Assembly: GCA_017557535.1 (NCBI GenBank) | Contig: JAFYYM010000074.1 | Coordinates: 1 to 64,000, forward strand | From: Bacteroidales bacterium | GTDB lineage: Bacteria; Bacteroidota; Bacteroidia; Bacteroidales; UBA932 | Length of the DNA stretch: 64,000 nucleotides | Direction of reading: 5' to 3' | In this document: piece by piece, positions 1-64,000 of the stretch | How positions within the stretch are numbered: the first letter of the stretch is position 1 | Layout: each line of letters begins with the position of its first letter | Translations under genes and position numbers: made by a program | The notes under the pieces: model-generated | What the model was told of the DNA's origin: nothing | Seen by the model: the letters and a program-made list of their open reading frames with translations, nothing else | The model's database searches: none

Positions 1-1204
1 CGCGGGTGATGGTATTCAGGGTGGTCACCACGCGGTCGATACCGGCGAGCTTGATCATTTTCTTGATGTCTCGGTTGTAGTCCTGCTCACAAATAAAGGG
101 AAGAAGACGCCCGTCGGGCTGGTCCTTGTAACGCTCCAAGATTTCCAATGCGGTGGGAGAAAGAGGGACCCGGACCGTATAGGGACGGCCCTCCTTTGTC
201 TTCCTAGGGACGTATTCAATGGCGCCGTTGATGACATTGGCCTTGGTCATTTTCATCAGGTCTCCGACGCGGCATCCGATGAAGCATTGGAAGACGAATA
301 TGTCGCGCTGGACGTCCAGTCCCGGGTTGTCCGGGAATTTGGCCTGGTACAGTTGGTTCCGTTCCTCCTTGGTTAGATAGAAGGGAGTGCCGTAGATGGC
401 CGTGCCAATGACGTAATCATCGTAAGGGTCGCGGTTTATATAACCTCTCTTGATCGACCAGCGGACGAAAGTGTGAAGACGGGACATCGTTCCGACGATG
501 GAGTTCTGGCCCCGCTGCTTCGGAAACCGGCATTCCGGGACCGACTTGTAAGCTTTCTTGTAAAGAGGATCCTTGATGCACGGTTTCCCGTCCTTTCCTT
601 CTACGACGAATTTGTGTTCGTTCTCCAGGAACTTGGAGAACTTCCGGAGCAAGTCAGAGGACAGCGTAGCGAAGCTTACCTCCTGTGCGCTGTAGATAGC
701 GAAGCGCTTCAGAGCCCGGATGATGACGTTGTAGTGACGGATCCGAGAGATGGAGATCTTCTGAATGGACACAAAATGCTCGAAGGTGTCGAAGAACTCC
801 TTCTGGGGGTCATGCTTCTCTTCAGCAGGGACATCCTCTTCTTGAACGGGTACAGTGTCTGGACCAAAATTACGGTTGTCGATGAACTTGGACAGCCAGT
901 CAGAAGGAAGATCCTTTTTCCCGCCGCCATCGGCAATAAACGCCTCCAGGATATCGTTGGACAGAGCTTCCAGGTCAGCCTTGAGGGTTGACAGTTGGAT
1001 AATGAGCTGCTGCTTCTCCGGAGTATTCGAGCGTGTGTTCGGAATCTTCACCGTTTGCTTGTCGGCATCCCAATACTCGGGTTGTACGTATAGGTTCGTT
1101 TTCGCCCTTACATCGAACTTTCCATGGTAAAAACGGACGTGAATCTCCTTTTTTGCCGAGATACCCTTTTCTCGTGTTGAGAGTTTATACACTATCTTAG
1201 CCAT
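1..1204 (-). CDS. Tyrosine recombinase (integrase), partial at window edge
   Basis: This is the integrase of an integrative element; it would cut and rejoin DNA at att sites. The first 401 residues are visible, starting at the ATG at 1204, and the gene runs off the left edge. Residues 1-85 look like the Arm DNA-binding domain of Bacteroidota integrases, about 130-250 like the SAM-like core-binding domain, and the catalytic domain begins near 270. The first catalytic arginine is R312 in the motif CRVGDL. The HxxR box and the tyrosine lie outside the window. The gene transcribes away from a tRNA 3' fragment at 1406-1425, the usual arrangement at the integrase end of a genomic island. Family assignment is firm; element type is unknown. 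Confidence 0.9.
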   Translation of the reverse strand, partial: MAKIVYKLSTREKGISAKKEIHVRFYHGKFDVRAKTNLYVQPEYWDADKQTVKIPNTRSNTPEKQQLIIQLSTLKADLEALSNDILEAFIADGGGKKDLPSDWLSKFIDNRNFGPDTVPVQEEDVPAEEKHDPQKEFFDTFEHFVSIQKISISRIRHYNVIIRALKRFAIYSAQEVSFATLSSDLLRKFSKFLENEHKFVVEGKDGKPCIKDPLYKKAYKSVPECRFPKQRGQNSIVGTMSRLHTFVRWSIKRGYINRDPYDDYVIGTAIYGTPFYLTKEERNQLYQAKFPDNPGLDVQRDIFVFQCFIGCRVGDLMKMTKANVINGAIEYVPRKTKEGRPYTVRVPLSPTALEILERYKDQPDGRLLPFICEQDYNRDIKKMIKLAGIDRVVTTLNTITR

Positions 1205-1228
1205 AAATCAACCATTTAGCTGTCGGAA

Positions 1229-1236
1229 CAAAGGTA
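1229..1236 (-). promoter_or_regulatory. Candidate -7 promoter box of the integrase
   Basis: TACCTTTG on the minus strand matches the Bacteroides -7 consensus TAnnTTTG and lies 25 nt upstream of the integrase ATG. No clear -33 TTTG is seen. Just upstream the sequence gtcggcaaaaa occurs twice in near-tandem, which could be a binding site for the integrase or a regulator. Confidence 0.45.
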
Positions 1237-1405
1237 AACATTTTTGCCGACTTTTTGCCGATTTAGCTGAAATATTTTGACTATTCGTGGTCCTGCCCGA
1301 GAATCGAGAAGGGTTCAAATATAGCTATAATAAATTGATTATCAGTAAATAATGCAGCTTTCACTCTGTCAACTCCATTCAATCCATTTCAGACCCGTTC
1401 AGCTC

Positions 1406-1425
1406 TTCGATTCCCGCCCGGGGCA
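1406..1425 (+). repeat. tRNA 3'-end fragment (Leu-like), probable att site
   Basis: The 20 bases read as T-loop TTCGATT, T-stem 3' strand CCCGC, acceptor 3' strand CCGGGGC and discriminator A. The T-stem 5' strand that should precede it (GCGGG) is absent, so only the 3' end of a tRNA gene is present. A 3' end of CCGGGGCA implies a 5' acceptor GCCCCGG, which suits a tRNA-Leu. Site-specific integration into a tRNA gene leaves exactly this kind of 3' copy at the distal border, here 200 nt from the integrase start. The intact tRNA would then lie at the other end of the element, left of this window. Confidence 0.55.
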
Positions 1426-1428
1426 CAA

Positions 1429-1454
1429 AAAGCACCGCATTGACGAGGTGCTTT
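1429..1454. terminator. Hairpin terminator next to the tRNA fragment
   Basis: There is a perfect 8-bp stem AAAGCACC/GGTGCTTT around a 10-nt loop. It has pyrimidine/T-rich sequence on the plus side and a T5 run on the minus side, so it could work in both directions. On the plus strand it is where the terminator of the original tRNA gene would sit. On the minus strand it follows the decayed genes at 1574-2268. Confidence 0.6.
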
Positions 1455-1573
1455 CTTCGTTTGTGGGCAAGGTCTGTTTTTAGGGCGGGGACCTTGCCCA
1501 TTAATTGTGTCTTGCAGGGGCGTGAGGTGCGGTTTGAGCGGGCAAGGTGTCCCACATAGAATCAGACCTTGCC

Positions 1574-1806
1574 CTAGCGGGAGAGAAAACAATCAGCAAA
1601 CGATCCTATCTCCATGAGGTTCCCATCATGGTCGGCAACGTAACATGTGCGCTGTCCCCAAGGTTCAGTGTCGGGGGAAGAACGGACTTTGCGCCATTGT
1701 CAAAAGCATCACGTGGGAAGAGTGTAATTCAACCAAAGACTTTTGTATAGAACTTGACGGCAGCCATATTGTCATTTGTAAACAGTCCAACGGTGTTGAA
1801 CGTAAA
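1574..1806 (-). pseudogene. Decayed VOC-family (glyoxalase/bleomycin-resistance) gene
   Basis: Minus-strand translation gives two recognisable pieces of a small VOC protein in different frames. The first reads FTFNTVGLFTNDNMAAVKFY and is followed within six codons by a stop. The second reads EPWGQRTCYVADHDGNLMEI, the usual C-terminal strand of this family, and ends at the stop at 1574-1576. Between them the frame shifts, and part of the middle of the domain appears deleted. The start codon is lost: the reading frame runs straight in from the preceding GyrI-like remnant. The protein cannot be made intact. The identification rests on motif recall. Confidence 0.55.
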
Positions 1807-1825
1807 GCGGGATTGGGAAGATTCA

Positions 1826-2268
1826 ATTTTTCTGATGGGATAACGGATAATTGTCTTTAGCTTGTCCACCGACGTCTTTCTTGGGTCACTCAGATAGATT
1901 TCATAGTGTCGACGAATGTCATCGATGGCAATCTGATATCCTGTCTCGTGGCATATTCCATCATCGACTTGATAGTCGCCGGCTCGTCATCATAAGATCC
2001 AAGTGCATACATTGCACGCAAAGGCCCTCATCATAATGGAAGAACTCCAACTGCGAGAAGTCCATCTTTTTCTTTCGGGTTGCCCCGCTTATGGCCCATT
2101 GAACATCTTTCTCCGCAATGAAATCAGGTAATCAATCTCGCTATCCTCGTTCGGATTACCCTTGCTACGGACAGCCAGGAAGTTCATGACGGGCACCGTC
2201 ACTATGGTCGGTGTGGAAGCCGGAAGATAGAACTCCTTTACAAATATGCCACTTCTCTTTGGTCGCAT
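1826..2268 (-). pseudogene. Decayed GyrI-like (effector-binding domain) gene
   Basis: From the ATG at 2268 the frame reads a start typical of GyrI-like small-molecule-binding proteins, including MNFLAVRSKGNPNED (the family's AVRGKGNPNEE signature). It then stops early at 2089. Later pieces lie in shifted frames: ATRKKKMDFSQLEFFHYDEG, GLCVQCMH, SYDDEPATIKSMMEYA and RRHYEIYLSDPRKTSVDKLK. At least three frame breaks and one internal deletion are needed to explain this. It is followed on the same strand by a VOC remnant, so the two were probably an operon that decayed together outside the integrase island. Confidence 0.6.
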
Positions 2269-2365
2269 TATCCGCTCATTATTTGAATACACCGCTAGGA
2301 TAATTCAACCACTTGATAGACACAATAGCCACAAGAATACAAGATAGTCACTTACAAAGTCTAAA

Positions 2366-3040
2366 CTACCAGATAAACGGAATCACCTTGTACTTCACCC
2401 GGGTTTTGTATTCCTTATACCCCGCCAGTCCATTCTCCAGGACGTTCTCTTCGTTCCTGATGCGTTTCGCGATGAGAGGGATGTACAGAAGCATGATGGC
2501 AAAAGAGATGGGGGATGCCAGCACCAACGGCATGGACAGGAACAGAAGCGTTGTGGCCGAATACATCGGATGCCGGACGATTCCGTAAAGCCCCGAGTCG
2601 ATAACCTTTTGATTCTCCTGAACTTCAATAGTCCGGGAAAGGTATGTGTTCTCCCGCAGAACTTCGGCATAAAGGAGGTAGCATACCAAGAATACCACAG
2701 CCGATATCCATACAGCCCAGTCCGGCAGCAGAATCCACCGATACCGCCAGTTGAAGCCGGCCACCAGAAAAACGGCAATGAAAACCAGGCCGCTTAATGC
2801 TACTACAAGTTTCTGCTCTTTCTCCTCTTCCTCCGCATTGAGCCGTTTGCTGAGCAGTTCTGGATTCTTGGCCATCATTACAAGCCCAGCCACAAACATA
2901 GGTACAAACAGGATACACAGAAAGAGCCATCCCTGCCAATAGGAAAGTGAGCCTGCCGGAACGAATATCAGTAAGCCCAGAATAACCAAACCCAACAGAA
3001 ATTTGCCGATTGCTTGTATGAAAAGATTCTTCTTGTCCAC
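2366..3040 (-). CDS. Membrane isoprenylcysteine methyltransferase-family protein
   Basis: A 224-residue integral membrane protein of the ICMT/PEMT-like methyltransferase family. It has about five hydrophobic segments (near 10-30, 37-58, 78-96, 103-122 and 160-185). The family signature appears in the C-terminal half: YGIVRHPMYSATTL near residue 153, then RIRNEE and GYKEYKTRVKYKVIPFIW at the end, which form the SAM and lipophilic-substrate region. It starts with GTG; no in-frame ATG precedes it. It follows metX by 60 nt on the same strand and may be cotranscribed, but nothing ties it to methionine synthesis except a possible use of SAM. The methyl acceptor is unknown. Confidence 0.75.
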   Translation of the reverse strand: MDKKNLFIQAIGKFLLGLVILGLLIFVPAGSLSYWQGWLFLCILFVPMFVAGLVMMAKNPELLSKRLNAEEEEKEQKLVVALSGLVFIAVFLVAGFNWRYRWILLPDWAVWISAVVFLVCYLLYAEVLRENTYLSRTIEVQENQKVIDSGLYGIVRHPMYSATTLLFLSMPLVLASPISFAIMLLYIPLIAKRIRNEENVLENGLAGYKEYKTRVKYKVIPFIW

Positions 3041-3099
3041 GATGTGAACTTTTATTAGTCAACGAAATCGATTTCCACGCTTCCGCCCGAGGCGTGAAG

Positions 3100-4107
3100 T
3101 TACCCCAGAATCGGGTCAATGATTCTGGTGAGAAGGTCGTTCTCGAGAAGGAATCCGTCGTGACCGAATTTAGAGGTGATTCCGATGTGCCTGGCTCCTG
3201 GTATCATAGGAGCCCAGGAGAGAATCTCAGAGGGAGGGAATATCCCGTCTGTGTCTATGGAAATAACTGTGGTATTGGCTGTTATTCTTCCGAGGGCCGC
3301 CTCTACGCCTCCACGCCCACGACCGACATTGTGACTGTCCATGGCGTTGGCGATATACCAGTAAGAATAAGCGTCAAAATTCCTGTTCACTAGTTTGTCA
3401 CCCTGGTGCCGTTCGTAAGAGGCCGCCCTTCCTGCGAATAGGCAGTCCGGATCCGGCTCGCTTTGCCGGATGGCGAATCCCTCGAAGCATCGGTAAGATA
3501 TCAGGGCCTGTGCCCTTGCGCAACGAAGCCCGTCCGCCCCTCCTGATAAATCATTGGCCTGGCGGAAAGACTGATCAGCCTCAAGAGCCATCCGCTGGGC
3601 TTCCATCCAGGCGGTCATCCACGGTGATATTCTCGGTGCCGTGGCGATGAATAGGGCGTTCTTGAAAAGCTCCGGCTCGTCAACGGCCCATTCGATGGCT
3701 TGGAACCCTCCTATCGAGCTGCCTATCAAGAGGTCTATGCTCTCTATTCCCAAATGTTTCCGGACTATTTGGGAGGCCCTTGTCATGTCTCTCAAAGTCA
3801 GCGCAGGGAAATCGAACATATAAGGCTTCCCTGTTTCCGGGTTTATGGAGGCCGGTCCGGTGCTGCCATAGGGTGATCCGGGGATATTCACGCAAATGAC
3901 AAAATGCTTGTCGGTGTCGATGGCTTTTCCAGGACCAACCATGCCGGGCCACCATTCCTCGGGGTCGCTGTTCGCTGTCAAGGCATGGCAGATCCAAACC
4001 ACCTTGCCGTCTCTGGCTCCAGAAGTGTGGTACACTATCTCCAGCGGCTCCAAAGAACCTCCGGCCTCAAGCTCAAGCTTGTCAATAGTGAGACTGTGAC
4101 GTATCAT
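3100..4107 (-). CDS. metX: Homoserine O-acetyltransferase
   Basis: MetX activates homoserine with acetyl-CoA (or succinyl-CoA in some members) in the cytoplasm; the product feeds MetY. The 335-residue length and alpha/beta-hydrolase layout fit the Bacteroidota enzyme. Visible motifs are the oxyanion-region NSDPEEWWPGMVGPGK near 46-61, NIPGSPYGSTGPAS near 74-87, the nucleophile elbow GSSIGG with Ser131, the acidic residue in SIDTDGIFPP, and the catalytic His in FGHDGFLLE. Its ATG overlaps the metY stop (ATGA), so the two are translationally coupled. The nucleophile elbow carries GSS where many MetX proteins have GGS, a mild variation. Confidence 0.93.
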   Translation of the reverse strand: MIRHSLTIDKLELEAGGSLEPLEIVYHTSGARDGKVVWICHALTANSDPEEWWPGMVGPGKAIDTDKHFVICVNIPGSPYGSTGPASINPETGKPYMFDFPALTLRDMTRASQIVRKHLGIESIDLLIGSSIGGFQAIEWAVDEPELFKNALFIATAPRISPWMTAWMEAQRMALEADQSFRQANDLSGGADGLRCARAQALISYRCFEGFAIRQSEPDPDCLFAGRAASYERHQGDKLVNRNFDAYSYWYIANAMDSHNVGRGRGGVEAALGRITANTTVISIDTDGIFPPSEILSWAPMIPGARHIGITSKFGHDGFLLENDLLTRIIDPILG

Positions 4108-5399
4108 GCGTGGGCGGCGGCAAGGGCTTGCTCAATGTCGTAGATGATGTCCTCTGGATCTTCCAGACCTATGCTGAGACGCATCAGGTCAGGGGCGATT
4201 CCGGCTGCACGGAGCTGCTCATCAGTGAGTTGACGATGTGTATGTGATGCAGGGTGGAGGATGCAGGAGTGACAATCGGCCACATGGGTCTCTATGGTGA
4301 TCAGTTTCAGAGCGTCCATGAAACGGTTGTCGAACTCACGGCCACCCTTGAGTCCCACACACATGACCCCGCAGAAAGCGGACATGTACTTTTTCGCCAG
4401 CTCATGGTGGGGATCGTCCTTAAGACCCGGATAACGGACCCAGGCCACATCCGGGTGGTTGACGAGATATTCCGCGACCTTCATGGCGCTCTCGCTGTGA
4501 CGCGCGATCCTGACATGGAGGCTCTGTAAGCCAAGGTGGAGGTAGAAGGCGTTCTGAGGACTCTGGATGGAGCCGAGATCCCTCATCAACTGGCTTGTGG
4601 CCTTGGTGATGAAGGCCGCCTTGCCGAAAGCCTTGGTGTATATGAGGCCATGATACGAAGGGTCAGGGGAGCACAGACCCGGGTATTTATCAGCATGTGC
4701 GTCCCAATCGAAATTGCCACTGTCTATAAGAGCGCCGCCAACGGCGACACCGTGGCCGTCCATGTATTTAGTGGTCGAGTGGGTGACTATGTCGGCGCCA
4801 AATTCAATAGGGCGGCAAAGCACAGGGGTGGGGAAAGTGTTGTCCACGACAAGAGGCACCCCGTGGCTATGAGCCACACGGGCGAACTTCTCTATGTCAA
4901 GCATTTCCACTCCCGGATTGGAGAGGGTCTCCCCGAACAGGAGCTTTGTGTTGGGCTTGAAGGCGGTGGAAATCTCTTCCTCAGGAGCGTCCGGAGATAT
5001 GAATGTTACCTCGATACCCATTTTGGGGAGGGTGGTGCCGAGGAGGTTGAAAGTCCCGCCGTAAATATTCCCGGCGCTGACGATATGGTCTCCCGCGGAG
5101 CATATATTCAGGCAGGCGAAAAGATTGGCGGCTTGACCGGATGAGGTCAACATCGCCGCGACACCGCCCTCCAGGGCCGCTATCTGAGCGGCGACCATGT
5201 CGTTCGTGGGATTCTGCAGGCGGGTGTAGAAATATCCGCTGTCCTCAAGGTCGAATAGTCGGCCCATCTGGTCGGAAGTCTCATATTTGAATGTCGTGCT
5301 CTGCACGATTGGGATCTGCCTTGGATCGCCCTTTCCGGGCTTGTAGCCGGCTTGTACGCATAATGTGCCGATGCCGGGAGTCTTCTTCTCTTTAGCCAT
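4104..5399 (-). CDS. metY: O-acetylhomoserine sulfhydrylase (PLP enzyme)
   Basis: This enzyme converts O-acetylhomoserine and sulfide to homocysteine, using pyridoxal phosphate. At 431 residues it has the length of O-acetylhomoserine sulfhydrylases rather than the shorter cystathionine synthases. The PLP-binding lysine is K211 in HSTTKYMDGHG, with D186 in VVDNTF and the early SGQAANLFA cofactor-phosphate loop. It is the first gene of a metY-metX pair with a four-base overlap, giving a two-step route from homoserine to homocysteine by direct sulfhydrylation. I looked for a SAM riboswitch in the 170 nt upstream and did not recognise one. Confidence 0.93.
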   Translation of the reverse strand: MAKEKKTPGIGTLCVQAGYKPGKGDPRQIPIVQSTTFKYETSDQMGRLFDLEDSGYFYTRLQNPTNDMVAAQIAALEGGVAAMLTSSGQAANLFACLNICSAGDHIVSAGNIYGGTFNLLGTTLPKMGIEVTFISPDAPEEEISTAFKPNTKLLFGETLSNPGVEMLDIEKFARVAHSHGVPLVVDNTFPTPVLCRPIEFGADIVTHSTTKYMDGHGVAVGGALIDSGNFDWDAHADKYPGLCSPDPSYHGLIYTKAFGKAAFITKATSQLMRDLGSIQSPQNAFYLHLGLQSLHVRIARHSESAMKVAEYLVNHPDVAWVRYPGLKDDPHHELAKKYMSAFCGVMCVGLKGGREFDNRFMDALKLITIETHVADCHSCILHPASHTHRQLTDEQLRAAGIAPDLMRLSIGLEDPEDIIYDIEQALAAAHA

Positions 5400-5570
5400 T
5401 GATGTTACGTCCGTTATTTCAGGGGGTCGAAGTTACTCAAGATTTGAGAAAAACACAAATAGGCGTTGCCTTCGACTTTTTATTTAACGAAATGACAAAA
5501 AAATAGTTAAAATGCGAAAGCATTGTTAAAAACACGAAACATTTTAAACCACTTATAACCAATTTTATTT

Positions 5571-5803
5571 ATGCGAAAAAGTGCCTTTTCAGCACTTAAG
5601 TTGCTGTTGACCGGGCTAGTTATGTGCGGAGTACACCTGAGATCGACGAGAACGCTATCGCTGATGTCCGCTACATGGCGGAGAAGGGATATGTGGTCCA
5701 GGCCACTACCCGCCAGTTCAATCCCGCTAGGGATTACCTCTGGCCGATCCCGGCTTCAGACCGTCTGATCAATGAGAACCTGACCCAGAATCCTGGTTAT
5801 TAG
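5571..5803 (+). pseudogene. susC start fused to susD end (deletion scar)
   Basis: The first 50 or so bases encode MRKSAFSALKLLLTGL, closely matching the signal peptide of the SusC at 17366 (MRKSSIAALKMLFAGL). The sequence then jumps, out of frame, into the last 55 codons of a SusD that matches the C-terminus of the SusD at 20421 in 52 of 55 residues, ending QNPGY and a stop at 5801-5803. Everything between, all of susC and most of susD, is missing. No functional product is expected, because the fused frame leaves the SusD frame and stops at 5766-5768. It precedes the truncated paralogue at 5807 by 3 nt, just as the intact susD precedes its neighbour by 4 nt. Confidence 0.9.
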
Positions 5804-5806
5804 GAT

Positions 5807-7009
5807 ATGCGTAACTTATTAAGAATCTTTGCGGTGACGGCGGCCCTGGTGGCCGCCGCCGCTTGCTCCCAGAAGGCTCCGTCAGCGGTTGACGAAACCG
5901 GCCACAAGAGCTTCAGCGGCATCTATCCGCATTTGGCATATTACAACTCCCAAGGGGAGTGCGGCACCGGCGCGGTAGTTCCTTGGCAGGGCGACTTGTG
6001 GGTGGTGAGCTATTCTCCCCACGAGCCGTTCGGCTCAGATGACAAGCTCTACCAGATCACCCCTTCTTTGGAGCAGATAGTCCGTCCTGAGAGCATCGGA
6101 GGCACTCCCGCCAGCCGAATGATCCACGACGAGAGCAACCAGCTTTTCATAGGCCCCTATGCCATCGACGCCGACAAGAACGTCAGGCCGCTTTCGTATG
6201 ACAAGTTCCCCGGCCGTCCGACCGGCTTCGCCCGTCACCTGACCGATCCGGAAAACCGTATTCTGTACGCTTCCATGGAGGCAGGTTTCTATGACATCGA
6301 TGTCCATAGCCTCGATGGGATCGAGCTTTACAAAGACGGCAACCAAAAGCGCAAGGAAGGCTTCACCGGCCCTCTCTGTGACCTGTTCCCCGGCTACCAT
6401 GGAAAGGGCTTCTATTCCGGCCAGGGAGTGGCCGTATATTCCAACAACGGAGAGGAAGGGGAGCTCGCGCAGAAGCAGTTCGACATCCCTTCCGGAGCCC
6501 TTGTGGAGTGGGATGGGAAAGACTGGAAGCTCGTGAGACGCAACCAGTTCACCGAGATCACCGGCCCCGGCGGGATCCATGGCAACCATTCTCCGGCGAC
6601 CGATCCCATCTGGGCGCTTGGCTGGGACTACAAGTCTGTGATCCTGGCCCTGAGGGAGCCTGACAAAGGTTGGACATATTACCGTCTTCCCAAGGCGAGC
6701 TTTGCTTACGACGGAGCCCACGGCTGGAACACTGAGTGGCCGAGGATTAGGAATATAGCCCCGGAAGGCGCTGATCCTGACTATCTTATGACTATGCACG
6801 GAATGTTCTGGCGTTTCCCCGGAACCTTCTCATCCGCCAATTCCGCCGGCATCAGCCCGAGAGGCGCTTACCTTAAGGTCATCGCTGACTTCACTGTCAA
6901 GCCCGGAGACACTCTGGAGCACCGCTTCCCGGATGCTTTCCAGGCCAGGTGGATCCGCCTGAAGGCAGATCAGCCCACCAAGGCCACAGCAATGTTTGAG
7001 TATAGATAG
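5807..7009 (+). CDS. Shortened paralogue of the lipoprotein at 22225
   Basis: This 400-residue lipoprotein (lipobox AAACSQ) matches the 823-residue protein at 22225 along residues 1 to about 368. It then jumps in frame to the last 35 or so residues (KPGDTLEHRFPDAFQARW), removing about 420 residues. The join falls where both parent segments read roughly Asp-Phe (gacttc/gacttt), suggesting recombination at a short repeat. The first part differs from its paralogue mainly at synonymous positions, so the duplication is old and the protein sequence was kept under selection. The function of the family is not recognised. The remaining piece contains the whole N-terminal domain and could still fold, but it lies behind a scarred susC/susD and may be poorly expressed. 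Confidence 0.8.
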   Translation: MRNLLRIFAVTAALVAAAACSQKAPSAVDETGHKSFSGIYPHLAYYNSQGECGTGAVVPWQGDLWVVSYSPHEPFGSDDKLYQITPSLEQIVRPESIGGTPASRMIHDESNQLFIGPYAIDADKNVRPLSYDKFPGRPTGFARHLTDPENRILYASMEAGFYDIDVHSLDGIELYKDGNQKRKEGFTGPLCDLFPGYHGKGFYSGQGVAVYSNNGEEGELAQKQFDIPSGALVEWDGKDWKLVRRNQFTEITGPGGIHGNHSPATDPIWALGWDYKSVILALREPDKGWTYYRLPKASFAYDGAHGWNTEWPRIRNIAPEGADPDYLMTMHGMFWRFPGTFSSANSAGISPRGAYLKVIADFTVKPGDTLEHRFPDAFQARWIRLKADQPTKATAMFEYR

Positions 7010-7038
7010 GGAACTATAACTTGTGCCCAAGAAGTGGT

Positions 7039-7078
7039 AACAGAAAAGCCGTAGGAAAAATCCTACGGCTTTTCTGTT
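7039..7078. terminator. Bidirectional hairpin terminator
   Basis: A perfect 18-bp stem (AACAGAAAAGCCGTAGGA and its complement) surrounds an AAAA loop. It lies 30 nt after the stop at 7009. On the plus strand it ends the remnant glycan locus. The DUF3990 module converges on it from the right, so it probably serves both. Confidence 0.9.
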
Positions 7079-7161
7079 TAGTGGATCAGCACAATCAAGT
7101 ATCCTAAATGTGCGGGTAACAAGGCGGCTGTCTCCAAGTTCTTCCCTTGGAAAACAATAAG

Positions 7162-7401
7162 TTAGCCGCCGATTGTTCCGTCCGCCACGATTCTCCCCAC
7201 CTTCAGTTCGCGTTCAAGGATAGAATAGACATATGCTGTACTCTGGGAAAATAACCCTGTCTCCAGATCTAGAACTTTGCCGTAAGTGTCGGAATTGTAC
7301 ACAGTATCCAATGCTTCCTTCATGGACATCTTGTGCTCTTCCATCAATTTGAGGACCAACTCCTTCACCAGTTCCTCAATCATAAATGATTCATTACTCA
7401 T
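7162..7401 (-). CDS. Small protein of DUF3791/DUF3990 module, unrecognised
   Basis: A 79-residue acidic, mostly helical protein without a signal peptide. Its ATG overlaps the stop of the DUF3990 gene (ATGA), so it is the third gene of a coupled operon. The sequence MEEHKMSMKEALDTVYNSDT resembles small partner proteins I associate with DUF3990 neighbourhoods, but I cannot name a family. It ends with an exposed VADGTIGG tail. Given size, coupling and context, it is likely a partner or antitoxin of the DUF3990 protein; that is inference. A nested inverted repeat downstream (GGCGGCT 7123-7129 with AGCCGCC 7164-7170, overlapping the stop codon) may act as its terminator. Confidence 0.6.
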   Translation of the reverse strand: MSNESFMIEELVKELVLKLMEEHKMSMKEALDTVYNSDTYGKVLDLETGLFSQSTAYVYSILERELKVGRIVADGTIGG

Positions 7402-7874
7402 ATCTTTTTGAGATAATTGATAGAACGCTCTGTGGAGAAGAAGTACTGATACGTAATCCCTTGCTTATACTTCAGTTCTTCCAAAAATGTATCAATACTG
7501 ATTATGCCGGCTAAGAGTCGACGAATCTGAAAACCCACATCGTCATTAGCAATTGGCCCATGAACGATATCGTAGTTGTGAATCTGTATCCGTGTTCCGT
7601 TGGCTCGATTTGCTAAAATGAAGTCGGCCCAATCCTTAGAATAGAATTGGAAGTCCTTCAGCAATAAGCCGTCAGCTATGGCAGCGGTTTCGTCAAACTC
7701 GAATACCGACACTATGGGAACTCCACCGTACAACCTTACCCTGCGGCTGGCCATGCGCTCCGCCTGTTCTTTGCTAGCAGTAAGATAGAAACCAACTCCG
7801 AAGTCTTTGCCGACTTCAGAATGATTCAAGTCAATCTCGTTGACCTCAACATTAGAACCGTGATAAAGAATCAT
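7398..7874 (-). CDS. DUF3990 protein, ADP-ribosyltransferase-like fold
   Basis: A 158-residue cytoplasmic protein of the DUF3990 family, which belongs to the ADP-ribosyltransferase-like superfamily. The N-terminus MILYHGS places a His (H5) as in the H-Y type of NAD-binding site, and FGVGFYLT supplies the Tyr (Y30). The start is the ATG at 7874, which overlaps the stop of the DUF3791 gene and has GGAGAA upstream. It sits in a tight three-gene operon with small proteins on both sides, a layout expected of a toxin with antitoxin-type partners. The modified target, if there is one, is unknown. NAD-dependent activity is not proven for this family as far as I can tell from the sequence. Confidence 0.8.
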   Translation of the reverse strand: MILYHGSNVEVNEIDLNHSEVGKDFGVGFYLTASKEQAERMASRRVRLYGGVPIVSVFEFDETAAIADGLLLKDFQFYSKDWADFILANRANGTRIQIHNYDIVHGPIANDDVGFQIRRLLAGIISIDTFLEELKYKQGITYQYFFSTERSINYLKKI

Positions 7875-8083
7875 CTCACTTCTCCACCATTGTTTCTGCA
7901 ATAAAGCGCGACATCGGCTACAACGTTCTCAAAAGATAGAGTGTGCTCAACGTCGTAGAATTCTTGGAGGAAGTCGATTCCCTTGTATCTGGCAAGGTAT
8001 CTATAAGCCTGTGGTGTGGACAGGCAAAACCTTTCAGCGAAATCGCTGATAACCGCCACGATATATGACACTTGCCTATCCAT
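7871..8083 (-). CDS. DUF3791 small protein
   Basis: A 70-residue protein of the DUF3791 family, reading MDRQVSYIVAVISDFAERF and then a helical stretch with LSTPQAYRYLARYKGIDFL, which resembles a helix-turn-helix-like module. The ATG at 8083 is chosen because a longer TTG start at 8119 would lie inside the promoter. It is the first gene of the operon and overlaps the DUF3990 start by ATGA. DUF3791 proteins commonly sit directly before DUF3990 proteins, and an antitoxin or adaptor role is plausible but not demonstrated here. The transcript seems to begin at or very near the start codon. Confidence 0.75.
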   Translation of the reverse strand: MDRQVSYIVAVISDFAERFCLSTPQAYRYLARYKGIDFLQEFYDVEHTLSFENVVADVALYCRNNGGEVR

Positions 8084-8089
8084 ACACCA

Positions 8090-8120
8090 CAAAGTTACGA
8101 AAACTATTAATACACACAAA
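8090..8120 (-). promoter_or_regulatory. Bacteroides-type promoter of the DUF3791/DUF3990 operon
   Basis: TTTG at 8120-8117, a 19-nt spacer, then TAACTTTG at 8097-8090: a textbook -33/-7 pair. The -7 box ends only 6 nt before the ATG at 8083, so the mRNA is predicted to be leaderless or nearly so. The DUF3791 frame open upstream of 8083 is therefore not translated. Confidence 0.8.
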
Positions 8121-9014
8121 CTAAAACTCGTCGGATTTCTTGGGCAAGTAGCTTGAGGCTGTTCTTCCAGTAACTTTCCTGAAAAGCCTTGAGAAATAGT
8201 ACGGGTCGCTAATTCCGACTTTATAACAAACCTGATTGATTTTCATTCCACCTTTCTCAAGAAGATTAATGGCGGTTTCTAGCCTTACTCTTTGAATGTA
8301 GCGCATGGGGGAAATCCCAATCTCTCTGTGAAATTGTAATGAAAGGGATGATTTGGAATACCCGGTGTATTCACATAATTCTTCTTGGGTTATCTTCCTC
8401 TCAATATTCTCCATGAGATAATGGCGGCATCTTTCAATAATGGAGGAGTCCGTTCTACCCTCAGAATGTCCTGACCTGTAATCACTCAAATGCTTGATCG
8501 TGCCCAAAAAATAATAAAGAGCGGAATTCGCATATTGGATTTCCTTCATGTCAAAACTTTTGGTCAGTGCTCGGTAAATATCCTCGAAAACGACAAGGCG
8601 GTCGAAGATTCTGGAGTCTTCTGAGAAAGGAATGCTGAATGGCGAGTCAAGACCCTCCGCAAAGTGCTTGGAAAGCGATCCGTGAAAATGAATCCAATAT
8701 AGAGTCCATGGAGAAGCCTCACTGGCACCATATTCATGCTCTACGTCCGGAGGGAGAACTATCAGCTGATTCTCGTGGATAGTATACCGCTTATCTTTTA
8801 TTCTCACCCAACCATCGCCTTTGCGGCAATAGAGAAGTACATACTGTTTGGCTCCATGCTCTCGAAAGCGATAGTGGTATTTTGCTGTAGGGTAATATCC
8901 GATGTCGGTTATATACAATGAGGAAGCGAAACTGTCTCCTTTGATCATTTCTTGTATGGCTTCCGGCAAGACAATTCTACGGCTTCCCACGAATCCTTCT
9001 TTAAGTTTGGGCAT
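8121..9014 (-). CDS. AraC-family transcriptional regulator (cupin sensor)
   Basis: A 297-residue regulator. Residues about 20-150 form an AraC-type cupin arm (ITDIGYYPTAKYHYRFREHG, then LPPDVEHEYG and WTLYWIHFHG), the usual sugar-sensing part. Residues about 195-295 hold the two helix-turn-helix motifs, ending with ISDPYYFSRLFRKVTGRTASSY. The ATG at 9014 is chosen over an upstream TTG at 9074, because a TATTTTTG box lies at 9079-9072. It is divergent from the GH16-led cluster at 9135 and is the only transcription factor near the glycan genes, so it is the best candidate activator of the cluster. Its effector is unknown. Confidence 0.88.
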   Translation of the reverse strand: MPKLKEGFVGSRRIVLPEAIQEMIKGDSFASSLYITDIGYYPTAKYHYRFREHGAKQYVLLYCRKGDGWVRIKDKRYTIHENQLIVLPPDVEHEYGASEASPWTLYWIHFHGSLSKHFAEGLDSPFSIPFSEDSRIFDRLVVFEDIYRALTKSFDMKEIQYANSALYYFLGTIKHLSDYRSGHSEGRTDSSIIERCRHYLMENIERKITQEELCEYTGYSKSSLSLQFHREIGISPMRYIQRVRLETAINLLEKGGMKINQVCYKVGISDPYYFSRLFRKVTGRTASSYLPKKSDEF

Positions 9015-9071
9015 GGTCTTATTCTTTCTGTAAAAATAGGCATTATTGTAAAATTGTCCATCATATTTATG

Positions 9072-9079
9072 CAAAAATA
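9072..9079 (-). promoter_or_regulatory. Candidate -7 box of the AraC regulator
   Basis: TATTTTTG on the minus strand matches TAnnTTTG and leaves a leader of roughly 50 nt before the ATG at 9014. No clear -33 TTTG is visible at the right distance, which would fit a regulated promoter. Confidence 0.45.
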
Positions 9080-9081
9080 CA

Positions 9082-9112
9082 TTTCTTAACCAGTTCGGTT
9101 CTCTTAATTTTG
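9082..9112 (+). promoter_or_regulatory. Promoter of the GH16-DUF5107-symporter-FAD cluster
   Basis: TAATTTTG at 9105-9112 fits the -7 consensus. TTTC at 9082-9085 stands exactly 19 nt before it, one base off TTTG, consistent with an activator-dependent promoter. It faces away from the AraC gene, and the two promoters are back to back in 120 nt. Confidence 0.6.
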
Positions 9113-9134
9113 TGAATAATAAATATATAACCCT

Positions 9135-9926
9135 ATGAGACGATTATTTTGTTTTACACTTTTCATCTCAGTTATCTTGTCATGTTCGGACAAAGTCACT
9201 CCCACACCTGAAGGATATGTCAATCCGGATAACAAGAAAGAGTGGAAGATGATCTGGAATGATGAATTCGACTATCAGACCAGGGACCAGATGTTGCAAG
9301 TCTGGGAATCTTCCAACGCACCAACTTCGCATACCATATGCGGCCGATGGGAGGAGAACCTTGAGGTTGGAGGCGGCACGGTCCGCCTTGTCAATCATAA
9401 AGAGAGCAGAGGCGGTCAGGAATGGACTTCCGCTGACATGGGCACACTCCGGGATTTCAAATATGGTTATTTCGAGAGCAGGTACAAATATGCCGCCGCT
9501 ACCGGAACCAATAACTCTTTCTGGATTTGGACAAGGGATCCCAGGAGGAAGCTAGAGGGGGGTAAGCCTTTCGAGATCGACATCAACGAGGGACATTATC
9601 CTTCCGAGTACACGAATAATGTACACGAGTGGCTTGGAACCATGACGGTGTTTAAACTTATCTCAAGTGATGGAGATAAAATCAATTATCCCGAAATAGA
9701 TTTCTCAAAAGAATACCATCTTTTTGGGGTTGATTGGGAGGAGGATGAGATCGTTTTCTACCTGGATCGCAAAGAGACCCGTCGTGTCAAAAATGAATAC
9801 TGTCATTCCGCTGCTCCGATTAGATTGAGCATGGCCATCCTTGCTTCATGGGCTGGCGAGGTTAATGATGCCATAGACGGCACATTCATGGAGGTTGATT
9901 ATGTCCGGGTTTATACCCGTCGTTAA
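9135..9926 (+). CDS. GH16-family glycoside hydrolase, lipoprotein
   Basis: A 263-residue endo-acting retaining glycoside hydrolase of family GH16, probably on the cell surface or in the periplasm. The signal peptide ends in the lipobox ILSC (Cys17). The catalytic motif is E147-I-D149-I-N-E152, the ExDxxE form, in FEIDINEGHY. The aromatic-rich strand YGYFESRYKYA and the terminal VDYVRVYTRR are typical of the beta-jelly roll. GH16 members cut beta-glucans, carrageenan or agar, or poly-LacNAc chains; the subfamily cannot be fixed here. It leads a four-gene cluster with a DUF5107-TPR protein 25 nt downstream. Confidence 0.88.
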   Translation: MRRLFCFTLFISVILSCSDKVTPTPEGYVNPDNKKEWKMIWNDEFDYQTRDQMLQVWESSNAPTSHTICGRWEENLEVGGGTVRLVNHKESRGGQEWTSADMGTLRDFKYGYFESRYKYAAATGTNNSFWIWTRDPRRKLEGGKPFEIDINEGHYPSEYTNNVHEWLGTMTVFKLISSDGDKINYPEIDFSKEYHLFGVDWEEDEIVFYLDRKETRRVKNEYCHSAAPIRLSMAILASWAGEVNDAIDGTFMEVDYVRVYTRR

Positions 9927-9951
9927 TTATTACTACGCTAGAATTACTTCA

Positions 9952-12900
9952 ATGTCTGATAAAAAAGCGAAAGCTTGGCTTGAGACCGTGGTGATCCCGA
10001 CTTATGAGACCGGTCCGGCAGAAAAGAATCCGGTGTTTCTTGAGGGCAGGGTTTATCAAGGCAGTAGCGGTTCCGTTTATCCATATCAAGTCATAGAGTC
10101 AGTCTCTGACGTTAAGACAAATAAGGCTTATAGGGCGGCTTGGCTTGAAAATGAATATTTGAAAATAATGATCCTCCCAGAATTGGGTGGGAGAGTTCAG
10201 ATGGCTTATGATAAAATAGCAAAGCGTCATTTTATCTACTATAATCATGTGATCAAACCAGCCCTTGTCGGTTTGACCGGACCGTGGATAAGTGGAGGAA
10301 TCGAGTTTAACTGGCCGCAACATCATCGCCCAAGCACTTTCCTTCCGGTTGATTGTAAAGTGGTTGATAATCCGGATGGCAGTGTGACAGTCTGGGTTAG
10401 CGAGATGGAGAAGATGACGCACCAGAAAGGAATGGCTGGCATTACTCTCTATCCAGGTCGGGCGTATCTTGAAGTCAAGGGTGTGGTTTATAACCGTACA
10501 CCTCTTCCGCAAACATTCCTCTGGTGGGCTAATCCGGCCGTGCATGTCAATAACCATTATCAAAGTGTTTTCCCCCCGGACATCAATGCCGTTTTTGATC
10601 ATGGAAAACGAGCAGTCTCGACTTTCCCTATAGCCTCGGGAACTTATTACAAAGTGGATTACAGTGCGGGAGTAGATATCTCTAATTATAAGAATATCAA
10701 GGTACCCACATCTTATATGGCTGTGAACTCCAAGTATGATTTCGAAGGAGGGTACGAGAATGATTCGCGATGCGGGATGCTCCATGTGGCGAATCATCAT
10801 GTCGCTCCAGGGAAAAAACAGTGGACATGGGGGAATGGGGATTTTGGAAAGGCATGGGACCGTAATCTGACAGATCATGATGGGCCATACATTGAATTGA
10901 TGGCGGGAGTTTATACTGAAAATCAGCCGGATTTTTCATGGATAATGCCAGGGGAGGAGAAAGAGTTCACCCAGTATTTCATGCCTTACAGGGAGTTGGG
11001 AATAGTAAAGCAAGCTTCCAAGGATATAATACTGAATGTGGACCAGAATGATAAGGGAAAGGTAAGGATCCGGTTGATGACAACGTCGAAACAGATAGTT
11101 AAGCTTCAGATCATCAATGAATCCGGCATGGTTATCCGCTCTCATGAATATGATTTGGATCCTAGAAATATTTTGGATGAGACTATTGATTTGGGAGATT
11201 ACAACCTAGATAATATCACAGTTAAAGCCAATCGAGTTTCTTGGCATTCCGAGCCAGATGAGATCAAGAGAATTCCCGATGCCGCGAGACCCGCTTTGGC
11301 CCCTGGGGAAATCAAGACAATAGAGCAGCTTTATTTAACAGGATTACACCTTGAGCAGTATCGTCATGCAACGTGGAATCCCACTGATTATTATGAGGAA
11401 GGCCTTAGAAGGGATCCGGAGGATGTACGGTGCAATAACTCTCTTGGTTTATGGTATTTGCGAAGAGGTGTCTTTGATACTGCCGAGAAATACTTCAGGG
11501 TTGCGGTAAGAGTTCTTCAGCGGTATAATCCCAATCCTTATGATGGTGAGCCTTTTTACAATTTGGGATTATGCCTGAAATATCAAGAGCGGTTCGAAGA
11601 GGCGTATGATTGTTTCTACAAGGCAACATGGAATGGGGCGTGGCAGAATTCCGCATATTTCTCATGCGCGCAAATCAGTGTGATTCAGGATCGTATGGAA
11701 GATGCCTTGACAGAAGTTGAACGCAGTCTTTGTGCTGGAAACCATAATCACAACGCAAGAGCTCTAAAGGCGATAATCCTTCGAAAACTAGGCTTAAGGG
11801 AAAGAGCCTTGGCTTTTATTGATGAATCTCTTGATTTAGACCTATTTAACTATGTCGCTCGATTTGAGCGGTATTTCTTGACCGGAGACAAGAAGGATGT
11901 TGAGATAATCAAAGAGATTATGCACGGAAACGTGCATAATTACTACGAGACGGCTCTCGATTATGCGCAGGCGGGTCTATGGGATGAATGTATTGGCGTC
12001 ATACGTTTAGCCGAGACGGCAACATCTTTGACACCAATGGCGTATTATTATCTTGGATGGGCGTATTCACAGTTAGGTGATATCGAGAATTCGAGGCTGT
12101 GTTTCAAGAGCGCTGAGAAGATGGATAGCGCCGGTTGTTTTCCCAATCGTCTTGAAGATATATCAGCGCTTAGGTGCGCCATGTCAATTAATCCCAAAGG
12201 GGCGAAAGCGTATTATTATATCGGTTGCCTTTATTATGATAAGCGCCAATACGACCTGGCTGTTGACGTGTGGGAATCTTCTTTACGGATAGATGCGACA
12301 TTCCCGGCAACATGGCGTTGTCTGGCTTTGGCATCGTTCAATAAGAGGCATAACAAGGAAAAGGCTCTTGAATACATGGAGAGAGCATTCTCACTTGATG
12401 ATTCTGACCCGCGTGTCCTTATGGAGCTTAATCAGTTATATAAGATAACACAAAAGCCACATTCAGATAGACTTTCCCTTTTGGACCGCTACCAGAGTCT
12501 CGTCGCGAGACGTGACGATATGGTTTTAGAGCGAATAACTTTGCTTAATCTTTCAGGCAGGTATGAGGAAGCTATAAAAGAGTTGGAGGTCCATCATTTT
12601 CACCCTTGGGAAGGAGGCGAAGGAAAAGTCCCCGCCCAGTATCAGTTCTCCCGTATGGAGTTGGCTAAACAGATTATTGGGACGCAGGATAAAACCATTA
12701 TCAAAGAAGCGGTTATTCTTCTTGAGGAATGCTTGGTCTATCCTCACAATCTCGGTGAAGGGAAACTGTATCAGGCTCAAGAAAACGACTTTTATTATTT
12801 GCTGGGTAAGGCGTATGAGGTTGCTGGTGACATAAGAAAAGCCCGGCGATGTTGGAGGAAGGCCGCGGAAGGTCTGGTGGAGCCTAATTCGGTTTTGTAT

Positions 12901-13254
12901 TACAATGACGCTAAGCCTGACAAACTTTTCTATGCGGGTTTAGCCATACGAGAATCCGGTGAAAAGGACAAGGCGAACGGGGTGTTCCATAAGCTGATCA
13001 ACTATGGTGAGAAGCATCTATTTGAAACTGTAAAAATGGACTATTTCGCGGTTTCAATGCCAGACTTAAGTGTATGGGATAGTGACTTGCAACTAAACAA
13101 CACTATTCTTTGCGAGTATCTCCTCGCTCTTGGTTTCCTTGGATTAGGCAATATGGTGAAAGGCGAGCACTATTTGGCTGAAGTTGAGCGCCTTGACATA
13201 AACCATCAGGGGGCGAGAGCGATACGTTCATTAATAAAGTATAGTTTACTTTAA
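9952..13254 (+). CDS. DUF5107 and tetratricopeptide-repeat protein
   Basis: An 1100-residue protein with an N-terminal DUF5107 domain (about 35-380; NEYLKIMILPELGGRVQMAYD and WISGGIEFNWPQHHRPST are typical) followed by many TPR units (about 450-1080). DUF5107 has a galactose-mutarotase/supersandwich-like fold found in carbohydrate enzymes. There is no signal peptide, so it should act in the cytoplasm. The start at 9952 (MSDKKAKAWLETVVIPTYE) is chosen because the longer frame overlaps the GH16 gene. Its stop overlaps the symporter start (TAATG). Its place between an endo-glycanase and a sugar symporter points to processing of an imported sugar; the reaction is unknown. Confidence 0.8.
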   Translation: MSDKKAKAWLETVVIPTYETGPAEKNPVFLEGRVYQGSSGSVYPYQVIESVSDVKTNKAYRAAWLENEYLKIMILPELGGRVQMAYDKIAKRHFIYYNHVIKPALVGLTGPWISGGIEFNWPQHHRPSTFLPVDCKVVDNPDGSVTVWVSEMEKMTHQKGMAGITLYPGRAYLEVKGVVYNRTPLPQTFLWWANPAVHVNNHYQSVFPPDINAVFDHGKRAVSTFPIASGTYYKVDYSAGVDISNYKNIKVPTSYMAVNSKYDFEGGYENDSRCGMLHVANHHVAPGKKQWTWGNGDFGKAWDRNLTDHDGPYIELMAGVYTENQPDFSWIMPGEEKEFTQYFMPYRELGIVKQASKDIILNVDQNDKGKVRIRLMTTSKQIVKLQIINESGMVIRSHEYDLDPRNILDETIDLGDYNLDNITVKANRVSWHSEPDEIKRIPDAARPALAPGEIKTIEQLYLTGLHLEQYRHATWNPTDYYEEGLRRDPEDVRCNNSLGLWYLRRGVFDTAEKYFRVAVRVLQRYNPNPYDGEPFYNLGLCLKYQERFEEAYDCFYKATWNGAWQNSAYFSCAQISVIQDRMEDALTEVERSLCAGNHNHNARALKAIILRKLGLRERALAFIDESLDLDLFNYVARFERYFLTGDKKDVEIIKEIMHGNVHNYYETALDYAQAGLWDECIGVIRLAETATSLTPMAYYYLGWAYSQLGDIENSRLCFKSAEKMDSAGCFPNRLEDISALRCAMSINPKGAKAYYYIGCLYYDKRQYDLAVDVWESSLRIDATFPATWRCLALASFNKRHNKEKALEYMERAFSLDDSDPRVLMELNQLYKITQKPHSDRLSLLDRYQSLVARRDDMVLERITLLNLSGRYEEAIKELEVHHFHPWEGGEGKVPAQYQFSRMELAKQIIGTQDKTIIKEAVILLEECLVYPHNLGEGKLYQAQENDFYYLLGKAYEVAGDIRKARRCWRKAAEGLVEPNSVLYYNDAKPDKLFYAGLAIRESGEKDKANGVFHKLINYGEKHLFETVKMDYFAVSMPDLSVWDSDLQLNNTILCEYLLALGFLGLGNMVKGEHYLAEVERLDINHQGARAIRSLIKYSLL

Positions 13255-14933
13255 TGCAAGTTCTTGATTACATAACATTACTTCTTTTCGCCGCAGGGGT
13301 ACTGCTCTCAGGATTGCTTTTGTCAAGAAGTGGCAAGTCTGTCAGATCCTTTTTCAACGCTGGTGGCTCTGTTCCTTGGCCCATGGCCGGACTGTCCCTT
13401 TTCATGGGGTTTTTCTCCGCGGGGACATTTGTGGTGTGGGGTTCAATCGCTTATTCTTATGGCTGGGTTTCTGTCACCATTCAATGGGGAATGTGCCTGG
13501 CCGGCATCATCACGGGGCTGTTTATCGCCCAGAAATGGAATAGGACCGGAGTCCTGACGGCTGCCGAGTACATCACTTCCCGGTTGGGAATCCAGACCCA
13601 GAAGACATACACACTCCTTTTCCTTATTGTGTCCCTCTTCACTACAGGGTCTTTTTTATATCCTGTAGGGAAAATCATAGCGATCTCCACCGGGTTGTCT
13701 TTGACTGTGAGCATCGCCCTTATCGGCCTGGTCAGTATTCTTTACGTCTCATTGGGAGGTTTAAGGGCTGTCGTCGTTACAGATGTCCTTCAGTTTGTGA
13801 TTCTATTTGCGGCCGTATTGATTGTCATCCCTCTCTCATTCCGGCAAGTCGGAGGCGTTTCTTCATGGTTGGAGGCGACTCCGGAGGGTTTCTTTGATTT
13901 GACCGCAGGGCAGTATACCCCGTTATTTGTCATAGCGTTCTCTTTGTATAATACCGCCTTCCTGGCTGGTAATTGGGCATATGTCCAAAGGTACACTAGC
14001 GTGAAAGATGGCAAAAGCGCCAGAAAGGTCGGACTCTTGTTCGCCGCACTCTATTCTTTCTGCCCCATTCTCTGGATGCTGCCTCCAATGATCTATAGGG
14101 TTCTGAGTCCCGGGCTTGTGGATTTTGGTGACGAAGGCGCTTATCTGCTTATGTGTAAGGAGGTTCTGCCTTCTGGTCTCCTCGGTCTGATGTTGGGTGG
14201 CATGGTGTTCGCGACGGCGAGTTCATTGAACGCGACCTTGAATATATCCTCGGCGGTGTTCACAAATGACATCTTCAAGCGTCTCCGTCCATCTGCCGGG
14301 GAGAAAACCTTGATGAGGGTGGCGAGGCTTTCAACGATTGGTTTTGGGATTGCGGCTATTGTCGTCGCATTGTTGATACCAAGTATGGGAGGAGTTGTCA
14401 ATGTGGTGATAAGTGTAGGGGCCCTTACCGGCGTGCCGCTGTATCTTCCCGTCATTTGGTCATTATTCTCGAAGCGTCAGACAGGAAAAAGCGTACTTGC
14501 GGTTACTCTGATAAGCCTTTTTGTCAATCTCTTTTTCAAATTTGTCACACCGAGTCTTTTCGGCTTTTCTTTAGACAGGACAGGGGAGACCGTTCTTGGT
14601 GTGAGTCTGCCGATTGTCTTGTTGGCTGTTTATGAGCTTATGTCTAAATTCAGGGGTGTGGTTTCTTGTCCACAATATGACGATTATGTGGCGACTCGAA
14701 AAGGCTTTAATGTGAGGGATAAAGCTCCGGAGGAGCCGGATAATGGCAAAGACAACGCCTTTAGTGTGAAGATCATAGGTCTTGGGATTTCCATATCCGG
14801 TGCGTTGATTTGTCTAATTGGCGCTTTGTCCAGGGGAAGCGCTTCCGTTGTATGCCCGATTGGGGGACTATTATTTGTGTTGGGGACATTTCTTTATTTA
14901 AAAGGAAAAAAACTAGCTCGAAATGTTATTTGA
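13254..14933 (+). CDS. Sodium:solute symporter family transporter
   Basis: A 559-residue inner-membrane protein of the SSF (SLC5) family, with about 13-14 hydrophobic helices from residue 4 to the end. SSF hallmarks include the TM1 region LLSRSGKSVRSFFNAGGSVPWP, GLSLFMGFFSAGTFVVW, and the TM8-like ATASSLNATLNISSAVFTND. It probably imports a sugar or sugar acid with sodium. It overlaps DUF5107 by one base and the following FAD oxidoreductase by 11 nt, so the three should be made together and the imported compound may be the substrate of one of them. The substrate cannot be told from sequence. Confidence 0.85.
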   Translation: MQVLDYITLLLFAAGVLLSGLLLSRSGKSVRSFFNAGGSVPWPMAGLSLFMGFFSAGTFVVWGSIAYSYGWVSVTIQWGMCLAGIITGLFIAQKWNRTGVLTAAEYITSRLGIQTQKTYTLLFLIVSLFTTGSFLYPVGKIIAISTGLSLTVSIALIGLVSILYVSLGGLRAVVVTDVLQFVILFAAVLIVIPLSFRQVGGVSSWLEATPEGFFDLTAGQYTPLFVIAFSLYNTAFLAGNWAYVQRYTSVKDGKSARKVGLLFAALYSFCPILWMLPPMIYRVLSPGLVDFGDEGAYLLMCKEVLPSGLLGLMLGGMVFATASSLNATLNISSAVFTNDIFKRLRPSAGEKTLMRVARLSTIGFGIAAIVVALLIPSMGGVVNVVISVGALTGVPLYLPVIWSLFSKRQTGKSVLAVTLISLFVNLFFKFVTPSLFGFSLDRTGETVLGVSLPIVLLAVYELMSKFRGVVSCPQYDDYVATRKGFNVRDKAPEEPDNGKDNAFSVKIIGLGISISGALICLIGALSRGSASVVCPIGGLLFVLGTFLYLKGKKLARNVI

Positions 14934-17202
14934 AGAGTTTAACATATCAGGCCGCGAGCCTTTTGAGGAGTCCATTTCCTGCGACTTTGTGGTTGTGGGA
15001 GGGGGTATGGCAGGTATCTGCGCCGCGATAGAAGCCGCCAGAGCGGGCCTTTCGGTGACCCTTGTGCAAGACCGTCCGGTTCTGGGAGGAAACGCTTCCA
15101 GCGAAGTCAGGCTTTGGATTTTGGGGGCCACTTCCCACATGGGAAACAATAATCGCTGGGCGAGGGAAGGAGGCGTCATAGGTGAGATACTGGTCGAGAA
15201 CTTGTTCAGGAACAAGGATGGCAATCCGGTGTATTTTGACGCCCTCCTGTTGGACAAGGTTCTCTCGGAAAAGAACATAAGACTCTTGTTGAATACCGTC
15301 GTTTATAAGGTTGAGAAGAAGGACGGGCACCAGATTTCCAGGGTCATCGCCTTTAATCCTCAGAATGACACCCGGTACATCCTCTCGGCTCCATTATACT
15401 GTGACGCTTCAGGAGATGGTGTCGTGGCTTATCAGGCTGGGGTGCCTTATCGGATGGGCGCCGAAGATGCCTCGGAATATTCAGAGAAATACAGTCCATC
15501 AGAGACCTTCGGGGAATTGTTGGGCCATTCAATCATGTTTTACACGAAGAGACATGATCACGAGGTGAAGTATGTGGCTCCTTCTTTCGCTCTCAAAGAC
15601 ATAAAGCTTATTCCAAAATATGAGACGATCCATCCGGACATGTGGGGTTGTAGTTATTGGTGGTTCGAATATGGGGGAGAGTTGGACACGGTGCATGACA
15701 CCGAAGAGATTAAGATGGAGCTTCTTAAAGTCATCTATTGCGCATGGGATTACATTAAGAACTCCGGGCGCTTTCCCGAAGCCTCCAATCTATCTCTGGA
15801 ATGGGTCGGTAATATTCCCGGGAAGCGGGAAAGCCGTAGATTTCTCGGCCAATATACCCTGAATCAGAATGATTTGATAGGGCAAACTCACTTCAATGAT
15901 TCCGTCGCTTACGGCGGTTGGGCCGTGGATCTCCATCCTGCCAAAGGGGTGTATTCTTCCTTGCCGAGTTGCAGGCAATACCATTCAAAAGGTATTTATG
16001 AGATTCCTTTAAGATGCTATATCCCTCAAGGTGTTGATAATCTGTTCCTTGCCGGAAGAATCATAAGTGTCACCCATGTCGCGTTTGGTTCAACCAGGGT
16101 CATAGCCACGTGCGCTTTAGGTGGGCAGGCGGTGGGAGAAGCCGCCGCTGTCTGCCATGATTATGGATGCTCTCCAATGGATCTTTTGGATCCGGATAAG
16201 ATGACCATCCTTCAAAGGCGTTTGCAGATAAACGGGCAGAGCATACCGTTTATTCCGATAAAAGACGATGAGGATATTTCCTCTGTCGCGAACGTGGAAG
16301 CCAGTTCCTCATTGTCTCTGTCGGAGATGGAGTTTGACGGCACTTGGAAGTCTTTGGAGTCTGGTGCGGCACAGATGCTTCCTTTACGCGAAGGAGTGGA
16401 CTACAAGTTCTCGGCGAAACTGAGGAGTGAAAAAGAATCTAAGGTGAATGTGTCCCTTTGGGTGAGTTCAAAAGCGTTCAATTATACTCCAGACGTTTGC
16501 CTTTCCACGAAAACCATCGCCTTGAAAGGGGGAGTCCAAGATGTTGAGATCGGTTTTGATAAATGTCTGGAGAGGGACCAGTACGGTTTTATAATCTTCA
16601 CCGCGGATGCTTCTGTTGAGATCGGCATGAGTACTTTCCGTTGTTCCGGAGTTCTTTCCGTATTCAATAGCGGTAATCTTGAAGTCGGCAATCATGGACG
16701 CCAGATCCCTCCGGAGGGCAGTGGCTTTGAGGAGTTCGATTTCTGGTGCCCGGACAGAAGACCTGACGGGAAAAACCTCTCATTAGGTATTTCTCCCGCG
16801 ATACAGGACTTCTCTGTCAGGAACTTGTCAAACGGATTTCTCCGGCCAGGCGTCTCCACAAATGTCTGGGCAGCCCGTCTCGAAGACAAGGTGGCTACTG
16901 TCAGATATGAGTGGGATCAAGAAGTTGAGATAAAAGAGATCACGCTATATTTCGACACAGACTTTGATCACGCCATGGAGTCGGTGCAATGGGGACATCC
17001 GGAAGATGTGGCTCCATTCTGTGTAAGGCATTTCAAGATCCTCAACAAAGACGGGGAGACGTTGGTGGAGAGGACAGAAAACCACGAGACAATCGCCCGT
17101 GTGACATTCCCGACACCTTTGAAAACATCTTCTGTGATTATTGAATTGGAACGTTGCTTTGAGACAGTTCCTATCTCATTGTTTGAGGTCTCAATCAGGT
17201 AA
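14923..17202 (+). CDS. Cytoplasmic FAD-dependent oxidoreductase
   Basis: A 759-residue flavoprotein of the FAD_oxidored family. The dinucleotide-binding motif VVVGGGMAGICAAIEAARAG lies near residues 25-44, followed by LGGNASSEVRLW. A second FAD contact region, FLAGRIISVTHVAFGSTRVI, is near 370-390. After residue 430 there is a C-terminal beta-rich region that looks carbohydrate-binding-like. No signal peptide is present, unlike its relative at 24708. Being coupled to a symporter suggests it oxidises an imported sugar derivative, but the family is poorly characterised and the substrate is unknown. It ends the cluster begun by GH16. Confidence 0.82.
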   Translation: MLFEEFNISGREPFEESISCDFVVVGGGMAGICAAIEAARAGLSVTLVQDRPVLGGNASSEVRLWILGATSHMGNNNRWAREGGVIGEILVENLFRNKDGNPVYFDALLLDKVLSEKNIRLLLNTVVYKVEKKDGHQISRVIAFNPQNDTRYILSAPLYCDASGDGVVAYQAGVPYRMGAEDASEYSEKYSPSETFGELLGHSIMFYTKRHDHEVKYVAPSFALKDIKLIPKYETIHPDMWGCSYWWFEYGGELDTVHDTEEIKMELLKVIYCAWDYIKNSGRFPEASNLSLEWVGNIPGKRESRRFLGQYTLNQNDLIGQTHFNDSVAYGGWAVDLHPAKGVYSSLPSCRQYHSKGIYEIPLRCYIPQGVDNLFLAGRIISVTHVAFGSTRVIATCALGGQAVGEAAAVCHDYGCSPMDLLDPDKMTILQRRLQINGQSIPFIPIKDDEDISSVANVEASSSLSLSEMEFDGTWKSLESGAAQMLPLREGVDYKFSAKLRSEKESKVNVSLWVSSKAFNYTPDVCLSTKTIALKGGVQDVEIGFDKCLERDQYGFIIFTADASVEIGMSTFRCSGVLSVFNSGNLEVGNHGRQIPPEGSGFEEFDFWCPDRRPDGKNLSLGISPAIQDFSVRNLSNGFLRPGVSTNVWAARLEDKVATVRYEWDQEVEIKEITLYFDTDFDHAMESVQWGHPEDVAPFCVRHFKILNKDGETLVERTENHETIARVTFPTPLKTSSVIIELERCFETVPISLFEVSIR

Positions 17203-17288
17203 ATAAAAAAGGGAACTCAAGATCCTGCTATAATTGTATATTTAAGGAGAATAATCTTATCAAATAGGGAAATCTTGGTTTTATTAGT

Positions 17289-17296
17289 TATATTTG
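17289..17296 (+). promoter_or_regulatory. Candidate -7 box of the susC-susD operon
   Basis: TATATTTG fits the Bacteroides -7 consensus and lies 69 nt before the SusC ATG at 17366. The -33 region lacks TTTG. This position also argues that translation does not begin at the longer in-frame start at 17294. Confidence 0.45.
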
Positions 17297-17365
17297 GCTA
17301 ATAATGAATACTTGTTGTCTCGAAATTTAAACAAACCATTATTTATCATTTTAATATTAACCTTT

Positions 17366-20300
17366 ATGCGAAAATCATCAATTGCAGCACTTAAGATGCT
17401 GTTTGCCGGATTGTTTTTGGGCATAGCCTGCTTGGCTTCAGCCCAGAATACGGTCCGGGGAACCGTCAAAGATGAGAATGGTGAGCCGGTCATAGGCGCT
17501 AGCATCATGCTTGTCGAGGATGCTACCAAAGGCGCTATCGCTGACGAGAAAGGAGATTTTTCCCTTGCTGTCAATCCTGGCAATACCCTTCGTGTGTCAT
17601 CCATCGGTTTCAAAACAAAAGATGTGAAGGTTGGCTCAGCCTCAGTTCTCAACATTGTGTTGGAGACTGACATCAACCTTCTGGACAATGCGGTGGCTAT
17701 CGGTTACGGTACCGCCCGTAAGGGAGACCTGACCGGATCCATCTCAAGTGTCCGAGGTGAGACAGTGTCGGAACGTTCTCAAGATCAGCTATCCACCGCT
17801 CTTCAGGGTATGATCGCCGGATTGCAGGTTACCCGCTCATCCGGAGAACCTGGAGCTACCGGAACTATTCGTATCCACGGTGTCACTACCATGTCGGAGA
17901 ACAGTCCTCTTGTCATTGTCGACGGTGTCCCTGGTTCCCTTGACGATGTCGTGGCGGAAGATGTTCAGGATATAGCTGTCCTCAAGGACGCGGCGTCAGC
18001 CTCGATTTATGGATCAAGGGCTGCCGCTGGAGTTATCTTGATCACCACAAGGCGCGCCCAGGAGAATAAGTTCTCTGTGGACTACAACTATTTCTACGCT
18101 ATTGACAAACCTACGGCCCGTCCGGCGCTGACGAATGCGGTGGATTGGATGAGGATTGTTGACGACTTGAAATACAATGACGGTGCCTCTAGTCCTTTCT
18201 CGGAGTACACTGAGGACTACATTAACTCTTATGCGGCCAACAATGCCAAGGATCCTTATCATTATCCTGACACTGATTGGAGCGAGGTTCTGCTTAAGAA
18301 AACGACCTCCCATCAGAGGCACAACATGAGCATCACGGGTGGCCGCGAGAACTTGAGGACCAAGTTCACATTCAACTACAATAAGGGAGACGGATATTAC
18401 AAGTTCAGGGGATATGAGCGTTATTCCGGTCGTGTCAACAACGACTGGCAGATTGCCAAGTGGCTTAAAGCCAATGTCGACCTGGATTTCATGTTGAGCG
18501 AGTCAATCGCCCCGGCGAATAACAGTTACATGAACTGGGCATACATCGTCGCTCCTATCTATGGCCCGTATTGGTCAGACGGAAGGTATGCGGATGTCAA
18601 GGACGGAGCTAACGCACTGGCGAGTCTTAATGAAGGCGGTATCAGCACAGGTAACCGCTACAGGATGGGCGGAAAGATCCAGTTTGACATAACTCCTTTC
18701 AAGGATCTGAAAATCACCACCATTTTCGCCCCCCGATTCTTCTTCAACAAGACCAAGAGATTCTCCAAAGCGGTCTATGTCGAGAAGGAGGATGGCACCC
18801 GTCTGCTCAGCGAGCTCAGCCGCTCCACGGATCTTAACGAGACCAGGAATGACAACCACTCCTACACCTATCAGGCTTATGCCAACTACACCAAGAGGTT
18901 CGGTTCTCACTCCTTCAATGTCATGGCTGGTTATGAGGGTTACAAGTATGAGTGGGAGAATCTTGGAGCAAGCAGGACCAAGTATGCCCTCGACAATTAC
19001 CCCTACCTCAATATCGGTCCTGAGGACTATCAGTTCAACAGCGGCTCGGCCGGACACAACGCCTACCAGTCGGTCTTCGGCCGTGTGATGTACTCCTTTA
19101 AGAACAAGTACATGCTCCAGGCCAACTTCCGCGCTGACGCTTCCTCAAGATTCGCCAAGGAGAACCGCTGGGGTTACTTCCCTTCAGTCTCCGCCGGTTG
19201 GGTCATCTCCGAGGAGCCTTGGTTCAAGAACAATGTTGTCTCTTACATGAAGCTCCGCGGCTCTTGGGGTCAGCTGGGTAACGAGCGTATCGGATCAGAG
19301 TTCCCTTATCAGGCGGCTATCAGCTTCGGCAACAGCTACATGATGAATAAGGATGGTAGCGTGACCGCTCTGCAGAATGCGGCCCAGGTCTACTACGCTT
19401 TCCGTGATATCACCTGGGAGACAACGACTTCCACAGGTGTGGGCTTGGATGCTAATTTCTTCAACGGTCGTCTCCGCTTCTCAGGTGACTACTACCACAA
19501 GAAGACGGAAAACATGCTCCTTACCCTCGGATTCCCTTCATACGCCGGTTATTCCGCTCCTTCCCAGAACGCTGGTGACATGTTCACAAATGGTTGGGAC
19601 ATCGAGCTTGGTTGGAGCGACCGCGTGGGAGATTTCTCCTACAGCATTTCCGCCAACCTTTCTGATTATCGTTCCAAGATGGGATATGTCGGTGACAAGA
19701 GAACCATCAGCGGCAACAATATCATCGAGGAAGGTTCCTACTACAACGAGTGGTTCATCTACAAGACCGATGGTCTGATCATGACGCAGGAGGATCTTAC
19801 CCCCGGTGGGCAGCGCATCCCGACATATTCAGGAAACGACAAGCCCGGAGACATCAAATACGTCGATATGAACGGTGACGGCAAGATCAACGCCGACGAT
19901 AAGGTCAAGATGGGCAACTCCCTCCCTGAATATCTCTACGGAGGTAACGTATTCCTCGGTTGGAAGAACTGGGATTTCAACATGTCCTTCCAGGGAATCG
20001 GCCATCAGAACAAGTTGTTCCAGTACTACTGGATCCAGCCTTACAAGAACCAGTGGGGTTCCGCTCCCCAGATTCTTGTCGGGAACTACTGGAGGATTGG
20101 CGATGACGCCGCCAACAAGACCGCCAAGTATCCTAGGGTCACCTACACCAACACCGGCAGCCAGAGCGCTGGCTCTGATTTCTGGATGTTCAACGGCGCC
20201 TATTTCCGTTTGAAGAACATAACCCTCGGATATACTCTTCCGAAAGCGATCATGGACAAGACTTTCATCAAGAGCTTGAGAGTCTATGCCAATGTCACGG

Positions 20301-20407
20301 ATCTTCCCGCTATCAGCAACTTCCCGAAGGGATGGGATCCTGAAGTCGGCAACACCAGCGATTTCATCTCGACCTCATTCATTTTCGGTGTAAATGTCAA
20401 ATTCTAA
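17366..20407 (+). CDS. SusC-like TonB-dependent outer-membrane transporter
   Basis: A 1013-residue outer-membrane importer of glycan fragments. The signal peptide is MRKSSIAALKMLFAGLFLG with cleavage after SAQ. The CarboxypepD-reg-like domain starts at NTVRGTVKDENGEPVIGASI. The plug carries the SusC-type AIGYGTARKGDLTGSISSV and later VIVDGVPGSLDDV and LKDAASASIYGSRAAAGVI. The rest is beta-barrel, ending in FIFGVNVKF. The start at 17366 rather than 17294 is chosen because it begins the signal peptide and matches the start kept in the scarred copy at 5571. It is followed 13 nt later by susD, the standard pair. Confidence 0.95.
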   Translation: MRKSSIAALKMLFAGLFLGIACLASAQNTVRGTVKDENGEPVIGASIMLVEDATKGAIADEKGDFSLAVNPGNTLRVSSIGFKTKDVKVGSASVLNIVLETDINLLDNAVAIGYGTARKGDLTGSISSVRGETVSERSQDQLSTALQGMIAGLQVTRSSGEPGATGTIRIHGVTTMSENSPLVIVDGVPGSLDDVVAEDVQDIAVLKDAASASIYGSRAAAGVILITTRRAQENKFSVDYNYFYAIDKPTARPALTNAVDWMRIVDDLKYNDGASSPFSEYTEDYINSYAANNAKDPYHYPDTDWSEVLLKKTTSHQRHNMSITGGRENLRTKFTFNYNKGDGYYKFRGYERYSGRVNNDWQIAKWLKANVDLDFMLSESIAPANNSYMNWAYIVAPIYGPYWSDGRYADVKDGANALASLNEGGISTGNRYRMGGKIQFDITPFKDLKITTIFAPRFFFNKTKRFSKAVYVEKEDGTRLLSELSRSTDLNETRNDNHSYTYQAYANYTKRFGSHSFNVMAGYEGYKYEWENLGASRTKYALDNYPYLNIGPEDYQFNSGSAGHNAYQSVFGRVMYSFKNKYMLQANFRADASSRFAKENRWGYFPSVSAGWVISEEPWFKNNVVSYMKLRGSWGQLGNERIGSEFPYQAAISFGNSYMMNKDGSVTALQNAAQVYYAFRDITWETTTSTGVGLDANFFNGRLRFSGDYYHKKTENMLLTLGFPSYAGYSAPSQNAGDMFTNGWDIELGWSDRVGDFSYSISANLSDYRSKMGYVGDKRTISGNNIIEEGSYYNEWFIYKTDGLIMTQEDLTPGGQRIPTYSGNDKPGDIKYVDMNGDGKINADDKVKMGNSLPEYLYGGNVFLGWKNWDFNMSFQGIGHQNKLFQYYWIQPYKNQWGSAPQILVGNYWRIGDDAANKTAKYPRVTYTNTGSQSAGSDFWMFNGAYFRLKNITLGYTLPKAIMDKTFIKSLRVYANVTDLPAISNFPKGWDPEVGNTSDFISTSFIFGVNVKF

Positions 20408-20420
20408 AGGAGGCGCAATC

Positions 20421-22220
20421 ATGAAAAAGATAATAACTATCGCTATATCAATGGTTTCGGCGCTGATGCTCTCCTCCTGCGTCGATCTTAACCTCAACCC
20501 GCTTTCAGAGGGATCCAGTGAGAACTGGTACTCCTCCCAGTCTGAGATCGAGATGAGTCTCAACGACCTGTACCGTACCGCTTTCTTCCCGATCGACGGT
20601 ACCGACTGGGGAGATGATGTCACATATCGAAGCAACACTCAGTTTACCTTCAACGGGACCTTGACTGCCGAGAACAGCACAATCGCCACTTACTGGCAGA
20701 ACTACTATAAAGGCATCGCCCGTTCTCTTCGTATCATTAAAAACCTGGAGGAGAAAGGATCTGATCTCGGAATTAACGCCAATACTCTCAACCAATACAA
20801 GGGAGAGGCCTATTTCTACATCGGCTATGCCTATGGAATGTTGGCTTTCCGTTGGGGTGACGTGATTCTGGACAAGACCGGCATGACCCTCGAGGAGGCT
20901 TATTCCGCTTCCCGTTCTCCGAAGAGCGAGGTCCTCGCTTTCGCGTACGAGTGTTTGGACAAGGCCGCCAGCATGCTGCCTACAGGTTATGGCGGAGTTC
21001 AAAGGGCGACGAAGGGTATGGCCTATGCTTACAAAGCCCGTATGGCCATATACAATGGAGATTATGTGACAGCCGCGACTGCCGCTAAGGCCTGCATGGA
21101 TCTCGGTGTTTATTCGCTCCACAAGAACTATCAAGAGCTGTTCACCGCCGCGACATCCCCTGAATGGATTTTCGTGTTCAAGGGTGACTACTCTTTGAAA
21201 GTATATTACTGGTTTGACAATGACATCCAGAATATCCTGACTCGTCTTGCCGGTGGTTGGGGTGCCAGGAATCCTGGTCTTGAGCTCGTCTGCGCTTATC
21301 CTTGCACCGATGGTCTTCCTATCGACGAGTCTCCTCTGTACAACCCTAAGGCTATCTTCGATAACCGCGATCCTCGTATGGCGATGACCATCGTGCCTTT
21401 CGCCCAGCCCGAGTCTGAGTGTGTCAAGAATGGTACTTACAAGCCTGAGGACTACGCTTTCTTCGGTTTCGAGCATTCTCCTTCTCCTTTGGCCAACAAG
21501 GTTAAGAGGATTTCTGACGGAGCGATGGTCAACAACACCGACTCCAAGGCTTGCGCTCTCCACGCCGCTTACAACGGTTTCGTTTTCAAGAAATACTCAA
21601 ATCCGAGCACTTGGATCGCCGTTAACAGTTGGAAGGGTATCAACGCCTACCAGGACATGCGTTACGGTGATGTTCTCTTGATGTACGCCGAGGCTATGAA
21701 CGAGCAGGGCAAATGCGACCAGGCTGTGCTGGACGCCACGATCAACAAGCTTCGTGAGCGCGCCTACGATGGTACTGGTCTTGAGTATCCAAAGGTGGTC
21801 GCCGGCGACCAGGCCAAGCTTCGCACTATCATCCGCACCGAGCGCTTCATCGAGATGGCCGCCGAAGGCCATAGGTATGAGGACTTGATCCGCTGGAAGA
21901 TCGCCGAGGTCGTGTTTAACCGTCCTATCTTCTATCTGGAGAGGACCTGGTCCGGAAACGCCTCTTGGAACGGTGACCTTTCAATCACTCCACCCGAGTA
22001 CCAGAAACTTGCCCAGAACTGGCTTGACGGCAACTATCCTATCGGTGGCATTCCCGAAATCGACGAGAACGGTATCGCCGATGTCCGCTATATGGCGGAA
22101 AAGGGTTATGTGGTCCAGGCTACCACCCGCCAGTTCAATCCCGCGAGGGATTATCTCTGGCCTATCCCGGCAGGTGACCGTCTTATCAATGCGAATCTGA
22201 CCCAGAATCCTGGATACTAG
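20421..22220 (+). CDS. SusD-like surface glycan-binding lipoprotein
   Basis: A 599-residue lipoprotein that caps SusC and binds oligosaccharides at the cell surface. The signal peptide ends in the lipobox MLSSC. The SusD/RagB domain runs through the protein, including FRTERFIEMAAEGHRYEDLIRWK-type sequence near 485-505, seen as RTERFIEMAAEGHRYEDLIR, and ends QFNPARDYLWPIPAGDRLIN. The ATG at 20421 has a strong AAAGGAGG ribosome-binding site 6 nt upstream, which decides the start. Its last 55 codons are duplicated at 5639-5803. Confidence 0.95.
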   Translation: MKKIITIAISMVSALMLSSCVDLNLNPLSEGSSENWYSSQSEIEMSLNDLYRTAFFPIDGTDWGDDVTYRSNTQFTFNGTLTAENSTIATYWQNYYKGIARSLRIIKNLEEKGSDLGINANTLNQYKGEAYFYIGYAYGMLAFRWGDVILDKTGMTLEEAYSASRSPKSEVLAFAYECLDKAASMLPTGYGGVQRATKGMAYAYKARMAIYNGDYVTAATAAKACMDLGVYSLHKNYQELFTAATSPEWIFVFKGDYSLKVYYWFDNDIQNILTRLAGGWGARNPGLELVCAYPCTDGLPIDESPLYNPKAIFDNRDPRMAMTIVPFAQPESECVKNGTYKPEDYAFFGFEHSPSPLANKVKRISDGAMVNNTDSKACALHAAYNGFVFKKYSNPSTWIAVNSWKGINAYQDMRYGDVLLMYAEAMNEQGKCDQAVLDATINKLRERAYDGTGLEYPKVVAGDQAKLRTIIRTERFIEMAAEGHRYEDLIRWKIAEVVFNRPIFYLERTWSGNASWNGDLSITPPEYQKLAQNWLDGNYPIGGIPEIDENGIADVRYMAEKGYVVQATTRQFNPARDYLWPIPAGDRLINANLTQNPGY

Positions 22221-22224
22221 TGTC

Positions 22225-24696
22225 ATGCGTAGTGTTCTGAGAATATCTATATTAGCGGCGGCTTTTGTGGCCGCCGCTTGCTCCACAAAAGCCCCGTCAG
22301 CGGTAGATGAGACCGGCCATAAGAACTTTGGCGGCATCTATCCGCATCTCGCGTATTACAATTCCCAGCGCGAGTGTGGCACGGGGGCCGTGGTGCCTTG
22401 GCAGGGGGACCTTTGGGTCGTCACGTACGGGCCTCATGAGCCTTACGGTTCCGATGACAAGCTTTACCAAATCACTCCCGAATTGGATGAGATAGTCCGT
22501 CCCGAGAGCATCGGTGGCACTCCCGCAGACCGCATGATCCATGACGCATCCAACCAGCTTTTTATCGGACCGTATGCGATTGACGCTGACAAGAACGTGC
22601 GGATTCTCCCTTACGATAAGTTTCCCGGACGTCCTACCGGTCTGGCGGCGCATCTGACAGATCCGGACAACCGTATACTCTACGCTTCCATGGAAGCCGG
22701 TTTCTACGATATTGATGTCCACACCCTTGATGGGATAGAGCTTTATAAAGATGGTAACCAGAAGCGTAAGGAAGGCTTCACAGGAGATCTCTGCGAACTT
22801 TTCCCTGGCTATCATGGCAAAGGCTTCTATTCTGGTCAAGGCGTGGCGGTCTATTCCAACAACGGAGAGGAAGGTGAGCTGGCTCAGAAGCAGTTCGATA
22901 TTCCTTCCGGCTCTCTTGTTGAGTGGGACGGAAAGGACTGGACCCTGGTCCGTCGTAACCAGTTCACGGAAATCACCGGTCCTGGCGGAATCCATGGCAA
23001 TCCATCTCCCGCGACAGATCCTATCTGGGCGCTAGGTTGGGACTACAAGTCGGTAATTCTCGCCGTCAGGGAGCCTGACAAGGGTTGGAGCTATTATCGT
23101 CTACCTAAAGCCAGCCACGCCTATGATGGAGCCCATGGCTGGAACACCGAATGGCCAAGAATACGGAATGTTGCTCCGGAAGGCGCTGATCCTGAATATC
23201 TTATGACCATGCACGGAATGTTCTGGCATTTCCCGGGGACCTTCACCACGGCTAACTCGGCGGGAATCCGTCCGAGGGGAGCTTATCTGAAGGTGATCGG
23301 GGACTTCGCCGAATGGAACGGCCGCCTCGTTTTCGGATGCGACGATTCCGCGCAAAGCGAGTTCCTTAACAAGCGCAAGCAGAAAGGACATATCGGAGGG
23401 CCTGGGCAGTCAAACTCCAATCTCTGGTTCACGTCTTACGACAGGCCAGATCATGTGGGACCCACCACGGCTGGTGGCTCCGTCTGGCTTAAGGACGATG
23501 TCAAGGCAGGTGTGCCTTCTGATCCGTTCCTCTTCAACGGATGGGATAACCGATGCGCATGGATAGCTAACAGGTCAAAAACTCCAGCGACTATCACTTT
23601 TGAGGTCGATAAAGTCGGAAATGGCTCATGGACAGAGCTTTGTAAGGTTGATGTGGCCGGAGAAAACTCGGTGTTCGCTCCCTTCGAAAACTCTGCCCAG
23701 GGTGTATGGATCAGGGCTGTCAGCAGCACTGACATCAAGGCGGACTTGACCTTCGTTCTCGGCCAGAAAGAGACTCGTGGCACAGAGCCGGATCCTATAT
23801 TCACTGGTCTCGCTTCTGTTAAGAAGGACCATGATTCCCAAGGATTCCTTTATGGCTTGCCCGATCAGCGCAGGGCTCTTGGAGTATTGGCGCAGACTGT
23901 GGATGGTGAGAAGTATTACGAGATTGACGGCGAGATGAACTTTGTCCCGAAGGACGACGCTGAGATGGCTGACTATATTCGGGATAAGTTCGAGATTCCT
24001 GTCGACGTTGTCGATGTTGAGGAAGGCTCAATCCTGATTGTGGACGCTAAGAACCGTCGTTGGAGGCTGCCTTTGGGGGATGACAAATATTCCGGGAAGA
24101 TCCAGGAGGGAGCGTTGAGGATCTGCCGCGAGGTAGCCACCGAGCGCGACCTTCTTTCCCTTGCCGGAACTTTCTATGAGTTGCCTGCCGAGAACGCCGA
24201 TGGCTATGCCAAGGTGCGTCCTGTCGCTTCCCACAAGTTCGGGATCAATGATTACGCTTCCTACAGGGGAATGCTCGTGATGACCGGAATAGACCATGCC
24301 GCCGCTAAAGGTAATCCCCGTGTTGTTTTCTCCGAGGATGGAAAGGCCGCCGTTTGGGCAGGTGCCGTCGATGATCTCTGGAAACTCGGCAAGCCTACCG
24401 GCCATGGGGGTCCTTGGGTGGAGACCGAGGTGAAGGCCGGTGAATATTCAGATCCTTTCCTGATTGGTTTCTACGACAAGAGGGAGATGAGTCTGTCGCA
24501 CCGTTTCACAGGTGAGGTTACTTTCACTGTTGAGGTTGATCCTACCGGTGACGGCCAGTGGTTCCATTACGCCGACTTTAATATCAAGCCCGGAGACACT
24601 TTAGAGCATCACTTCCCGGATGCTTTCCAGGCCAGGTGGATCCGCCTGAAGGCTGATCATGACACCAAGGCGACTGCTTTGTTTGAGTATAGGTAA
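22225..24696 (+). CDS. Unrecognised exported lipoprotein of the glycan locus
   Basis: An 823-residue lipoprotein (lipobox AAACST) placed 4 nt after susD, where surface glycan-binding proteins or enzymes are usual. I do not recognise the family. Residues about 20-370 have repeated short blocks, each holding an aromatic and an Asp/Gly turn (GDLWVVTYGPHEPYGSDDKL, NRILYASMEAGFYDIDVHT, RGAYLKVIGDFAEWNGRLVF), which suggests a beta-propeller. The C-terminal half is beta-rich and ends with a short module shared with its paralogue at 5807 (FPDAFQARWIRLKAD). It could be a lyase or hydrolase with a propeller fold, or a binding protein. No catalytic motif that I know is evident. Confidence 0.8.
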   Translation: MRSVLRISILAAAFVAAACSTKAPSAVDETGHKNFGGIYPHLAYYNSQRECGTGAVVPWQGDLWVVTYGPHEPYGSDDKLYQITPELDEIVRPESIGGTPADRMIHDASNQLFIGPYAIDADKNVRILPYDKFPGRPTGLAAHLTDPDNRILYASMEAGFYDIDVHTLDGIELYKDGNQKRKEGFTGDLCELFPGYHGKGFYSGQGVAVYSNNGEEGELAQKQFDIPSGSLVEWDGKDWTLVRRNQFTEITGPGGIHGNPSPATDPIWALGWDYKSVILAVREPDKGWSYYRLPKASHAYDGAHGWNTEWPRIRNVAPEGADPEYLMTMHGMFWHFPGTFTTANSAGIRPRGAYLKVIGDFAEWNGRLVFGCDDSAQSEFLNKRKQKGHIGGPGQSNSNLWFTSYDRPDHVGPTTAGGSVWLKDDVKAGVPSDPFLFNGWDNRCAWIANRSKTPATITFEVDKVGNGSWTELCKVDVAGENSVFAPFENSAQGVWIRAVSSTDIKADLTFVLGQKETRGTEPDPIFTGLASVKKDHDSQGFLYGLPDQRRALGVLAQTVDGEKYYEIDGEMNFVPKDDAEMADYIRDKFEIPVDVVDVEEGSILIVDAKNRRWRLPLGDDKYSGKIQEGALRICREVATERDLLSLAGTFYELPAENADGYAKVRPVASHKFGINDYASYRGMLVMTGIDHAAAKGNPRVVFSEDGKAAVWAGAVDDLWKLGKPTGHGGPWVETEVKAGEYSDPFLIGFYDKREMSLSHRFTGEVTFTVEVDPTGDGQWFHYADFNIKPGDTLEHHFPDAFQARWIRLKADHDTKATALFEYR

Positions 24697-24707
24697 TATC
24701 AAAGACA

Positions 24708-26591
24708 ATGAAAAAGACAATGAAAAAGTTATTCTTGATTCTTCCGGTCCTGTTCTTTGCCGCCCAGGTTCATGCCCAGGGCATATTCGTCGAGGCCGAG
24801 GCTTTCGCCGACAAGGGGGGCTGGTCAGTGGATCAGCAGTTCATGGACCTTATGGGCTCGCCCTATCTTATTGCCCATGGCATGGGGAAACCTGTCTCAG
24901 ATGCGCAGACCACTGTCGATATTCCCGAGCCTGGGGTATACCATGTGTGGGTGCGCACCTACAATTGGACGTCCCCCTGGACCAATGCGAATGGTCCCGG
25001 GGCGTTCAGGGTCAAGGTTCAGGGCAAACCGACCAAGGGCATCCTCGGCAACTCAGGAAACAAGTGGGGCTGGCAGTATGCGGGGAATGTTAAGTTGAAA
25101 GCTGGATCTTGCGATCTCGCCCTCTCTGATATGACTGGGTTTGACGGTCGCTGCGATGCGGTATGGATTTGTCCCGACAAGGATGTGGTTCCTCCCGAAG
25201 ACCCCGTTGCTCTCGAAGCTTTCCGCCGTCAGGTGGGAGCCCTTCCAGTAAACCCCTCTGACGGGGGCGATTACGACTTTGTTGTGATTGGAGGTGGTAT
25301 TGCCGGAATGTGTGCGGCAGTCTCTGCCGCCAGGTTCGGCTGCAAGGTGGCTCTTGTCAATGACCGTCCCATTGCTGGAGGTAACAACTCTTCGGAAATA
25401 CGTGTCCACTTGGGCGGACTTGTCGAGCTAGGGAAGTATCCTGCTCTTGGCAGGATGTTGCGTGAGTTCGGACACTCCAAGGGCGGCAACGCCCAGCCGG
25501 CCTCCAATTACGAGGACGACAAGAAAGAGGCTTTCATCCGCACACAGGAAGGTCTTACCTATTTCCCTTGCTTCAGGGCTGTCAAGGTCAATATGGATGG
25601 TTCCAAGATCGCTTCCGTGGTTATCCGGAATATCGAGAGCGGCCAGGAGTTGCTCCTCAAGGCTCCCGTATTCTCCGATTGCACAGGTGACGCAAATCTC
25701 GGTTTCATGGCTGGAGCTGACTGGATGATGGGCCGAGAAGGCCGCGACGAGTTCGGTGAGGCTCTCGCTCCTGAAAAGGGCGACAAGCTGACTATGGGTT
25801 CCTCTGTCCAATGGTACAGCGTTGAGGACGCCAAAAAGTCCACTTTCCCCGAGTTCCAGTACGGGGTTGTCTTCAATGAGGACAACTGTGAGAAAGTGAA
25901 GATGGGAACATGGACCTGGGAGACCGGAATGAACCTTAACCAGATCTACGATTTCGAGCGGATCAGGGACTATGGACTCCTGGTGGTGTATTCCAACTGG
26001 AGCTTCCTCAAAAACCATTTCTCAGGAAAGGCTGAATATGCCAACCGTTCTCTTGGCTGGGTCGCCTATGTGGCTGGCAAGAGAGAGTCCCGCCGTCTGG
26101 TCGGAGACTATATTCTCAAACAGGACGATGTGGACAAACAGGTGTTCCATGAGGATGCCTCCTTCACGATCAACTGGCATTTCGACCTCCATTTCCCGGA
26201 TCCGGAGAACACAGCCAACTTCCCCGGGACCGAGTTCAAGGCCGCCACGAAGAGCAACCCTATCTATCCTTACTCAGTGCCCTACCGCTGCCTGTATTCC
26301 AGGAATGTTGACAACCTGTTCATGGCCGGACGTGACATCTCGACCACCCATGTGACCCTCGGTTCGACCAGGCTCATGCGAACAGGAGCGATGATGGGTG
26401 AGGTCGTCGGTATGGCCGCCAGCATCTGCAAGGACAAGGGCACGACTCCGAGGGGAGTGTACCAGCACTATCTTCCTGAGCTGAAAGCCTTGATGACCAA
26501 GGGTGCGGCCAGAACCGATATCGAACTTCCTGACAACCAGCACTTCAACGAGGGTGGTCATCTAAAGAAGCCTAAGGACATAGTCTTCTAG
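24708..26591 (+). CDS. Exported FAD-dependent oxidoreductase with N-terminal beta domain
   Basis: A 627-residue protein with a Sec signal peptide (MKKLFLILPVLFFAAQVHAQ), then a beta-sandwich region (about 25-160; GVYHVWVRTYNWTSPW) that resembles carbohydrate-binding modules, then an FAD_oxidored domain from about 185. The FAD motif is VVIGGGIAGMCAAVSAARFG followed by AGGNNSSEIRVHLGG; the second FAD contact is NLFMAGRDISTTHVTLGSTR near 535. An exported flavoenzyme joined to a glycan-binding-like domain points to sugar oxidation outside the cytoplasm. It closes the susC operon, and a terminator follows at 26629. It is related to the cytoplasmic FAD protein at 14923. Substrate unknown. Confidence 0.82.
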   Translation: MKKTMKKLFLILPVLFFAAQVHAQGIFVEAEAFADKGGWSVDQQFMDLMGSPYLIAHGMGKPVSDAQTTVDIPEPGVYHVWVRTYNWTSPWTNANGPGAFRVKVQGKPTKGILGNSGNKWGWQYAGNVKLKAGSCDLALSDMTGFDGRCDAVWICPDKDVVPPEDPVALEAFRRQVGALPVNPSDGGDYDFVVIGGGIAGMCAAVSAARFGCKVALVNDRPIAGGNNSSEIRVHLGGLVELGKYPALGRMLREFGHSKGGNAQPASNYEDDKKEAFIRTQEGLTYFPCFRAVKVNMDGSKIASVVIRNIESGQELLLKAPVFSDCTGDANLGFMAGADWMMGREGRDEFGEALAPEKGDKLTMGSSVQWYSVEDAKKSTFPEFQYGVVFNEDNCEKVKMGTWTWETGMNLNQIYDFERIRDYGLLVVYSNWSFLKNHFSGKAEYANRSLGWVAYVAGKRESRRLVGDYILKQDDVDKQVFHEDASFTINWHFDLHFPDPENTANFPGTEFKAATKSNPIYPYSVPYRCLYSRNVDNLFMAGRDISTTHVTLGSTRLMRTGAMMGEVVGMAASICKDKGTTPRGVYQHYLPELKALMTKGAARTDIELPDNQHFNEGGHLKKPKDIVF

Positions 26592-26628
26592 GTCTCTGGA
26601 AGACCCTTTCGCGCTTGCGACAATTGAC

Positions 26629-26653
26629 AAACCCGGCTCACATGGCCGGGTTT
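26629..26653 (+). terminator. Terminator of the susC-susD operon
   Basis: The stem AAACCCGGC/GCCGGGTTT (9 bp) has a 7-nt loop and is followed by a short T-rich stretch, 37 nt after the stop at 26591. It separates the susC operon from the operon starting at 26694. Confidence 0.85.
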
Positions 26654-26693
26654 CTTGGGCTATCGCATCATTTTTTTTGCTATATTTAGCAGC

Positions 26694-27989
26694 ATGAAAC
26701 GTTTCTTCTGTGTTTTTGCCGCTATTGCTTCAGCGGTATGCGTCAGCGCTCAAGGTTATGTCACCAAACCTGGCCGGATGGACAGGAGCCGTCTTAATAT
26801 CGGAGTTTATCATTTGCGTTCCTATGCCCGGACGGAGGCTCATGTCAAGGATCTCGCGGACTGCGGAGTGGATTTTGTCATCTGTATGGAAAACGACCGT
26901 CAGACTCTTGATTTGTTCAGCAAGTACGGCGTCGGAGCCATTGTCACTGGCGTGGTGCCGGGATGGTGGGGAGGAGACGGAGATAATGCCGGGAAATTGA
27001 GGGAGACCAATCCGTTGTCGAAATACGAGGAGGCCGCGGCTTCTTTCCAGGATCACCCGGCGATATGGGGAATAGACATAGGTGACGAGCCGTCGGCGTT
27101 GGATTTCCCGTATTACGGGGAGGTGATGAGAAAGGTTGAGGATCTTTTCCCTAACCAGTTCGCTTTCTTGAATCTATACCCGAATTACGCCTCCGTGTCC
27201 CAGAATACGGCTGTCCAGACAAAGAACCAGCTGGGGACTCCGACCTATGAGGAGCATATAAAACAATATTGCGAGAATGTCCCGGCAGACTACCTGTCAT
27301 ACGACTTCTATTACAAGAATGTCGGAGTGGCCAAGGACTATTCCAATCTTCGGGTCGTCTCGGACGCTTGCAGGAGTACAGGCCGTGGCATGTGGGTCAC
27401 GGTCCAGGTCAACAGCTACGATCCCAAGGTCTGGATCACTGAGAATGAGCTTCGTTTCCAGGCTTATTCCGCCCTGGCTTTTGGTGCTGAGAACATAACG
27501 TGGGCTTGCTATACCGCAGGGTGGTGGACCAATCAGGTGCTGGATGAGAAAGGGGTTAAGACCCAGCAGTATGACAAGCTGAAAAAGGTCAATGCGGAGC
27601 TTCACGCCATCGGCGGGGATTATATGAGATATTCTTCAAAATCAACCACTTTCGTTGGTTTTGACGGTACGGATATGTTAGAGAATATCGGGGAGAAGAG
27701 TGTTCAATCATATAATGACGAGGTGTTCTCGGATCTTTCCACCGGCTGTCCTCTGTTAGTGGGGGAGATGGTCCCAAGGAACGGGGGCGTGGGTAAGGCA
27801 TTGTTCCTGTGCGTCGCCGACGATCCTTTCGACAAGGCCCCCAAAAAGCATTCCCTGCGTTTCAAGGCGCCCGGGAAGGAGGTCTCTGTCAAATGCGGAG
27901 GAGAGTATCTTCCGATGAGGAGGGACGCTGACGGGTGGTATGAGTGCGTTGTGTCTTCATGTCAAGGGATATTAATAGAAGCCAAATAA
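26694..27989 (+). CDS. Putative TIM-barrel glycoside hydrolase
   Basis: A 431-residue exported protein (signal peptide MKRFFCVFAAIASAVCVSAQ). The sequence looks like a (beta/alpha)8 barrel of the GH-A kind: RSRLNIGVYHLRSYARTEAH opens the barrel, IWGIDIGDEPSALDF gives a strand-4-type acidic residue (GDEP), and ENITWACYTAGWWTNQVL fits strands 7-8. A small beta domain follows. I cannot assign a GH family. The start at 26694 is chosen because it begins the signal peptide; a TATATTTA box lies just before it. It is the first gene of a seven-gene operon and abuts the GDPD-HAD gene without a gap. Confidence 0.65.
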   Translation: MKRFFCVFAAIASAVCVSAQGYVTKPGRMDRSRLNIGVYHLRSYARTEAHVKDLADCGVDFVICMENDRQTLDLFSKYGVGAIVTGVVPGWWGGDGDNAGKLRETNPLSKYEEAAASFQDHPAIWGIDIGDEPSALDFPYYGEVMRKVEDLFPNQFAFLNLYPNYASVSQNTAVQTKNQLGTPTYEEHIKQYCENVPADYLSYDFYYKNVGVAKDYSNLRVVSDACRSTGRGMWVTVQVNSYDPKVWITENELRFQAYSALAFGAENITWACYTAGWWTNQVLDEKGVKTQQYDKLKKVNAELHAIGGDYMRYSSKSTTFVGFDGTDMLENIGEKSVQSYNDEVFSDLSTGCPLLVGEMVPRNGGVGKALFLCVADDPFDKAPKKHSLRFKAPGKEVSVKCGGEYLPMRRDADGWYECVVSSCQGILIEAK

Positions 27990-29495
27990 ATGAGAAGGTT
28001 TTCAATCGTTTTCGCCGCATGTGTCTTCGCGGTTTTACCTTGCCTGCTTTCAGCTCAGACCAAGGTCATGTCCCACAGGGGATATTATGCCCATCCAGGC
28101 TCGTTTGAGAACACGCTCACAAGTCTGCGGGGCGCCCAGGAACTGGGTGTCGAGGGAGTTGAACTGGATGTTCATCTGACTACGGAGGACTCCCTTGTGA
28201 TCCTCCATGGACCGAAGATTCCCGGATCCAATTATCCGGATGTCCAGAAGCTGGATTTCAAGACCGTCCGCTCCTGTGTCCTTCCAAACGGAGACAAGGT
28301 CCCGACATTGAGGGAATACTTCACCCAGGCCAAGAAAACAACCGCGCTAATGTTGTTCCTGGAGCTGAAGGCTCACCCGACACCCGAAAGGGAAACGACT
28401 CTGGCTGAAAAAGTCGTGGCTCTTTGTGACGAGATGAACATGTATGATCAGGTCACTTTCATATCGTTCAGTGAGCACCTCTGTGATGAGATCTTAAGAC
28501 TACGTCCCGGTACCATGGTCATACCTATCTCCAGCGGCAAGGCGTTTACAACCGAGGAACTGATCAATAGGGGTTACGCTGGGGTATCCTATCATATGGG
28601 CGTGGTGATGAACAGGACCCATTTGCTTGACGAAGCCCATGAGGCGGGGCTCCAGACCGTTCTATGGCCGGTCAACAGCTATGATCTGGCCGATTTCGCG
28701 ATGAGACATCATGTGGATTATGTGAGTTCGGATGAGCCGCAGGCTATGCTGAACCTGATGTCTGCCGTCAGGGAACTTCAGTGGAAGCAGACCAAGAAAC
28801 TTATTGTCTTTGACCTGGATGGAACTCTGACTCAGCACAAGCAGCCCCTCTCGGACGCTAATCGGGCCGTACTGGACACCCTTCGCCAACGTTACGAGAT
28901 CATCATGGCGGGAGGTGGTAACTGCAAGAGGATCTACAATCAGATGGGAGAATATTCCATAACAATCCTCGGCAACTATGGGATGGAAGAAAGCCGGATT
29001 GTGGACGGTCAGTTCAAAATAGTGAGGGAGGAGACCAGCCCTGTAGACCGCAAGTTCTTCGAAAAGAAGACTGCGGAGTTGCGCAAGAAATACGGTTACA
29101 CCGACTTTAAGGGCGACTCTAATGAATATCACCAATCCGGTATGGTCACCTTCGCTTTGTTGGGAACCAAGGCCGAATCGGCTGACAAACTGGTCTTCGA
29201 CCCAGACAAGGTTCGCCGTAGGGAGATGTTCCCCGAGGTCAGTGAGATATTCAAGGATTACTCGGTGTTCATCGGGGGAACGACATCATTCGACATCACG
29301 CCGAAACAGTACAACAAATACGACGCTGTGATGCGCTACGCAGCGGAGAAGGGTTACGTGAAGGATCAGATACTTTTTGTGGGGGATGATTTCACTGATG
29401 GCGGGAACGACAGCCAGATCCGTCTCGGAGGGATGGACTACATAAAGATAGATGACTACACCCGCCTTCCCGAAAAACTCCATTTCCTGTTCTGA
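27990..29495 (+). CDS. Exported glycerophosphodiesterase fused to a HAD phosphatase
   Basis: A 501-residue two-domain protein with a signal peptide ending LLSAQ. Residues about 24-255 are a GDPD domain, with H29-R30, E40-N41, E58/D60 and H73; the last is followed by Gly, not the usual Asp. Such domains cut glycerophosphodiesters to glycerol phosphate plus an alcohol. Residues about 268-501 are a HAD domain of the Cof/phosphomannomutase-like type: D275-L-D277-GTLT, and FVGDDFTDGGND near 461. HAD enzymes of this type are normally cytoplasmic, so the exported fusion is unusual. The two activities in series could free a phosphoglycerol group from a glycan and then dephosphorylate it; this is inference. 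Confidence 0.85.
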   Translation: MRRFSIVFAACVFAVLPCLLSAQTKVMSHRGYYAHPGSFENTLTSLRGAQELGVEGVELDVHLTTEDSLVILHGPKIPGSNYPDVQKLDFKTVRSCVLPNGDKVPTLREYFTQAKKTTALMLFLELKAHPTPERETTLAEKVVALCDEMNMYDQVTFISFSEHLCDEILRLRPGTMVIPISSGKAFTTEELINRGYAGVSYHMGVVMNRTHLLDEAHEAGLQTVLWPVNSYDLADFAMRHHVDYVSSDEPQAMLNLMSAVRELQWKQTKKLIVFDLDGTLTQHKQPLSDANRAVLDTLRQRYEIIMAGGGNCKRIYNQMGEYSITILGNYGMEESRIVDGQFKIVREETSPVDRKFFEKKTAELRKKYGYTDFKGDSNEYHQSGMVTFALLGTKAESADKLVFDPDKVRRREMFPEVSEIFKDYSVFIGGTTSFDITPKQYNKYDAVMRYAAEKGYVKDQILFVGDDFTDGGNDSQIRLGGMDYIKIDDYTRLPEKLHFLF

Positions 29496-29497
29496 TT

Positions 29498-30946
29498 ATG
29501 GAAATAAGCGCCCTTGACTATGTGGTTTTTGCCCTCTTCGTGGCCGGAGTCGTCATCTTCGGATGCAGCTTCTTCCGGAAGAGCAAGTCAGGGGCCTCCG
29601 CATTCACCAGGGCTGATGGAAGCATTCCAGCCTGGGTGGTCGGAATGTCGATATTCGCCACATTCGTCAGTTCCATAAGTTTTCTCGGACTACCTGGGGG
29701 ATCTTATTCCGGCAATTGGAACCAATTGATATTCAGCTTCACAATCCCGATAGCAACCATTCTCGCCGCGAAAGTGTTCATCCCGCTTTACAGGGGAATC
29801 GGGAGTGTGTCCGCCTACCAATTCCTGGAAGACAGATACGGTTATTGGGCAAGGTGTTATGTGGCCATCTGCTATCTGCTTACCCAGGTCTGCCGTGTCG
29901 GCTCCATCCTGCTTTTGCTGGCTATACCGATCAGCGCGATGTTCGGCTGGGACATCAGCGCGATCATCATCGCCACAGGACTTATCACCCTGTTTTTCTC
30001 AGTCCTTGGAGGAATATCAGCCGTGGTCTGGACTGATGCGGTTCAGGGTATTGTGTTGATAGTAGGAGCCTTGGCCTGTGCCGCTATCTTGACATTCGGG
30101 ATGCCGGAAGGTCCTGGACAACTGTTCCGGATCGCGGCCGCTGACCACAAATTCAGTCTCGGAAGCCTTTCCCTGACTCTCCGGGAACCGACAGTCTGGG
30201 TCATCCTTATCTACGGGATGTTCATTAATCTCCAGAACTACGGGATAGACCAGAACTACATCCAGAGGTATATGACCGCCAGTTCGACGAGGGAGGCGGT
30301 GAAAGGCACTATTTTCGGGGGGCTGCTTTATATCCCGGTGTCGTTGGTCTTCGTGTATATCGGAACCGCCTTGTATTCCTACTACACCGCACAGCCAGAA
30401 TTACTTCCGCCCGGGATTAGCGGCGATAAAGTGTTTCCTTATTTCATAGTCCACGGCCTTCCGACCGGCTTGACAGGATTGGTGATAGCCTCGCTCTTCT
30501 CTGCGGGAATCAGCACTGTCTCTACAAGCATAAACTCTTCGGCCACAATTGTTTTCACTGATTTTTACTCCAAACTATCAAAGTCAGACCGTGGTGAAAA
30601 GGATAAACAGATGCGTGTCCTTTACCTTTCTTCCGCCGCCGTGGGAGCCATGGGAATCCTGATTGGTCTGGCGATGCAGAGAATCGACGGGGTGTTGGAC
30701 GCTTGGTGGAAGCTTTCGTCAATATTCAGTGGAGGAATGCTGGGACTCTTCCTGCTGGCCTTGGTCTGCAAGAATCCGGACCGTACCGCGGCGGTTATAG
30801 GCGTGATCCTTGGCCTTTTATTGATTGCCTGGATGAGTCTGCCTGTCTTCAAGAGTCCGATTCACACCTACTTGACAATCGTATTCGGCACCACGACTAT
30901 ATTCCTCGTCGGATTCCTTCTCACAAGTCTTAAGAAAGAAAAATGA
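29498..30946 (+). CDS. Sodium:solute symporter family transporter
   Basis: A 482-residue SSF inner-membrane transporter with about 13 hydrophobic helices. Typical regions are FRKSKSGASAFTRADGSIPAWVVGMS after TM1, SSISFLGLPGGSYSGNW in TM2, and AGISTVSTSINSSATIVFTDF in TM8, where the sodium site lies. It starts 2 nt after the GDPD-HAD gene and 1 nt before a GDPD lipoprotein, so its substrate is likely a product of those phosphodiesterases or of the hydrolase at 26694. It is distinct from the SSF protein at 13254. Confidence 0.85.
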   Translation: MEISALDYVVFALFVAGVVIFGCSFFRKSKSGASAFTRADGSIPAWVVGMSIFATFVSSISFLGLPGGSYSGNWNQLIFSFTIPIATILAAKVFIPLYRGIGSVSAYQFLEDRYGYWARCYVAICYLLTQVCRVGSILLLLAIPISAMFGWDISAIIIATGLITLFFSVLGGISAVVWTDAVQGIVLIVGALACAAILTFGMPEGPGQLFRIAAADHKFSLGSLSLTLREPTVWVILIYGMFINLQNYGIDQNYIQRYMTASSTREAVKGTIFGGLLYIPVSLVFVYIGTALYSYYTAQPELLPPGISGDKVFPYFIVHGLPTGLTGLVIASLFSAGISTVSTSINSSATIVFTDFYSKLSKSDRGEKDKQMRVLYLSSAAVGAMGILIGLAMQRIDGVLDAWWKLSSIFSGGMLGLFLLALVCKNPDRTAAVIGVILGLLLIAWMSLPVFKSPIHTYLTIVFGTTTIFLVGFLLTSLKKEK

Positions 30947-30947
30947 T

Positions 30948-32045
30948 ATGATGAAGAAGTTTCTCACAATCTTAACGTTTGTCTTGACGGCCTTCTCTTG
31001 TGCCAGGACTGAAGCTCCTGATCTTCCAATATCGGTCGCCCACCGTGGCTGCTGGTTGAAGGATGGGGGAGAGTATTACATCAATGAGAACTGCCCCGCC
31101 GGAGTGAGGATGGCTGCTCAGTACGGTTATCCCGCTATTGAGTGCGATGTCAAGTATACCCTCGACAGCGTGATGGTGATAATGCATGACGGCACCATCA
31201 ACCGCACAATGCGCAACGCCTCTGACTATTCAAAGATAGAGGAATCCGTGAAGGTCGCAGAGCACACTTTCGAGGATCTGAGAACCAATTACGTTCTTGA
31301 ATCCTCCGACCCATCCCTAAGGGTTCCGATTCCGACATTGAAGGAAGAGCTTGAGGCTTGCCGGGAATATGGAGTCATGCCCATGCTCCACAGTGCGGTG
31401 GTTGAGTCTTATAAGCTGGCGAGTGAGATTCTTGGAGATGGCTTTATCGCCTTTGACGCCTCTCAAGCCGCCGTGAGTCAGGCCCGCGACTATTCCTCTT
31501 GCCTTATTCTCCTTGATCCGGGCAAGGATGATGCCGCCACGACAATTGAGCGCCTCAAATCGATGGGCGGAAAGTGCGGTATGAGCACAATGAAATACGA
31601 CATGCTTGACGCTGAATATATTAAGGCCGTAAAGGATGCCGGTTTTGATGTGCAAGCCTCGATTTTCCCCGCTCCGCATGAGCAAAGGGCGGTGTCTGAT
31701 GAGGTCACCATCCAACTATCGGATTTCTGGTGGCATCAGACCGAGGGAAGGAAGCCGGTAGCCTCCTTTAAGAGAAAATCCTTGAAACTCCCTGAGGGAC
31801 AGTCTGTGAAGTGGAACCCTGATACACCGGAATTCGCCGCGGTGACTCTTGTGGTTGATTTCACGGGTTCTCTTGAGATAATAATAAATGGAAGGACATA
31901 TAATCTTACCCATGATGAGCCTTGTGATGCGGAGGTCATTGGAGCAAGGTTGTTCAAGGCCACTCCAGATGTGAGCGTGAAAGCTCTTTCCGATTCAAAG
32001 GTTAAATCCCTTAAAGTGGAACTGTACGACTGCGGGAAGGTTTGA
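30948..32045 (+). CDS. Glycerophosphodiester phosphodiesterase lipoprotein
   Basis: A 365-residue lipoprotein (lipobox AFSC). The GDPD domain spans about 28-265, with the complete set of motifs: HRG, NEN, IECDVKYTLD and MHDGTINRTM, so it should be active, unlike the altered HG motif in its neighbour at 27990. Residues 270-365 form a beta-rich C-terminal extension of unknown role. It is probably periplasmic or surface-exposed. It lies between the symporter and a barrel-like protein in the same operon. Two secreted GDPD proteins in one operon suggest that the target polymer carries glycerophosphodiester groups. Confidence 0.82.
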   Translation: MMKKFLTILTFVLTAFSCARTEAPDLPISVAHRGCWLKDGGEYYINENCPAGVRMAAQYGYPAIECDVKYTLDSVMVIMHDGTINRTMRNASDYSKIEESVKVAEHTFEDLRTNYVLESSDPSLRVPIPTLKEELEACREYGVMPMLHSAVVESYKLASEILGDGFIAFDASQAAVSQARDYSSCLILLDPGKDDAATTIERLKSMGGKCGMSTMKYDMLDAEYIKAVKDAGFDVQASIFPAPHEQRAVSDEVTIQLSDFWWHQTEGRKPVASFKRKSLKLPEGQSVKWNPDTPEFAAVTLVVDFTGSLEIIINGRTYNLTHDEPCDAEVIGARLFKATPDVSVKALSDSKVKSLKVELYDCGKV

Positions 32046-32050
32046 ATCCA

Positions 32051-33208
32051 ATGAGGAAAATAGCCGTCATATTGCTGTCCATATTGTTTTTAGCACCTTC
32101 CTTATCCGCTCAGGATGAAGGACTTCGCTTGCCGGATGGTATTGTGAAAAAGGTACTGGGCAGTTTGACCAGACCCAATCCGAAAGTGGACACGGCATAT
32201 ATCCTCAAATCTCCGTTACCTTGGTCCTTCACTTTGGACAATTCCCTGATCGCTACAGGCGCCAGCTTTCATAGTGATATTGACATAACTGAGTTCCAGC
32301 CCAATGACCTGACGTTCAAGGATGGAGTGACCACTCATGCGGTTTTTGAGAACAGCTTGCAGAGACACCTTCATACGAAAATGGGTCTTTCTGTCGGATA
32401 TGGGAGTTTGAGGGTTTCCGGCGGTCTTGAGTTGGGGTCGAAAAACCCGGGTAAGAACTCATTCATCTCTCTTTCCTTGAGGATGCCGACTTTCGGGGGC
32501 ACCATACGGTACATCCGTCTGAAGGAGTATATGGACGGATCCCTATCAGTTGAGGGCACGTCTCCCATAGCCTTCACATCTGAGTATCCCGGCACCATGC
32601 TTACCATCACCGGAGATGTGTACTACCTGTTTAATGGCCTTAGATTCGACTACAATGCCACCCAGGGTTGTGTTGTCGACCAACGCCGCTCTGCAGGGTC
32701 TGTAATGACTTTGGCGAAGTACCTTCAGGGAGATCTGTCGATGGACAAGAGGGATCGGTCCATGTTATCATTCACGAATGGGTTATTCCACTATTCCACC
32801 CAGCAGTTTTCGATTGGACTCGGGTATTCGTATAATTTTGTGCTGTTTCACCGCGATTCGGACGACAGCAGAAACTGGATTGGGTACCGTAATCTCACAT
32901 TGAATATGACAGCCATACCTATGGCATCCCTATATAACCATATTTATTCGCTTGAGGAGATGGAGGATGGATCTGTCAATAAGACAAAGTTTGACGGAAG
33001 TATCGTACCTTCTTTCACGTTGCGTTCGGGGCTGAGTTTCTCGTGGGGAAGATATTCCATTGTAAGTACTGTTGTCTATAATCGGTTTGGATTCAATGGA
33101 ATGCGAACCACAATCTGGACACCGAACCACAGGGTCAAGAATGAGTTTGACACGAAGGCGGACTTTGATGACCTCACCGCCAAGACAAGCCTGGTCGTGA
33201 GGTTTTGA
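32051..33208 (+). CDS. Exported beta-barrel-like protein (DUF4421-like)
   Basis: A 385-residue protein with a signal peptide (MRKIAVILLSILFLAPSLSA, then Q). The rest is alternating beta strands rich in Tyr, Ser and Thr (LSVGYGSLRVSGGLELGSK, FSIGLGYSYNFVLFH, LNMTAIPMASLYNH), ending in LVVRF, a C-terminal aromatic typical of outer-membrane barrels. It resembles DUF4421 proteins, a Bacteroidota family of unknown function; that match is from memory. The ATG at 32051 is preferred to a TTG at 32042. It may form a pore for products of the operon or act as a scaffold. Confidence 0.65.
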   Translation: MRKIAVILLSILFLAPSLSAQDEGLRLPDGIVKKVLGSLTRPNPKVDTAYILKSPLPWSFTLDNSLIATGASFHSDIDITEFQPNDLTFKDGVTTHAVFENSLQRHLHTKMGLSVGYGSLRVSGGLELGSKNPGKNSFISLSLRMPTFGGTIRYIRLKEYMDGSLSVEGTSPIAFTSEYPGTMLTITGDVYYLFNGLRFDYNATQGCVVDQRRSAGSVMTLAKYLQGDLSMDKRDRSMLSFTNGLFHYSTQQFSIGLGYSYNFVLFHRDSDDSRNWIGYRNLTLNMTAIPMASLYNHIYSLEEMEDGSVNKTKFDGSIVPSFTLRSGLSFSWGRYSIVSTVVYNRFGFNGMRTTIWTPNHRVKNEFDTKADFDDLTAKTSLVVRF

Positions 33209-33245
33209 GTGACATGAATATCAATAACTTATAACACTAAATACA

Positions 33246-34556
33246 ATGACACGAAGAGAGTTTATGGAAAAGAGTGCCTTGCTTGGCGCTGGTCTGACGT
33301 TGAGTCCACTTATGGTCCGCATGGCCGCCAAGCCTGTGGGAGCCAATGACAAGATCCACCTTGGCTTGATAGGTTGCCGTGGTCAGGGATTCACCAATTT
33401 GCAGGCATTCCTCCGCAATCCGGAGGTCGACTGTATCGCCTTGTGCGATATCGACACCGGAGTGCTGGAGCAGAGAGCCGCGGATACTGAGAAAATCCAG
33501 GGCAAGAAGGTAAAGCACCTTTACAAGGACTGGAGGAAACTCATTGACAACAAGAATGTGGATGTTGTCATTATCGGCACTCCGGACCATTGGCACTGTC
33601 TCCAGCTAGTGGCTGCCTGTGAGGCCGGGAAAGATGTTTATTGCGAGAAACCGCTTGGCAATAGCATTGAGGAATGTAATATTATGGTCCGGGCGGCTGA
33701 GAAATACAACCGGATCGTCCAGGTGGGGCAGTGGCAGCGTAGCGATCCCCACTGGCAGGATGCGATGGATTTCGTCCATAGCGGCAAGTTGGGAAAGATA
33801 CGTACGGTGCGGGTATTCTCGTATCAGGGCTGGTGCCCTTCAATTCCGGTCAAGCCTGACCAGCCGGCTCCCGAAGGAGTGGATTATGACATGTGGCTTG
33901 GGCCGGCACCTCTGCGTCCCTTCAATCCCAATCGTTTCCACTTCACTTTCAGGTGGTTCTGGGATTATGCGGGTGGACTTATGACTGACTGGGGAGTGCA
34001 TCTCCTGGATTACGCCCTTTATGGAATGAATGTCACCGCCCCTGAGAGCATTATGGCTTCGGGAGGTAAGTTCGGTTATCCTGATGACGCCTGCGAGACT
34101 CCCGACCTTCTCCAGACGGTATATACTTTCAAGGATTTCACTGTCATGTGGGACCACGCCATCGGCATAGATGACGGCGCTTACGGCAGGAACCATGGTC
34201 TCGGTTTCGTAGGCGAGAACGGAACGTTGGTGATTGACCGCGGAGGATGGGAAGTAATTCCCGAAAAGGTGAACGGATCTGAGCGCATGGAAGCGGTCGC
34301 ACTTCAGAAGAGTTATGGAGAGGGAGGCCTTAACCTTCACGTGAAGAACCATTTGGAATGCATCAAGAGCCGCAATCCCAATTGCAATGCGAGCATCCAG
34401 ATTGGCGCCCACATCGCCAAGTTCGCACATCTGGGTAACATAGCATATCGGACAGGCAAGAGGCTTTACTGGGACGGAAAGACATTCCACGATGCTGAGG
34501 CCGATACATATCTCTGCAAAACCTACCGCGCTCCCTGGGAGCTGCCCAAAGTATAG
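33246..34556 (+). CDS. Exported Gfo/Idh/MocA-family oxidoreductase
   Basis: A 436-residue NAD(P)-dependent oxidoreductase. The N-terminus TRREFMEKSALLGAGLTLSP is a twin-arginine-type signal, so it would be exported folded with its cofactor. The Rossmann domain begins IHLGLIGCRGQG near 35; DHWHC and YCEKPLGNS follow, the latter the EKP motif with the catalytic lysine. The C-terminal domain has GGLMTDWGVHLLDYAL with the active-site Asp/His pair. Related exported proteins act with DUF1080 proteins in 3-keto-glycoside breakdown in gut Bacteroides. It follows the barrel-like gene by 37 nt in the plus-strand operon. Substrate unknown. Confidence 0.85.
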   Translation: MTRREFMEKSALLGAGLTLSPLMVRMAAKPVGANDKIHLGLIGCRGQGFTNLQAFLRNPEVDCIALCDIDTGVLEQRAADTEKIQGKKVKHLYKDWRKLIDNKNVDVVIIGTPDHWHCLQLVAACEAGKDVYCEKPLGNSIEECNIMVRAAEKYNRIVQVGQWQRSDPHWQDAMDFVHSGKLGKIRTVRVFSYQGWCPSIPVKPDQPAPEGVDYDMWLGPAPLRPFNPNRFHFTFRWFWDYAGGLMTDWGVHLLDYALYGMNVTAPESIMASGGKFGYPDDACETPDLLQTVYTFKDFTVMWDHAIGIDDGAYGRNHGLGFVGENGTLVIDRGGWEVIPEKVNGSERMEAVALQKSYGEGGLNLHVKNHLECIKSRNPNCNASIQIGAHIAKFAHLGNIAYRTGKRLYWDGKTFHDAEADTYLCKTYRAPWELPKV

Positions 34557-34576
34557 GGACTCTTGAGGCAATTAAC

Positions 34577-36022
34577 ATGTCGAGAATCAAAACACTCATA
34601 GTATTGTTCATCGGAATCATCCTGGTAGGTTGTTCATCCGATGAAAAGACTTCCGCATCGAAGGATATTACCCTGCGATTCAATGATCAAGGGACGTTCA
34701 AGATCTTGCAGCTGACAGACACCCACATTTGTTGGGAGAGACAGGAAGAATATTTCAAGGCCTTCCAGCAATTGTGCTACATGCTTGACACCGAGAAACC
34801 AGACCTTGTGGTGTTCACCGGAGATGTGGTGACAGGAATAGGCGCCGATTCCTCTTGGGTCAATTTCCTGAAACCTATGGATGAGAGGGAAGTACCTTTC
34901 GTCGTCACATTAGGCAATCATGACAGGGAGCAGGAGTTGACGGAGCGGGAGATCGCTGATGTCGTGATGTCGCATCCCATGAGCTTGAACACGGCCGAGT
35001 CAGGGTGGCTGGACGACATGGCCGTGGAAATCAAGTCCTCTTCAGGAGACGGTGTCGCCGCCCTGCTGTATTGCATGGATTCCGGTGATTACTCCATGAA
35101 CGAGGCTGTAGACTCAGATTACGGATGGTTCAGGTGGGATCAGGTGGAATGGTACCGCAACACCAGTTTCGCCTATACCAACGCCCACGGGGGAGTGCCG
35201 TATCCGGCATATTCATTCTTCCATATTCCTCTTCTTGAATACGGAGAAACTATCAAGACAACCCCGGCCGTGTCAGGTGTCCGTGAGGAAAATGAATGCC
35301 CCGGTTACCTGAACACAGGACTGTTCTCCGCCTTCGTCGAGTGCGGTGACGTCCACGCCGTTTTCACCGGCCATGACCATGTCAATGATTATGTCGTGAG
35401 AAAGGATGATGTTTATCTGATATACGGAAGATTCTCCGGCCGGAACACGACTTACAATAATCTGCCTTTCGGTGCCAGGATCATTGAGTTGACTGAAGGT
35501 GATTACGGTCTCCGCACATGGATCCGTGAGGAGGATGGGGGAGTCGTCCAAATGGACACGTTAAAAGTTGATTTGGATTACACCCTTCACAAGGCAGTTG
35601 ACGCTAAGGGGAAGGTTCATGGATTGACCAGAACGGAATACGTCGGGGACTTCACAGTTGCCGAAGACATCCTATCCGGAACCAAAATGGCTTCCGAAGT
35701 CGTAAGTTCCCCATTCGTCGCACGCAAAAGGCACCCTTCATCACATGGTTACCAGCAGACCGGAAAACTATATGTTCCTGAGTCTGGAGTCTGGTTTTTG
35801 CACGTGACAAGTCGTGGAGAAGCCGCTATCCATGTTGATGACTGGACCATGAGAGGTGACGACCGCTTCCAGGGACGGGTCAATCTTGAGAAAGGCTTCC
35901 ATGATTTCACCATGATAATGGCCGACAAGGAAGGCGGGCAGGATAGGCTTAGAGTTCAATGGCGTCGTCTGGACCGCGCCAGGTACCAGGATATCCCTAA
36001 CGGGTATTTCTACCTGGAATAA
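34577..36022 (+). CDS. Metallophosphatase lipoprotein with C-terminal PA14-like domain
   Basis: A 481-residue lipoprotein (lipobox LVGC). The calcineurin-like phosphoesterase domain (about 40-300) has all metal motifs: LQLTDTHI, FTGDVVTG, LGNHDRE and later FTGHDHVNDYV. Residues about 345-481 (GYQQTGKLYVPESGVWFLHV, FHDFTMIMADKEG, LRVQWRR) look like a PA14-type sugar-binding domain. It may remove phosphate from, or cut a phosphodiester in, a glycan, fitting the two GDPD proteins of the operon. It is the last gene of the operon, and its 3' end overlaps the end of the convergent nagA by 26 nt. Confidence 0.85.
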   Translation: MSRIKTLIVLFIGIILVGCSSDEKTSASKDITLRFNDQGTFKILQLTDTHICWERQEEYFKAFQQLCYMLDTEKPDLVVFTGDVVTGIGADSSWVNFLKPMDEREVPFVVTLGNHDREQELTEREIADVVMSHPMSLNTAESGWLDDMAVEIKSSSGDGVAALLYCMDSGDYSMNEAVDSDYGWFRWDQVEWYRNTSFAYTNAHGGVPYPAYSFFHIPLLEYGETIKTTPAVSGVREENECPGYLNTGLFSAFVECGDVHAVFTGHDHVNDYVVRKDDVYLIYGRFSGRNTTYNNLPFGARIIELTEGDYGLRTWIREEDGGVVQMDTLKVDLDYTLHKAVDAKGKVHGLTRTEYVGDFTVAEDILSGTKMASEVVSSPFVARKRHPSSHGYQQTGKLYVPESGVWFLHVTSRGEAAIHVDDWTMRGDDRFQGRVNLEKGFHDFTMIMADKEGGQDRLRVQWRRLDRARYQDIPNGYFYLE

Positions 36023-37157
36023 CCCTACCTTTCCGCATCACTAGCTTCACATGGATGTCGCTGTCGTAGATTACGATGTCGGCATCCTTTCCTTTCTCCA
36101 GAGTTCCTTTACGGTCTTGGACTCCAATGATTCTCGCTGGAGTCTCAGAGCTCATCCTTATCGCATCGGTGAAAGGAATCCCGGCGCTCACCATAGTCCT
36201 GATAAGGACATCCATGGTGGCCACGCTGCCGGCCAAAGCGGAACGGTCTGACAGTTTGCAGACCCCGTCTTCCACGATGACACGCCCGTCGGAGATACCG
36301 CTCACGTCCCCTCCCGCGGAAGCCGCCAGAGCATCAGTGATTAGAGCTGTACTATCCGCTCCCTTTATCTGGTAGATCAACCGGAGGATCGCCGGAGGGA
36401 CATGCTTGCCGTCAGCGATCACCTCGACTGTTATTCCCGGAATGAGATAGACGCTCTCAACCGTACCCTCGTGCTTGTATTCCCTGACATTATGTACGCT
36501 TGTCATCGCATTGTAGAAATGGGTGGCATGTGTGCAGCCGCATTCGTAGGCTTTGAGAACCTGGGAATACTCAGCTTCGGTATGAGCCAGTGAAGCCAGG
36601 ACCGAATGCTCACGGAGACATTGGGCAAAAGCCTCAGCCCCGGGAAGCTCAGGAGCGAAATCCCACCGTTTGATGACTTGCGTGCTGTTCAGGATGGCCT
36701 TATAGTCCTCCTCGACTGGAGGGGTGACATATTCCGGAATGATCGCTCCGACCTTGCGAGGATTCAGGTACGGGCCTTCAAGATGAAGTCCGAGTAAAGG
36801 AGACTCCGACTCGGAAATCATTTTCTCGCAGGTCTTTACTGATCTCAGGATTGTCTCGGTAGGACAAGCCGGCAGGGTGGGAAGGAAGGATGTTGTGCCG
36901 TATCGGGCGTGTGAGTCCATCACAGCCCGGAAGGCATCCTCTGTCGCTTCAACAAACTCCCGTCCTCCGCCTCCGTGGATGTGGAGGTCAATTCCGCCGG
37001 GAACCACGTAGTGTCCCCTCGCATCATATACCGTCGCCTCCGGAATCTCGACGGGAGAAGCGGTGATTTCCTCGATAACTCCGTCCCTGACAACGACGTT
37101 CCCGTTGATTGTCCCTGATGGAGTCAGGACTTTCCCTCCGACTATTATAGTGAACAT
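35997..37157 (-). CDS. nagA: N-acetylglucosamine-6-phosphate deacetylase (copy 1)
   Basis: A 386-residue cytoplasmic amidohydrolase that would deacetylate GlcNAc-6-phosphate to GlcN-6-phosphate for NagB. Motifs are GIDLHIHGGGG near 55-65, the metal-ligand Glu in GLHLEGPYLN near 127, HATHFYNAMT with metal/substrate His residues, and the catalytic Asp in ALITDALAAS. It is the last gene of the long minus-strand operon that starts at 48604. A second copy lies at 44079 in the same operon. This copy has the standard THFYNAM motif and is the better match for GlcNAc-6-phosphate. Confidence 0.9.
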   Translation of the reverse strand: MFTIIVGGKVLTPSGTINGNVVVRDGVIEEITASPVEIPEATVYDARGHYVVPGGIDLHIHGGGGREFVEATEDAFRAVMDSHARYGTTSFLPTLPACPTETILRSVKTCEKMISESESPLLGLHLEGPYLNPRKVGAIIPEYVTPPVEEDYKAILNSTQVIKRWDFAPELPGAEAFAQCLREHSVLASLAHTEAEYSQVLKAYECGCTHATHFYNAMTSVHNVREYKHEGTVESVYLIPGITVEVIADGKHVPPAILRLIYQIKGADSTALITDALAASAGGDVSGISDGRVIVEDGVCKLSDRSALAGSVATMDVLIRTMVSAGIPFTDAIRMSSETPARIIGVQDRKGTLEKGKDADIVIYDSDIHVKLVMRKGRVIPGRNTR

Positions 37158-37169
37158 TGTGCGAGGAAG

Positions 37170-38102
37170 CTATTGATTGTAAGGTGTATAGGACATCCAG
37201 TCAGTCTCCAGTTCGTAGAGATATAAGGGCTTCTCAATGGATGCGGGATTGGTGTCTACCGGCCAGTTGTTGGTATGCCAGAAGTTTAGACGGTATCTTG
37301 TCCTCAGGCACGGGACGCCGTCTTTTGAAGGATGTCCAGGGAAGAGAGTCTGTCCTCCTTTATAGTCCCACAATACAACTTTATCACCTGTCTCGGGATG
37401 GATTATCCACCATACCAGATGGTCGGGATACCAGTCCCAACCATAGGTGTAGAACTGCTTCGAAGCGTCGTAGCCTTCTATTGGATCAATAGTTTCCGGC
37501 AGGTTCTGGCAATCCGTAAGGGCGGTTCTGGGGATACGTTCCACTGAGCCGTCAGGCAAACGGGTCTCACCTCTGAATGTGGTCTCCAGGATCTCGCCGG
37601 TGGCAAGATTGATGGTGCGTCCAACACGGTTCAGTGAGCCCCTCTTACCTGTCCAGGTGCCGATATATATGATTCTGGGATCGGCTAGAAGCCATTCGAA
37701 GTCAATCTCACTTAGTCCAGATTCCGGTTCGACATTGTAGGTGAAATATCCCACCACGGCACCTATATTAGGCTGAGCGTCTCTGGCGTTTGGGACCTTC
37801 AGCCTTGCTGAATAGCTACCGTAGAAAGTATAGTCTTTGGAGATGATCTCCGGGCCTTTTCCGGCGCCCGCCGGATCTGCCGGATCGATGCGGTAGAGCA
37901 TGATGTCCGTGCCGGCCTCGGTGAATGAGCGTATGCCGGAATAATAACGAGAGTCATATCCGGATTGCCTGTAATTGTAGTCGAAGAATTCCGAGGTCTC
38001 ATTTGAGAAATTCTCGGTGAAGGCTCCGTGGAACTTCGCTTCTTGCGCGAATACCTGCCCGGCAACCATAAGGAGCAGGGCACTGAGGGAGTATTTCATC
38101 AT
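37170..38102 (-). CDS. GH16-like glycoside hydrolase, exported
   Basis: A 310-residue exported protein (signal peptide ending GQVFAQ) with a beta-jelly-roll of GH16 type. The active-site strand reads SEIDFEWL, with E132, D134 and E136, the ExDxE spacing used by some GH16 subfamilies rather than the ExDxxE seen in the GH16 at 9135. Supporting stretches are YTFYGSYSARLKVPNA and YTYGWDWYPDHLVWWI. It would make endo cuts in a beta-linked polymer. It lies 2 nt after the GH20-like gene and 12 nt before nagA, in the amino-sugar operon, which suggests an N-acetylhexosamine-containing chain as substrate; that is inference. Confidence 0.8.
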   Translation of the reverse strand: MMKYSLSALLLMVAGQVFAQEAKFHGAFTENFSNETSEFFDYNYRQSGYDSRYYSGIRSFTEAGTDIMLYRIDPADPAGAGKGPEIISKDYTFYGSYSARLKVPNARDAQPNIGAVVGYFTYNVEPESGLSEIDFEWLLADPRIIYIGTWTGKRGSLNRVGRTINLATGEILETTFRGETRLPDGSVERIPRTALTDCQNLPETIDPIEGYDASKQFYTYGWDWYPDHLVWWIIHPETGDKVVLWDYKGGQTLFPGHPSKDGVPCLRTRYRLNFWHTNNWPVDTNPASIEKPLYLYELETDWMSYTPYNQ

Positions 38103-38104
38103 CC

Positions 38105-39205
38105 TTATTCTTTAGCCATCTCTTTCATATATGAGAGAACCGCTTTCAGGGCCTTGGCATCGCTTCCGCCACGATTGTTTACCTCTTCTTTCCCATAATA
38201 TGCCTTCAAGAAAGCGTTTGCCCCGCTCCATATCGTGTGGACGTAACCCTGAAGATACTTCTTAGTCTCACGGCTAGTCTGTGTGCGGAACTTTACCATG
38301 TCCTTAACCTGCTGGACGGAGGTCTCCGGGTTGCGATATCCGCAGGAGACAACAGGTAGGCCTTTCATGGCGAAATACACTCCCGAGAGGTCAGCCCGCT
38401 CGTAGTGCCAGTCGCAAATGAGGATATCCTTGGGAATCATGTCAATGGCTCGCCAGGTCTCGTTGTAACTGGCTTCCCACTCGCCGAGTCCCGTGGTTCT
38501 TCCGTCGAGCAGCCTGTCTCCCCATATCATCAATTGCCTGCCTGAGAGGGCAAGATGGTCATGGATTGTGCGAACCTCTCCGGCATATAACTCAGCCCTG
38601 TCACGTCCCTTGCAACGTGGACACTCCTTCTCACCAAGATAAAACACCTCGTCCATGCCAGCATGGAACGCATCGGTCTGGAATGCGTCACAAATCTCGT
38701 CGATTATGTCAAAGACAACCTTATGGACATCGGGATGGAGAGGACAGTAGCTCTTGCAATATAATCCCTGCGGATTTGGCCAGCCTGTGTAGTCCTCTGT
38801 CTTAACGGATGGCGTCTCGTCGAACTCTGGATATGCCCTGAGAAGGGCATTGGTTTCTTTCGCCCAAGACTGATGCCCGAGGAGGTTAACATGGGGAACC
38901 AGCCGGATGCCATGCTCTCGGCAAACCGCCACAAGATTGTCAACATCAGCCTTGGAGAGAGGGTTCTTATCCCTGAGTTCCGGATGGGACTCGTAGGCAT
39001 ACCCCCAATCTACACGGAGAATCAAAAGATTCAGTTTCGCCGGGACAAGTTCCTCCTCGATGAAACGGATGAAGGGTTTGACATCTTGGGGCGTGGGAGC
39101 GGCGACGGAGAGTCCCCTGATGGGAATTCTCTCGTCAAGGGTTTGAGCGATTGCGGTAATGCCTACGGACATTGAGGCCAGGAGGAGAAATAGAAGTTTT
39201 CTCAT
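38105..39205 (-). CDS. GH20-like beta-N-acetylhexosaminidase, exported
   Basis: A 366-residue protein with a signal peptide ending ITAIAQ. It resembles the catalytic barrel of GH20 enzymes: HVNLLGHQSWAKE near 105-117 and the catalytic pair D185-E186 in AFHAGMDEVFYLGE. These enzymes remove terminal GlcNAc or GalNAc using the substrate acetamido group. It lacks the N-terminal GH20b domain found in many members and is shorter than usual, so it belongs to a divergent branch. GLYCKSYCPLHPDV and the CPRC motif give four nearby cysteines. Its place before GH16 and nagA supports an amino-sugar role. Confidence 0.78.
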   Translation of the reverse strand: MRKLLFLLLASMSVGITAIAQTLDERIPIRGLSVAAPTPQDVKPFIRFIEEELVPAKLNLLILRVDWGYAYESHPELRDKNPLSKADVDNLVAVCREHGIRLVPHVNLLGHQSWAKETNALLRAYPEFDETPSVKTEDYTGWPNPQGLYCKSYCPLHPDVHKVVFDIIDEICDAFQTDAFHAGMDEVFYLGEKECPRCKGRDRAELYAGEVRTIHDHLALSGRQLMIWGDRLLDGRTTGLGEWEASYNETWRAIDMIPKDILICDWHYERADLSGVYFAMKGLPVVSCGYRNPETSVQQVKDMVKFRTQTSRETKKYLQGYVHTIWSGANAFLKAYYGKEEVNNRGGSDAKALKAVLSYMKEMAKE

Positions 39206-39222
39206 GACATGGGATTTTAACT

Positions 39223-40419
39223 TTATATCTTCAATTTAAGACCAGCCTTGCCAAGAAGCCAGGCTGTTGCGATGCAGAGCATCGAGAACAGGGCGCATTT
39301 GAATATTCCTATACCTCCGGCTAACCAAGATGGCACAGCCGGGGACAGAGCTCTCCATAGCGCGTAATAGAGGTAGGGCATCATGTATACCGTCAGGGTA
39401 GCCGTTCCCGCAGGACTCAATGGCTTGAACCAGCCTGTCCAGTCACGCTTGTCAAGCCATCTGAGCAGGGTGTAGAATGCCACGGAAATCGCGGAAACAT
39501 ATAAGCACCAAGGGAGGGTCCCGATTATCTTGGATGTGATCCAGAACTGGTGAGACCCCCATCCTAAAAGGGCTAGCGCGGAAGCCGCCGCAACCCCGAC
39601 GCAGATACGGCGAGAGCCCTCTTTCCCGGACAGGCGCCTGTCGGTGAGTGTGGTGACCATGCCTCCCAGGACCATCAATGCGCTTGATCCGTTTCCAAGG
39701 TGAATCGCGCGGGAGAAATCGGAGATGAAATTGCCACCTCCAATCAAGCCCTCACCGCCTCGCAGGTTGGTCGTGAGCATATTCAAGACACAAACCGCCA
39801 GCCAAAGCACAGCGATTACCCAGGGCTTTTTCCGGCATAACATCCATGCGGTCGCGCAGAACAAGTACGCCCATCCGATTAATCCCAGTATTCCCCACCA
39901 ACTCGCCCGGAAATAGCCTCCTTCGCCGTCACGGAAGGTAAAGGCAAGTAGGGCCAATATGACTATCCCTGCTGCTTGCAACCACTTTTTTGGCTTAAAA
40001 TCAACCGGATACTGGTTCCATACCAGGAAAAAGCCCAGCACCATAAAGATCCAGTAGAGTCCTTTCCCATAACCTCCTATCGGAGCGAAACCAGCCTCGG
40101 AGTTGACGGTGAAAACTCCCATCAGAATCAGGGCTAGTGACCGCAGGAATATATGGCCGAAAATTCCCTCGCCTGATTGCCCCTTTGAGAATCTGCGTTC
40201 CAGGGCGTAGGGAATGGACATTCCCACAGAGAAAAGGAACATGGGGAACACAATGTCGGCCAGACCCATTCCATCTTGAGCGGCTTTGGTATGGCCTATC
40301 CATTCAGGGACATTGCCAACAGACCAGAGGTCATTCACCAACACCATCAGGAACATGGTGAGTCCCCGGAACATGTCTATAGCGCGGTTGCGCTTCTGAA
40401 GTGAACCGTCTTCCGGCAT
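39223..40419 (-). CDS. DUF5009/HGSNAT-like membrane acyltransferase
   Basis: A 398-residue integral membrane protein with about 10-11 helices. It matches the family of heparan-alpha-glucosaminide N-acetyltransferase-like proteins (RNRAIDMFRGLTMFLMVLVND at the start, then the conserved ADIVFPMFLFSVGMSIPYAL). Human HGSNAT moves acetyl groups across a membrane to terminal glucosamine. By analogy this protein could acetylate free amino groups of glucosamine in the periplasm, making sugars fit for GH20 or NagA. That role is inferred; many bacterial members have no assigned reaction. It lies mid-operon between an unknown gene and the GH20-like gene. Confidence 0.8.
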   Translation of the reverse strand: MPEDGSLQKRNRAIDMFRGLTMFLMVLVNDLWSVGNVPEWIGHTKAAQDGMGLADIVFPMFLFSVGMSIPYALERRFSKGQSGEGIFGHIFLRSLALILMGVFTVNSEAGFAPIGGYGKGLYWIFMVLGFFLVWNQYPVDFKPKKWLQAAGIVILALLAFTFRDGEGGYFRASWWGILGLIGWAYLFCATAWMLCRKKPWVIAVLWLAVCVLNMLTTNLRGGEGLIGGGNFISDFSRAIHLGNGSSALMVLGGMVTTLTDRRLSGKEGSRRICVGVAAASALALLGWGSHQFWITSKIIGTLPWCLYVSAISVAFYTLLRWLDKRDWTGWFKPLSPAGTATLTVYMMPYLYYALWRALSPAVPSWLAGGIGIFKCALFSMLCIATAWLLGKAGLKLKI

Positions 40420-40438
40420 GCTCTACTGATATGTGGAA

Positions 40439-41200
40439 TTACAGGTCGTCAATAGGATTCCTTCCAAGTGTTCCTGTGGAACTCGTCGAAGCAAGGCTTG
40501 AATACTTCAAGATCACATGCCAGGAAGATTGATTCCTGACGTCAGCGTCCAGGGTGATGGATCCATTCGGGAGGTTGTAAACGGCGACATTGCTCCCTGT
40601 TGAGGTCACCGGTTCAATGCCATATTTCTGGGTGAGAGAAGCCTGGAGCGAATCGTATGCCTTCTCCAGGTTGTCCCAATCAGAGATAACCGGGAAGTCA
40701 ACACGAACTTCGCTGACCGGGTTATTGCCTGAAGGCGTCACTTTACATCCGCTATATCCAGCGAAATCACCGGAATAAGTACCGTTGCCAGCGCTCTTGA
40801 AGCCAGCCTTGACCAATTCGTTTCCGAAGACCGAAAGCGAGCCTTTGATGGGAATTCCCTTGAATGTCAGAGGGGAAGACGCAGTGGCCGGAGTGGTGGA
40901 TGTCGTTGAAGGAACATTGATGGTTGCCGAGGGCTCATCATCATCTCCGATACCAAGCTGCCTCTCCAGATCTTTGATGTCCTTGGGGACATCCTTGTCG
41001 GACTTCTTCTCCGATGATTTCTTCTCGGAATCCTTTTTGGGACTGAACCAGCCTCCATCCGTATCCTCAGTCTTCTCTGTGTTCTCGGTTCCTCCCAGTC
41101 CTCCGGGCAGGGAGATCACGTTCCCGTAATGGTCGGAGCAATATTTCACGGCAAGATATGCTACCGCGACGATCAAAACAAGTCTAATAAGTCTTTTCAT
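40439..41200 (-). CDS. Unrecognised single-pass membrane protein
   Basis: A 253-residue protein with one N-terminal hydrophobic helix (about 5-20), then a charged low-complexity linker rich in Lys, Glu, Ser and Asp (about 38-85, with repeats such as SEKKSSEKKSDKD), a Thr/Ser/Ala-rich stretch (about 95-110) and a C-terminal globular domain (about 112-240). That domain starts FKGIPIKGSLSVFGNELVKAGF and is predicted alpha/beta. I do not recognise it. It resembles envelope-anchored Bacteroidota proteins with a flexible spacer. It is the only gene without a carbohydrate link in its operon, with short gaps on both sides. Confidence 0.65.
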   Translation of the reverse strand: MKRLIRLVLIVAVAYLAVKYCSDHYGNVISLPGGLGGTENTEKTEDTDGGWFSPKKDSEKKSSEKKSDKDVPKDIKDLERQLGIGDDDEPSATINVPSTTSTTPATASSPLTFKGIPIKGSLSVFGNELVKAGFKSAGNGTYSGDFAGYSGCKVTPSGNNPVSEVRVDFPVISDWDNLEKAYDSLQASLTQKYGIEPVTSTGSNVAVYNLPNGSITLDADVRNQSSWHVILKYSSLASTSSTGTLGRNPIDDL

Positions 41201-41234
41201 GTCCGATTGGTTTTCTGTATAACAAATATAATAA

Positions 41235-41912
41235 TCAATTCAATTCCTTGATGCGGATGTCGCGGAATTGAACGGAATTGTCGTGGTCCTGGATCAGGAT
41301 GTGGCCGCTCTCGAACTTACCGAAACCTTCCCGTGAGGCGAATTTGCTCTTCGCCACGGCCTCGTCGAACTCTTTCGAGAAACGGTCATACTCGACAATC
41401 TTGACTCCGTTCAGATAGTGCTCCACATGCCCTCCGCACACTTTGATTTTCAGCTTGTTCCAGTTGTCGTTCTTGAATCCGGCCTTGCTTTTGTCAGCCG
41501 GAAGCACGTCGTAGAGAGATCCGGTCAGCCTATCATCTTCCAGGAACTCCACTTGCTCGCTGAAATCCTTGTCATCGATAATCTGGTATTCGCAGCCTAT
41601 GCTCGGGTCATCGAAAGTCCCCGGGTTGATGAAATACTTGATCCCGCTGTTTGACAGGGGAGAGAGCTTGAATTCAGCCGAGAGGATGAAGTTGCCATAT
41701 ACCTTCCTGGTCATGATGTCTCCTCCCCTTACTCCTTCGGGATTGGAGGTGAGTATACCGTCCTTCAGGGACCATCCGACTTCAGGGAAGAAGTCACCGT
41801 TAACACTCTGCCAACCCTCAAATGAGTCCCCTTTGAACAGGGGAGTCCAACGGGAGCATCCCGCCAGGAGGATTGAGGCCAAGATGAATACAATAAGAGA
41901 GAACCTTTTCAT
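41235..41912 (-). CDS. DUF1080 (3-keto-disaccharide hydrolase-like) lipoprotein
   Basis: A 225-residue lipoprotein (lipobox LAGC). The DUF1080 jelly-roll is evident from WTPLFKGDSFEGWQSVNGDF, GNFILSAEFKLSPLSNSGIKY, WNKLKIKVCGGHVEHYLNGV and the end HDNSVQFRDIRIKEL. Members of this family cleave 3-keto-glycosides made by Gfo/Idh oxidoreductases, and here the gene lies 12 nt downstream of such an oxidoreductase (41925) in the same operon. The ATG at 41912 is used; the longer frame begins with TTG. I infer that the pair acts in the periplasm on an oxidised glycoside. A second, longer DUF1080 protein is at 56638. Confidence 0.85.
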   Translation of the reverse strand: MKRFSLIVFILASILLAGCSRWTPLFKGDSFEGWQSVNGDFFPEVGWSLKDGILTSNPEGVRGGDIMTRKVYGNFILSAEFKLSPLSNSGIKYFINPGTFDDPSIGCEYQIIDDKDFSEQVEFLEDDRLTGSLYDVLPADKSKAGFKNDNWNKLKIKVCGGHVEHYLNGVKIVEYDRFSKEFDEAVAKSKFASREGFGKFESGHILIQDHDNSVQFRDIRIKELN

Positions 41913-41924
41913 AACCAATTATTT

Positions 41925-43307
41925 CTAAAAAATCTTAGGCTCCCATCCCGGTTCGTAATCGCGTCCCCAGTATTTCTGGGCTTCGGGATCTCCGATTATG
42001 AATCCGTTTGTGGGATTAATCTGGATTGAATGTCCAACCCTCATGGCGATATTCGAGAACTGTACCAGCTGGGTGCTCTTGCATGCTTCCTCAAGAGTTG
42101 AATTCAGGGGAGTGCCCTGACGGATGGCATCAAACCAATTCTGGAAATGGAAGGCGTCGAGTTGCTCGGAAGGATTCTGGAGATCCCCGTCCTGGAACTT
42201 GATCTCGCTCACAGCCGTCCTGAGGACCTTTCCCTTGCCGTCGAGCACCTTATATTCGTTTCCTCCGCTGATAATTATTGAGCCATTTTCCCCAAAGAAT
42301 TGTATTCCAGTGGAGTAACCTTCGACCGGGACGGCGTTGCAGCTGCGGCCCTCCCAGGAGCCCGCCCCCTTGTCGCCGAACTGGAATGTGACCATTTGTG
42401 TGTCAAAGGCTTCCCAGTCATCATCGTACCGCCACCTTCCTCCGACGGAGTTGACTTGCGTTGGATAGTCGACACCGAGGCCCCATCTGATGACATCAAC
42501 GAAATGGGTTCCGTTATTCAAGGCTTCCCCAGTCCCCCAATTCCAGAACCAATGCCAATTGTAATGCACAATATTGTCCTTGAAATCATGCACTCTTGGT
42601 GCAGGTCCCTGCCAGAGGTCCCAGTCCAGATTGGATGGTACAGGGACAACCTTGCCTCTGCCGATAGAAGGCCTGTCAGTCGCATACCACGATTTAGCGT
42701 AGTGCACAGCTCCGATAGCTCCATCGTGTATTTCCTGGATGGCTTCCCGGACCCTGGGCCAGGAACGCCTCTGGTTGCCCACAGTAACCACTATCTCAGG
42801 ATGTTTGGCGGCGACGTTGAGGAGCATGTAGTTCTCCGCCGGATTGTGGGAAGTGGGTTTTTCAAGATACACATGCTTGCCGGCTTCGATGGCCATGATG
42901 GCGGCGGGAGCATGCCAGTGGTCCGGCATGGCGATCACAACTCCGTCAATCTCAGGAATTTCCAGGAGTTTCCTGATATCCTTTACTCCGACGGGACTTT
43001 TGCCAGTGATTATCTGGACTTCTTCCTGACATGCGGCCAAGGCGTTCGAATCACAGTCGCAGAGGTGAGTGACCTCGCACAGGGGCATCTTGGAGAAATT
43101 CTTGGCGAGGGCCTTGCCACGGGAATTGACTCCGATTACCGCAAGGCGGATGACGTCGTTAGCGCCTATGACCCGCTTTCCGGCGGGTGCTTCAACCTTT
43201 TTCTTTTTCCTGTCGCCGGCTTCGAGGCTGACTCCCTGGCCAAGACCAAGGGCCACGGATGCCAGAGCGGTGTTCTTGATGAAATCTCTTCTGGTTGTCA
43301 TATTCAT
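41925..43307 (-). CDS. Exported Gfo/Idh/MocA-family oxidoreductase (Tat signal)
   Basis: A 460-residue protein with a twin-arginine signal (TTRRDFIKNTALASVALGLG), so a folded NAD-bound enzyme is exported. The Rossmann domain starts VIRLAVIGVNSRGKALAKNF. DHWHAPAAIMAIEAGKHVYL leads to the EKPTSHNP motif with the catalytic Lys, and GEALNNGTHFVDVIRWGLG carries the active-site His. A basic patch (DRKKKKVEAP) separates the signal from the domain. The ATG at 43307 is chosen over a TTG at 43331. It sits between nagB and a DUF1080 gene, the partner expected in 3-keto-glycoside breakdown. Substrate unknown. Confidence 0.87.
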   Translation of the reverse strand: MNMTTRRDFIKNTALASVALGLGQGVSLEAGDRKKKKVEAPAGKRVIGANDVIRLAVIGVNSRGKALAKNFSKMPLCEVTHLCDCDSNALAACQEEVQIITGKSPVGVKDIRKLLEIPEIDGVVIAMPDHWHAPAAIMAIEAGKHVYLEKPTSHNPAENYMLLNVAAKHPEIVVTVGNQRRSWPRVREAIQEIHDGAIGAVHYAKSWYATDRPSIGRGKVVPVPSNLDWDLWQGPAPRVHDFKDNIVHYNWHWFWNWGTGEALNNGTHFVDVIRWGLGVDYPTQVNSVGGRWRYDDDWEAFDTQMVTFQFGDKGAGSWEGRSCNAVPVEGYSTGIQFFGENGSIIISGGNEYKVLDGKGKVLRTAVSEIKFQDGDLQNPSEQLDAFHFQNWFDAIRQGTPLNSTLEEACKSTQLVQFSNIAMRVGHSIQINPTNGFIIGDPEAQKYWGRDYEPGWEPKIF

Positions 43308-43317
43308 TGTCTTTTGA

Positions 43318-44085
43318 TTAATCCAATACAAAGCGGCCGCTGTCCCGGTCGAGATACAAAGTGGCGCTTTCGTGGCGGCGTAGGATTGACGCCGGACATA
43401 CTTCTGAAATGGGGCCTTTAAGCATCGCTCTGGCGGCTTCGGCCTTGGTTTTCGCCGGGACGACGCAGAACAGGTGGTCAGCCCCGAAAAGAACCGGGCA
43501 GGTCAGTGTGAGGGCATATTCCGGGACTTCCTCCAGGGTGCTGAAACATCCGTCATGAACCTGCTGAGTCCTGCATTTAAGGTCAAGGTCAACCTCTTTG
43601 ATGCGGAGAGGGTCGTTGAAATCAGCCACATGGGGATCATTGAAGGCGATATGGCCATTTTCTCCTATTCCCATGAACACTATGTCTATGTGCCGTTCCG
43701 ACAGTATCTTGTCATATCTGGCTACCGCTTCTTCCTTAGGAAGTTGGGAGCCTATGTAAAAGACTTCCTTGAAAGGGACCTTTTCGAATATTGCCCGCTT
43801 GAGGAAGTTGCCGAAGCCCTGGGGGGCGTTTTCCGGCAATCCCACATATTCATCCATGTGAAGGGCGGAAACCCGTCCCCAGTCAATTCCTCCGGCCTTT
43901 GAGAGGGCTGCCAGGAATTCATTCTGCGAAGGGGCGGCAGCGAACACAACGTTAACTTCTTCTTTCCTGGAGAGGATATTCCTAAGGCAGGTGGCCGCTT
44001 CGCTGGCGGCCGCCTCTCCCATAGACTCCCTGCTGTCGAAGACTTTTACAGATAGCCTGTCGACCTTGAAATTCTTTATCAGCAT
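43318..44085 (-). CDS. nagB: Glucosamine-6-phosphate deaminase
   Basis: A 255-residue cytoplasmic enzyme that turns GlcN-6-phosphate into fructose-6-phosphate and ammonia, the step after NagA. Signatures are ALHMDEYVGLPENAPQGFG (active-site Asp and lid), the catalytic GIGENGHIAFNDP near 150 and the C-terminal VPAKTKAEAARAMLKGPISE. It overlaps the upstream nagA (44079) by 7 nt, so the two are coupled. The residue after the active-site loop, TQQVHDGCFSTLEEVPEYAL, is in the usual place. With NagA and the MFS transporter it completes GlcNAc use except for a kinase, which is not seen in the window. Confidence 0.92.
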   Translation of the reverse strand: MLIKNFKVDRLSVKVFDSRESMGEAAASEAATCLRNILSRKEEVNVVFAAAPSQNEFLAALSKAGGIDWGRVSALHMDEYVGLPENAPQGFGNFLKRAIFEKVPFKEVFYIGSQLPKEEAVARYDKILSERHIDIVFMGIGENGHIAFNDPHVADFNDPLRIKEVDLDLKCRTQQVHDGCFSTLEEVPEYALTLTCPVLFGADHLFCVVPAKTKAEAARAMLKGPISEVCPASILRRHESATLYLDRDSGRFVLD

Positions 44086-45260
44086 TTGTGGATAGTTTTT
44101 CCTTTGATGATTGTTCTCTTGATATTTATGCCTTCGTCGAAGATGACGATGTCCGCGTCTTTTCCGCTCTCGAGGCTTCCTTTGCGGTCCTGGATGCCCA
44201 TGAACCTGGCGGGATTAGCTGAAGCCATCTGAACGGATTGCTCCAGGGTACATCCGCCGTCACGGATCAGGGTGCGAACCAGCCTGTCCGTAGTAGCGAC
44301 GCTGCCCGCAAAAGCACTCCTGTCCATAAGTTTCGCCACACCGTCTTCCACGATCACGTCTTGTCCGGTCTCAAGGTCTCCGAGCTTGTAGATTCCGTCC
44401 GGCATTCCGGCAGCCCGCATGGAATCCGTGATAAGGGCGATACTGTCTACTCCTCGGATCCTGAGTATCATTCGGAGCAAAGTGGACGGGACGTGTATTC
44501 CGTCTCCAATAATCTCAAGGGATATTCCTTCCTGATAGTAGCCATATTCCAGCGTCCCTGCCACGCGGTAAGCGTTTCGGCGGACGATGGTGCTCATGCA
44601 GGAGAAGAAATGAGTCATGTGCCTGGCTCCTGCCTTGAAGGCAGCGTCACACTCGTCAAACGTGGCATTGGTGTGACCAATCGAGGCCAATACGCCCCTG
44701 CGGGAAAGTTCGGCGGCGAAAGCTGGCGCTCCTTCAAGTTCCGGTGAGAAACTCCAGCGGGCTATGTCCGGGCAACGGTCCAGGATGTCGCGGTATTCTT
44801 CCGGACGGGGATTCCGTAGATAACGTGAATCCTGGGCTCCCGCCTGCTCGGGGGAAAAATAAGGTCCTTCGAGATGAATCCCTCCGAATTGGGCGCCTTC
44901 TGCGTTTGCTTTGCGGGCGTCTCGATACACTTCGAAGGAACGGAACAACACCTCATTGCCGCAAGTCAACGTGGTAGGATAAAGGAGTGTGGTTCCGTGA
45001 ATGGCGTGCATGCGGGCCGCTGTGAGATAGGCCTCCACCGTGCCGTCCATGAAGTCGGCTCCTCCAGCTCCATGGGTGTGGATATCGATGAATCCTGGGG
45101 AAACATAACATCCTGAGGCGTCGATGACCTCGTCAGCGTCTGAAGGCGCTTCGTCGGCCAGGCCTAGAATGATACCGTCCTTGAATAACAGCACCTTCCG
45201 GCATTCTCCGCCCGGAGTGATAATTTTTCCTCCGGTTATGGCTGTCTTACCTTCTTTCAT
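44079..45260 (-). CDS. nagA: N-acetylhexosamine-6-phosphate deacetylase (copy 2)
   Basis: A 393-residue amidohydrolase of the NagA family. Motifs are GFIDIHTHGAGGADFMDG near 56-73, the metal Glu in GIHLEGPYFSPEQAG, HMTHFFSCMSTIV and the catalytic Asp in ALITDSMRAAG. The second-His motif reads HFFSCMS where classical NagA has YNAM-like residues, so the substrate may differ (for example GalNAc-6-phosphate); that is inference. It overlaps nagB by 7 nt and the upstream MFS gene by 4 nt. Copy 1 of the same operon is at 35997. The gene symbol is used in the family sense. Confidence 0.87.
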   Translation of the reverse strand: MKEGKTAITGGKIITPGGECRKVLLFKDGIILGLADEAPSDADEVIDASGCYVSPGFIDIHTHGAGGADFMDGTVEAYLTAARMHAIHGTTLLYPTTLTCGNEVLFRSFEVYRDARKANAEGAQFGGIHLEGPYFSPEQAGAQDSRYLRNPRPEEYRDILDRCPDIARWSFSPELEGAPAFAAELSRRGVLASIGHTNATFDECDAAFKAGARHMTHFFSCMSTIVRRNAYRVAGTLEYGYYQEGISLEIIGDGIHVPSTLLRMILRIRGVDSIALITDSMRAAGMPDGIYKLGDLETGQDVIVEDGVAKLMDRSAFAGSVATTDRLVRTLIRDGGCTLEQSVQMASANPARFMGIQDRKGSLESGKDADIVIFDEGINIKRTIIKGKTIHKC

Positions 45261-46522
45261 ATCGTGTCTTTTCGGATTTTATGGCCGTAAACCGCATAGA
45301 ATATCATGTAGACGAAGCAAGGAATAAGGAGCCAATAGGCAGCATGTTCTCCAAGGCGGTCGGCCTCAAGTCCGTATAGAAGGGACATGATGGCGTTGCC
45401 GCAAAGAGCCATCACTAACAGCGAAGACCCAAGATTGGTCCATCGTCCCAGTCCTTTGATGGCCAAAGGCCAAATGCCTGCGTATATCAAGGAATTAGGA
45501 ATTCCCAGCAACACGAGGAACCAGATGGATGCCTTTGGCGGAAAAGCCAGGACCATAATTGACAGTACCAGACCTGCGACCGTGCATATAAGCAGGGCGG
45601 TTTGCTGGCTGAGATATTTGGGTATGGTGATAATCCCTATCAAGTAGCCTACAAGGATACAACCCAGGGTGTAGGAAGGGAATAGCTTCGCGGTGTCCAG
45701 GTCCATGCCAAGACTTTGGGCGTAGCTGATTATTGTGCTGATTGTGATCTGCTGGGAGCCGACATGGGCAAAGAGGGCCAGAACTCCAAGGATTAGGTAT
45801 GGATATGCGAATATGGATTTCCTGTCAGTTCCCTCCGATGATGAGAGATTATCCCGTCCAGGATTGATGTCCGGCAGCGCGGAATAGCGGAATACGAAAG
45901 CGAACAGAACCAGCAGTATAGCAAGGACAATATAAGGCGGGATCACACCTCGGACAAGTTCGTCCAATGCGGCTTCTTTTGCCTGTCCTGTCAGGCTGCC
46001 CTGGCCGATCAGGTCCATTGTGGCCTTGTCTTGAGGTCGTATCACCAGTGCGGCGAAAACCAGAGGAGCTATTATTCCCGCGAACTTGTTGCATACTCCC
46101 ATCACACTTATCCGCCTGGCTGCGCTTTCCTCCGGACCAATGATGGTGACGAATGGATTGGCTACTGTCTGGAGAATGGCTAGCGCCGTTCCCATTGTGA
46201 ATAGGGCAAGCAGGAACAGGCCGTATGTCCTGGTCAAGGCGGCCGGCCAGAAGAGAAGAGCTCCCAAAGCGAGGATCAGCAATCCGATGACACCGCCTTT
46301 TTTCAATCCGGTGCGATTCAACAACAGTGCGGCCGGGATTGTCATGACAAGGTATGCGATGTAGAACGCGAAGGTGACCAGATAGCTTTGGAAACCGGTC
46401 TTGAGATCGCAGGCGACCTTGAAATAGGGAACAAGGATTGAATTAACCCATGAAACAAGGCCGAAAATGAAGAACAGGCTCGCCAGCATCACCAGCGAGA
46501 GGATGTACTCCCTTCGTTTCAT
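45257..46522 (-). CDS. MFS sugar transporter (FucP/NagP-like)
   Basis: A 421-residue 12-helix permease of the major facilitator superfamily, of the Bacteroidota FucP/NagP/glucose-galactose type. Features are FFIFGLVSWVNSILVPYFK in helix 1, LVTFAFYIAYLVMTIPAALLLNRTGLKKG across helices 2-3, and LQTVANPFVTIIGPEESAARR before helix 5. It would bring a monosaccharide into the cell by proton symport. Directly coupled (4-nt overlaps) to nagA2 and to the Gfo/Idh gene, it is probably the GlcNAc importer of the operon. The substrate is inferred from context only. Confidence 0.87.
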   Translation of the reverse strand: MKRREYILSLVMLASLFFIFGLVSWVNSILVPYFKVACDLKTGFQSYLVTFAFYIAYLVMTIPAALLLNRTGLKKGGVIGLLILALGALLFWPAALTRTYGLFLLALFTMGTALAILQTVANPFVTIIGPEESAARRISVMGVCNKFAGIIAPLVFAALVIRPQDKATMDLIGQGSLTGQAKEAALDELVRGVIPPYIVLAILLVLFAFVFRYSALPDINPGRDNLSSSEGTDRKSIFAYPYLILGVLALFAHVGSQQITISTIISYAQSLGMDLDTAKLFPSYTLGCILVGYLIGIITIPKYLSQQTALLICTVAGLVLSIMVLAFPPKASIWFLVLLGIPNSLIYAGIWPLAIKGLGRWTNLGSSLLVMALCGNAIMSLLYGLEADRLGEHAAYWLLIPCFVYMIFYAVYGHKIRKDTI

Positions 46523-47508
46523 TTCCGTATAAGTTTTCGGGCCTCTTTCTCAGCTTTTTCGCGGACCTTGTCCAATGAGACGGTTTTCCCACCCTTCCGC
46601 AGACTGAGATTCGACGCCTCCATGAATGTGAATATCTCCAACGTCTCTTCCTTGTCAACTGGGCATATTCCTGTCTGGAAGAACTTGAGAATCTCGGCAA
46701 GCAAAGGCTGATACCCGGTGTATCCTCCGGTCAGCTTCACGCCGTCTTTTGTGAATACCCTGCCGCCATAGCCGCCGGGCGGATCTATGTTGGCGCGGAA
46801 AGACCCGATCCTTCCGTTGCCCCATATTCCTGTAACCACATCGCCTGAAGGGGTGTGGATGCGGCTGACTTCCTTGCAACCTGTTCCCATGACCGTGTAA
46901 AGCTCCTCTACACCGTGAAGGCCATAATAACCAAAATCAGGATGAGACGGCTCGGGATGATGCGGGGAATAAGTGTCCGCTCCAAGGATTTCTCCGTATT
47001 TCCCATCGCGTATTTCCTGGTTCAGAACGGTGAAACGGACAGCGGAAGAAGAAAAGGTGGTCACTCCGTATTTTTCCGCCAATTTATAAATCGCAATCGC
47101 CTGGGCCAAGGTGGCGCCTATAGGTTTGTCTATGTAAACCTTCTTGCCGGAGCGGAACACTTCCTCAGCCTGTTCCAAGTGGACATTACCATCGTTCGTT
47201 TCCAAAAGCACGCAATCGACCATATTCAGTAACTCAGCGATACTGGAGGTGATTGCCACGCCATATCCCTTGACTTCTTCCGTGTACTTGGGAATCCGGC
47301 TGTATGCCGATTCAATGGTCCTGCTGCCATAAGGATAAGCGGCTACGACCTTGAAATCACCGTTGCCGATCTCGTTGGTATTGATCAGGCGGGTGAAAGC
47401 CGTGGAATGGGAAGTGTCAAGACCGATGATACCAATCTTGATCACTTGCGCTGACATGATCTGGGCGATCAATGTCAAAAGACTGATTATTAGAATTCTT
47501 TTTTTCAT
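46519..47508 (-). CDS. Exported Gfo/Idh/MocA-family oxidoreductase (Sec signal)
   Basis: A 329-residue oxidoreductase with a Sec-type signal peptide (MKKRILIISLLTLIAQIMSA, then Q). It differs from the twin-arginine proteins at 33246 and 41925. The Rossmann domain begins IKIGIIGLDTSHSTAF; the motif normally EKP reads YIDKPIGATLAQA, an Asp for Glu change that keeps the lysine. The C-terminal half has YYGLHGVEELYTVMG, with the His placed as in this branch. It is the second gene of the operon, 4 nt after the sialidase-like gene and overlapping the MFS gene by 4 nt. Whether it is an active dehydrogenase is uncertain. Confidence 0.82.
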   Translation of the reverse strand: MKKRILIISLLTLIAQIMSAQVIKIGIIGLDTSHSTAFTRLINTNEIGNGDFKVVAAYPYGSRTIESAYSRIPKYTEEVKGYGVAITSSIAELLNMVDCVLLETNDGNVHLEQAEEVFRSGKKVYIDKPIGATLAQAIAIYKLAEKYGVTTFSSSAVRFTVLNQEIRDGKYGEILGADTYSPHHPEPSHPDFGYYGLHGVEELYTVMGTGCKEVSRIHTPSGDVVTGIWGNGRIGSFRANIDPPGGYGGRVFTKDGVKLTGGYTGYQPLLAEILKFFQTGICPVDKEETLEIFTFMEASNLSLRKGGKTVSLDKVREKAEKEARKLIRK

Positions 47509-47512
47509 GTGG

Positions 47513-48604
47513 TTATTTAATCATAGACAAGGGTATTTTGGCCAGGTAGACCGAAGCCTTGTCAGTCTCATGCGAAGAATAGTAAGATACCCACAGCTCA
47601 TCTCCCTCGACGACGAATCCGGGATAACTAGTGTCACCTCCTGAGGGAAGGAAACAGATTTCCGTAAAACGGCCTTCAGGAGTTCCTTTCAACAAAAGCG
47701 TCTTATTTGATCCGGGAAGAAAATAGGACCTTGTTCCGGCTATTATGGTCTGATCATCCATGACGATGAAGTCAGGCCCCCCAAGTTGGAGGCCCATCTT
47801 TTTGAATGACCATTCAGTATATGGCGGGTCGCTGACGCCCCAATATCCCTGCAAGTCTCCTGAATCTTCCCTTACCATCATCAGCATCCGCTTATCTGGA
47901 AGGAAACGGACGGTGGTCTCGTTCGGGAAATCGGGTAAATCAAGCATTGTGACATTCTCATAATGAACGCCATCCAGTGTCTTGACCAAGTTGACAGAGG
48001 AACCATGCTCGACTTTTCGGGGGTTCTCATCCAGCAAAGAATATACGACACCATATCCTTCTCCATCTATCCAGTCCACTCTCCAGAGCCAATCCATTCC
48101 GTTTTTGGTCTTGGAATCCAATTCGATAGTAACAGGATCGGAAAACGTTTCACCGTCACTGCTGAAAGAGACTTGTGGGATGCGGCCTTCCAGTTTCTTA
48201 TCCGCCCCGTAAATGGATCCTCCGATGGTTACCATAAGCCTTCCGTCTGGAGTCACAGAAAGCTTAGGGTCACGGAGATCAAATCCGCTTTTTGTCAGAT
48301 GAGCCACGGAGGTCCATGTCTCGCCATCTTCGGAAACCAGGATCCGGACACTTCCTCTGGCCACGCCATCACTGTCAAAAATATGACTTTCCGCCTCCCT
48401 GAAAGAAACATAATACCGGTCTTTGAAGCGGATTATTGATGTGAATGCGCAATGCTTGTCCGAATCCCAGATCTGTTTCACTCGTATCGACACATCATTC
48501 CTCGAACTGGCGCTATCCGGATCCTTTGAGGATTTAGAAGCTTTGCAGCCCGCACATATAATCAGCACGGTAATCAAGGCGAGAATCAATGAATGGCGTT
48601 TCAT
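47513..48604 (-). CDS. Sialidase-like six-bladed propeller lipoprotein
   Basis: A 363-residue lipoprotein (lipobox ICAGC). It has Asp-box-like repeats (VSEDGETWTS near 90, SFSSDGETFSD near 147, TLDGVHYEN near 212) of the sialidase superfamily, and conserved blades DLRDPKLSVTPDGRLMV and TSYPGFVVEGDELWVSYYSS. The FRIP/YRIP motif of true GH33 sialidases is not seen (SIIRFKDRYYVSFRE stands there), so sialic acid release is doubtful; members annotated this way may be other exo-glycosidases. No nanA or nanE is present in the window. It is the first gene of the 12-gene operon, with a TATCTTTG box 25 nt upstream. Confidence 0.72.
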   Translation of the reverse strand: MKRHSLILALITVLIICAGCKASKSSKDPDSASSRNDVSIRVKQIWDSDKHCAFTSIIRFKDRYYVSFREAESHIFDSDGVARGSVRILVSEDGETWTSVAHLTKSGFDLRDPKLSVTPDGRLMVTIGGSIYGADKKLEGRIPQVSFSSDGETFSDPVTIELDSKTKNGMDWLWRVDWIDGEGYGVVYSLLDENPRKVEHGSSVNLVKTLDGVHYENVTMLDLPDFPNETTVRFLPDKRMLMMVREDSGDLQGYWGVSDPPYTEWSFKKMGLQLGGPDFIVMDDQTIIAGTRSYFLPGSNKTLLLKGTPEGRFTEICFLPSGGDTSYPGFVVEGDELWVSYYSSHETDKASVYLAKIPLSMIK

Positions 48605-48628
48605 GGTATTCTTGAGGAGATCTATTCA

Positions 48629-48636
48629 CAAAGATA
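48629..48636 (-). promoter_or_regulatory. Candidate -7 box of the 12-gene amino-sugar operon
   Basis: TATCTTTG on the minus strand fits TAnnTTTG and lies 24 nt before the ATG at 48604. All 12 genes to 35997 have gaps below 35 nt or overlap, so this single promoter could drive them. A -33 TTTG is not visible. Confidence 0.5.
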
Positions 48637-48784
48637 AGGAAAAAGTGGTTTGTAGAATACAGTAACGGTTAATTCTCAATTAATAACGCCACTACCTCCA
48701 GCAAACCCAAGGCACGTTTGTTCTCAAAACCGCCTTGAGTTTGAACTGAAACCGTCGCGAAACCGGAAAGATTAACGCCGGATA

Positions 48785-50389
48785 TTACTTGAAATCGAAT
48801 CTTATGTCTGCCGGAATATTCACCGAGCGAAGGTTCCACAGGTCTTCCTCGAAGTCTTCGCTGCGTTTTGAGTAGTTGCTTTCGAATTCCAGGGCACCTT
48901 CACGATCGCCGGTGGCCTGAGTCTTTAGGACGAAGGCAGTGAGATCGGAAAGCGCATTCTCCATTTTGTCCAGGTCCAAAGCGTACTGTCCCGAAGGCTT
49001 ATGCTTGAAAGCGCCGGCTTCGAGGAGGTAATTGTAGATGATTACGCTGCTGCGACCAAGAGCGGAGGCTTCCCCGAATCGCTCCGAGCGGACCAGTGAA
49101 GCGAAGAAGGTGGTGAGGGCGTCGTCCCTGTAGAAATAATGGTTGCGTATGTCGAAGTGTTTCTGCAGTTTGCATACAAGGAGCACACTAGCGGCGTTCG
49201 ACTTCAGCTCTTCAAAAGTAGCCGCGGCGCTTCCAAGAGCCTCCTCCACGCTACCCTTACCGTTGACGGTTTCCTTTACGCCAAGCCCGTGTGCGACCTC
49301 GCGGAAAACTATGTTCCAGAAGAAGGCGTCTGAGGAAAGGTGCTCGGCGGTTTCGGCATCAAGGAGGCGTACACCTGTGGGGGCGATGATTTTATCATAC
49401 TTTGCCTTGATGACGTTATGAAGCAATATGGTACGGGTGCCGCGGTCTCTCTGGACATCCGCGTCAAATGGCAGGTTCAAAGCGATGACCTTCACGCCAG
49501 CGTTGGCTTTTCCCGCATAGTATAGGGCGTCGCATGAGAAGATGTTTGAACCGGTGCCGGGCTGGAAGGTCTTATATTCAGGATCGCCGGGAAGGTCTTC
49601 CTGCAGCTCGCCGATACGTGACACATACTGCATCAGCTCATTGGTTTGGGCCTCATTCTTTAGCAGGACGTAAGCCTCGTAGGAGCGCTTGATTCCCAAC
49701 AGTTGGTCGTCCGTTACCTCGTTCGGACCAATGACAAGATCCATTTTGCTGTCATCCATGTCCAGCCAAGCTATGGAACTCTCATAGTAATTGTCTGTCT
49801 TCAGAGCTTCGGCTTTGGACAGGAGATACTCCCTCACGCTAGGTTTGATTGTGACGTCAGCCGCCACCTTAAGGTAATTATCAATCTTTTCGATGTAGGA
49901 CTTGTAAGCATCGTGATACCATACCGTTTCAAGAGAGCCGTCAGAGGCGCGGCGAATAAGTGTATATGGGCTATTCTTATCAGGATTGTCCCAGGCCTCA
50001 AACTCTTCCACCGTCATATCAGCGGGATAAAAACCGGCTCCGGCAGGACGATCATCATAACCCTCCACAAACGATTTGCCATTGGTGCGATCCCATGGGC
50101 CGTAATTGATTTCAGCGAAAGTCTTCTGGAGAGGGTCGGTCATTCCGTCAAGCAGGGCCTGCTTGTCACCAAAGTACTGATGCCAATAGATGGAATCGAC
50201 TATATCAGCGGCATAGCGGTAAAGCCTGAGGACCTCCTTCCCGTGGTCGGTGATACCGCTCAAGTCTGGAGCGTCAAAAGTGACCACTGCATAATCAGCC
50301 ACTTTGCGAGTGAAGGGCGATTCCGGTGTTTCAGCACAGGATACTGCGACCGCGAGAGAAATAGCGGCAAGAACCAAATACTTTTTCAT
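48785..50389 (-). CDS. M49-like (dipeptidyl-peptidase III-like) protein with changed zinc motif
   Basis: A 534-residue protein with a signal peptide and a lipobox-like AVSC. It resembles the shorter bacterial M49-type zinc peptidases: a helical N-terminal half, and a C-terminal half with the zinc region. Where the family has HExxHGLG, this sequence reads R363-E-V-A-H367-GLG, so the first zinc-binding histidine is an arginine (codon CGC, one base from CAC). The second region, TFEELKSNAAS near 391-401, keeps the Glu residues but has lost the usual Lys-Ala-Asp. It is therefore probably inactive as a classical zinc peptidase or uses a different chemistry. It is a single gene, with TATTTTTG at 50440-50433 as a possible -7 box. 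Confidence 0.7.
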   Translation of the reverse strand: MKKYLVLAAISLAVAVSCAETPESPFTRKVADYAVVTFDAPDLSGITDHGKEVLRLYRYAADIVDSIYWHQYFGDKQALLDGMTDPLQKTFAEINYGPWDRTNGKSFVEGYDDRPAGAGFYPADMTVEEFEAWDNPDKNSPYTLIRRASDGSLETVWYHDAYKSYIEKIDNYLKVAADVTIKPSVREYLLSKAEALKTDNYYESSIAWLDMDDSKMDLVIGPNEVTDDQLLGIKRSYEAYVLLKNEAQTNELMQYVSRIGELQEDLPGDPEYKTFQPGTGSNIFSCDALYYAGKANAGVKVIALNLPFDADVQRDRGTRTILLHNVIKAKYDKIIAPTGVRLLDAETAEHLSSDAFFWNIVFREVAHGLGVKETVNGKGSVEEALGSAAATFEELKSNAASVLLVCKLQKHFDIRNHYFYRDDALTTFFASLVRSERFGEASALGRSSVIIYNYLLEAGAFKHKPSGQYALDLDKMENALSDLTAFVLKTQATGDREGALEFESNYSKRSEDFEEDLWNLRSVNIPADIRFDFK

Positions 50390-50536
50390 TATGACAATGC
50401 TTTAATATAGACCATTCATATCTTTAATTCCACAAAAATAGGCAAAAACCTTTAAATGGTTATAATAGTAAGCGTGGTTTATTTCGATAAATCACAGTTG
50501 AATTGACAATAGCGCAGCCGCTTTGTGAAGAATTCC

Positions 50537-50544
50537 TATATTTG
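50537..50544 (+). promoter_or_regulatory. Candidate -7 box before the small gene at 50602
   Basis: TATATTTG fits the -7 consensus, 58 nt before the predicted TTG start at 50602. No -33 TTTG is found at the right spacing. Confidence 0.35.
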
Positions 50545-50601
50545 TGTCAGGTAAAACAGTAATTAACGGTATACTGCTTAGATATTAAACTGACTATCGC
50601 T

Positions 50602-50922
50602 TTGAAAAAACAACTCCGAAAACACCTCCATACCGCCATCTTCCTGGCGGATCATAGAGACGAGGAACGTCAAGAGTATTCGAGATTGACCCTGTGCTTC
50701 TCTGACGAAGGACCTTACCTGCTAGAGGACGTTATTACCCCGGGGTGGGCCGCCAGCAACAACGGTGGCGGGGTAGTCCGGACCAACCTGCCAGCTGATT
50801 TCTACAAAGGGCAGACACCGGAAACCTTTGCTGAGCATTTCGGAGGACGCTTCAGGGAGCAGATCCGGCAGAACGCCGAGCTGGCCGCTTTCCTCGAAGA
50901 GGCCAATCGCATAAACAAGTAG
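50602..50922 (+). CDS. Small hypothetical protein
   Basis: A 106-residue soluble protein, not recognised. It begins with a TTG codon (MKKQLRKHLHTAIFLADHRD), and no later methionine is present, so either TTG is used or the true start is upstream. It is rich in charged residues, with LLEDVITPGWAASNNGGGVVRTNLP in the middle and a helical end (EHFGGRFREQIRQNAELAAFLEEANRINK). There is no signal peptide. It stands alone between the M49-like gene and the unknown pair at 51142. Its reading frame has the base composition of its neighbours, which favours a real gene. Confidence 0.5.
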   Translation: MKKQLRKHLHTAIFLADHRDEERQEYSRLTLCFSDEGPYLLEDVITPGWAASNNGGGVVRTNLPADFYKGQTPETFAEHFGGRFREQIRQNAELAAFLEEANRINK

Positions 50923-51141
50923 TATTATTTGCTTTACGGGACGTGCCAAGTGCGTTTTTTATAAGTGAATAATTATCAGGCGATTGGCCAATTATGCATG
51001 GTAATAATTAACCACTCATTATTTGTTAAAACGCTATAAATCAATAGTTTCTGAAAAACGGTCGCAATAAGTAGTTGTGAATATAGCAAAGTGTTTTAAT
51101 CAATTGTTATTAATCTTGTTAAGAATTAACAGTCTAATCAA

Positions 51142-53016
51142 ATGAAAATATCAGTGTCTCGTTATTTTATATTCGTATTGTCTTTCCTGCTTGCAAGCCT
51201 TTCAATCGCAAATGCGCAGAATAATGATCCTAATCCATCTGATATCGTTGTAAAAGACTCAGATGATCGCATCATTAGTTATTCACTGACAGAGGATGTC
51301 GGCTTTGGCAAACTCTCTATCCCATCTAATAAAGAGATGAGTTTTGAGTTGGGTATGGACGATTATCAAGATTCCAGGTTTTCTGATTTATTCGATCGAT
51401 TGTATGAGGTAAACGAGAAGGGCTTAAAAGCTCCAAACATTATTTTCGAGTTTGACGATGGGACAATAGTTGAATTCTATCGTTATACTGTAGAGGTACA
51501 TCATGTTTATGAAGTTACCTTTTTCGATTTTATCCTGGAGAGTCCTGATTTTTACTCATATAATATACATGATTCCCGGAATACTCTATTTGATGACGAG
51601 GATGATAAGGCAGGAGCTGTACGCTATCTCGCCAATTGTTTTTCAACAAAAAATATTGAATATATAAGCATAGATGATTTCTATATTTTCGTAGAGAAGA
51701 AAACGGCCTCGTTTCTTGCTCAGGCTATAGAATATGCCTGTCCAGGACTAGTGCCATCTGCCAAGACCTCGCCCGCTCCCAGAGTCTCCGAGAAATCAGC
51801 GGTAGTTCAGCAATATCACGATGCGGAGTCCTTCGGCCTGAAAGGCCACGTGAGAAAGTGCGAGGTGGTGGATGAACAAGATGGATCCGATGCCACCGAT
51901 CCATTTTGTTTCAAAGAATTGGGGTTCGTGAATGATGGAAGATTATCTTGGTGGAATTATGACGGTTGGGAAGTGTCGCAATCTATCTTCAAGGATATTG
52001 TTCGTACCCCGCAGGGGTCTCTGGATTGTTTTTCTTATCCAACCACTTACTTGTCCATCAATTACCGCTTCTTTTATAAAGGAGGAAAACCATACGGACT
52101 CTCTATCAGCAAGTTCGAGGAGGATTCCTTCCTTGGGGCTCTTTATGGACCTGAATTGGAAACAACTATTGTTATCTGGAGTGATACTGGGAAAGATTCA
52201 TTCTGCGTGAAGAAAATAGTTATCAAGGATAGATCCAAAGAGATAGACAAAATAATAGAAAAAGAATTCTCCAAGGGTGGAGATATTTTGGGCGGAATTC
52301 TACGCCTTATTCCAGACAAGAATCGTTTCTCCTCGTTTCCGGACGAGAATTACATTATCAAGGAGAAAGATTCGCACGGCAATCCCACAGCGTTCACTCG
52401 TAAGGAAGATGGAAGTACAATCAGGAGGACCATCACTTATTGGGATGATAAACCTTCCTCTTCCACAACCACCCAAGTCACCCCGAAGCCATCAGCTACG
52501 CCAGCTACCAAGGAGCTTTCTTTTGAAGATATTGTGACCCGTCCGTTCGGAGTTCTGCCCAAAGACAGGAAGAAGAGCACCATGGAGCAAGTCCTGTCCG
52601 ATCTTGCCAATTATGATTGGAAGATTGTAGCCGACAACAAATATCATAGTATTGAACTGCAGAAGGCCGGAGGTTATGATATGACCATCCTGGGAGAGAT
52701 CCCTCATGCTGCGAGAGCCAACTTCTTCGGCGTAAAAGGCAATGAAACCGAGCTGTATGGCTTTTCATATTCTTTCATTTTCAAGAACCATAAACAAGCC
52801 AGCCAATTCGCTGAACAATTGTTGTCTTTCCTCCGGGCTGAAGGTGTGGAGCTGCCTGACACCATCAAGTATTCAAATGAAGTGTCCGCTAAATACGGCA
52901 ACACTTTAGTCACGGTCAAAGCCCCGGAGAAGGGACAATCGTACATGTCGCTCAACATCGATTATTGGGGCGGATACTGGTCCAATGGTGAATGGAAGAA
53001 TGGATGGATAGACTGA
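51142..53016 (+). CDS. Unrecognised exported multi-domain protein
   Basis: A 624-residue exported protein (signal peptide ending SIANAQ). Three parts are visible: an acidic N-terminal domain (about 27-205), a middle beta-rich domain (about 230-450; GLKGHVRKCEVVDEQDG, with YWDDKP near its end), and a C-terminal alpha/beta domain (about 475-624) after a Ser/Thr/Pro linker (SSSTTTQVTPKPSATPATK). I recognise no family. The region is more AT-rich than the surrounding glycan genes. Its stop overlaps the start of the next gene (TGATG), so the two proteins probably work together. Confidence 0.7.
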   Translation: MKISVSRYFIFVLSFLLASLSIANAQNNDPNPSDIVVKDSDDRIISYSLTEDVGFGKLSIPSNKEMSFELGMDDYQDSRFSDLFDRLYEVNEKGLKAPNIIFEFDDGTIVEFYRYTVEVHHVYEVTFFDFILESPDFYSYNIHDSRNTLFDDEDDKAGAVRYLANCFSTKNIEYISIDDFYIFVEKKTASFLAQAIEYACPGLVPSAKTSPAPRVSEKSAVVQQYHDAESFGLKGHVRKCEVVDEQDGSDATDPFCFKELGFVNDGRLSWWNYDGWEVSQSIFKDIVRTPQGSLDCFSYPTTYLSINYRFFYKGGKPYGLSISKFEEDSFLGALYGPELETTIVIWSDTGKDSFCVKKIVIKDRSKEIDKIIEKEFSKGGDILGGILRLIPDKNRFSSFPDENYIIKEKDSHGNPTAFTRKEDGSTIRRTITYWDDKPSSSTTTQVTPKPSATPATKELSFEDIVTRPFGVLPKDRKKSTMEQVLSDLANYDWKIVADNKYHSIELQKAGGYDMTILGEIPHAARANFFGVKGNETELYGFSYSFIFKNHKQASQFAEQLLSFLRAEGVELPDTIKYSNEVSAKYGNTLVTVKAPEKGQSYMSLNIDYWGGYWSNGEWKNGWID

Positions 53017-53606
53017 TGGCAAAAGATACCCCCAAAACACTGTCAAGCATGAATCAGGACCTTGAAAAGTGGATAAGAGCTCGTCTGCCCGCGGAACTCG
53101 AAAATGAGCCTCTCGACTACTTTGGTGAGGAATATCTGGATGGCCTTACCGTTATGGCCAAGGGAGAACGCGGCGGTCCGGATGTGGTCGTATATAAGGC
53201 GGAAAATGAAGAGGATCTGCGCTGGTGGCAACTTGAGGTTATTTGTTCTTTCATTGGTAAAACCGATAATTCAAAGGTCTGGCGCTGGTACAGGGATCAT
53301 GCTGAAAACGGTCACTGGACTTATATTGAACGGAGGCATTATGATTACAATGCGATTGAAGATGCCAGACTTCCGGATTTTGAACGTCGCCTCCGAAATA
53401 TGCGATTTGGTTTTCCGAGTGATCGTTGGGAAGAAAGAGTACAACATTACATCAGATTGATGAACTATTGGTACAAGAAACCCCACTGGGATTATGACCG
53501 CAAAAACCTATGCTTCATCGAAATCAGCGACTCGAGAGAACACGACGATCACAAAGAAATCATCGAAGAACCGAGGCCGGGCTCAATTATAACTGTCATC
53601 GACTGA
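53016..53606 (+). CDS. Unrecognised cytoplasmic protein coupled to the gene at 51142
   Basis: A 196-residue soluble protein without a signal peptide. The ATG at 53016 overlaps the upstream stop and is preferred to an in-frame ATG at 52992. The middle, with ENEEDLRWWQLEVICSFIG, and the end, DRWEERVQHYIRLMNYWYKK, recall polymorphic-toxin immunity proteins of the Imm63 kind, but I am not sure enough to name it. A small cytoplasmic protein coupled to a large exported one fits an effector-immunity pair. Equally it could be an unrelated helper. A short palindrome (GACTGAC/GTCAGTC, 53601-53615) covers its stop. Confidence 0.55.
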   Translation: MAKDTPKTLSSMNQDLEKWIRARLPAELENEPLDYFGEEYLDGLTVMAKGERGGPDVVVYKAENEEDLRWWQLEVICSFIGKTDNSKVWRWYRDHAENGHWTYIERRHYDYNAIEDARLPDFERRLRNMRFGFPSDRWEERVQHYIRLMNYWYKKPHWDYDRKNLCFIEISDSREHDDHKEIIEEPRPGSIITVID

Positions 53607-53687
53607 CAGTCAGTCTGAAACTTGACAAAGAACAAATAGATTCTCGAAGGCGGCATTGCCGGCTGTTATCTCATTTCTTTATCCCAA

Positions 53688-54854
53688 CTAGATTTTGCCT
53701 CTTTTTTCACCTCCGATCGGCACGAAAGAAGTGATTTTGCCGTTAGAGAGGGTCATGTATGCCTCCCTGACATCTGAATAACCGATAACCGCACCGTCAA
53801 CTTCGACCTCCAGGACCATGTAAATTTTCCTCTTGCCGTCATCAAAGAACATATTTGAAGTATATATCCCTTGTTGGAAGGGCAAGAAATGAGAATATTC
53901 ATAATCGGTATGATAAATGCGTGAAAGGGGGGCTTCAATCGTATTGGCCAACCAAGCACCATTTTCATCGAAGAGAATCAGGTTATTAATGATGGTCTTC
54001 CCTTGAGCGTGATTGATATCCGCATCGGTCTGAAGTACGATGAAATCATCTTTGAACACAGAATCCTGTTTAATCATGAAAATACGGCTTCCGTTGCACT
54101 TGTAAGTGGGTATCTTAGCTGTTATCGATGCCAGGTTGTCGATCCGGACGGAAGCCCTGCTCTCGGTTGCGTCTTTCAGTTGATTCTCTAACATTCCTTC
54201 AGCAAGTGATTTTTGAAAAGAGTAACTTTCATCACCCTCTTTCTCCATCTTCTCCACGATCTTAACCGATCGTTGCATCCAATACTTAGCGCTATCATAA
54301 TCTTTAGCCCCACCTTCTCCGTCTCCAATCCAAAACAACTCCCCAAGAAGGAAGTTTAGTCTAGGGTGATCAGGATCCTTACCCAAACCAAGCAGGGCTA
54401 TATTCTTGGCGGTTCTCAATTTGTATTTATTGAAGTTGCCCTCACTGTCCTTATAGGCAATAAGATTGTCTATGGCCTTACCGGCCACTCCGGGAGCATC
54501 TTTGAAAAAAGCTATGGATCCCCATGAAGCGGGAGTTAATTTAAATTTGCTTGAACTTTGTATACTATCCCAGCAATAAGTGATGACAGCTAACATAAGC
54601 GGATCATTAACATCCGTTTTTAGCGCCATTTTTATGGCATTGTCATAATCTCCAAGATTATAATAACAAAGGGCGGCGTTTCCCCAGGCGCTTTGGTTAT
54701 CGTAGCGGAGAAAATACTGCAGGGCAGTCTTGTAATCCTTGTTATTAAATGCCTGCATTCCCTTTTGGAAGTCATCTTGCGCAAAAAGGTTGGACGGTAA
54801 TAAGATCACTGCTGCCAGGATGGCAAGAAAGAGTCGGAAACCAGTTTTTCTCAT
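53688..54854 (-). CDS. Exported tetratricopeptide-repeat protein
   Basis: A 388-residue exported protein (signal peptide MRKTGFRLFLAILAAVILLP ending LFAQ). Residues about 25-90 form two TPR units (FQKGMQAFNNKDYKTALQYF, NAALCYYNLGDYDNAIKMAL), and a Sel1/TPR-like region follows to about 230. The C-terminal 140 residues are beta-rich (GSRIFMIKQDSVFKDDFIV, GIYTSNMFFDDGKRKIYMVL) and unrecognised. The ATG at 54854 is chosen over TTG at 54878; a TATATTTG box stands at 54888-54881. It converges with the 53016 gene and lies just left of the tRNA-Gly repeat at 54961. Confidence 0.7.
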   Translation of the reverse strand: MRKTGFRLFLAILAAVILLPSNLFAQDDFQKGMQAFNNKDYKTALQYFLRYDNQSAWGNAALCYYNLGDYDNAIKMALKTDVNDPLMLAVITYCWDSIQSSSKFKLTPASWGSIAFFKDAPGVAGKAIDNLIAYKDSEGNFNKYKLRTAKNIALLGLGKDPDHPRLNFLLGELFWIGDGEGGAKDYDSAKYWMQRSVKIVEKMEKEGDESYSFQKSLAEGMLENQLKDATESRASVRIDNLASITAKIPTYKCNGSRIFMIKQDSVFKDDFIVLQTDADINHAQGKTIINNLILFDENGAWLANTIEAPLSRIYHTDYEYSHFLPFQQGIYTSNMFFDDGKRKIYMVLEVEVDGAVIGYSDVREAYMTLSNGKITSFVPIGGEKRGKI

Positions 54855-54880
54855 AATGAAATATGCTCTGTCAAGCAATA

Positions 54881-54888
54881 CAAATATA
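54881..54888 (-). promoter_or_regulatory. Candidate -7 box of the TPR gene
   Basis: TATATTTG on the minus strand lies 26 nt before the ATG at 54854. No matching -33 element is visible upstream, where the repeat-bordered island begins. Confidence 0.4.
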
Positions 54889-54960
54889 AGTTAAATATTC
54901 GTGATTCTCTCTTTTGGGAAGAATGACCAGAAGGCCCTGCACGTCGCAAAGGCCTTGGAG

Positions 54961-54984
54961 AGTGGAAAACGAGACTCGAACTCG
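54961..54984 (-). repeat. Copy A of the tRNA-Gly 3' end (att-like)
   Basis: These 24 bases match 56481-56504, the 3' end of the intact tRNA-Gly, with one mismatch at position 3. Read on the minus strand, the copy is followed by an imperfect hairpin (AAGGCC/GGCCTT) where the tRNA has its terminator. It marks the left end of the Fic-bearing segment. Confidence 0.75.
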
Positions 54985-54999
54985 TTCTCGCAAATGGAA

Positions 55000-56109
55000 T
55001 CAATCAGACAGGATATCCATCAATTCCGTGTTGAACCAGACGAATTCCTTCCCGATTCTCTCTTTGGTCAGAAGGCCCATCTCTTCAAGTGCCGAGAGAT
55101 ATTTCTTGGCGGTATTGACACTTTTGATCTTGTCTGAAACCAGATTCTTCGGCCGGATATAAGGTTGCTCGAACAGTTTGGGAATATCTAACCGGGGAAC
55201 AGCGTTTTTCTTTTCTCGGACGAGGTTTTCGGTTTTTTCCATCAAGGCTCGGATCCGGTTGATTTTGTCCGTCGTATATTCGGTCGTCTGATTTACCGCT
55301 TCCAGCATGAACATAATCCACTGTTTCCATCTTCTGGTCCCCGTTACTTCACCAAGGGCTTGATAATAAGCATCCTTGTTTTGCAGGATATAGGCGCTCA
55401 AGAACAGTATGGGAAGATCCAGCAGCTTTTTCTGGATCAAATACAGGATACACAGGATTCTGCCGGTGCGGCCATTACCATCCCGGAACGGGTGGATCGC
55501 TTCAAACTGGTAATGGGCCAATGCCATTTTCAGGAGGGGGTCTATGGGAAACCGTACGTCATCATTCAGGAACGAGACCAGATTATCCATCTTTTTCTCG
55601 ACCACACCCTTGCCTCTTGGCGGTGTATAGACGGTATCGGCAAGAAGGGAACCCCACCCCCGTTTTTTGATGACGGTCTCGGCCTGATACGGGCGGATCC
55701 CATCCCGAGTCCGCTTGACCTCGCGGTAAATGTTGATGATGGTGTTCACGGTCAATTCACCCTCGCGGGAGATGTCTTGGAACCCCTTCCAGAGCGCCTC
55801 TCGGTAATGGAGGATCTCCTTGGCCGGGCCGTCCAGATAATCACTTTCCTGATAAGAAAGAGTCCTGTATAACTCATCGTCGGTTGTGAAGATGTTCTCA
55901 ATGGCGCTACTGGCCTTTGCCTCGCGGAGGGCTATGGTATTCACAAACAGGGACTGATTTGGCAATGTCGATGCAAGTCCCTTCAACTCGGCAAGCCTCC
56001 GGCTCGCCTGAAGGAGTCTCGTACGTACATCTTCATCCAGATACTCTTCCGCCCCTGGCGGCAGGGGAGGGAGTTGGTTATAGGGTACGTTCCGGTCGTG
56101 AGGTTCCAT
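55000..56109 (-). CDS. Fic-domain protein with N-terminal inhibitory motif
   Basis: A 369-residue Fic protein, likely an AMP-transferring enzyme acting on proteins in the cytoplasm. The Fic motif is complete: HPFRDGNGRTGR at 206-217 with catalytic H206. The self-inhibitory helix is present near the N-terminus as SSAIEN (S67, E71, N72), the class II arrangement, in which the inhibitor Glu lies in the same chain. A winged-helix domain is likely at the C-terminus (about 300-369). The ATG at 56109 is chosen because a longer TTG start at 56130 lies inside the operator repeat. It is the only intact gene in a segment bounded by copies of the tRNA-Gly 3' end. Confidence 0.9.
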   Translation of the reverse strand: MEPHDRNVPYNQLPPLPPGAEEYLDEDVRTRLLQASRRLAELKGLASTLPNQSLFVNTIALREAKASSAIENIFTTDDELYRTLSYQESDYLDGPAKEILHYREALWKGFQDISREGELTVNTIINIYREVKRTRDGIRPYQAETVIKKRGWGSLLADTVYTPPRGKGVVEKKMDNLVSFLNDDVRFPIDPLLKMALAHYQFEAIHPFRDGNGRTGRILCILYLIQKKLLDLPILFLSAYILQNKDAYYQALGEVTGTRRWKQWIMFMLEAVNQTTEYTTDKINRIRALMEKTENLVREKKNAVPRLDIPKLFEQPYIRPKNLVSDKIKSVNTAKKYLSALEEMGLLTKERIGKEFVWFNTELMDILSD

Positions 56110-56127
56110 TTTTGACAGGTTTTCTTT

Positions 56128-56166
56128 CAAGTGTCAAAAATAGCAAGATTTTGACACTTGCGCAAA
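56128..56166 (-). promoter_or_regulatory. Fic promoter overlapped by a 12-bp inverted repeat operator
   Basis: The promoter pair is TTTG (56166-56163), 20 nt, TATTTTTG (56142-56135) on the minus strand. A perfect inverted repeat, caagtgtcaaaa at 56128-56139 and its complement at 56149-56160 with a 9-nt spacer, covers the -7 box and most of the spacer. A further half-site (tttgaca) lies at 56111-56117, next to the ATG. A bound repressor would block transcription; autoregulation through the Fic winged helix is a possibility. Confidence 0.7.
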
Positions 56167-56268
56167 TAACTGTCATATTTTTTTCATCGTTAAGGCCTCT
56201 TTTCTCCGACTGCCGTTTTTGGTTCACCTGCCCCACAACGACCTGCAGGGCAGATTCGCCAAAACAAA

Positions 56269-56297
56269 AAGGGCCTTTGCGACCGGCAAAGACCCTT
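56269..56297 (-). terminator. Terminator after tRNA-Gly 3' copy B
   Basis: On the minus strand a stem AAGGGtCTTTGC/GCAAAGgCCCTT with a 5-nt loop is followed by TTTGTTTT. It stands just downstream of copy B, as the terminator at 56449 stands after the intact tRNA. Confidence 0.75.
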
Positions 56298-56300
56298 GGA

Positions 56301-56320
56301 GAGCGGAAAACGAGACTCGA
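56301..56320 (-). repeat. Copy B of the tRNA-Gly 3' end (att-like)
   Basis: These 20 bases are identical to 56480-56499, the end of the tRNA-Gly gene and one flanking base. The match ends in the T-loop. Copies A and B also share gcaaag and ttggagag on their left side, so they descend from the same element end rather than from the tRNA gene itself. The 120 nt between copy B and the tRNA terminator hold hairpins (stem 56323-56329/56333-56339; stem 56390-56396/56402-56408) and no credible gene. Confidence 0.75.
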
Positions 56321-56448
56321 GCCCGAGGCTGCGCCTCGGACTTCCTCGCGCCATTCATGACCCCTCAGGCTTCGCTGTCGCTCAGCCAGCTCCCCTATTA
56401 CAGGGGAGCGTTCGGGGGCGCTCGTGCGGGTCTCTTCCTTCAACGAAA

Positions 56449-56473
56449 AACGACAGCCGTGAAGGCTGTCGTT
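56449..56473 (-). terminator. tRNA-Gly terminator
   Basis: A perfect 10-bp stem (AACGACAGCC and its complement) with a 5-nt loop, followed on the minus strand by a T-run, 8 nt after the tRNA 3' end. Confidence 0.85.
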
Positions 56474-56480
56474 ATCGTTG

Positions 56481-56553
<73 letters not shown>

Positions 56554-56637
56554 AGTATTTTGTAGTCACCTACTCCCGTTTTGGTGAATCAGGACTGCAA
56601 AGATACGACAATTTTCTTAACGAGCAAGTTTTTTTTA

Positions 56638-57447
56638 TTATTTTCTTATCGGTTCGATAATGATATTCCTGTATTCGATGGCGTGGAATTCACTTTGGAG
56701 CTGGATACGTCCACCGCTGGGTTTGAGATCGAACAACTTCAGAACTGTGACACCGTTGAGGATATATTCCGCCGTGTCACCGTCACATATCAGCTCTGCG
56801 GTGTTCCATTCACCATATTCCTTCTCCGGCCAGACAGAAGGCTGGTTTGAGATGTCCTTCCACGTGGGGTCATAAGTCTTGCTGTTGACACGGCCGTTTT
56901 TGAGCTCCTTCAGCTTGCCATCCGGATCCCATCGGTCAAGCTCATCCACATACGCCTTTGCCGAAAGGTGTCCCTTGTACTCTGGATTCGAATCCACTAT
57001 TATCAAGTCCCCGCTCCTTCCTTGGATGATATTGTATTCGAAAGAGAGATGCCACGTGTCTTTTGTTCCGCTCCCCTCGGGTCCGACACAATGGAAAAGC
57101 AACCCTCCGTCAGCCGTCTTTCCTATTCGGCTCGCATAGGCGTCACCGACAAACCGGAACTCCAGGGTAAGATGATAGTCTTTATAAGCCTTTTTAGTCG
57201 TGCAACCGCCCAAGGCCTTGCCATTTATGCTCATGGCGCCGTCTTTCACACCAAAGACCTCATCTGGAGAGCCTTCAAGGCCCCTTGGGTTCACTTGTAT
57301 GTCCCAACCTTTATAGTTTTTGCCGTTGAAAAGGGCTGTCTTCTTCCGAGGGGCTTTTGGGGTGGGATCTCCATCGAACACCTGTGCCGGGGCTGAGATG
57401 CCCATTAAGGATGCCAGAAAAAGGGCAATGAGCTTGGTCTTTTCCAT
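56638..57447 (-). CDS. DUF1080 (3-keto-disaccharide hydrolase-like) exported protein
   Basis: A 269-residue exported protein (signal peptide ending ISAPAQ). The DUF1080 fold is clear: KTALFNGKNYKGWDIQVNPR near 36-55, DYHLTLEFRFVGDAYASR, ADGGLLFHCVGPEG, YGEWNTAELICDGDTAEYIL and the end GGRIQLQSEFHAIEYRN. Family members hydrolyse 3-keto-glycosides. No Gfo/Idh gene is adjacent, so it would have to work with those at 33246, 41925 or 46519. It is divergent from the esterase at 57534, with overlapping promoters between them. Its downstream neighbour is tRNA-Gly on the same strand. Confidence 0.87.
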   Translation of the reverse strand: MEKTKLIALFLASLMGISAPAQVFDGDPTPKAPRKKTALFNGKNYKGWDIQVNPRGLEGSPDEVFGVKDGAMSINGKALGGCTTKKAYKDYHLTLEFRFVGDAYASRIGKTADGGLLFHCVGPEGSGTKDTWHLSFEYNIIQGRSGDLIIVDSNPEYKGHLSAKAYVDELDRWDPDGKLKELKNGRVNSKTYDPTWKDISNQPSVWPEKEYGEWNTAELICDGDTAEYILNGVTVLKLFDLKPSGGRIQLQSEFHAIEYRNIIIEPIRK

Positions 57448-57473
57448 AAATACCTAATTGTTTGTTCTTTACG

Positions 57474-57509
57474 CAAAGATAATTATTTCGGAATCATTGA
57501 GTATATTTG
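57474..57509. promoter_or_regulatory. Overlapping divergent promoters of DUF1080 and esterase genes
   Basis: TATCTTTG on the minus strand (57481-57474) and TATATTTG on the plus strand (57502-57509) are 20 nt apart. Each -7 box sits where the -33 element of the other promoter should be, so the two directions probably compete for polymerase. Confidence 0.5.
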
Positions 57510-57533
57510 TGTCTAGTAATAACCAATCCATAA

Positions 57534-58979
57534 ATGATTATGAGAAAATACATTCTTCCGCTGGCTTTGGCTTTGATCGGGACAATACATCTCGACGCCA
57601 AAGTGACCCTCCCGTCATTCTTCAGCGATAATATGGTTCTACAGCGCAACACTGAGGCCGCTATCTGGGGCTGGACTGACACCGGTGGTAAAGTCACGAT
57701 CACAACCACCTGGACCGGGGTCAAATTCACCGCCACACCTGATGCTGATGGAAAATGGATAACCAGGATCCCGACTCCCGAGGCAGGAGGTCCTTACAAG
57801 ATATTCATCTCAGACGGAGACAAATCTGAAAGATGCGAGCTTAAGAATGTCTTGATTGGTGAGGTCTGGTTCTGTTCCGGCCAGTCCAATATGGAGATGC
57901 CGGTCCGGGGATATGGCGGACAGCCGGCCGCAGGAGGGGCGGACATGATCATCAAGGCCAAGGCCAAGACCCCGATCAGGATCTGTAACATAACCAGGAA
58001 GGCATCCCTGACTCCGCTCCAGGAGTGTGAGGGATCATGGATGGAGCATACCCCCGAGGCGGTGGCACCGACCAGCGCCACAGCGTATTTCTTCGCCTCC
58101 AAGCTTCAGGAGATCCTGGATATTCCGGTAGGTATAATCGTCTCTTGCTGGGGAGGATCCACGATTGAGACATGGATGAGCCGCGAGACTCTGGCCTCCA
58201 AGTTCGGGCAGGAGTTCGACCTTTCTTTCCTGGACGGGAGTGAGCTAAAATCGCCCCAGTTCCAGACCCCTTGCACCCTTTTCAACGGACAGGTTGCCCC
58301 TCTGGTTCCCTTCTCCATCGGCGGGATGATCTGGTATCAGGGGGAGGCCAACAGAGGCCGTTGCGAACAGTACATCAGGCTTCAGAAGGCCTATGTCGAG
58401 ATGATGCGCGATCTTTTCGAGAGCCCTGACGCTCCTTTCTATTTCGTCCAGATCGCCCCCTATCCCTATGGCGAACCAGACGGATGGACCTCCGGATATT
58501 TCTGCGAGGCGCAGCGCAAGTCGGTTGACGTGATCCCTAACAGCGGGATGGCTGCCACCGTCGACATCGGTGAGTTCGGCACCATCCATCCCTGCAAGAA
58601 GCAGGAGGTCGGCAACCGTCTCGCCTACTTGGCTCTTGTCAAGCATTACGGGTTCAAGGGAATCAACCCTGAGTCTCCTTCTTATGAGAGCGTCAAATTC
58701 GAGAATGGAGAGGCTGTCGTGACGTTCAAGATGGACGACCGCGGCTTGTCGCCGGGCGGAGTCAATGTCGAAGGTTTCGAGATCGCTGGTGCGGACAAGG
58801 TCTTCCATCCCGCTTCCGCCCATGTGGAGCTCTGGAACAACAAGGTGGTTGTCAGCAGCCCGGATGTCCCCGACCCTGTCGCCGTGAGATATTGTTTCAG
58901 GAACTGGGGAGTCGGGACGCTCTTCAACAACTACGGCATCCCAGTGGGGCCTTTCCGTACGGATGATTGGAATCTTTAG
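57534..58979 (+). CDS. Sialate O-acetylesterase-like SGNH esterase
   Basis: A 481-residue exported protein (start at 57534 or at the second ATG, 57540). It has a jelly-roll N-terminus (about 22-105) followed by an SGNH hydrolase domain with GQSNMEMP (nucleophile S118), SCWGGSTIETWMS, WYQGEANRG and the Asp/His pair near the end, ATVDIGEFGTIHPCKK. It would remove acetyl esters from sugars, for example O-acetylated sialic acids or hemicellulose. With no sialic acid pathway in the window, the acetyl donor is open. It starts a plus-strand unit and is 17 nt from the LolA-like gene. Confidence 0.87.
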   Translation: MIMRKYILPLALALIGTIHLDAKVTLPSFFSDNMVLQRNTEAAIWGWTDTGGKVTITTTWTGVKFTATPDADGKWITRIPTPEAGGPYKIFISDGDKSERCELKNVLIGEVWFCSGQSNMEMPVRGYGGQPAAGGADMIIKAKAKTPIRICNITRKASLTPLQECEGSWMEHTPEAVAPTSATAYFFASKLQEILDIPVGIIVSCWGGSTIETWMSRETLASKFGQEFDLSFLDGSELKSPQFQTPCTLFNGQVAPLVPFSIGGMIWYQGEANRGRCEQYIRLQKAYVEMMRDLFESPDAPFYFVQIAPYPYGEPDGWTSGYFCEAQRKSVDVIPNSGMAATVDIGEFGTIHPCKKQEVGNRLAYLALVKHYGFKGINPESPSYESVKFENGEAVVTFKMDDRGLSPGGVNVEGFEIAGADKVFHPASAHVELWNNKVVVSSPDVPDPVAVRYCFRNWGVGTLFNNYGIPVGPFRTDDWNL

Positions 58980-58996
58980 CTTTACGATAAAATATT

Positions 58997-59611
58997 ATGA
59001 GACGTTTGTTTTTGGGGCTTTTCGCGATGATCGCCTTCGCTTTTGCCGCCTCAGCCCAGACGGCCGATGAGATCATCGCCAGGATGGACAAGGAGGTAGA
59101 GAAAGGTGAGACCAAGGGTCTCGCCATGACTATGAGCATGAAGATACCTGTCGTGGGTGAGTTTTCGTCAAGGATCAAGTCATTGGGTGACAACAGCTAC
59201 GCCGAGTCTATGGTGAAAGGTGAAAAAATCCAGATCTGGTCCGACAAGAAGACTAACTGGACATATAACTCAAAAGGCAATGAGGTGGTCATCGAGAACA
59301 GCAAGGCCGGCGATAACAATGAGCAAGACATGGTCAAGGGCTTGACGGAAGGGTACAAGGCGACTCTCAAGAAGGAGACGGTCGACACCTGGGTGATCAA
59401 GTGTGACAAACTGAAGAGCAACGAGGACAAGGATGACCCGAATACAATGGACCTGGTGGTGTCCAAGGAGACCTATCTGCCCGTGAGACTGAGCACTAAA
59501 ATAAAAATGGTGAAGGTGTCTATGACCAACTTCACCATAGGAGTATCCCCTGAGGAGGTCAAATATGATCCCTCCGCTTTCAAGGATGCGAAGATCACCG
59601 ACAAACGTTGA
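58997..59611 (+). CDS. LolA-like periplasmic protein
   Basis: A 204-residue exported protein (signal peptide ending AASAQ). It has the LolA/LolB-like half-barrel pattern: TADEIIARMDKEVEKGET helix, then paired strands (GLAMTMSMKIPVVGEF, SYAESMVKGEKIQIWSDKKT), and ends KVSMTNFTIGVSPEEVKYDP, the closing block of Bacteroidota LolA-like proteins. Such proteins carry lipoproteins or other lipids across the periplasm. It is 17 nt after the esterase and may be cotranscribed. Its 3' end converges on pheS with a 24-nt gap. Confidence 0.78.
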   Translation: MRRLFLGLFAMIAFAFAASAQTADEIIARMDKEVEKGETKGLAMTMSMKIPVVGEFSSRIKSLGDNSYAESMVKGEKIQIWSDKKTNWTYNSKGNEVVIENSKAGDNNEQDMVKGLTEGYKATLKKETVDTWVIKCDKLKSNEDKDDPNTMDLVVSKETYLPVRLSTKIKMVKVSMTNFTIGVSPEEVKYDPSAFKDAKITDKR

Positions 59612-59635
59612 CCTTATATACGTGCTCCAGGATTG

Positions 59636-60670
59636 TCAGACCTCTATGGATGTCTTGAATTGAGACAGGAAACGGAGGTCGTTCTCGAAATAATGACGGA
59701 GGTCGTTGACCTGCCATTTCAACATCGCGATTCGCTCGAGGCCCATGCCGAAAGCGAATCCGCTGTATTTCTTGCTATCTATTCCTGAAGCCTCAAGGAC
59801 GTTCGGATCGACCATTCCGCAGCCCAGGATCTCAAGCCAACCGGTACCCTTGCATATGTTGCAACCCTTTCCGTGGCAGATGTTGCAGCTGACGTCGACC
59901 TCGCTGGAAGGCTCGGTGAACGGGAAATAAGATGGCCTCATACGGATCGCCGTGTCTGGACCGAACATCTCGCGGGCGAACAGTAGAATAGCCTGCTTGA
60001 GGTCGGCGAAGGTCACGTTCTCGTCGATATACAAACCTTCGACCTGATGGAATATGCAATGCGCGCGAGCCGAGATCGCCTCATTGCGGAAAACCCTTCC
60101 GGGGCATATCACCCTGATAGGGAGCTTCATCGTCTCCATTGCCCTAACCTGGACAGAAGAGGTGTGGGTTCTCAAAAGAAGCGGATTCAGATGGCCTGCG
60201 GACACGAAGAATGTATCCTGCATATCTCTCGCCGGGTGGTTCGGGGGGAAATTGAGGGCCTCGAACACATGGTAGTCATCCTCAATCTCCGGGCCTTCGG
60301 CCACGTCATAACCGAACTTGCGGAATATGTCCACTATCTCTTGACGGACAATCGAGACGGGATGCCTTGAGCCGAGGGCGAATGGGGTGCCGGGCATGCT
60401 CAAATCCTCTTTCGGGCCTTCGGAAGCCGCTGAGGAAGCTGTCATATCTTTGAGTTCCTCAATCTTGGCGGTGGCGGCTTGTTTGAGCTCGTTCAGTTTC
60501 CTTCCAAACTCCCTTTTAAGGTCGGGGCTGCAAGTCCTGAATTCCTCGAACAACTTCGTGATCTCTCCCTTCTTCCCGAGAAGCCTGACCCTGGCTTCCT
60601 CAACTTCCTTGGCGTTGGCTGCCTTCAATCCGGCGACCTGCGCGAGCAACTGTTCAATCGCTTCTTTCAT
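59636..60670 (-). CDS. pheS: Phenylalanine-tRNA ligase alpha subunit
   Basis: A 344-residue class II synthetase subunit that charges tRNA-Phe together with PheT (not in the window). The N-terminal coiled coil spans about 1-85. The catalytic core has GSRHPVSIVRQEIVDIF, LRTHTSSVQVRAM (motif 2 region), VICPGRVFRNEAISARAHCI and AFGMGLERIAMLKW (motif 3). An insertion with CNICHGKGCNICKGTGW, four cysteines that may bind metal, is the Bacteroidota form. The ATG at 60670 is chosen; a longer frame reads into the upstream gene, which ends 17 nt before. Confidence 0.95.
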   Translation of the reverse strand: MKEAIEQLLAQVAGLKAANAKEVEEARVRLLGKKGEITKLFEEFRTCSPDLKREFGRKLNELKQAATAKIEELKDMTASSAASEGPKEDLSMPGTPFALGSRHPVSIVRQEIVDIFRKFGYDVAEGPEIEDDYHVFEALNFPPNHPARDMQDTFFVSAGHLNPLLLRTHTSSVQVRAMETMKLPIRVICPGRVFRNEAISARAHCIFHQVEGLYIDENVTFADLKQAILLFAREMFGPDTAIRMRPSYFPFTEPSSEVDVSCNICHGKGCNICKGTGWLEILGCGMVDPNVLEASGIDSKKYSGFAFGMGLERIAMLKWQVNDLRHYFENDLRFLSQFKTSIEV

Positions 60671-60687
60671 ATATCTCTTAAAGAAAT

Positions 60688-61086
60688 TTACTTCATTTTC
60701 CTTTTGTCCCTGGCTTTCTTCTCCCTGGCAGCCCCTGCTTTGAGGTATTTTGCCCACTGTTCCTCATTAAGGATACCGTGCATGGCCTCGTAAATCTTCT
60801 CGGCCCATCTGTCGCTTGCCTGGGTGTAGAGGTCGGCGTTGGAAACCTTGGCTTCTTGGAGAGCGTTCAGCTCCTCCTGGAGGGCATGGTAGTCGTGGTT
60901 TAGAATTGAGTCCGCATAGAAAGTCTGCCAGTCCTCGAGTTTGAGGCTGGACTCAAGTCTCTCAACCTGCTTCTGGATGTACTCATCCAACTTTTTCTCC
61001 TTTTCCTCGGGGCTCAGCTGCTCCTGTGCGAGGGCGGTTCCGATCGAAAAGAGAAGGGCGATAGCCGCGAACAATATTTTTTTCAT
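60688..61086 (-). CDS. Small exported helical protein upstream of pheS
   Basis: A 132-residue exported protein: signal peptide MKKILFAAIALLFSIGTALA, then Q, followed by a highly charged helical body (LSPEEKEKKLDEYIQKQVER, then AMHGILNEEQWAKYLKAGAA) ending in a basic tail. The pattern of a helical body with LxxEQWxKY recalls Spy/CpxP-type periplasmic proteins, but I cannot assign it. The ATG at 61086 is chosen because it begins the signal peptide. It is the first gene of the pheS transcript, an odd companion for a synthetase. Confidence 0.7.
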   Translation of the reverse strand: MKKILFAAIALLFSIGTALAQEQLSPEEKEKKLDEYIQKQVERLESSLKLEDWQTFYADSILNHDYHALQEELNALQEAKVSNADLYTQASDRWAEKIYEAMHGILNEEQWAKYLKAGAAREKKARDKRKMK

Positions 61087-61114
61087 ATCTTTACAGTTCG
61101 TAAATATCAACAGA

Positions 61115-61145
61115 CAAAATTAATCAATAATCGAATAATCACAAA
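61115..61145 (-). promoter_or_regulatory. Bacteroides-type promoter of the 61086-pheS unit
   Basis: TTTG (61145-61142), exactly 19 nt, TAATTTTG (61122-61115) on the minus strand: a full -33/-7 match. The -33 element touches the ATG of the divergent C69 gene at 61146. Confidence 0.8.
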
Positions 61146-62891
61146 ATGACCAGGAAAGCAATCTTCGTCGCCGCTCTCGTCGCCGCTGTCCTTCTGGCCG
61201 GAGGAGTAAGGAGCAAAGCTTGTACCAACATCATTGTGACCAGGGGTGCCAGCGCCGACAATTCTAACATCGTTTCCTATGCAGCCGACTCTCATGTTCT
61301 TTACGGGGAGCTTTATTTCCATCCCGCGGCTGTTTGGAAGGCCGGTTCAATGCTGGATGTTGTGGACTGGGACTCTTACCGCCCGTTAGGCAGTATCCCT
61401 CAAGTCGCCAGAACCTACAAGACTGTCGGTAACATGAACGAGTATCAGCTGATCATAGGCGAGACCACTTGGGGAGGCCGTAGGGAGCTTCACGACCCGG
61501 CCGGAATCATGGATTACGGCTCTCTGATCTACATAACCCTCCAAAGGGCAAAGACAGCGAGAGAGGCCATCCAGATTATAATCGACCTGGCCAATAAATA
61601 TGGATACGCTTCTTCCGGCGAGTCTTTCTCCATTGCGGACAAGGATGAGGCCTGGGTTATGGATCTGGTGGGAAAAGGTCCCGACAATAAGGGTATCAAC
61701 TATGTCGCGATCAGGATCCCGGACGGTTACATCTGCTCGCACGCCAACCAGGCCCGTATCCAGACTTTCCCGCAGAACGACCCGGCCAACTGTGTTTTCG
61801 CTCCTGGAATGATCGAGTTCGCCAGGGAGAAAGGCTGGTTCAGTGGAGAGGACAAGGATTTCGATTTCACGGCCGCTTTCGGCCCGGTCGATTTCGGTGG
61901 TGCCAGAGGTTGTGACGCCCGCGCGTGGAGCGCTTTCAATATCCTGACCGGAGGAGAGTTCACTTATGAGAAAGACGGCAAGATGGTCACTGAGCCTGCC
62001 TCCGCATATTATGATTATATCACCGGGAAGGATCTTTCCAAGAGGATGCCTCTCTTCGTCAAGCCTTCCAAGAAAATCACGGTCAAGGATGTCGCTGATG
62101 CTATGAGGGATCATTTTGAGGGAACCCCGTTGGATATGACCACCGACATCGGAGCCGGCGGTAACGCTCTTCCTTACAGGTGGAGACCCATGGGTTTCTC
62201 AAAGGATGGATGGAGCTATACCAACGAGAGGGCGATAGCCACCCAGCAGACCGGTTTCTGGTTCGTCGCCCAGGCCAGGCATGACCTTCCTGACGTGATA
62301 GGAGGAATCATCTGGTTTGGCACTGATGACGCCGCGACATCCTATGTCACCCCTATCTATTCCAACACCAACGATGTGCCTGAGTGCTTCAGGGTGGGTA
62401 ACGGCAACATGCTTGAATATTCAAATACCGCTTCTTTCTGGATCAATAACCGTGTGGCGAACGATTGCTACAAGGCCTACAATATCATGGCTCCCACGGT
62501 ACGCGCCGCTATCGACAAGTTCGAGAATGACCAGCTGGGCACGAAGGTTCCCGAGATGGACGCCAAAGCGCTTGCCGCCTACAATGCCATCCTTGCCAAG
62601 ATCGGTAAGAAAGATCCCGAGGCCAAGGATTGGTTCGCCCCTGTGAAAAAGATGCTGACAGAATATTCTGTCGGGACCGCCCAGAAGCAGTTCGAGGATT
62701 GGGTGGCTCTCGAGGAAATGATCACCGTGAAGTTCATTGACGGCAATGTCAAGGCCCAGAATGAGGATGGGAGCTTCAAGCACTCGCAATACAATGCCGG
62801 CACTCCGGTAGGGATCACGAATCCTGGCTATACCGACAAGTGGAAAGAGGCCGTCATCAAAGATCACGGCGACGTCATCCGTGTGAGATAA
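61146..62891 (+). CDS. C69-family dipeptidase, exported
   Basis: A 581-residue Ntn-hydrolase of peptidase family C69, which cleaves dipeptides outside the cytoplasm. The signal region ends VRSKAC, so cleavage would expose Cys26 in CTNIIVTRGASADNSN as the N-terminal nucleophile typical of the family. Further family blocks are YQLIIGETTWGGRREL, EAWVMDLVGKGPDNKG and the later LPYRWRPMG and QTGFWFVAQAR. Its stop overlaps the start of the S46-like gene (TAATG), so the two are coupled, suggesting peptide breakdown in the periplasm. Confidence 0.9.
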   Translation: MTRKAIFVAALVAAVLLAGGVRSKACTNIIVTRGASADNSNIVSYAADSHVLYGELYFHPAAVWKAGSMLDVVDWDSYRPLGSIPQVARTYKTVGNMNEYQLIIGETTWGGRRELHDPAGIMDYGSLIYITLQRAKTAREAIQIIIDLANKYGYASSGESFSIADKDEAWVMDLVGKGPDNKGINYVAIRIPDGYICSHANQARIQTFPQNDPANCVFAPGMIEFAREKGWFSGEDKDFDFTAAFGPVDFGGARGCDARAWSAFNILTGGEFTYEKDGKMVTEPASAYYDYITGKDLSKRMPLFVKPSKKITVKDVADAMRDHFEGTPLDMTTDIGAGGNALPYRWRPMGFSKDGWSYTNERAIATQQTGFWFVAQARHDLPDVIGGIIWFGTDDAATSYVTPIYSNTNDVPECFRVGNGNMLEYSNTASFWINNRVANDCYKAYNIMAPTVRAAIDKFENDQLGTKVPEMDAKALAAYNAILAKIGKKDPEAKDWFAPVKKMLTEYSVGTAQKQFEDWVALEEMITVKFIDGNVKAQNEDGSFKHSQYNAGTPVGITNPGYTDKWKEAVIKDHGDVIRVR

Positions 62892-64000
62892 TGAGAGGTT
62901 TAAGGAATATTCTCACTGCTGCCGCCATTCTCATCAGCTCGGCGGCTTCGGCAGATAAAGGTTTTTGGCCTATCCAGGACATCAATCACGCCCTGGAAAA
63001 AGACATGAGGGAACGGGGGATCAAACTCCGCCCCAAGGAAATCTACAATGTGGACTCTCCAGGCTCAGGGCTTGCTGACGCGGTGTTGACCTTCGGGTTC
63101 AAGTACACGGGATGCTTTGTCTCTAACTGGGGGCTGGTGCTGACATCGGCCGATCCCGCCATAGATTATATGGATAGGCTCGGGGATGTGGGACAGCAAT
63201 TGCTCAAGGAAGGTTTCCACGCCGTCTCAGACGATCGTGAGATTCCTCTCGAAGGAGAGAAAGTCTATTCCCTGAAGAGAGTGTTCGACGTGACCGAGGA
63301 TGTGAAGACATTGCTGAATCGGGGGATGGAGTATTCGGAAGTCGTATCTAAAATCGAGAAAGCATACGAGGAGTCGACTACGGTGACTTGCCGCTTGTCT
63401 TCTGAATGGGCAGGGGAGAAGTATTATATCTCCGCTTACAAAGTCTATGACGATGTGCGGTTGGTCGTGATGCCACCCTTGTCAATGGCCCGCGCGGGAG
63501 ATGTTGATGGTAAATGGTCATGGCCTACCCCAAGGTGCGATTTCGCTTTGTTCCGGATTTACGATCACGGCCGCCCGGTTTCGGGGGCAAAGTGCCTGGA
63601 CGTGTGCCTTGACGGTTATTCCAGCGGCGCTTTCACGATGACGATTGGATATCCGAGATTTACGGAACGCTATGTCTCTTCGGTAGATGCCCGTTTCAGG
63701 GAAGGTGTCACCCTTCCGCTGACCAATTCCATCCGAGGAGCCCGACTCGAGATCATGAGACTCGGTATGGCCGGGGATCCTTCTGTCCGAAGCAAATATT
63801 CAGCTAGGGCATCCGAGTTGGAGGAGTCGCTCCAGGAAGGAAGAAGATTGGCGGCTTATTACAAGGCCTCTGGCTTAGTCGGAATCAAGGAAAACGGCGA
63901 GGGATGGATGCCGGAGGATTTAATGTCAGGCCTGAGGGATGCTTTTGAGAGAACCACCCGTGTGGAATACGACAAACTACTCAGGACAGAGACCATTCAG
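62891..64000 (+). CDS. S46-family peptidase-like protein lacking the catalytic His, partial
   Basis: The first 370 residues of a protein resembling the S46 (DPP7/DPP11) peptidases, running off the right edge. The signal peptide is followed by ADKGFWPIQDINHALEKDMR, and the serine-protease start GCFVSNWGLVLTSADPA near 74-90. In active S46 enzymes the block after GLVLT reads NHH with the catalytic His; here it reads SADP. The Asp block is present in altered form (RCDFALFRIYD). The serine region is beyond the window. It is therefore probably not a working protease of the usual type, though the fold is kept. It is coupled to the C69 gene. Confidence 0.8.
   Translation, partial: MRGLRNILTAAAILISSAASADKGFWPIQDINHALEKDMRERGIKLRPKEIYNVDSPGSGLADAVLTFGFKYTGCFVSNWGLVLTSADPAIDYMDRLGDVGQQLLKEGFHAVSDDREIPLEGEKVYSLKRVFDVTEDVKTLLNRGMEYSEVVSKIEKAYEESTTVTCRLSSEWAGEKYYISAYKVYDDVRLVVMPPLSMARAGDVDGKWSWPTPRCDFALFRIYDHGRPVSGAKCLDVCLDGYSSGAFTMTIGYPRFTERYVSSVDARFREGVTLPLTNSIRGARLEIMRLGMAGDPSVRSKYSARASELEESLQEGRRLAAYYKASGLVGIKENGEGWMPEDLMSGLRDAFERTTRVEYDKLLRTETIQ

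Follow-up and report, generated by a model that had tools for sequence, protein, structure and literature searches.

Gene content of the two convergent operons

The window analysed here is a stretch of 64,000 nt from a Bacteroidales bacterium (UBA932; assembly GCA_017557535.1, contig JAFYYM010000074.1, positions 1 to 64,000, forward strand). An earlier, sequence-only reading of this DNA had described two convergent, tightly spaced operons of 7 and 12 genes, and our gene calls bear this out: seven co-directional plus-strand genes (26655-36022) are separated by at most 37 bp, the 12 genes of the minus operon (48604-35997) by at most 34 bp, and the two operon ends overlap by 26 bp. The start of the plus operon, which that reading placed near 26.7 kb, proved wrong. 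Gene calls and Pfam matches delimit a run of 15 genes from 9135 to 36022 (largest gap 91 bp) that contains the overlooked SusC/SusD pair (17294, 20394), co-directional with degradative genes, as in a PUL. The features are listed below; counts give the number of relatives, out of 22 collected mostly via GDPD-HAD, in which the gene lies near the HAD domain.

8121..9074, minus strand: AraC-family regulator, divergent from the plus operon (Pfam HTH_18, AraC_binding); 0/22
9135..17202, plus strand: GH16a (9135), DUF5107-TPR (9895), SSF1 (13254) and FAD oxidoreductase 1 (14923); block missing in the 22 relatives save GH16a in 1
17294..20407, plus strand: SusC-like TonB-dependent transporter (Pfam Plug, CarbopepD_reg_2); 5/22
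20394..22220, plus strand: SusD-like protein (PF07980, PF14322); 5/22
22225..24696, plus strand: U22225, 823 aa, lipoprotein-like by eye; 8/22
24708..26591, plus strand: FAD-dependent oxidoreductase 2, FADox2 (PF12831, 223.1 bits); 13/22
26655..27989, plus strand: U26655, secreted, with a resemblance to TIM-barrel glycosidases seen by eye only; 11/22
27990..29495, plus strand: GDPD1-HAD, predicted exported glycerophosphodiesterase with C-terminal phosphatase domain (Pfam, TIGR01484, PDB 3no3 and 4bnd matches)
28773..29492, plus strand: HAD-IIB/PMM-like domain of GDPD1-HAD (aa 262-501), recurring on unrelated enzymes
29498..30946, plus strand: SSF2, sodium/solute symporter (PF00474; TIGR00813 above cut-off); 5/22
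30948..32045, plus strand: GDPD2, lipoprotein with altered third motif (PF03009, 53.3 bits, cut-off 23.6); 16/22
32042..33208, plus strand: DUF4421 protein (PF14391); 6/22 at an identity of at least 60%
33246..34556, plus strand: Gfo1, exported Gfo/Idh, twin-arginine signal by eye (PF01408, PF19051); 9/22
34577..36022, plus strand: MPP, metallophosphoesterase, lipoprotein-like by eye (PF00149, 64.6 bits); 4/22
35997..37157, minus strand: NagA1 (TIGR00221, 275.8, cut-off 225.65); 2/22
37170..38102, minus strand: GH16b (PF00722; ExDxE invariant in 5 sequences); 5/22
38105..39205, minus strand: GH20-like secreted beta-N-acetylhexosaminidase (PF00728; PDB 8bal, E 8.5e-86); 1/22
39223..40419, minus strand: DUF5009/HGSNAT-like membrane protein (PF16401, PF07786); 1/22
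40439..41200, minus strand: U40439, no Pfam family; 7/22
41235..41918, minus strand: DUF1080 / 3-keto-disaccharide hydrolase family protein (PF06439, 152.7 bits); 1/22
41925..47508, minus strand: amino-sugar module of Gfo2 (41925), NagB-like (43318), NagA2 (44079), NagP-like MFS (45257) and Gfo3 (46519); 2/22
47513..48604, minus strand: BNR-like secreted protein, Asp-box-like by eye (PDB sialidase, E 0.79 at best)

Between 26655 and 48604, the families above their Pfam cut-offs were GDPD (two genes), SSF, Gfo/Idh (three), Metallophos, amidohydrolase (two), GH16, GH20, Glucosamine_iso, MFS and PF06439/DUF1080, in agreement with the families named earlier; the earlier gene list of the minus operon lacked the DUF5009/HGSNAT-like (39223) and BNR-like (47513) genes. 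The BNR-like protein matched no Pfam family over cut-off, and U22225 and U26655 gave neither a Pfam family at 1e-3 nor a useful PDB match. A deleted copy of U22225 lies at 5807-7009, its DNA 96% identical to the copy in a relative.

Both amidohydrolases exceed the NagA cut-off of TIGR00221 (275.8 and 268.2 vs 225.65). The NagB-like protein scores above PF01182 and below the equivalog cut-off of TIGR00502 (109.5 vs 236.9), and the NagP-like protein falls below NF046060 (333.7 vs 625) and above the gluP subfamily cut-off (242.3 vs 202.55). No kinase was recognised in the minus operon. Calls of exported versus cytosolic proteins were made by eye; of the three Gfo/Idh proteins described earlier as exported, Gfo2 has a twin-arginine signal above the TIGR01409 cut-off, and the signals of Gfo1 (twin-arginine) and Gfo3 (Sec-type) were judged by eye only.

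A predicted exported phosphodiesterase fused to a phosphatase domain

The two secreted GDPD proteins of the sequence-only reading both score above PF03009, but the first proved to be a fusion whose HAD domain had gone unreported. A single ORF holds a signal sequence, a GDPD domain and a HAD domain, with PF03009 (62.8 bits, cut-off 23.6), PF08282 (45.9) and PF03332 (32.4, cut-off 22.4) all above cut-off. Alignment with 3no3 shows that GDPD1 keeps HRG, ExD and ELK, which we take to be the catalytic motifs of the family, and the C-terminal domain is a HAD-IIB phosphatase by TIGR01484 (47.7 vs 41.8) with motifs I, III and IV. GDPD2 retains HRG, ExD and HD, but in 8/8 aligned copies MLHS replaces the ELK of GDPD1 and 3no3 (correspondence by eye); it thus departs from the three-motif GDPD pattern despite its PF03009 score, and its activity is uncertain.

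Among solved structures, those closest to the HAD domain are phosphohexomutases (4bnd, a PMM; PMM/alpha-PGM), so hexose phosphates or mutase activity are possible. The window domain has Q where 4bnd has R (NRESM; the family varies here) and T at the 4bnd Q (GQKA). These cap residues of 4bnd presumably matter for mutase-type function, and with both positions changed hexose-phosphate binding may differ.

Distribution and genomic contexts of the HAD domain

The domain was found in 61 related genomes, single-copy in 59. It is fused to a hydrolase in 36 of the 61 (GDPD, nucleoside hydrolase, GH29, GH78, GH2 or an unassigned protein) and apparently exported alone in seven. GDPD-HAD occurs in 17, besides a second GDPD-HAD whose GDPD is only 28% identical; in three, U26655, encoded directly upstream of GDPD1-HAD in the window, is itself fused to the HAD domain, the GDPD1 domain being absent, so that HAD is kept without it. 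The catalytic motifs of the domain are conserved: motifs I and III are present in 58 of 58 copies and strict GDDxxDGGxD in 55, the remaining three having D to E.

Among 16 unfused, signal-less copies, ten adjoin, or lie one gene from, glycerol-1-phosphate-dehydrogenase-like (G1PDH-like) or GlpT-like genes; these ten fall largely in two clades, and six copies lack such neighbours. Among the 36 fused copies, such a context was seen in G894 only, where a diverged GDPD-HAD heads one overlapping run with GlpA (784 bits, cut-off 425), partial GlpB (160.7, cut-off 174), GlpC (563, cut-off 279.9), G1PDH-like and GlpT-like genes. The G1PDH-like and GlpT-like genes score under NCBIfam cut-offs, and in the window's own genome they lie elsewhere, with no HAD beside them. 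This link between HAD and glycerol-phosphate genes fits the phosphoglycerol-type substrate groups proposed earlier, although the single conserved composite to which they were tied is unsupported. The domain appears to be a relocating, nearly single-copy module, found unfused near glycerol-phosphate genes or within exported hydrolases of several loci; we infer the direction of change, the tree being unrooted. Two further observations count against a glycerol-phosphate reading: the GH29, GH78, GH2 and nucleoside hydrolase fusions are not obviously about glycerol phosphate, and an exported phosphatase in G894 would destroy the G3P used by GlpABC.

The GlpABC run of G894 also suits the scavenging of phospholipid headgroups, a rather unlikely reading in which GDPD1-HAD and GDPD2 would act on deacylated phospholipids (glycerophospho-ethanolamine, -choline, -inositol), no decorated glycan would be involved and the sugar genes would be mere neighbours. 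It is consistent with G211 and G213, whose diverged GDPD-HAD copies follow an 885-893 aa gene of metallophosphoesterase type (metallophosphoesterase in G211), no other window gene being recognised in the 18.1 and 28.6 kb of sequence covered; these copies also fit the two-step phosphodiesterase-phosphatase reading favoured below. However, the same stretch as HAD keeps U22225 in eight of the 22 relatives, and SusC with SusD, and GH16b, in five each.

The phosphohexomutase structures, together with the nucleoside hydrolase, GH29, GH78 and GH2 partners and one unfused copy adjoining L-rhamnose isomerase, would also suit a HAD tail that is no glycerophosphatase but a general phosphatase for sugar or nucleotide phosphates (or a relative of the phosphohexomutases), grafted on exported hydrolases so as to finish phosphorylated carbohydrates. 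A precedent is PafA, essential for growth of Flavobacterium johnsoniae on phosphorylated carbohydrates, in a strain that cannot use phosphoglycerol as a carbon source, according to the part of the report consulted (PMC8812569). We consider this reading unlikely: the Q and T at the 4bnd R and Q positions may alter hexose-phosphate binding, and the unfused copies favour glycerol-phosphate genes.

Conservation of the gene set in relatives

A GDPD/phosphatase core recurs in the 22 relatives: GDPD1 in 19, a count that is partly by construction since the relatives were gathered mostly via GDPD-HAD, GDPD2 in 16, FADox2 in 13 and Gfo1 in nine. The Gfo2/NagB-like/NagA2/NagP/Gfo3 block lies near HAD in two, G205 and G207, which keep both modules together. 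Seventeen other Gfo3 neighbourhoods included NagP in seven and GDPD in none, and in five of them NagA2 was accompanied by a homologue of SusC or SusD but by none of GDPD. In three genomes (G200 = G259, G204 = G229, and G334), GDPD-HAD and the Gfo3-module genes are on separate contigs of draft assemblies. The locus is two separable modules, of which the GDPD/phosphatase one is the informative one.

Inserts near the core, defined as sequence clusters with one member scanned per cluster, comprised GH10-esterase (four genomes), GH3 (four), BNR (three), DHDPS (three), GH5 (two) and GH2 (one) types. Such variety, and the deleted U22225 copy at 5807-7009, would suit a recombination hotspot where genes pile up in one chromosomal slot with no common function; GDPD2 and FADox2 nevertheless stay near HAD in 16 and 13 relatives, and we find this explanation improbable. 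Least probable is the composite proposed earlier, a teichoic-like or phosphoglycerol-decorated amino-sugar polymer degraded by hydrolysis plus 3-keto oxidation: every named gene is present and tightly spaced, G205 and G207 keep both modules, and the streptococcal group A carbohydrate carries glycerol phosphate on GlcNAc (PMC12282279, part consulted), but by that reading's own criterion, conservation of the genes together in relatives, the set mostly fails to stay together, with NagB-like/NagA2/NagP/Gfo3 and NagA1 in 2/22 each, DUF1080 and GH20 in 1/22 each, and the modules on separate contigs in G200, G204 and G334.

Proposed function

From gene content, fusion architectures, conserved motifs and contexts we infer substrates, reaction order and cellular location, and tentatively favour, as quite possible, a plus operon that is a SusC/SusD nutrient-uptake locus with an exported phosphodiesterase-phosphatase as its signature enzyme, working in two steps, GDPD then HAD, to which the minus operon adds a separable amino-sugar module. 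The GDPD domain would cut a glycerophosphodiester outside the cytoplasm, releasing a glycerol phosphate and leaving a hydroxyl free; the HAD domain joined to it would then strip phosphate from the small glycerol-phosphate product, so that glycerol, now neutral, and a glycan or headgroup rid of its phosphate could be imported. MPP and GDPD2 probably play accessory parts. The minus operon combines core genes (GH16b, U40439, sometimes NagA1) with GH20 and the module (NagP-like, NagA2, NagB-like, Gfo2, Gfo3, in some DUF1080), and module and GH20 would take exposed N-acetyl-amino-sugars.

Microbial surfaces carry phosphorylated as well as phosphoglycerol-decorated glycans, and a phosphoglycerol-decorated amino-sugar glycan is a plausible candidate substrate. 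A broader extension, which we regard as doubtful, is that rumen Bacteroidales eat phosphoglycerol-decorated microbial glycans, such as the rhamnose/GlcNAc wall polysaccharides of Gram-positive cocci, through a dedicated, relocating glycerophosphatase domain grafted onto each locus's exported enzymes. GDPD-HAD would then remove and dephosphorylate glycerol phosphate, GH20, NagP, NagA and NagB would take GlcNAc, and GH78 (beside or joined to the same HAD in single relatives, G376 and G998), RhaA (beside HAD in G252) and GlpT-like proteins in single relatives would take rhamnose and glycerol phosphate. For a phosphatase domain, being nearly always single-copy yet sitting on unrelated hydrolases is evolutionarily unusual; such a domain could flag phosphate-decorated nutrients in genomes from the rumen, and it hints at an undescribed way to eat such molecules in rumen-type Bacteroidales.

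Relation to known systems

With Bacteroidota PULs the locus shares SusC, SusD, glycosidases and an AraC regulator, but here, in loci gathered through GDPD-HAD, the genes most often kept include those for phosphoesterases. The titles and abstracts of the literature searched described no Bacteroidota locus built around removing phosphate or phosphoglycerol groups. The likeness to PafA is one of working, phosphate being removed so that the carbon part can be eaten (PMC8812569, part consulted). Two NagA proteins with NagB-like and NagP-like proteins recall the NagP-NagA-NagB GlcNAc pathway, from which the minus operon differs in having no recognised kinase and in the equivalog scores given above. 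DUF1080 with Gfo/Idh likewise recalls the 3-keto-glycoside pathway (BT2157; PMC9007349, part consulted), but Gfo1 and Gfo2 score far below the glycoside 3-dehydrogenase cut-off of NF058561 (162 and 140.2 vs 750). Secreted GDPDs (3no3, of 238 residues; 7ww4/7wwc, chains named beta-1,3(4)-glucanase) share the GDPD domain and motifs, whereas the window protein adds the C-terminal HAD; 7ww4 was matched over residues 7-242 of 480 only. HAD-IIB phosphatases and alpha-PMM/alpha-PGM (4bnd, PMM2) share family, motif I and GDDxxDGGxD; unlike them, the HAD domain described here is fused to hydrolases with signal sequences, and differs from 4bnd at the two cap positions.

Organization of the window locus

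All genes listed in the sequence-only reading are present in the window, and of its two convergent operons of 7 and 12 genes the 12-gene minus-strand run is upheld, whereas the seven plus-strand genes are only the tail of a 15-gene run. Proteins of no assigned family are named by coordinate (U22225, U26655 and U40439).

9135-36022, plus strand: 15 co-directional genes, largest gap 91 bp; the first four encode GH16a, a DUF5107-TPR protein, an SSF symporter (SSF1) and an FAD oxidoreductase (FADox1), and the remainder, in order, SusC, SusD, U22225, a second FAD oxidoreductase (FADox2), U26655, GDPD-HAD, SSF2, GDPD2, DUF4421, the Gfo/Idh protein Gfo1 and a metallophosphoesterase (MPP)
27990-29495, plus strand: GDPD-HAD, an exported fusion of a GDPD1 domain and a C-terminal HAD-IIB/PMM-like phosphatase domain (residues 262-501)
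30948-32045, plus strand: GDPD2
48604-35997, minus strand: 12 genes, gaps of at most 34 bp; an M49 peptidase gene lies 180 bp upstream of the run
41925-47508, minus strand: amino-sugar module (Gfo2, NagB-like, NagA2, NagP-like MFS, Gfo3), within the 12-gene run
56638-57447, minus strand: a second DUF1080 protein, outside the two operons
57534-58979, plus strand: a SASA-family esterase-like protein, outside the two operons

As SusC and SusD lie within the 15-gene run, the locus is a SusC/SusD locus (PUL), which the sequence-only reading had overlooked. PDB profile searches returned nothing useful for U26655 or U22225. Gfo1, whose resemblance to IolG raised the idea of inositol use, scores 86.5 bits against a cut-off of 355.

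Conservation and rearrangement in relatives

Scanning genome contigs with GDPD-HAD recovered 21 loci, all of them in Bacteroidales or Bacteroidia records, with ruminant hosts wherever these were named (water buffalo, goat, roe deer, water deer, yak and reindeer). A full-length match is rare, being confined to the organism's own genome and one other (G129) among the 199 genomes of the family sample. With the HAD domain as anchor, conservation was counted across 22 different genomes, a window gene being scored as kept if at least 60% identical over a quarter or more of its length. These are minimum counts, because the stretches span only 4.5 to 60 kb; that for GDPD1 is partly a product of construction, most loci having been found through GDPD-HAD itself.

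Window genes kept near the HAD domain (genomes of 22)
GDPD1: 19
GDPD2: 16
FADox2: 13
U26655: 11
Gfo1: 9
U22225: 8
U40439: 7
DUF4421: 6
SusC, SusD, SSF2, GH16b: 5 each
MPP: 4
M49: 3
NagA1, Gfo2, NagB-like, NagA2, NagP, Gfo3: 2 each
DUF1080, GH20, DUF5009, BNR, GH16a: 1 each
AraC, DUF5107-TPR, SSF1, FADox1: 0

Since the block running from AraC through GH16a, DUF5107-TPR and SSF1 to FADox1 (8121-17202) is missing from these relatives, save for GH16a in one, it is likely an acquisition that put new genes ahead of SusC. The DNA of one relative, G207, matches the window piecewise from 31021 to 50491, with gaps covering NagA1 and DUF1080.

The chromosomal slot around the core recombines: genes of the GH10-esterase, GH3, GH5, GH2, BNR and DHDPS types variously occur near the core in relatives. 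An ORF at window 5807-7009 (plus strand) corresponds to U22225 with part of its interior deleted, residues 1-361 being joined to 783-823, and window 5627-6894 shares 96% DNA identity with the copy in G204; this shortened copy is likely a scar left where variants of the locus recombined.

Distribution, partners and phylogeny of the HAD domain

At an E-value of 1e-25 the HAD domain was matched in 31 of the 398 genomes searched from the family and in 52 of the 330 from the genus, giving 61 genomes when combined with the order search; at the stricter 1e-40, the order sample of 393 genomes (few of the genus) returned it in the own genome only. It is single-copy in 59 of the 61 genomes, the others being G368, where one copy is split over two matches, and G892, with two matches of equal score. 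Architectures across all 61, with signals and some start codons judged by eye, comprised GDPD-HAD (17), a diverged GDPD-HAD (1), U26655-HAD (3), nucleoside hydrolase-HAD (9, one partial and one diverged), GH29-HAD (4), GH78-HAD (1), HAD-GH2 (1), HAD alone behind a signal or lipoprotein start (7), HAD alone without signal (16) and copies unclear at contig ends (2). Pfam upheld the nucleoside hydrolase, GH29, GH78, GH2 and diverged GDPD partners in the examples scanned. HAD-GH2 (L174:8035-10674, minus strand) is a single ORF in which a signal-like start is followed by HAD and then GH2, the sole fusion in which HAD is N-terminal.

Motif and tree analyses covered 58 of the 61 sequences, leaving out G368 as split and G803 and G976 as short. 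Motifs I and III are present in all 58, and motif IV is strict in 55, with D replaced by E in the remaining three. The tree, rooted at its midpoint and giving no direction of change, requires 13 label changes for 9 labels, the least possible being 8. On the evidence of well-supported branches, the GDPD and nucleoside-hydrolase labels must each have changed twice or more, with the caveat that the second member in each case (G894 and G864, respectively) sits on a long branch whose position is unsure; the G894 GDPD is 28% and the G864 nucleoside hydrolase 41% identical to the main ones. U26655-HAD appears at two places inside the clade holding the 17 GDPD-HAD copies, of which supported branches force only one. 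As U26655 directly abuts GDPD-HAD in the window, ending 0 bp upstream, loss of the GDPD part would yield U26655-HAD at once.

Glycerol-phosphate context of the HAD domain

Gene contexts were surveyed over stretches of 3 to 42 kb, a neighbor being a same-strand gene adjoining or one gene away. Among the 16 unfused, signal-less HAD copies, seven have a G1PDH-like neighbor and seven a GlpT/PgtP/UhpC-like one; ten have at least one and six neither. Two clades account for most of the ten (G961, G339, G378, G878 and G880; G854, G252, G895 and G998), the tenth, G803, not being in the tree. Such neighbors were found for none of the seven lone HAD copies with a signal and for one of 36 fused copies (G894). 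These names hold at the family level only, because NCBIfam scores fall below cut-off: 152 and 159 against 413 for two G1PDH-like genes, and 273-305 against 408 for three transporters scored as the PgtP subfamily.

The G894 context is the most telling: a plus-strand run (L169:8665-17228) of GDPD-HAD, GlpA, partial GlpB, GlpC, a G1PDH-like gene, a GlpT-like gene and a HAD-IIA-like gene, the last assigned by eye. Elsewhere, G252 groups HAD with L-rhamnose isomerase and an MFS gene, and has a PfkB-type gene on the opposite strand; G998 groups a GDPD2 homolog (60% identical), GH78, a GlpT-like gene and HAD; and nucleoside hydrolase-HAD accompanies SusC or SusD homologs in four of seven neighborhoods viewed. 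The own genome encodes a G1PDH-like gene (67%) and a GlpT-like gene (58%), neither beside a HAD copy, and so the glycerol link comes from the relatives only. It also has nine rhamnosidase matches, none of them in the window.

Proposed function and alternatives

Our main explanation, a tentative one, is that GDPD-HAD may serve as the exported phosphodiesterase-phosphatase of a SusC/SusD locus, with glycerol phosphate as an intermediate: outside the cytoplasm, GDPD1 would cut a phosphodiester and release glycerol phosphate, which the HAD tail would then dephosphorylate. Glycerol phosphate is predicted as the HAD substrate from gene context in relatives. The PMM-like ancestry of the domain and its GH29, GH78, GH2 and nucleoside-hydrolase partners speak for a wider role on sugar phosphates. 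The degrees of confidence in the five explanations considered are not mutually exclusive. Although GDPD2 lacks the third GDPD motif in all eight aligned copies and in the G998 homolog, 16 of 22 relatives retain it, possibly with a changed chemistry.

A sialic-acid locus was suggested by BNR (G208, G210, G212), DHDPS (G203, G210, G212) and a second SSF (G210, G212) near the core, and is rejected for the window, where the scanned ORFs include no DHDPS and no sialidase family was matched by the BNR-like protein. An arabinoxylan role was set aside, as the GH10-esterase type gene of four relatives is absent among the window ORFs scanned.

PULs, GDPD, HAD-IIB, NagA and DUF1080 are known kinds; neither a GDPD-HAD fusion nor a HAD phosphatase tail on varied exported hydrolases was found described among the titles and abstract openings listed from open-licence literature. 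According to PMC12282279, streptococcal group A carbohydrate is a natural glycan with GlcNAc and glycerol phosphate; a supply of such a glycan to this bacterium by rumen organisms is speculative.

Relation of the amino-sugar module to the GDPD core

The two operons had been read as one composite degrading an amino-sugar polymer with phosphoglycerol-type groups. Both parts do adjoin in the window, G205 and G207, but a single conserved system is not borne out, the module genes occurring in two of 22 relatives. Gfo3 was matched in 17 of 398 family genomes, the own included, and 17 neighborhoods (7-20 kb) from 16 other genomes were surveyed. NagP, NagA2 and a SusC or SusD homolog each occur in seven of these, and NagA2 with SusC or SusD in five; because ten are without NagP, Gfo3 is not everywhere tied to amino sugars. 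Homologs of GDPD1, GDPD2 or HAD occur in none of the 17 at an E-value of 1e-8. In G200 (= G259) the module shares a contig with its own SusD, and G204 (= G229) and G334 carry related module copies on contigs other than that of GDPD-HAD; the assemblies being drafts, separate contigs in these three are no proof of distance. Given the absence of the GDPD core from Gfo3 neighborhoods and these separate contigs, the window composite is two modules side by side, as in G205 and G207.

In one stretch (L092:4837-14040, minus strand), NagP-NagA-NagB-Gfo3 precedes an Oxidoreduct_C Gfo/Idh protein, an ApbE-family protein and another two Gfo/Idh proteins, which places ApbE beside oxidoreductases within an amino-sugar locus.
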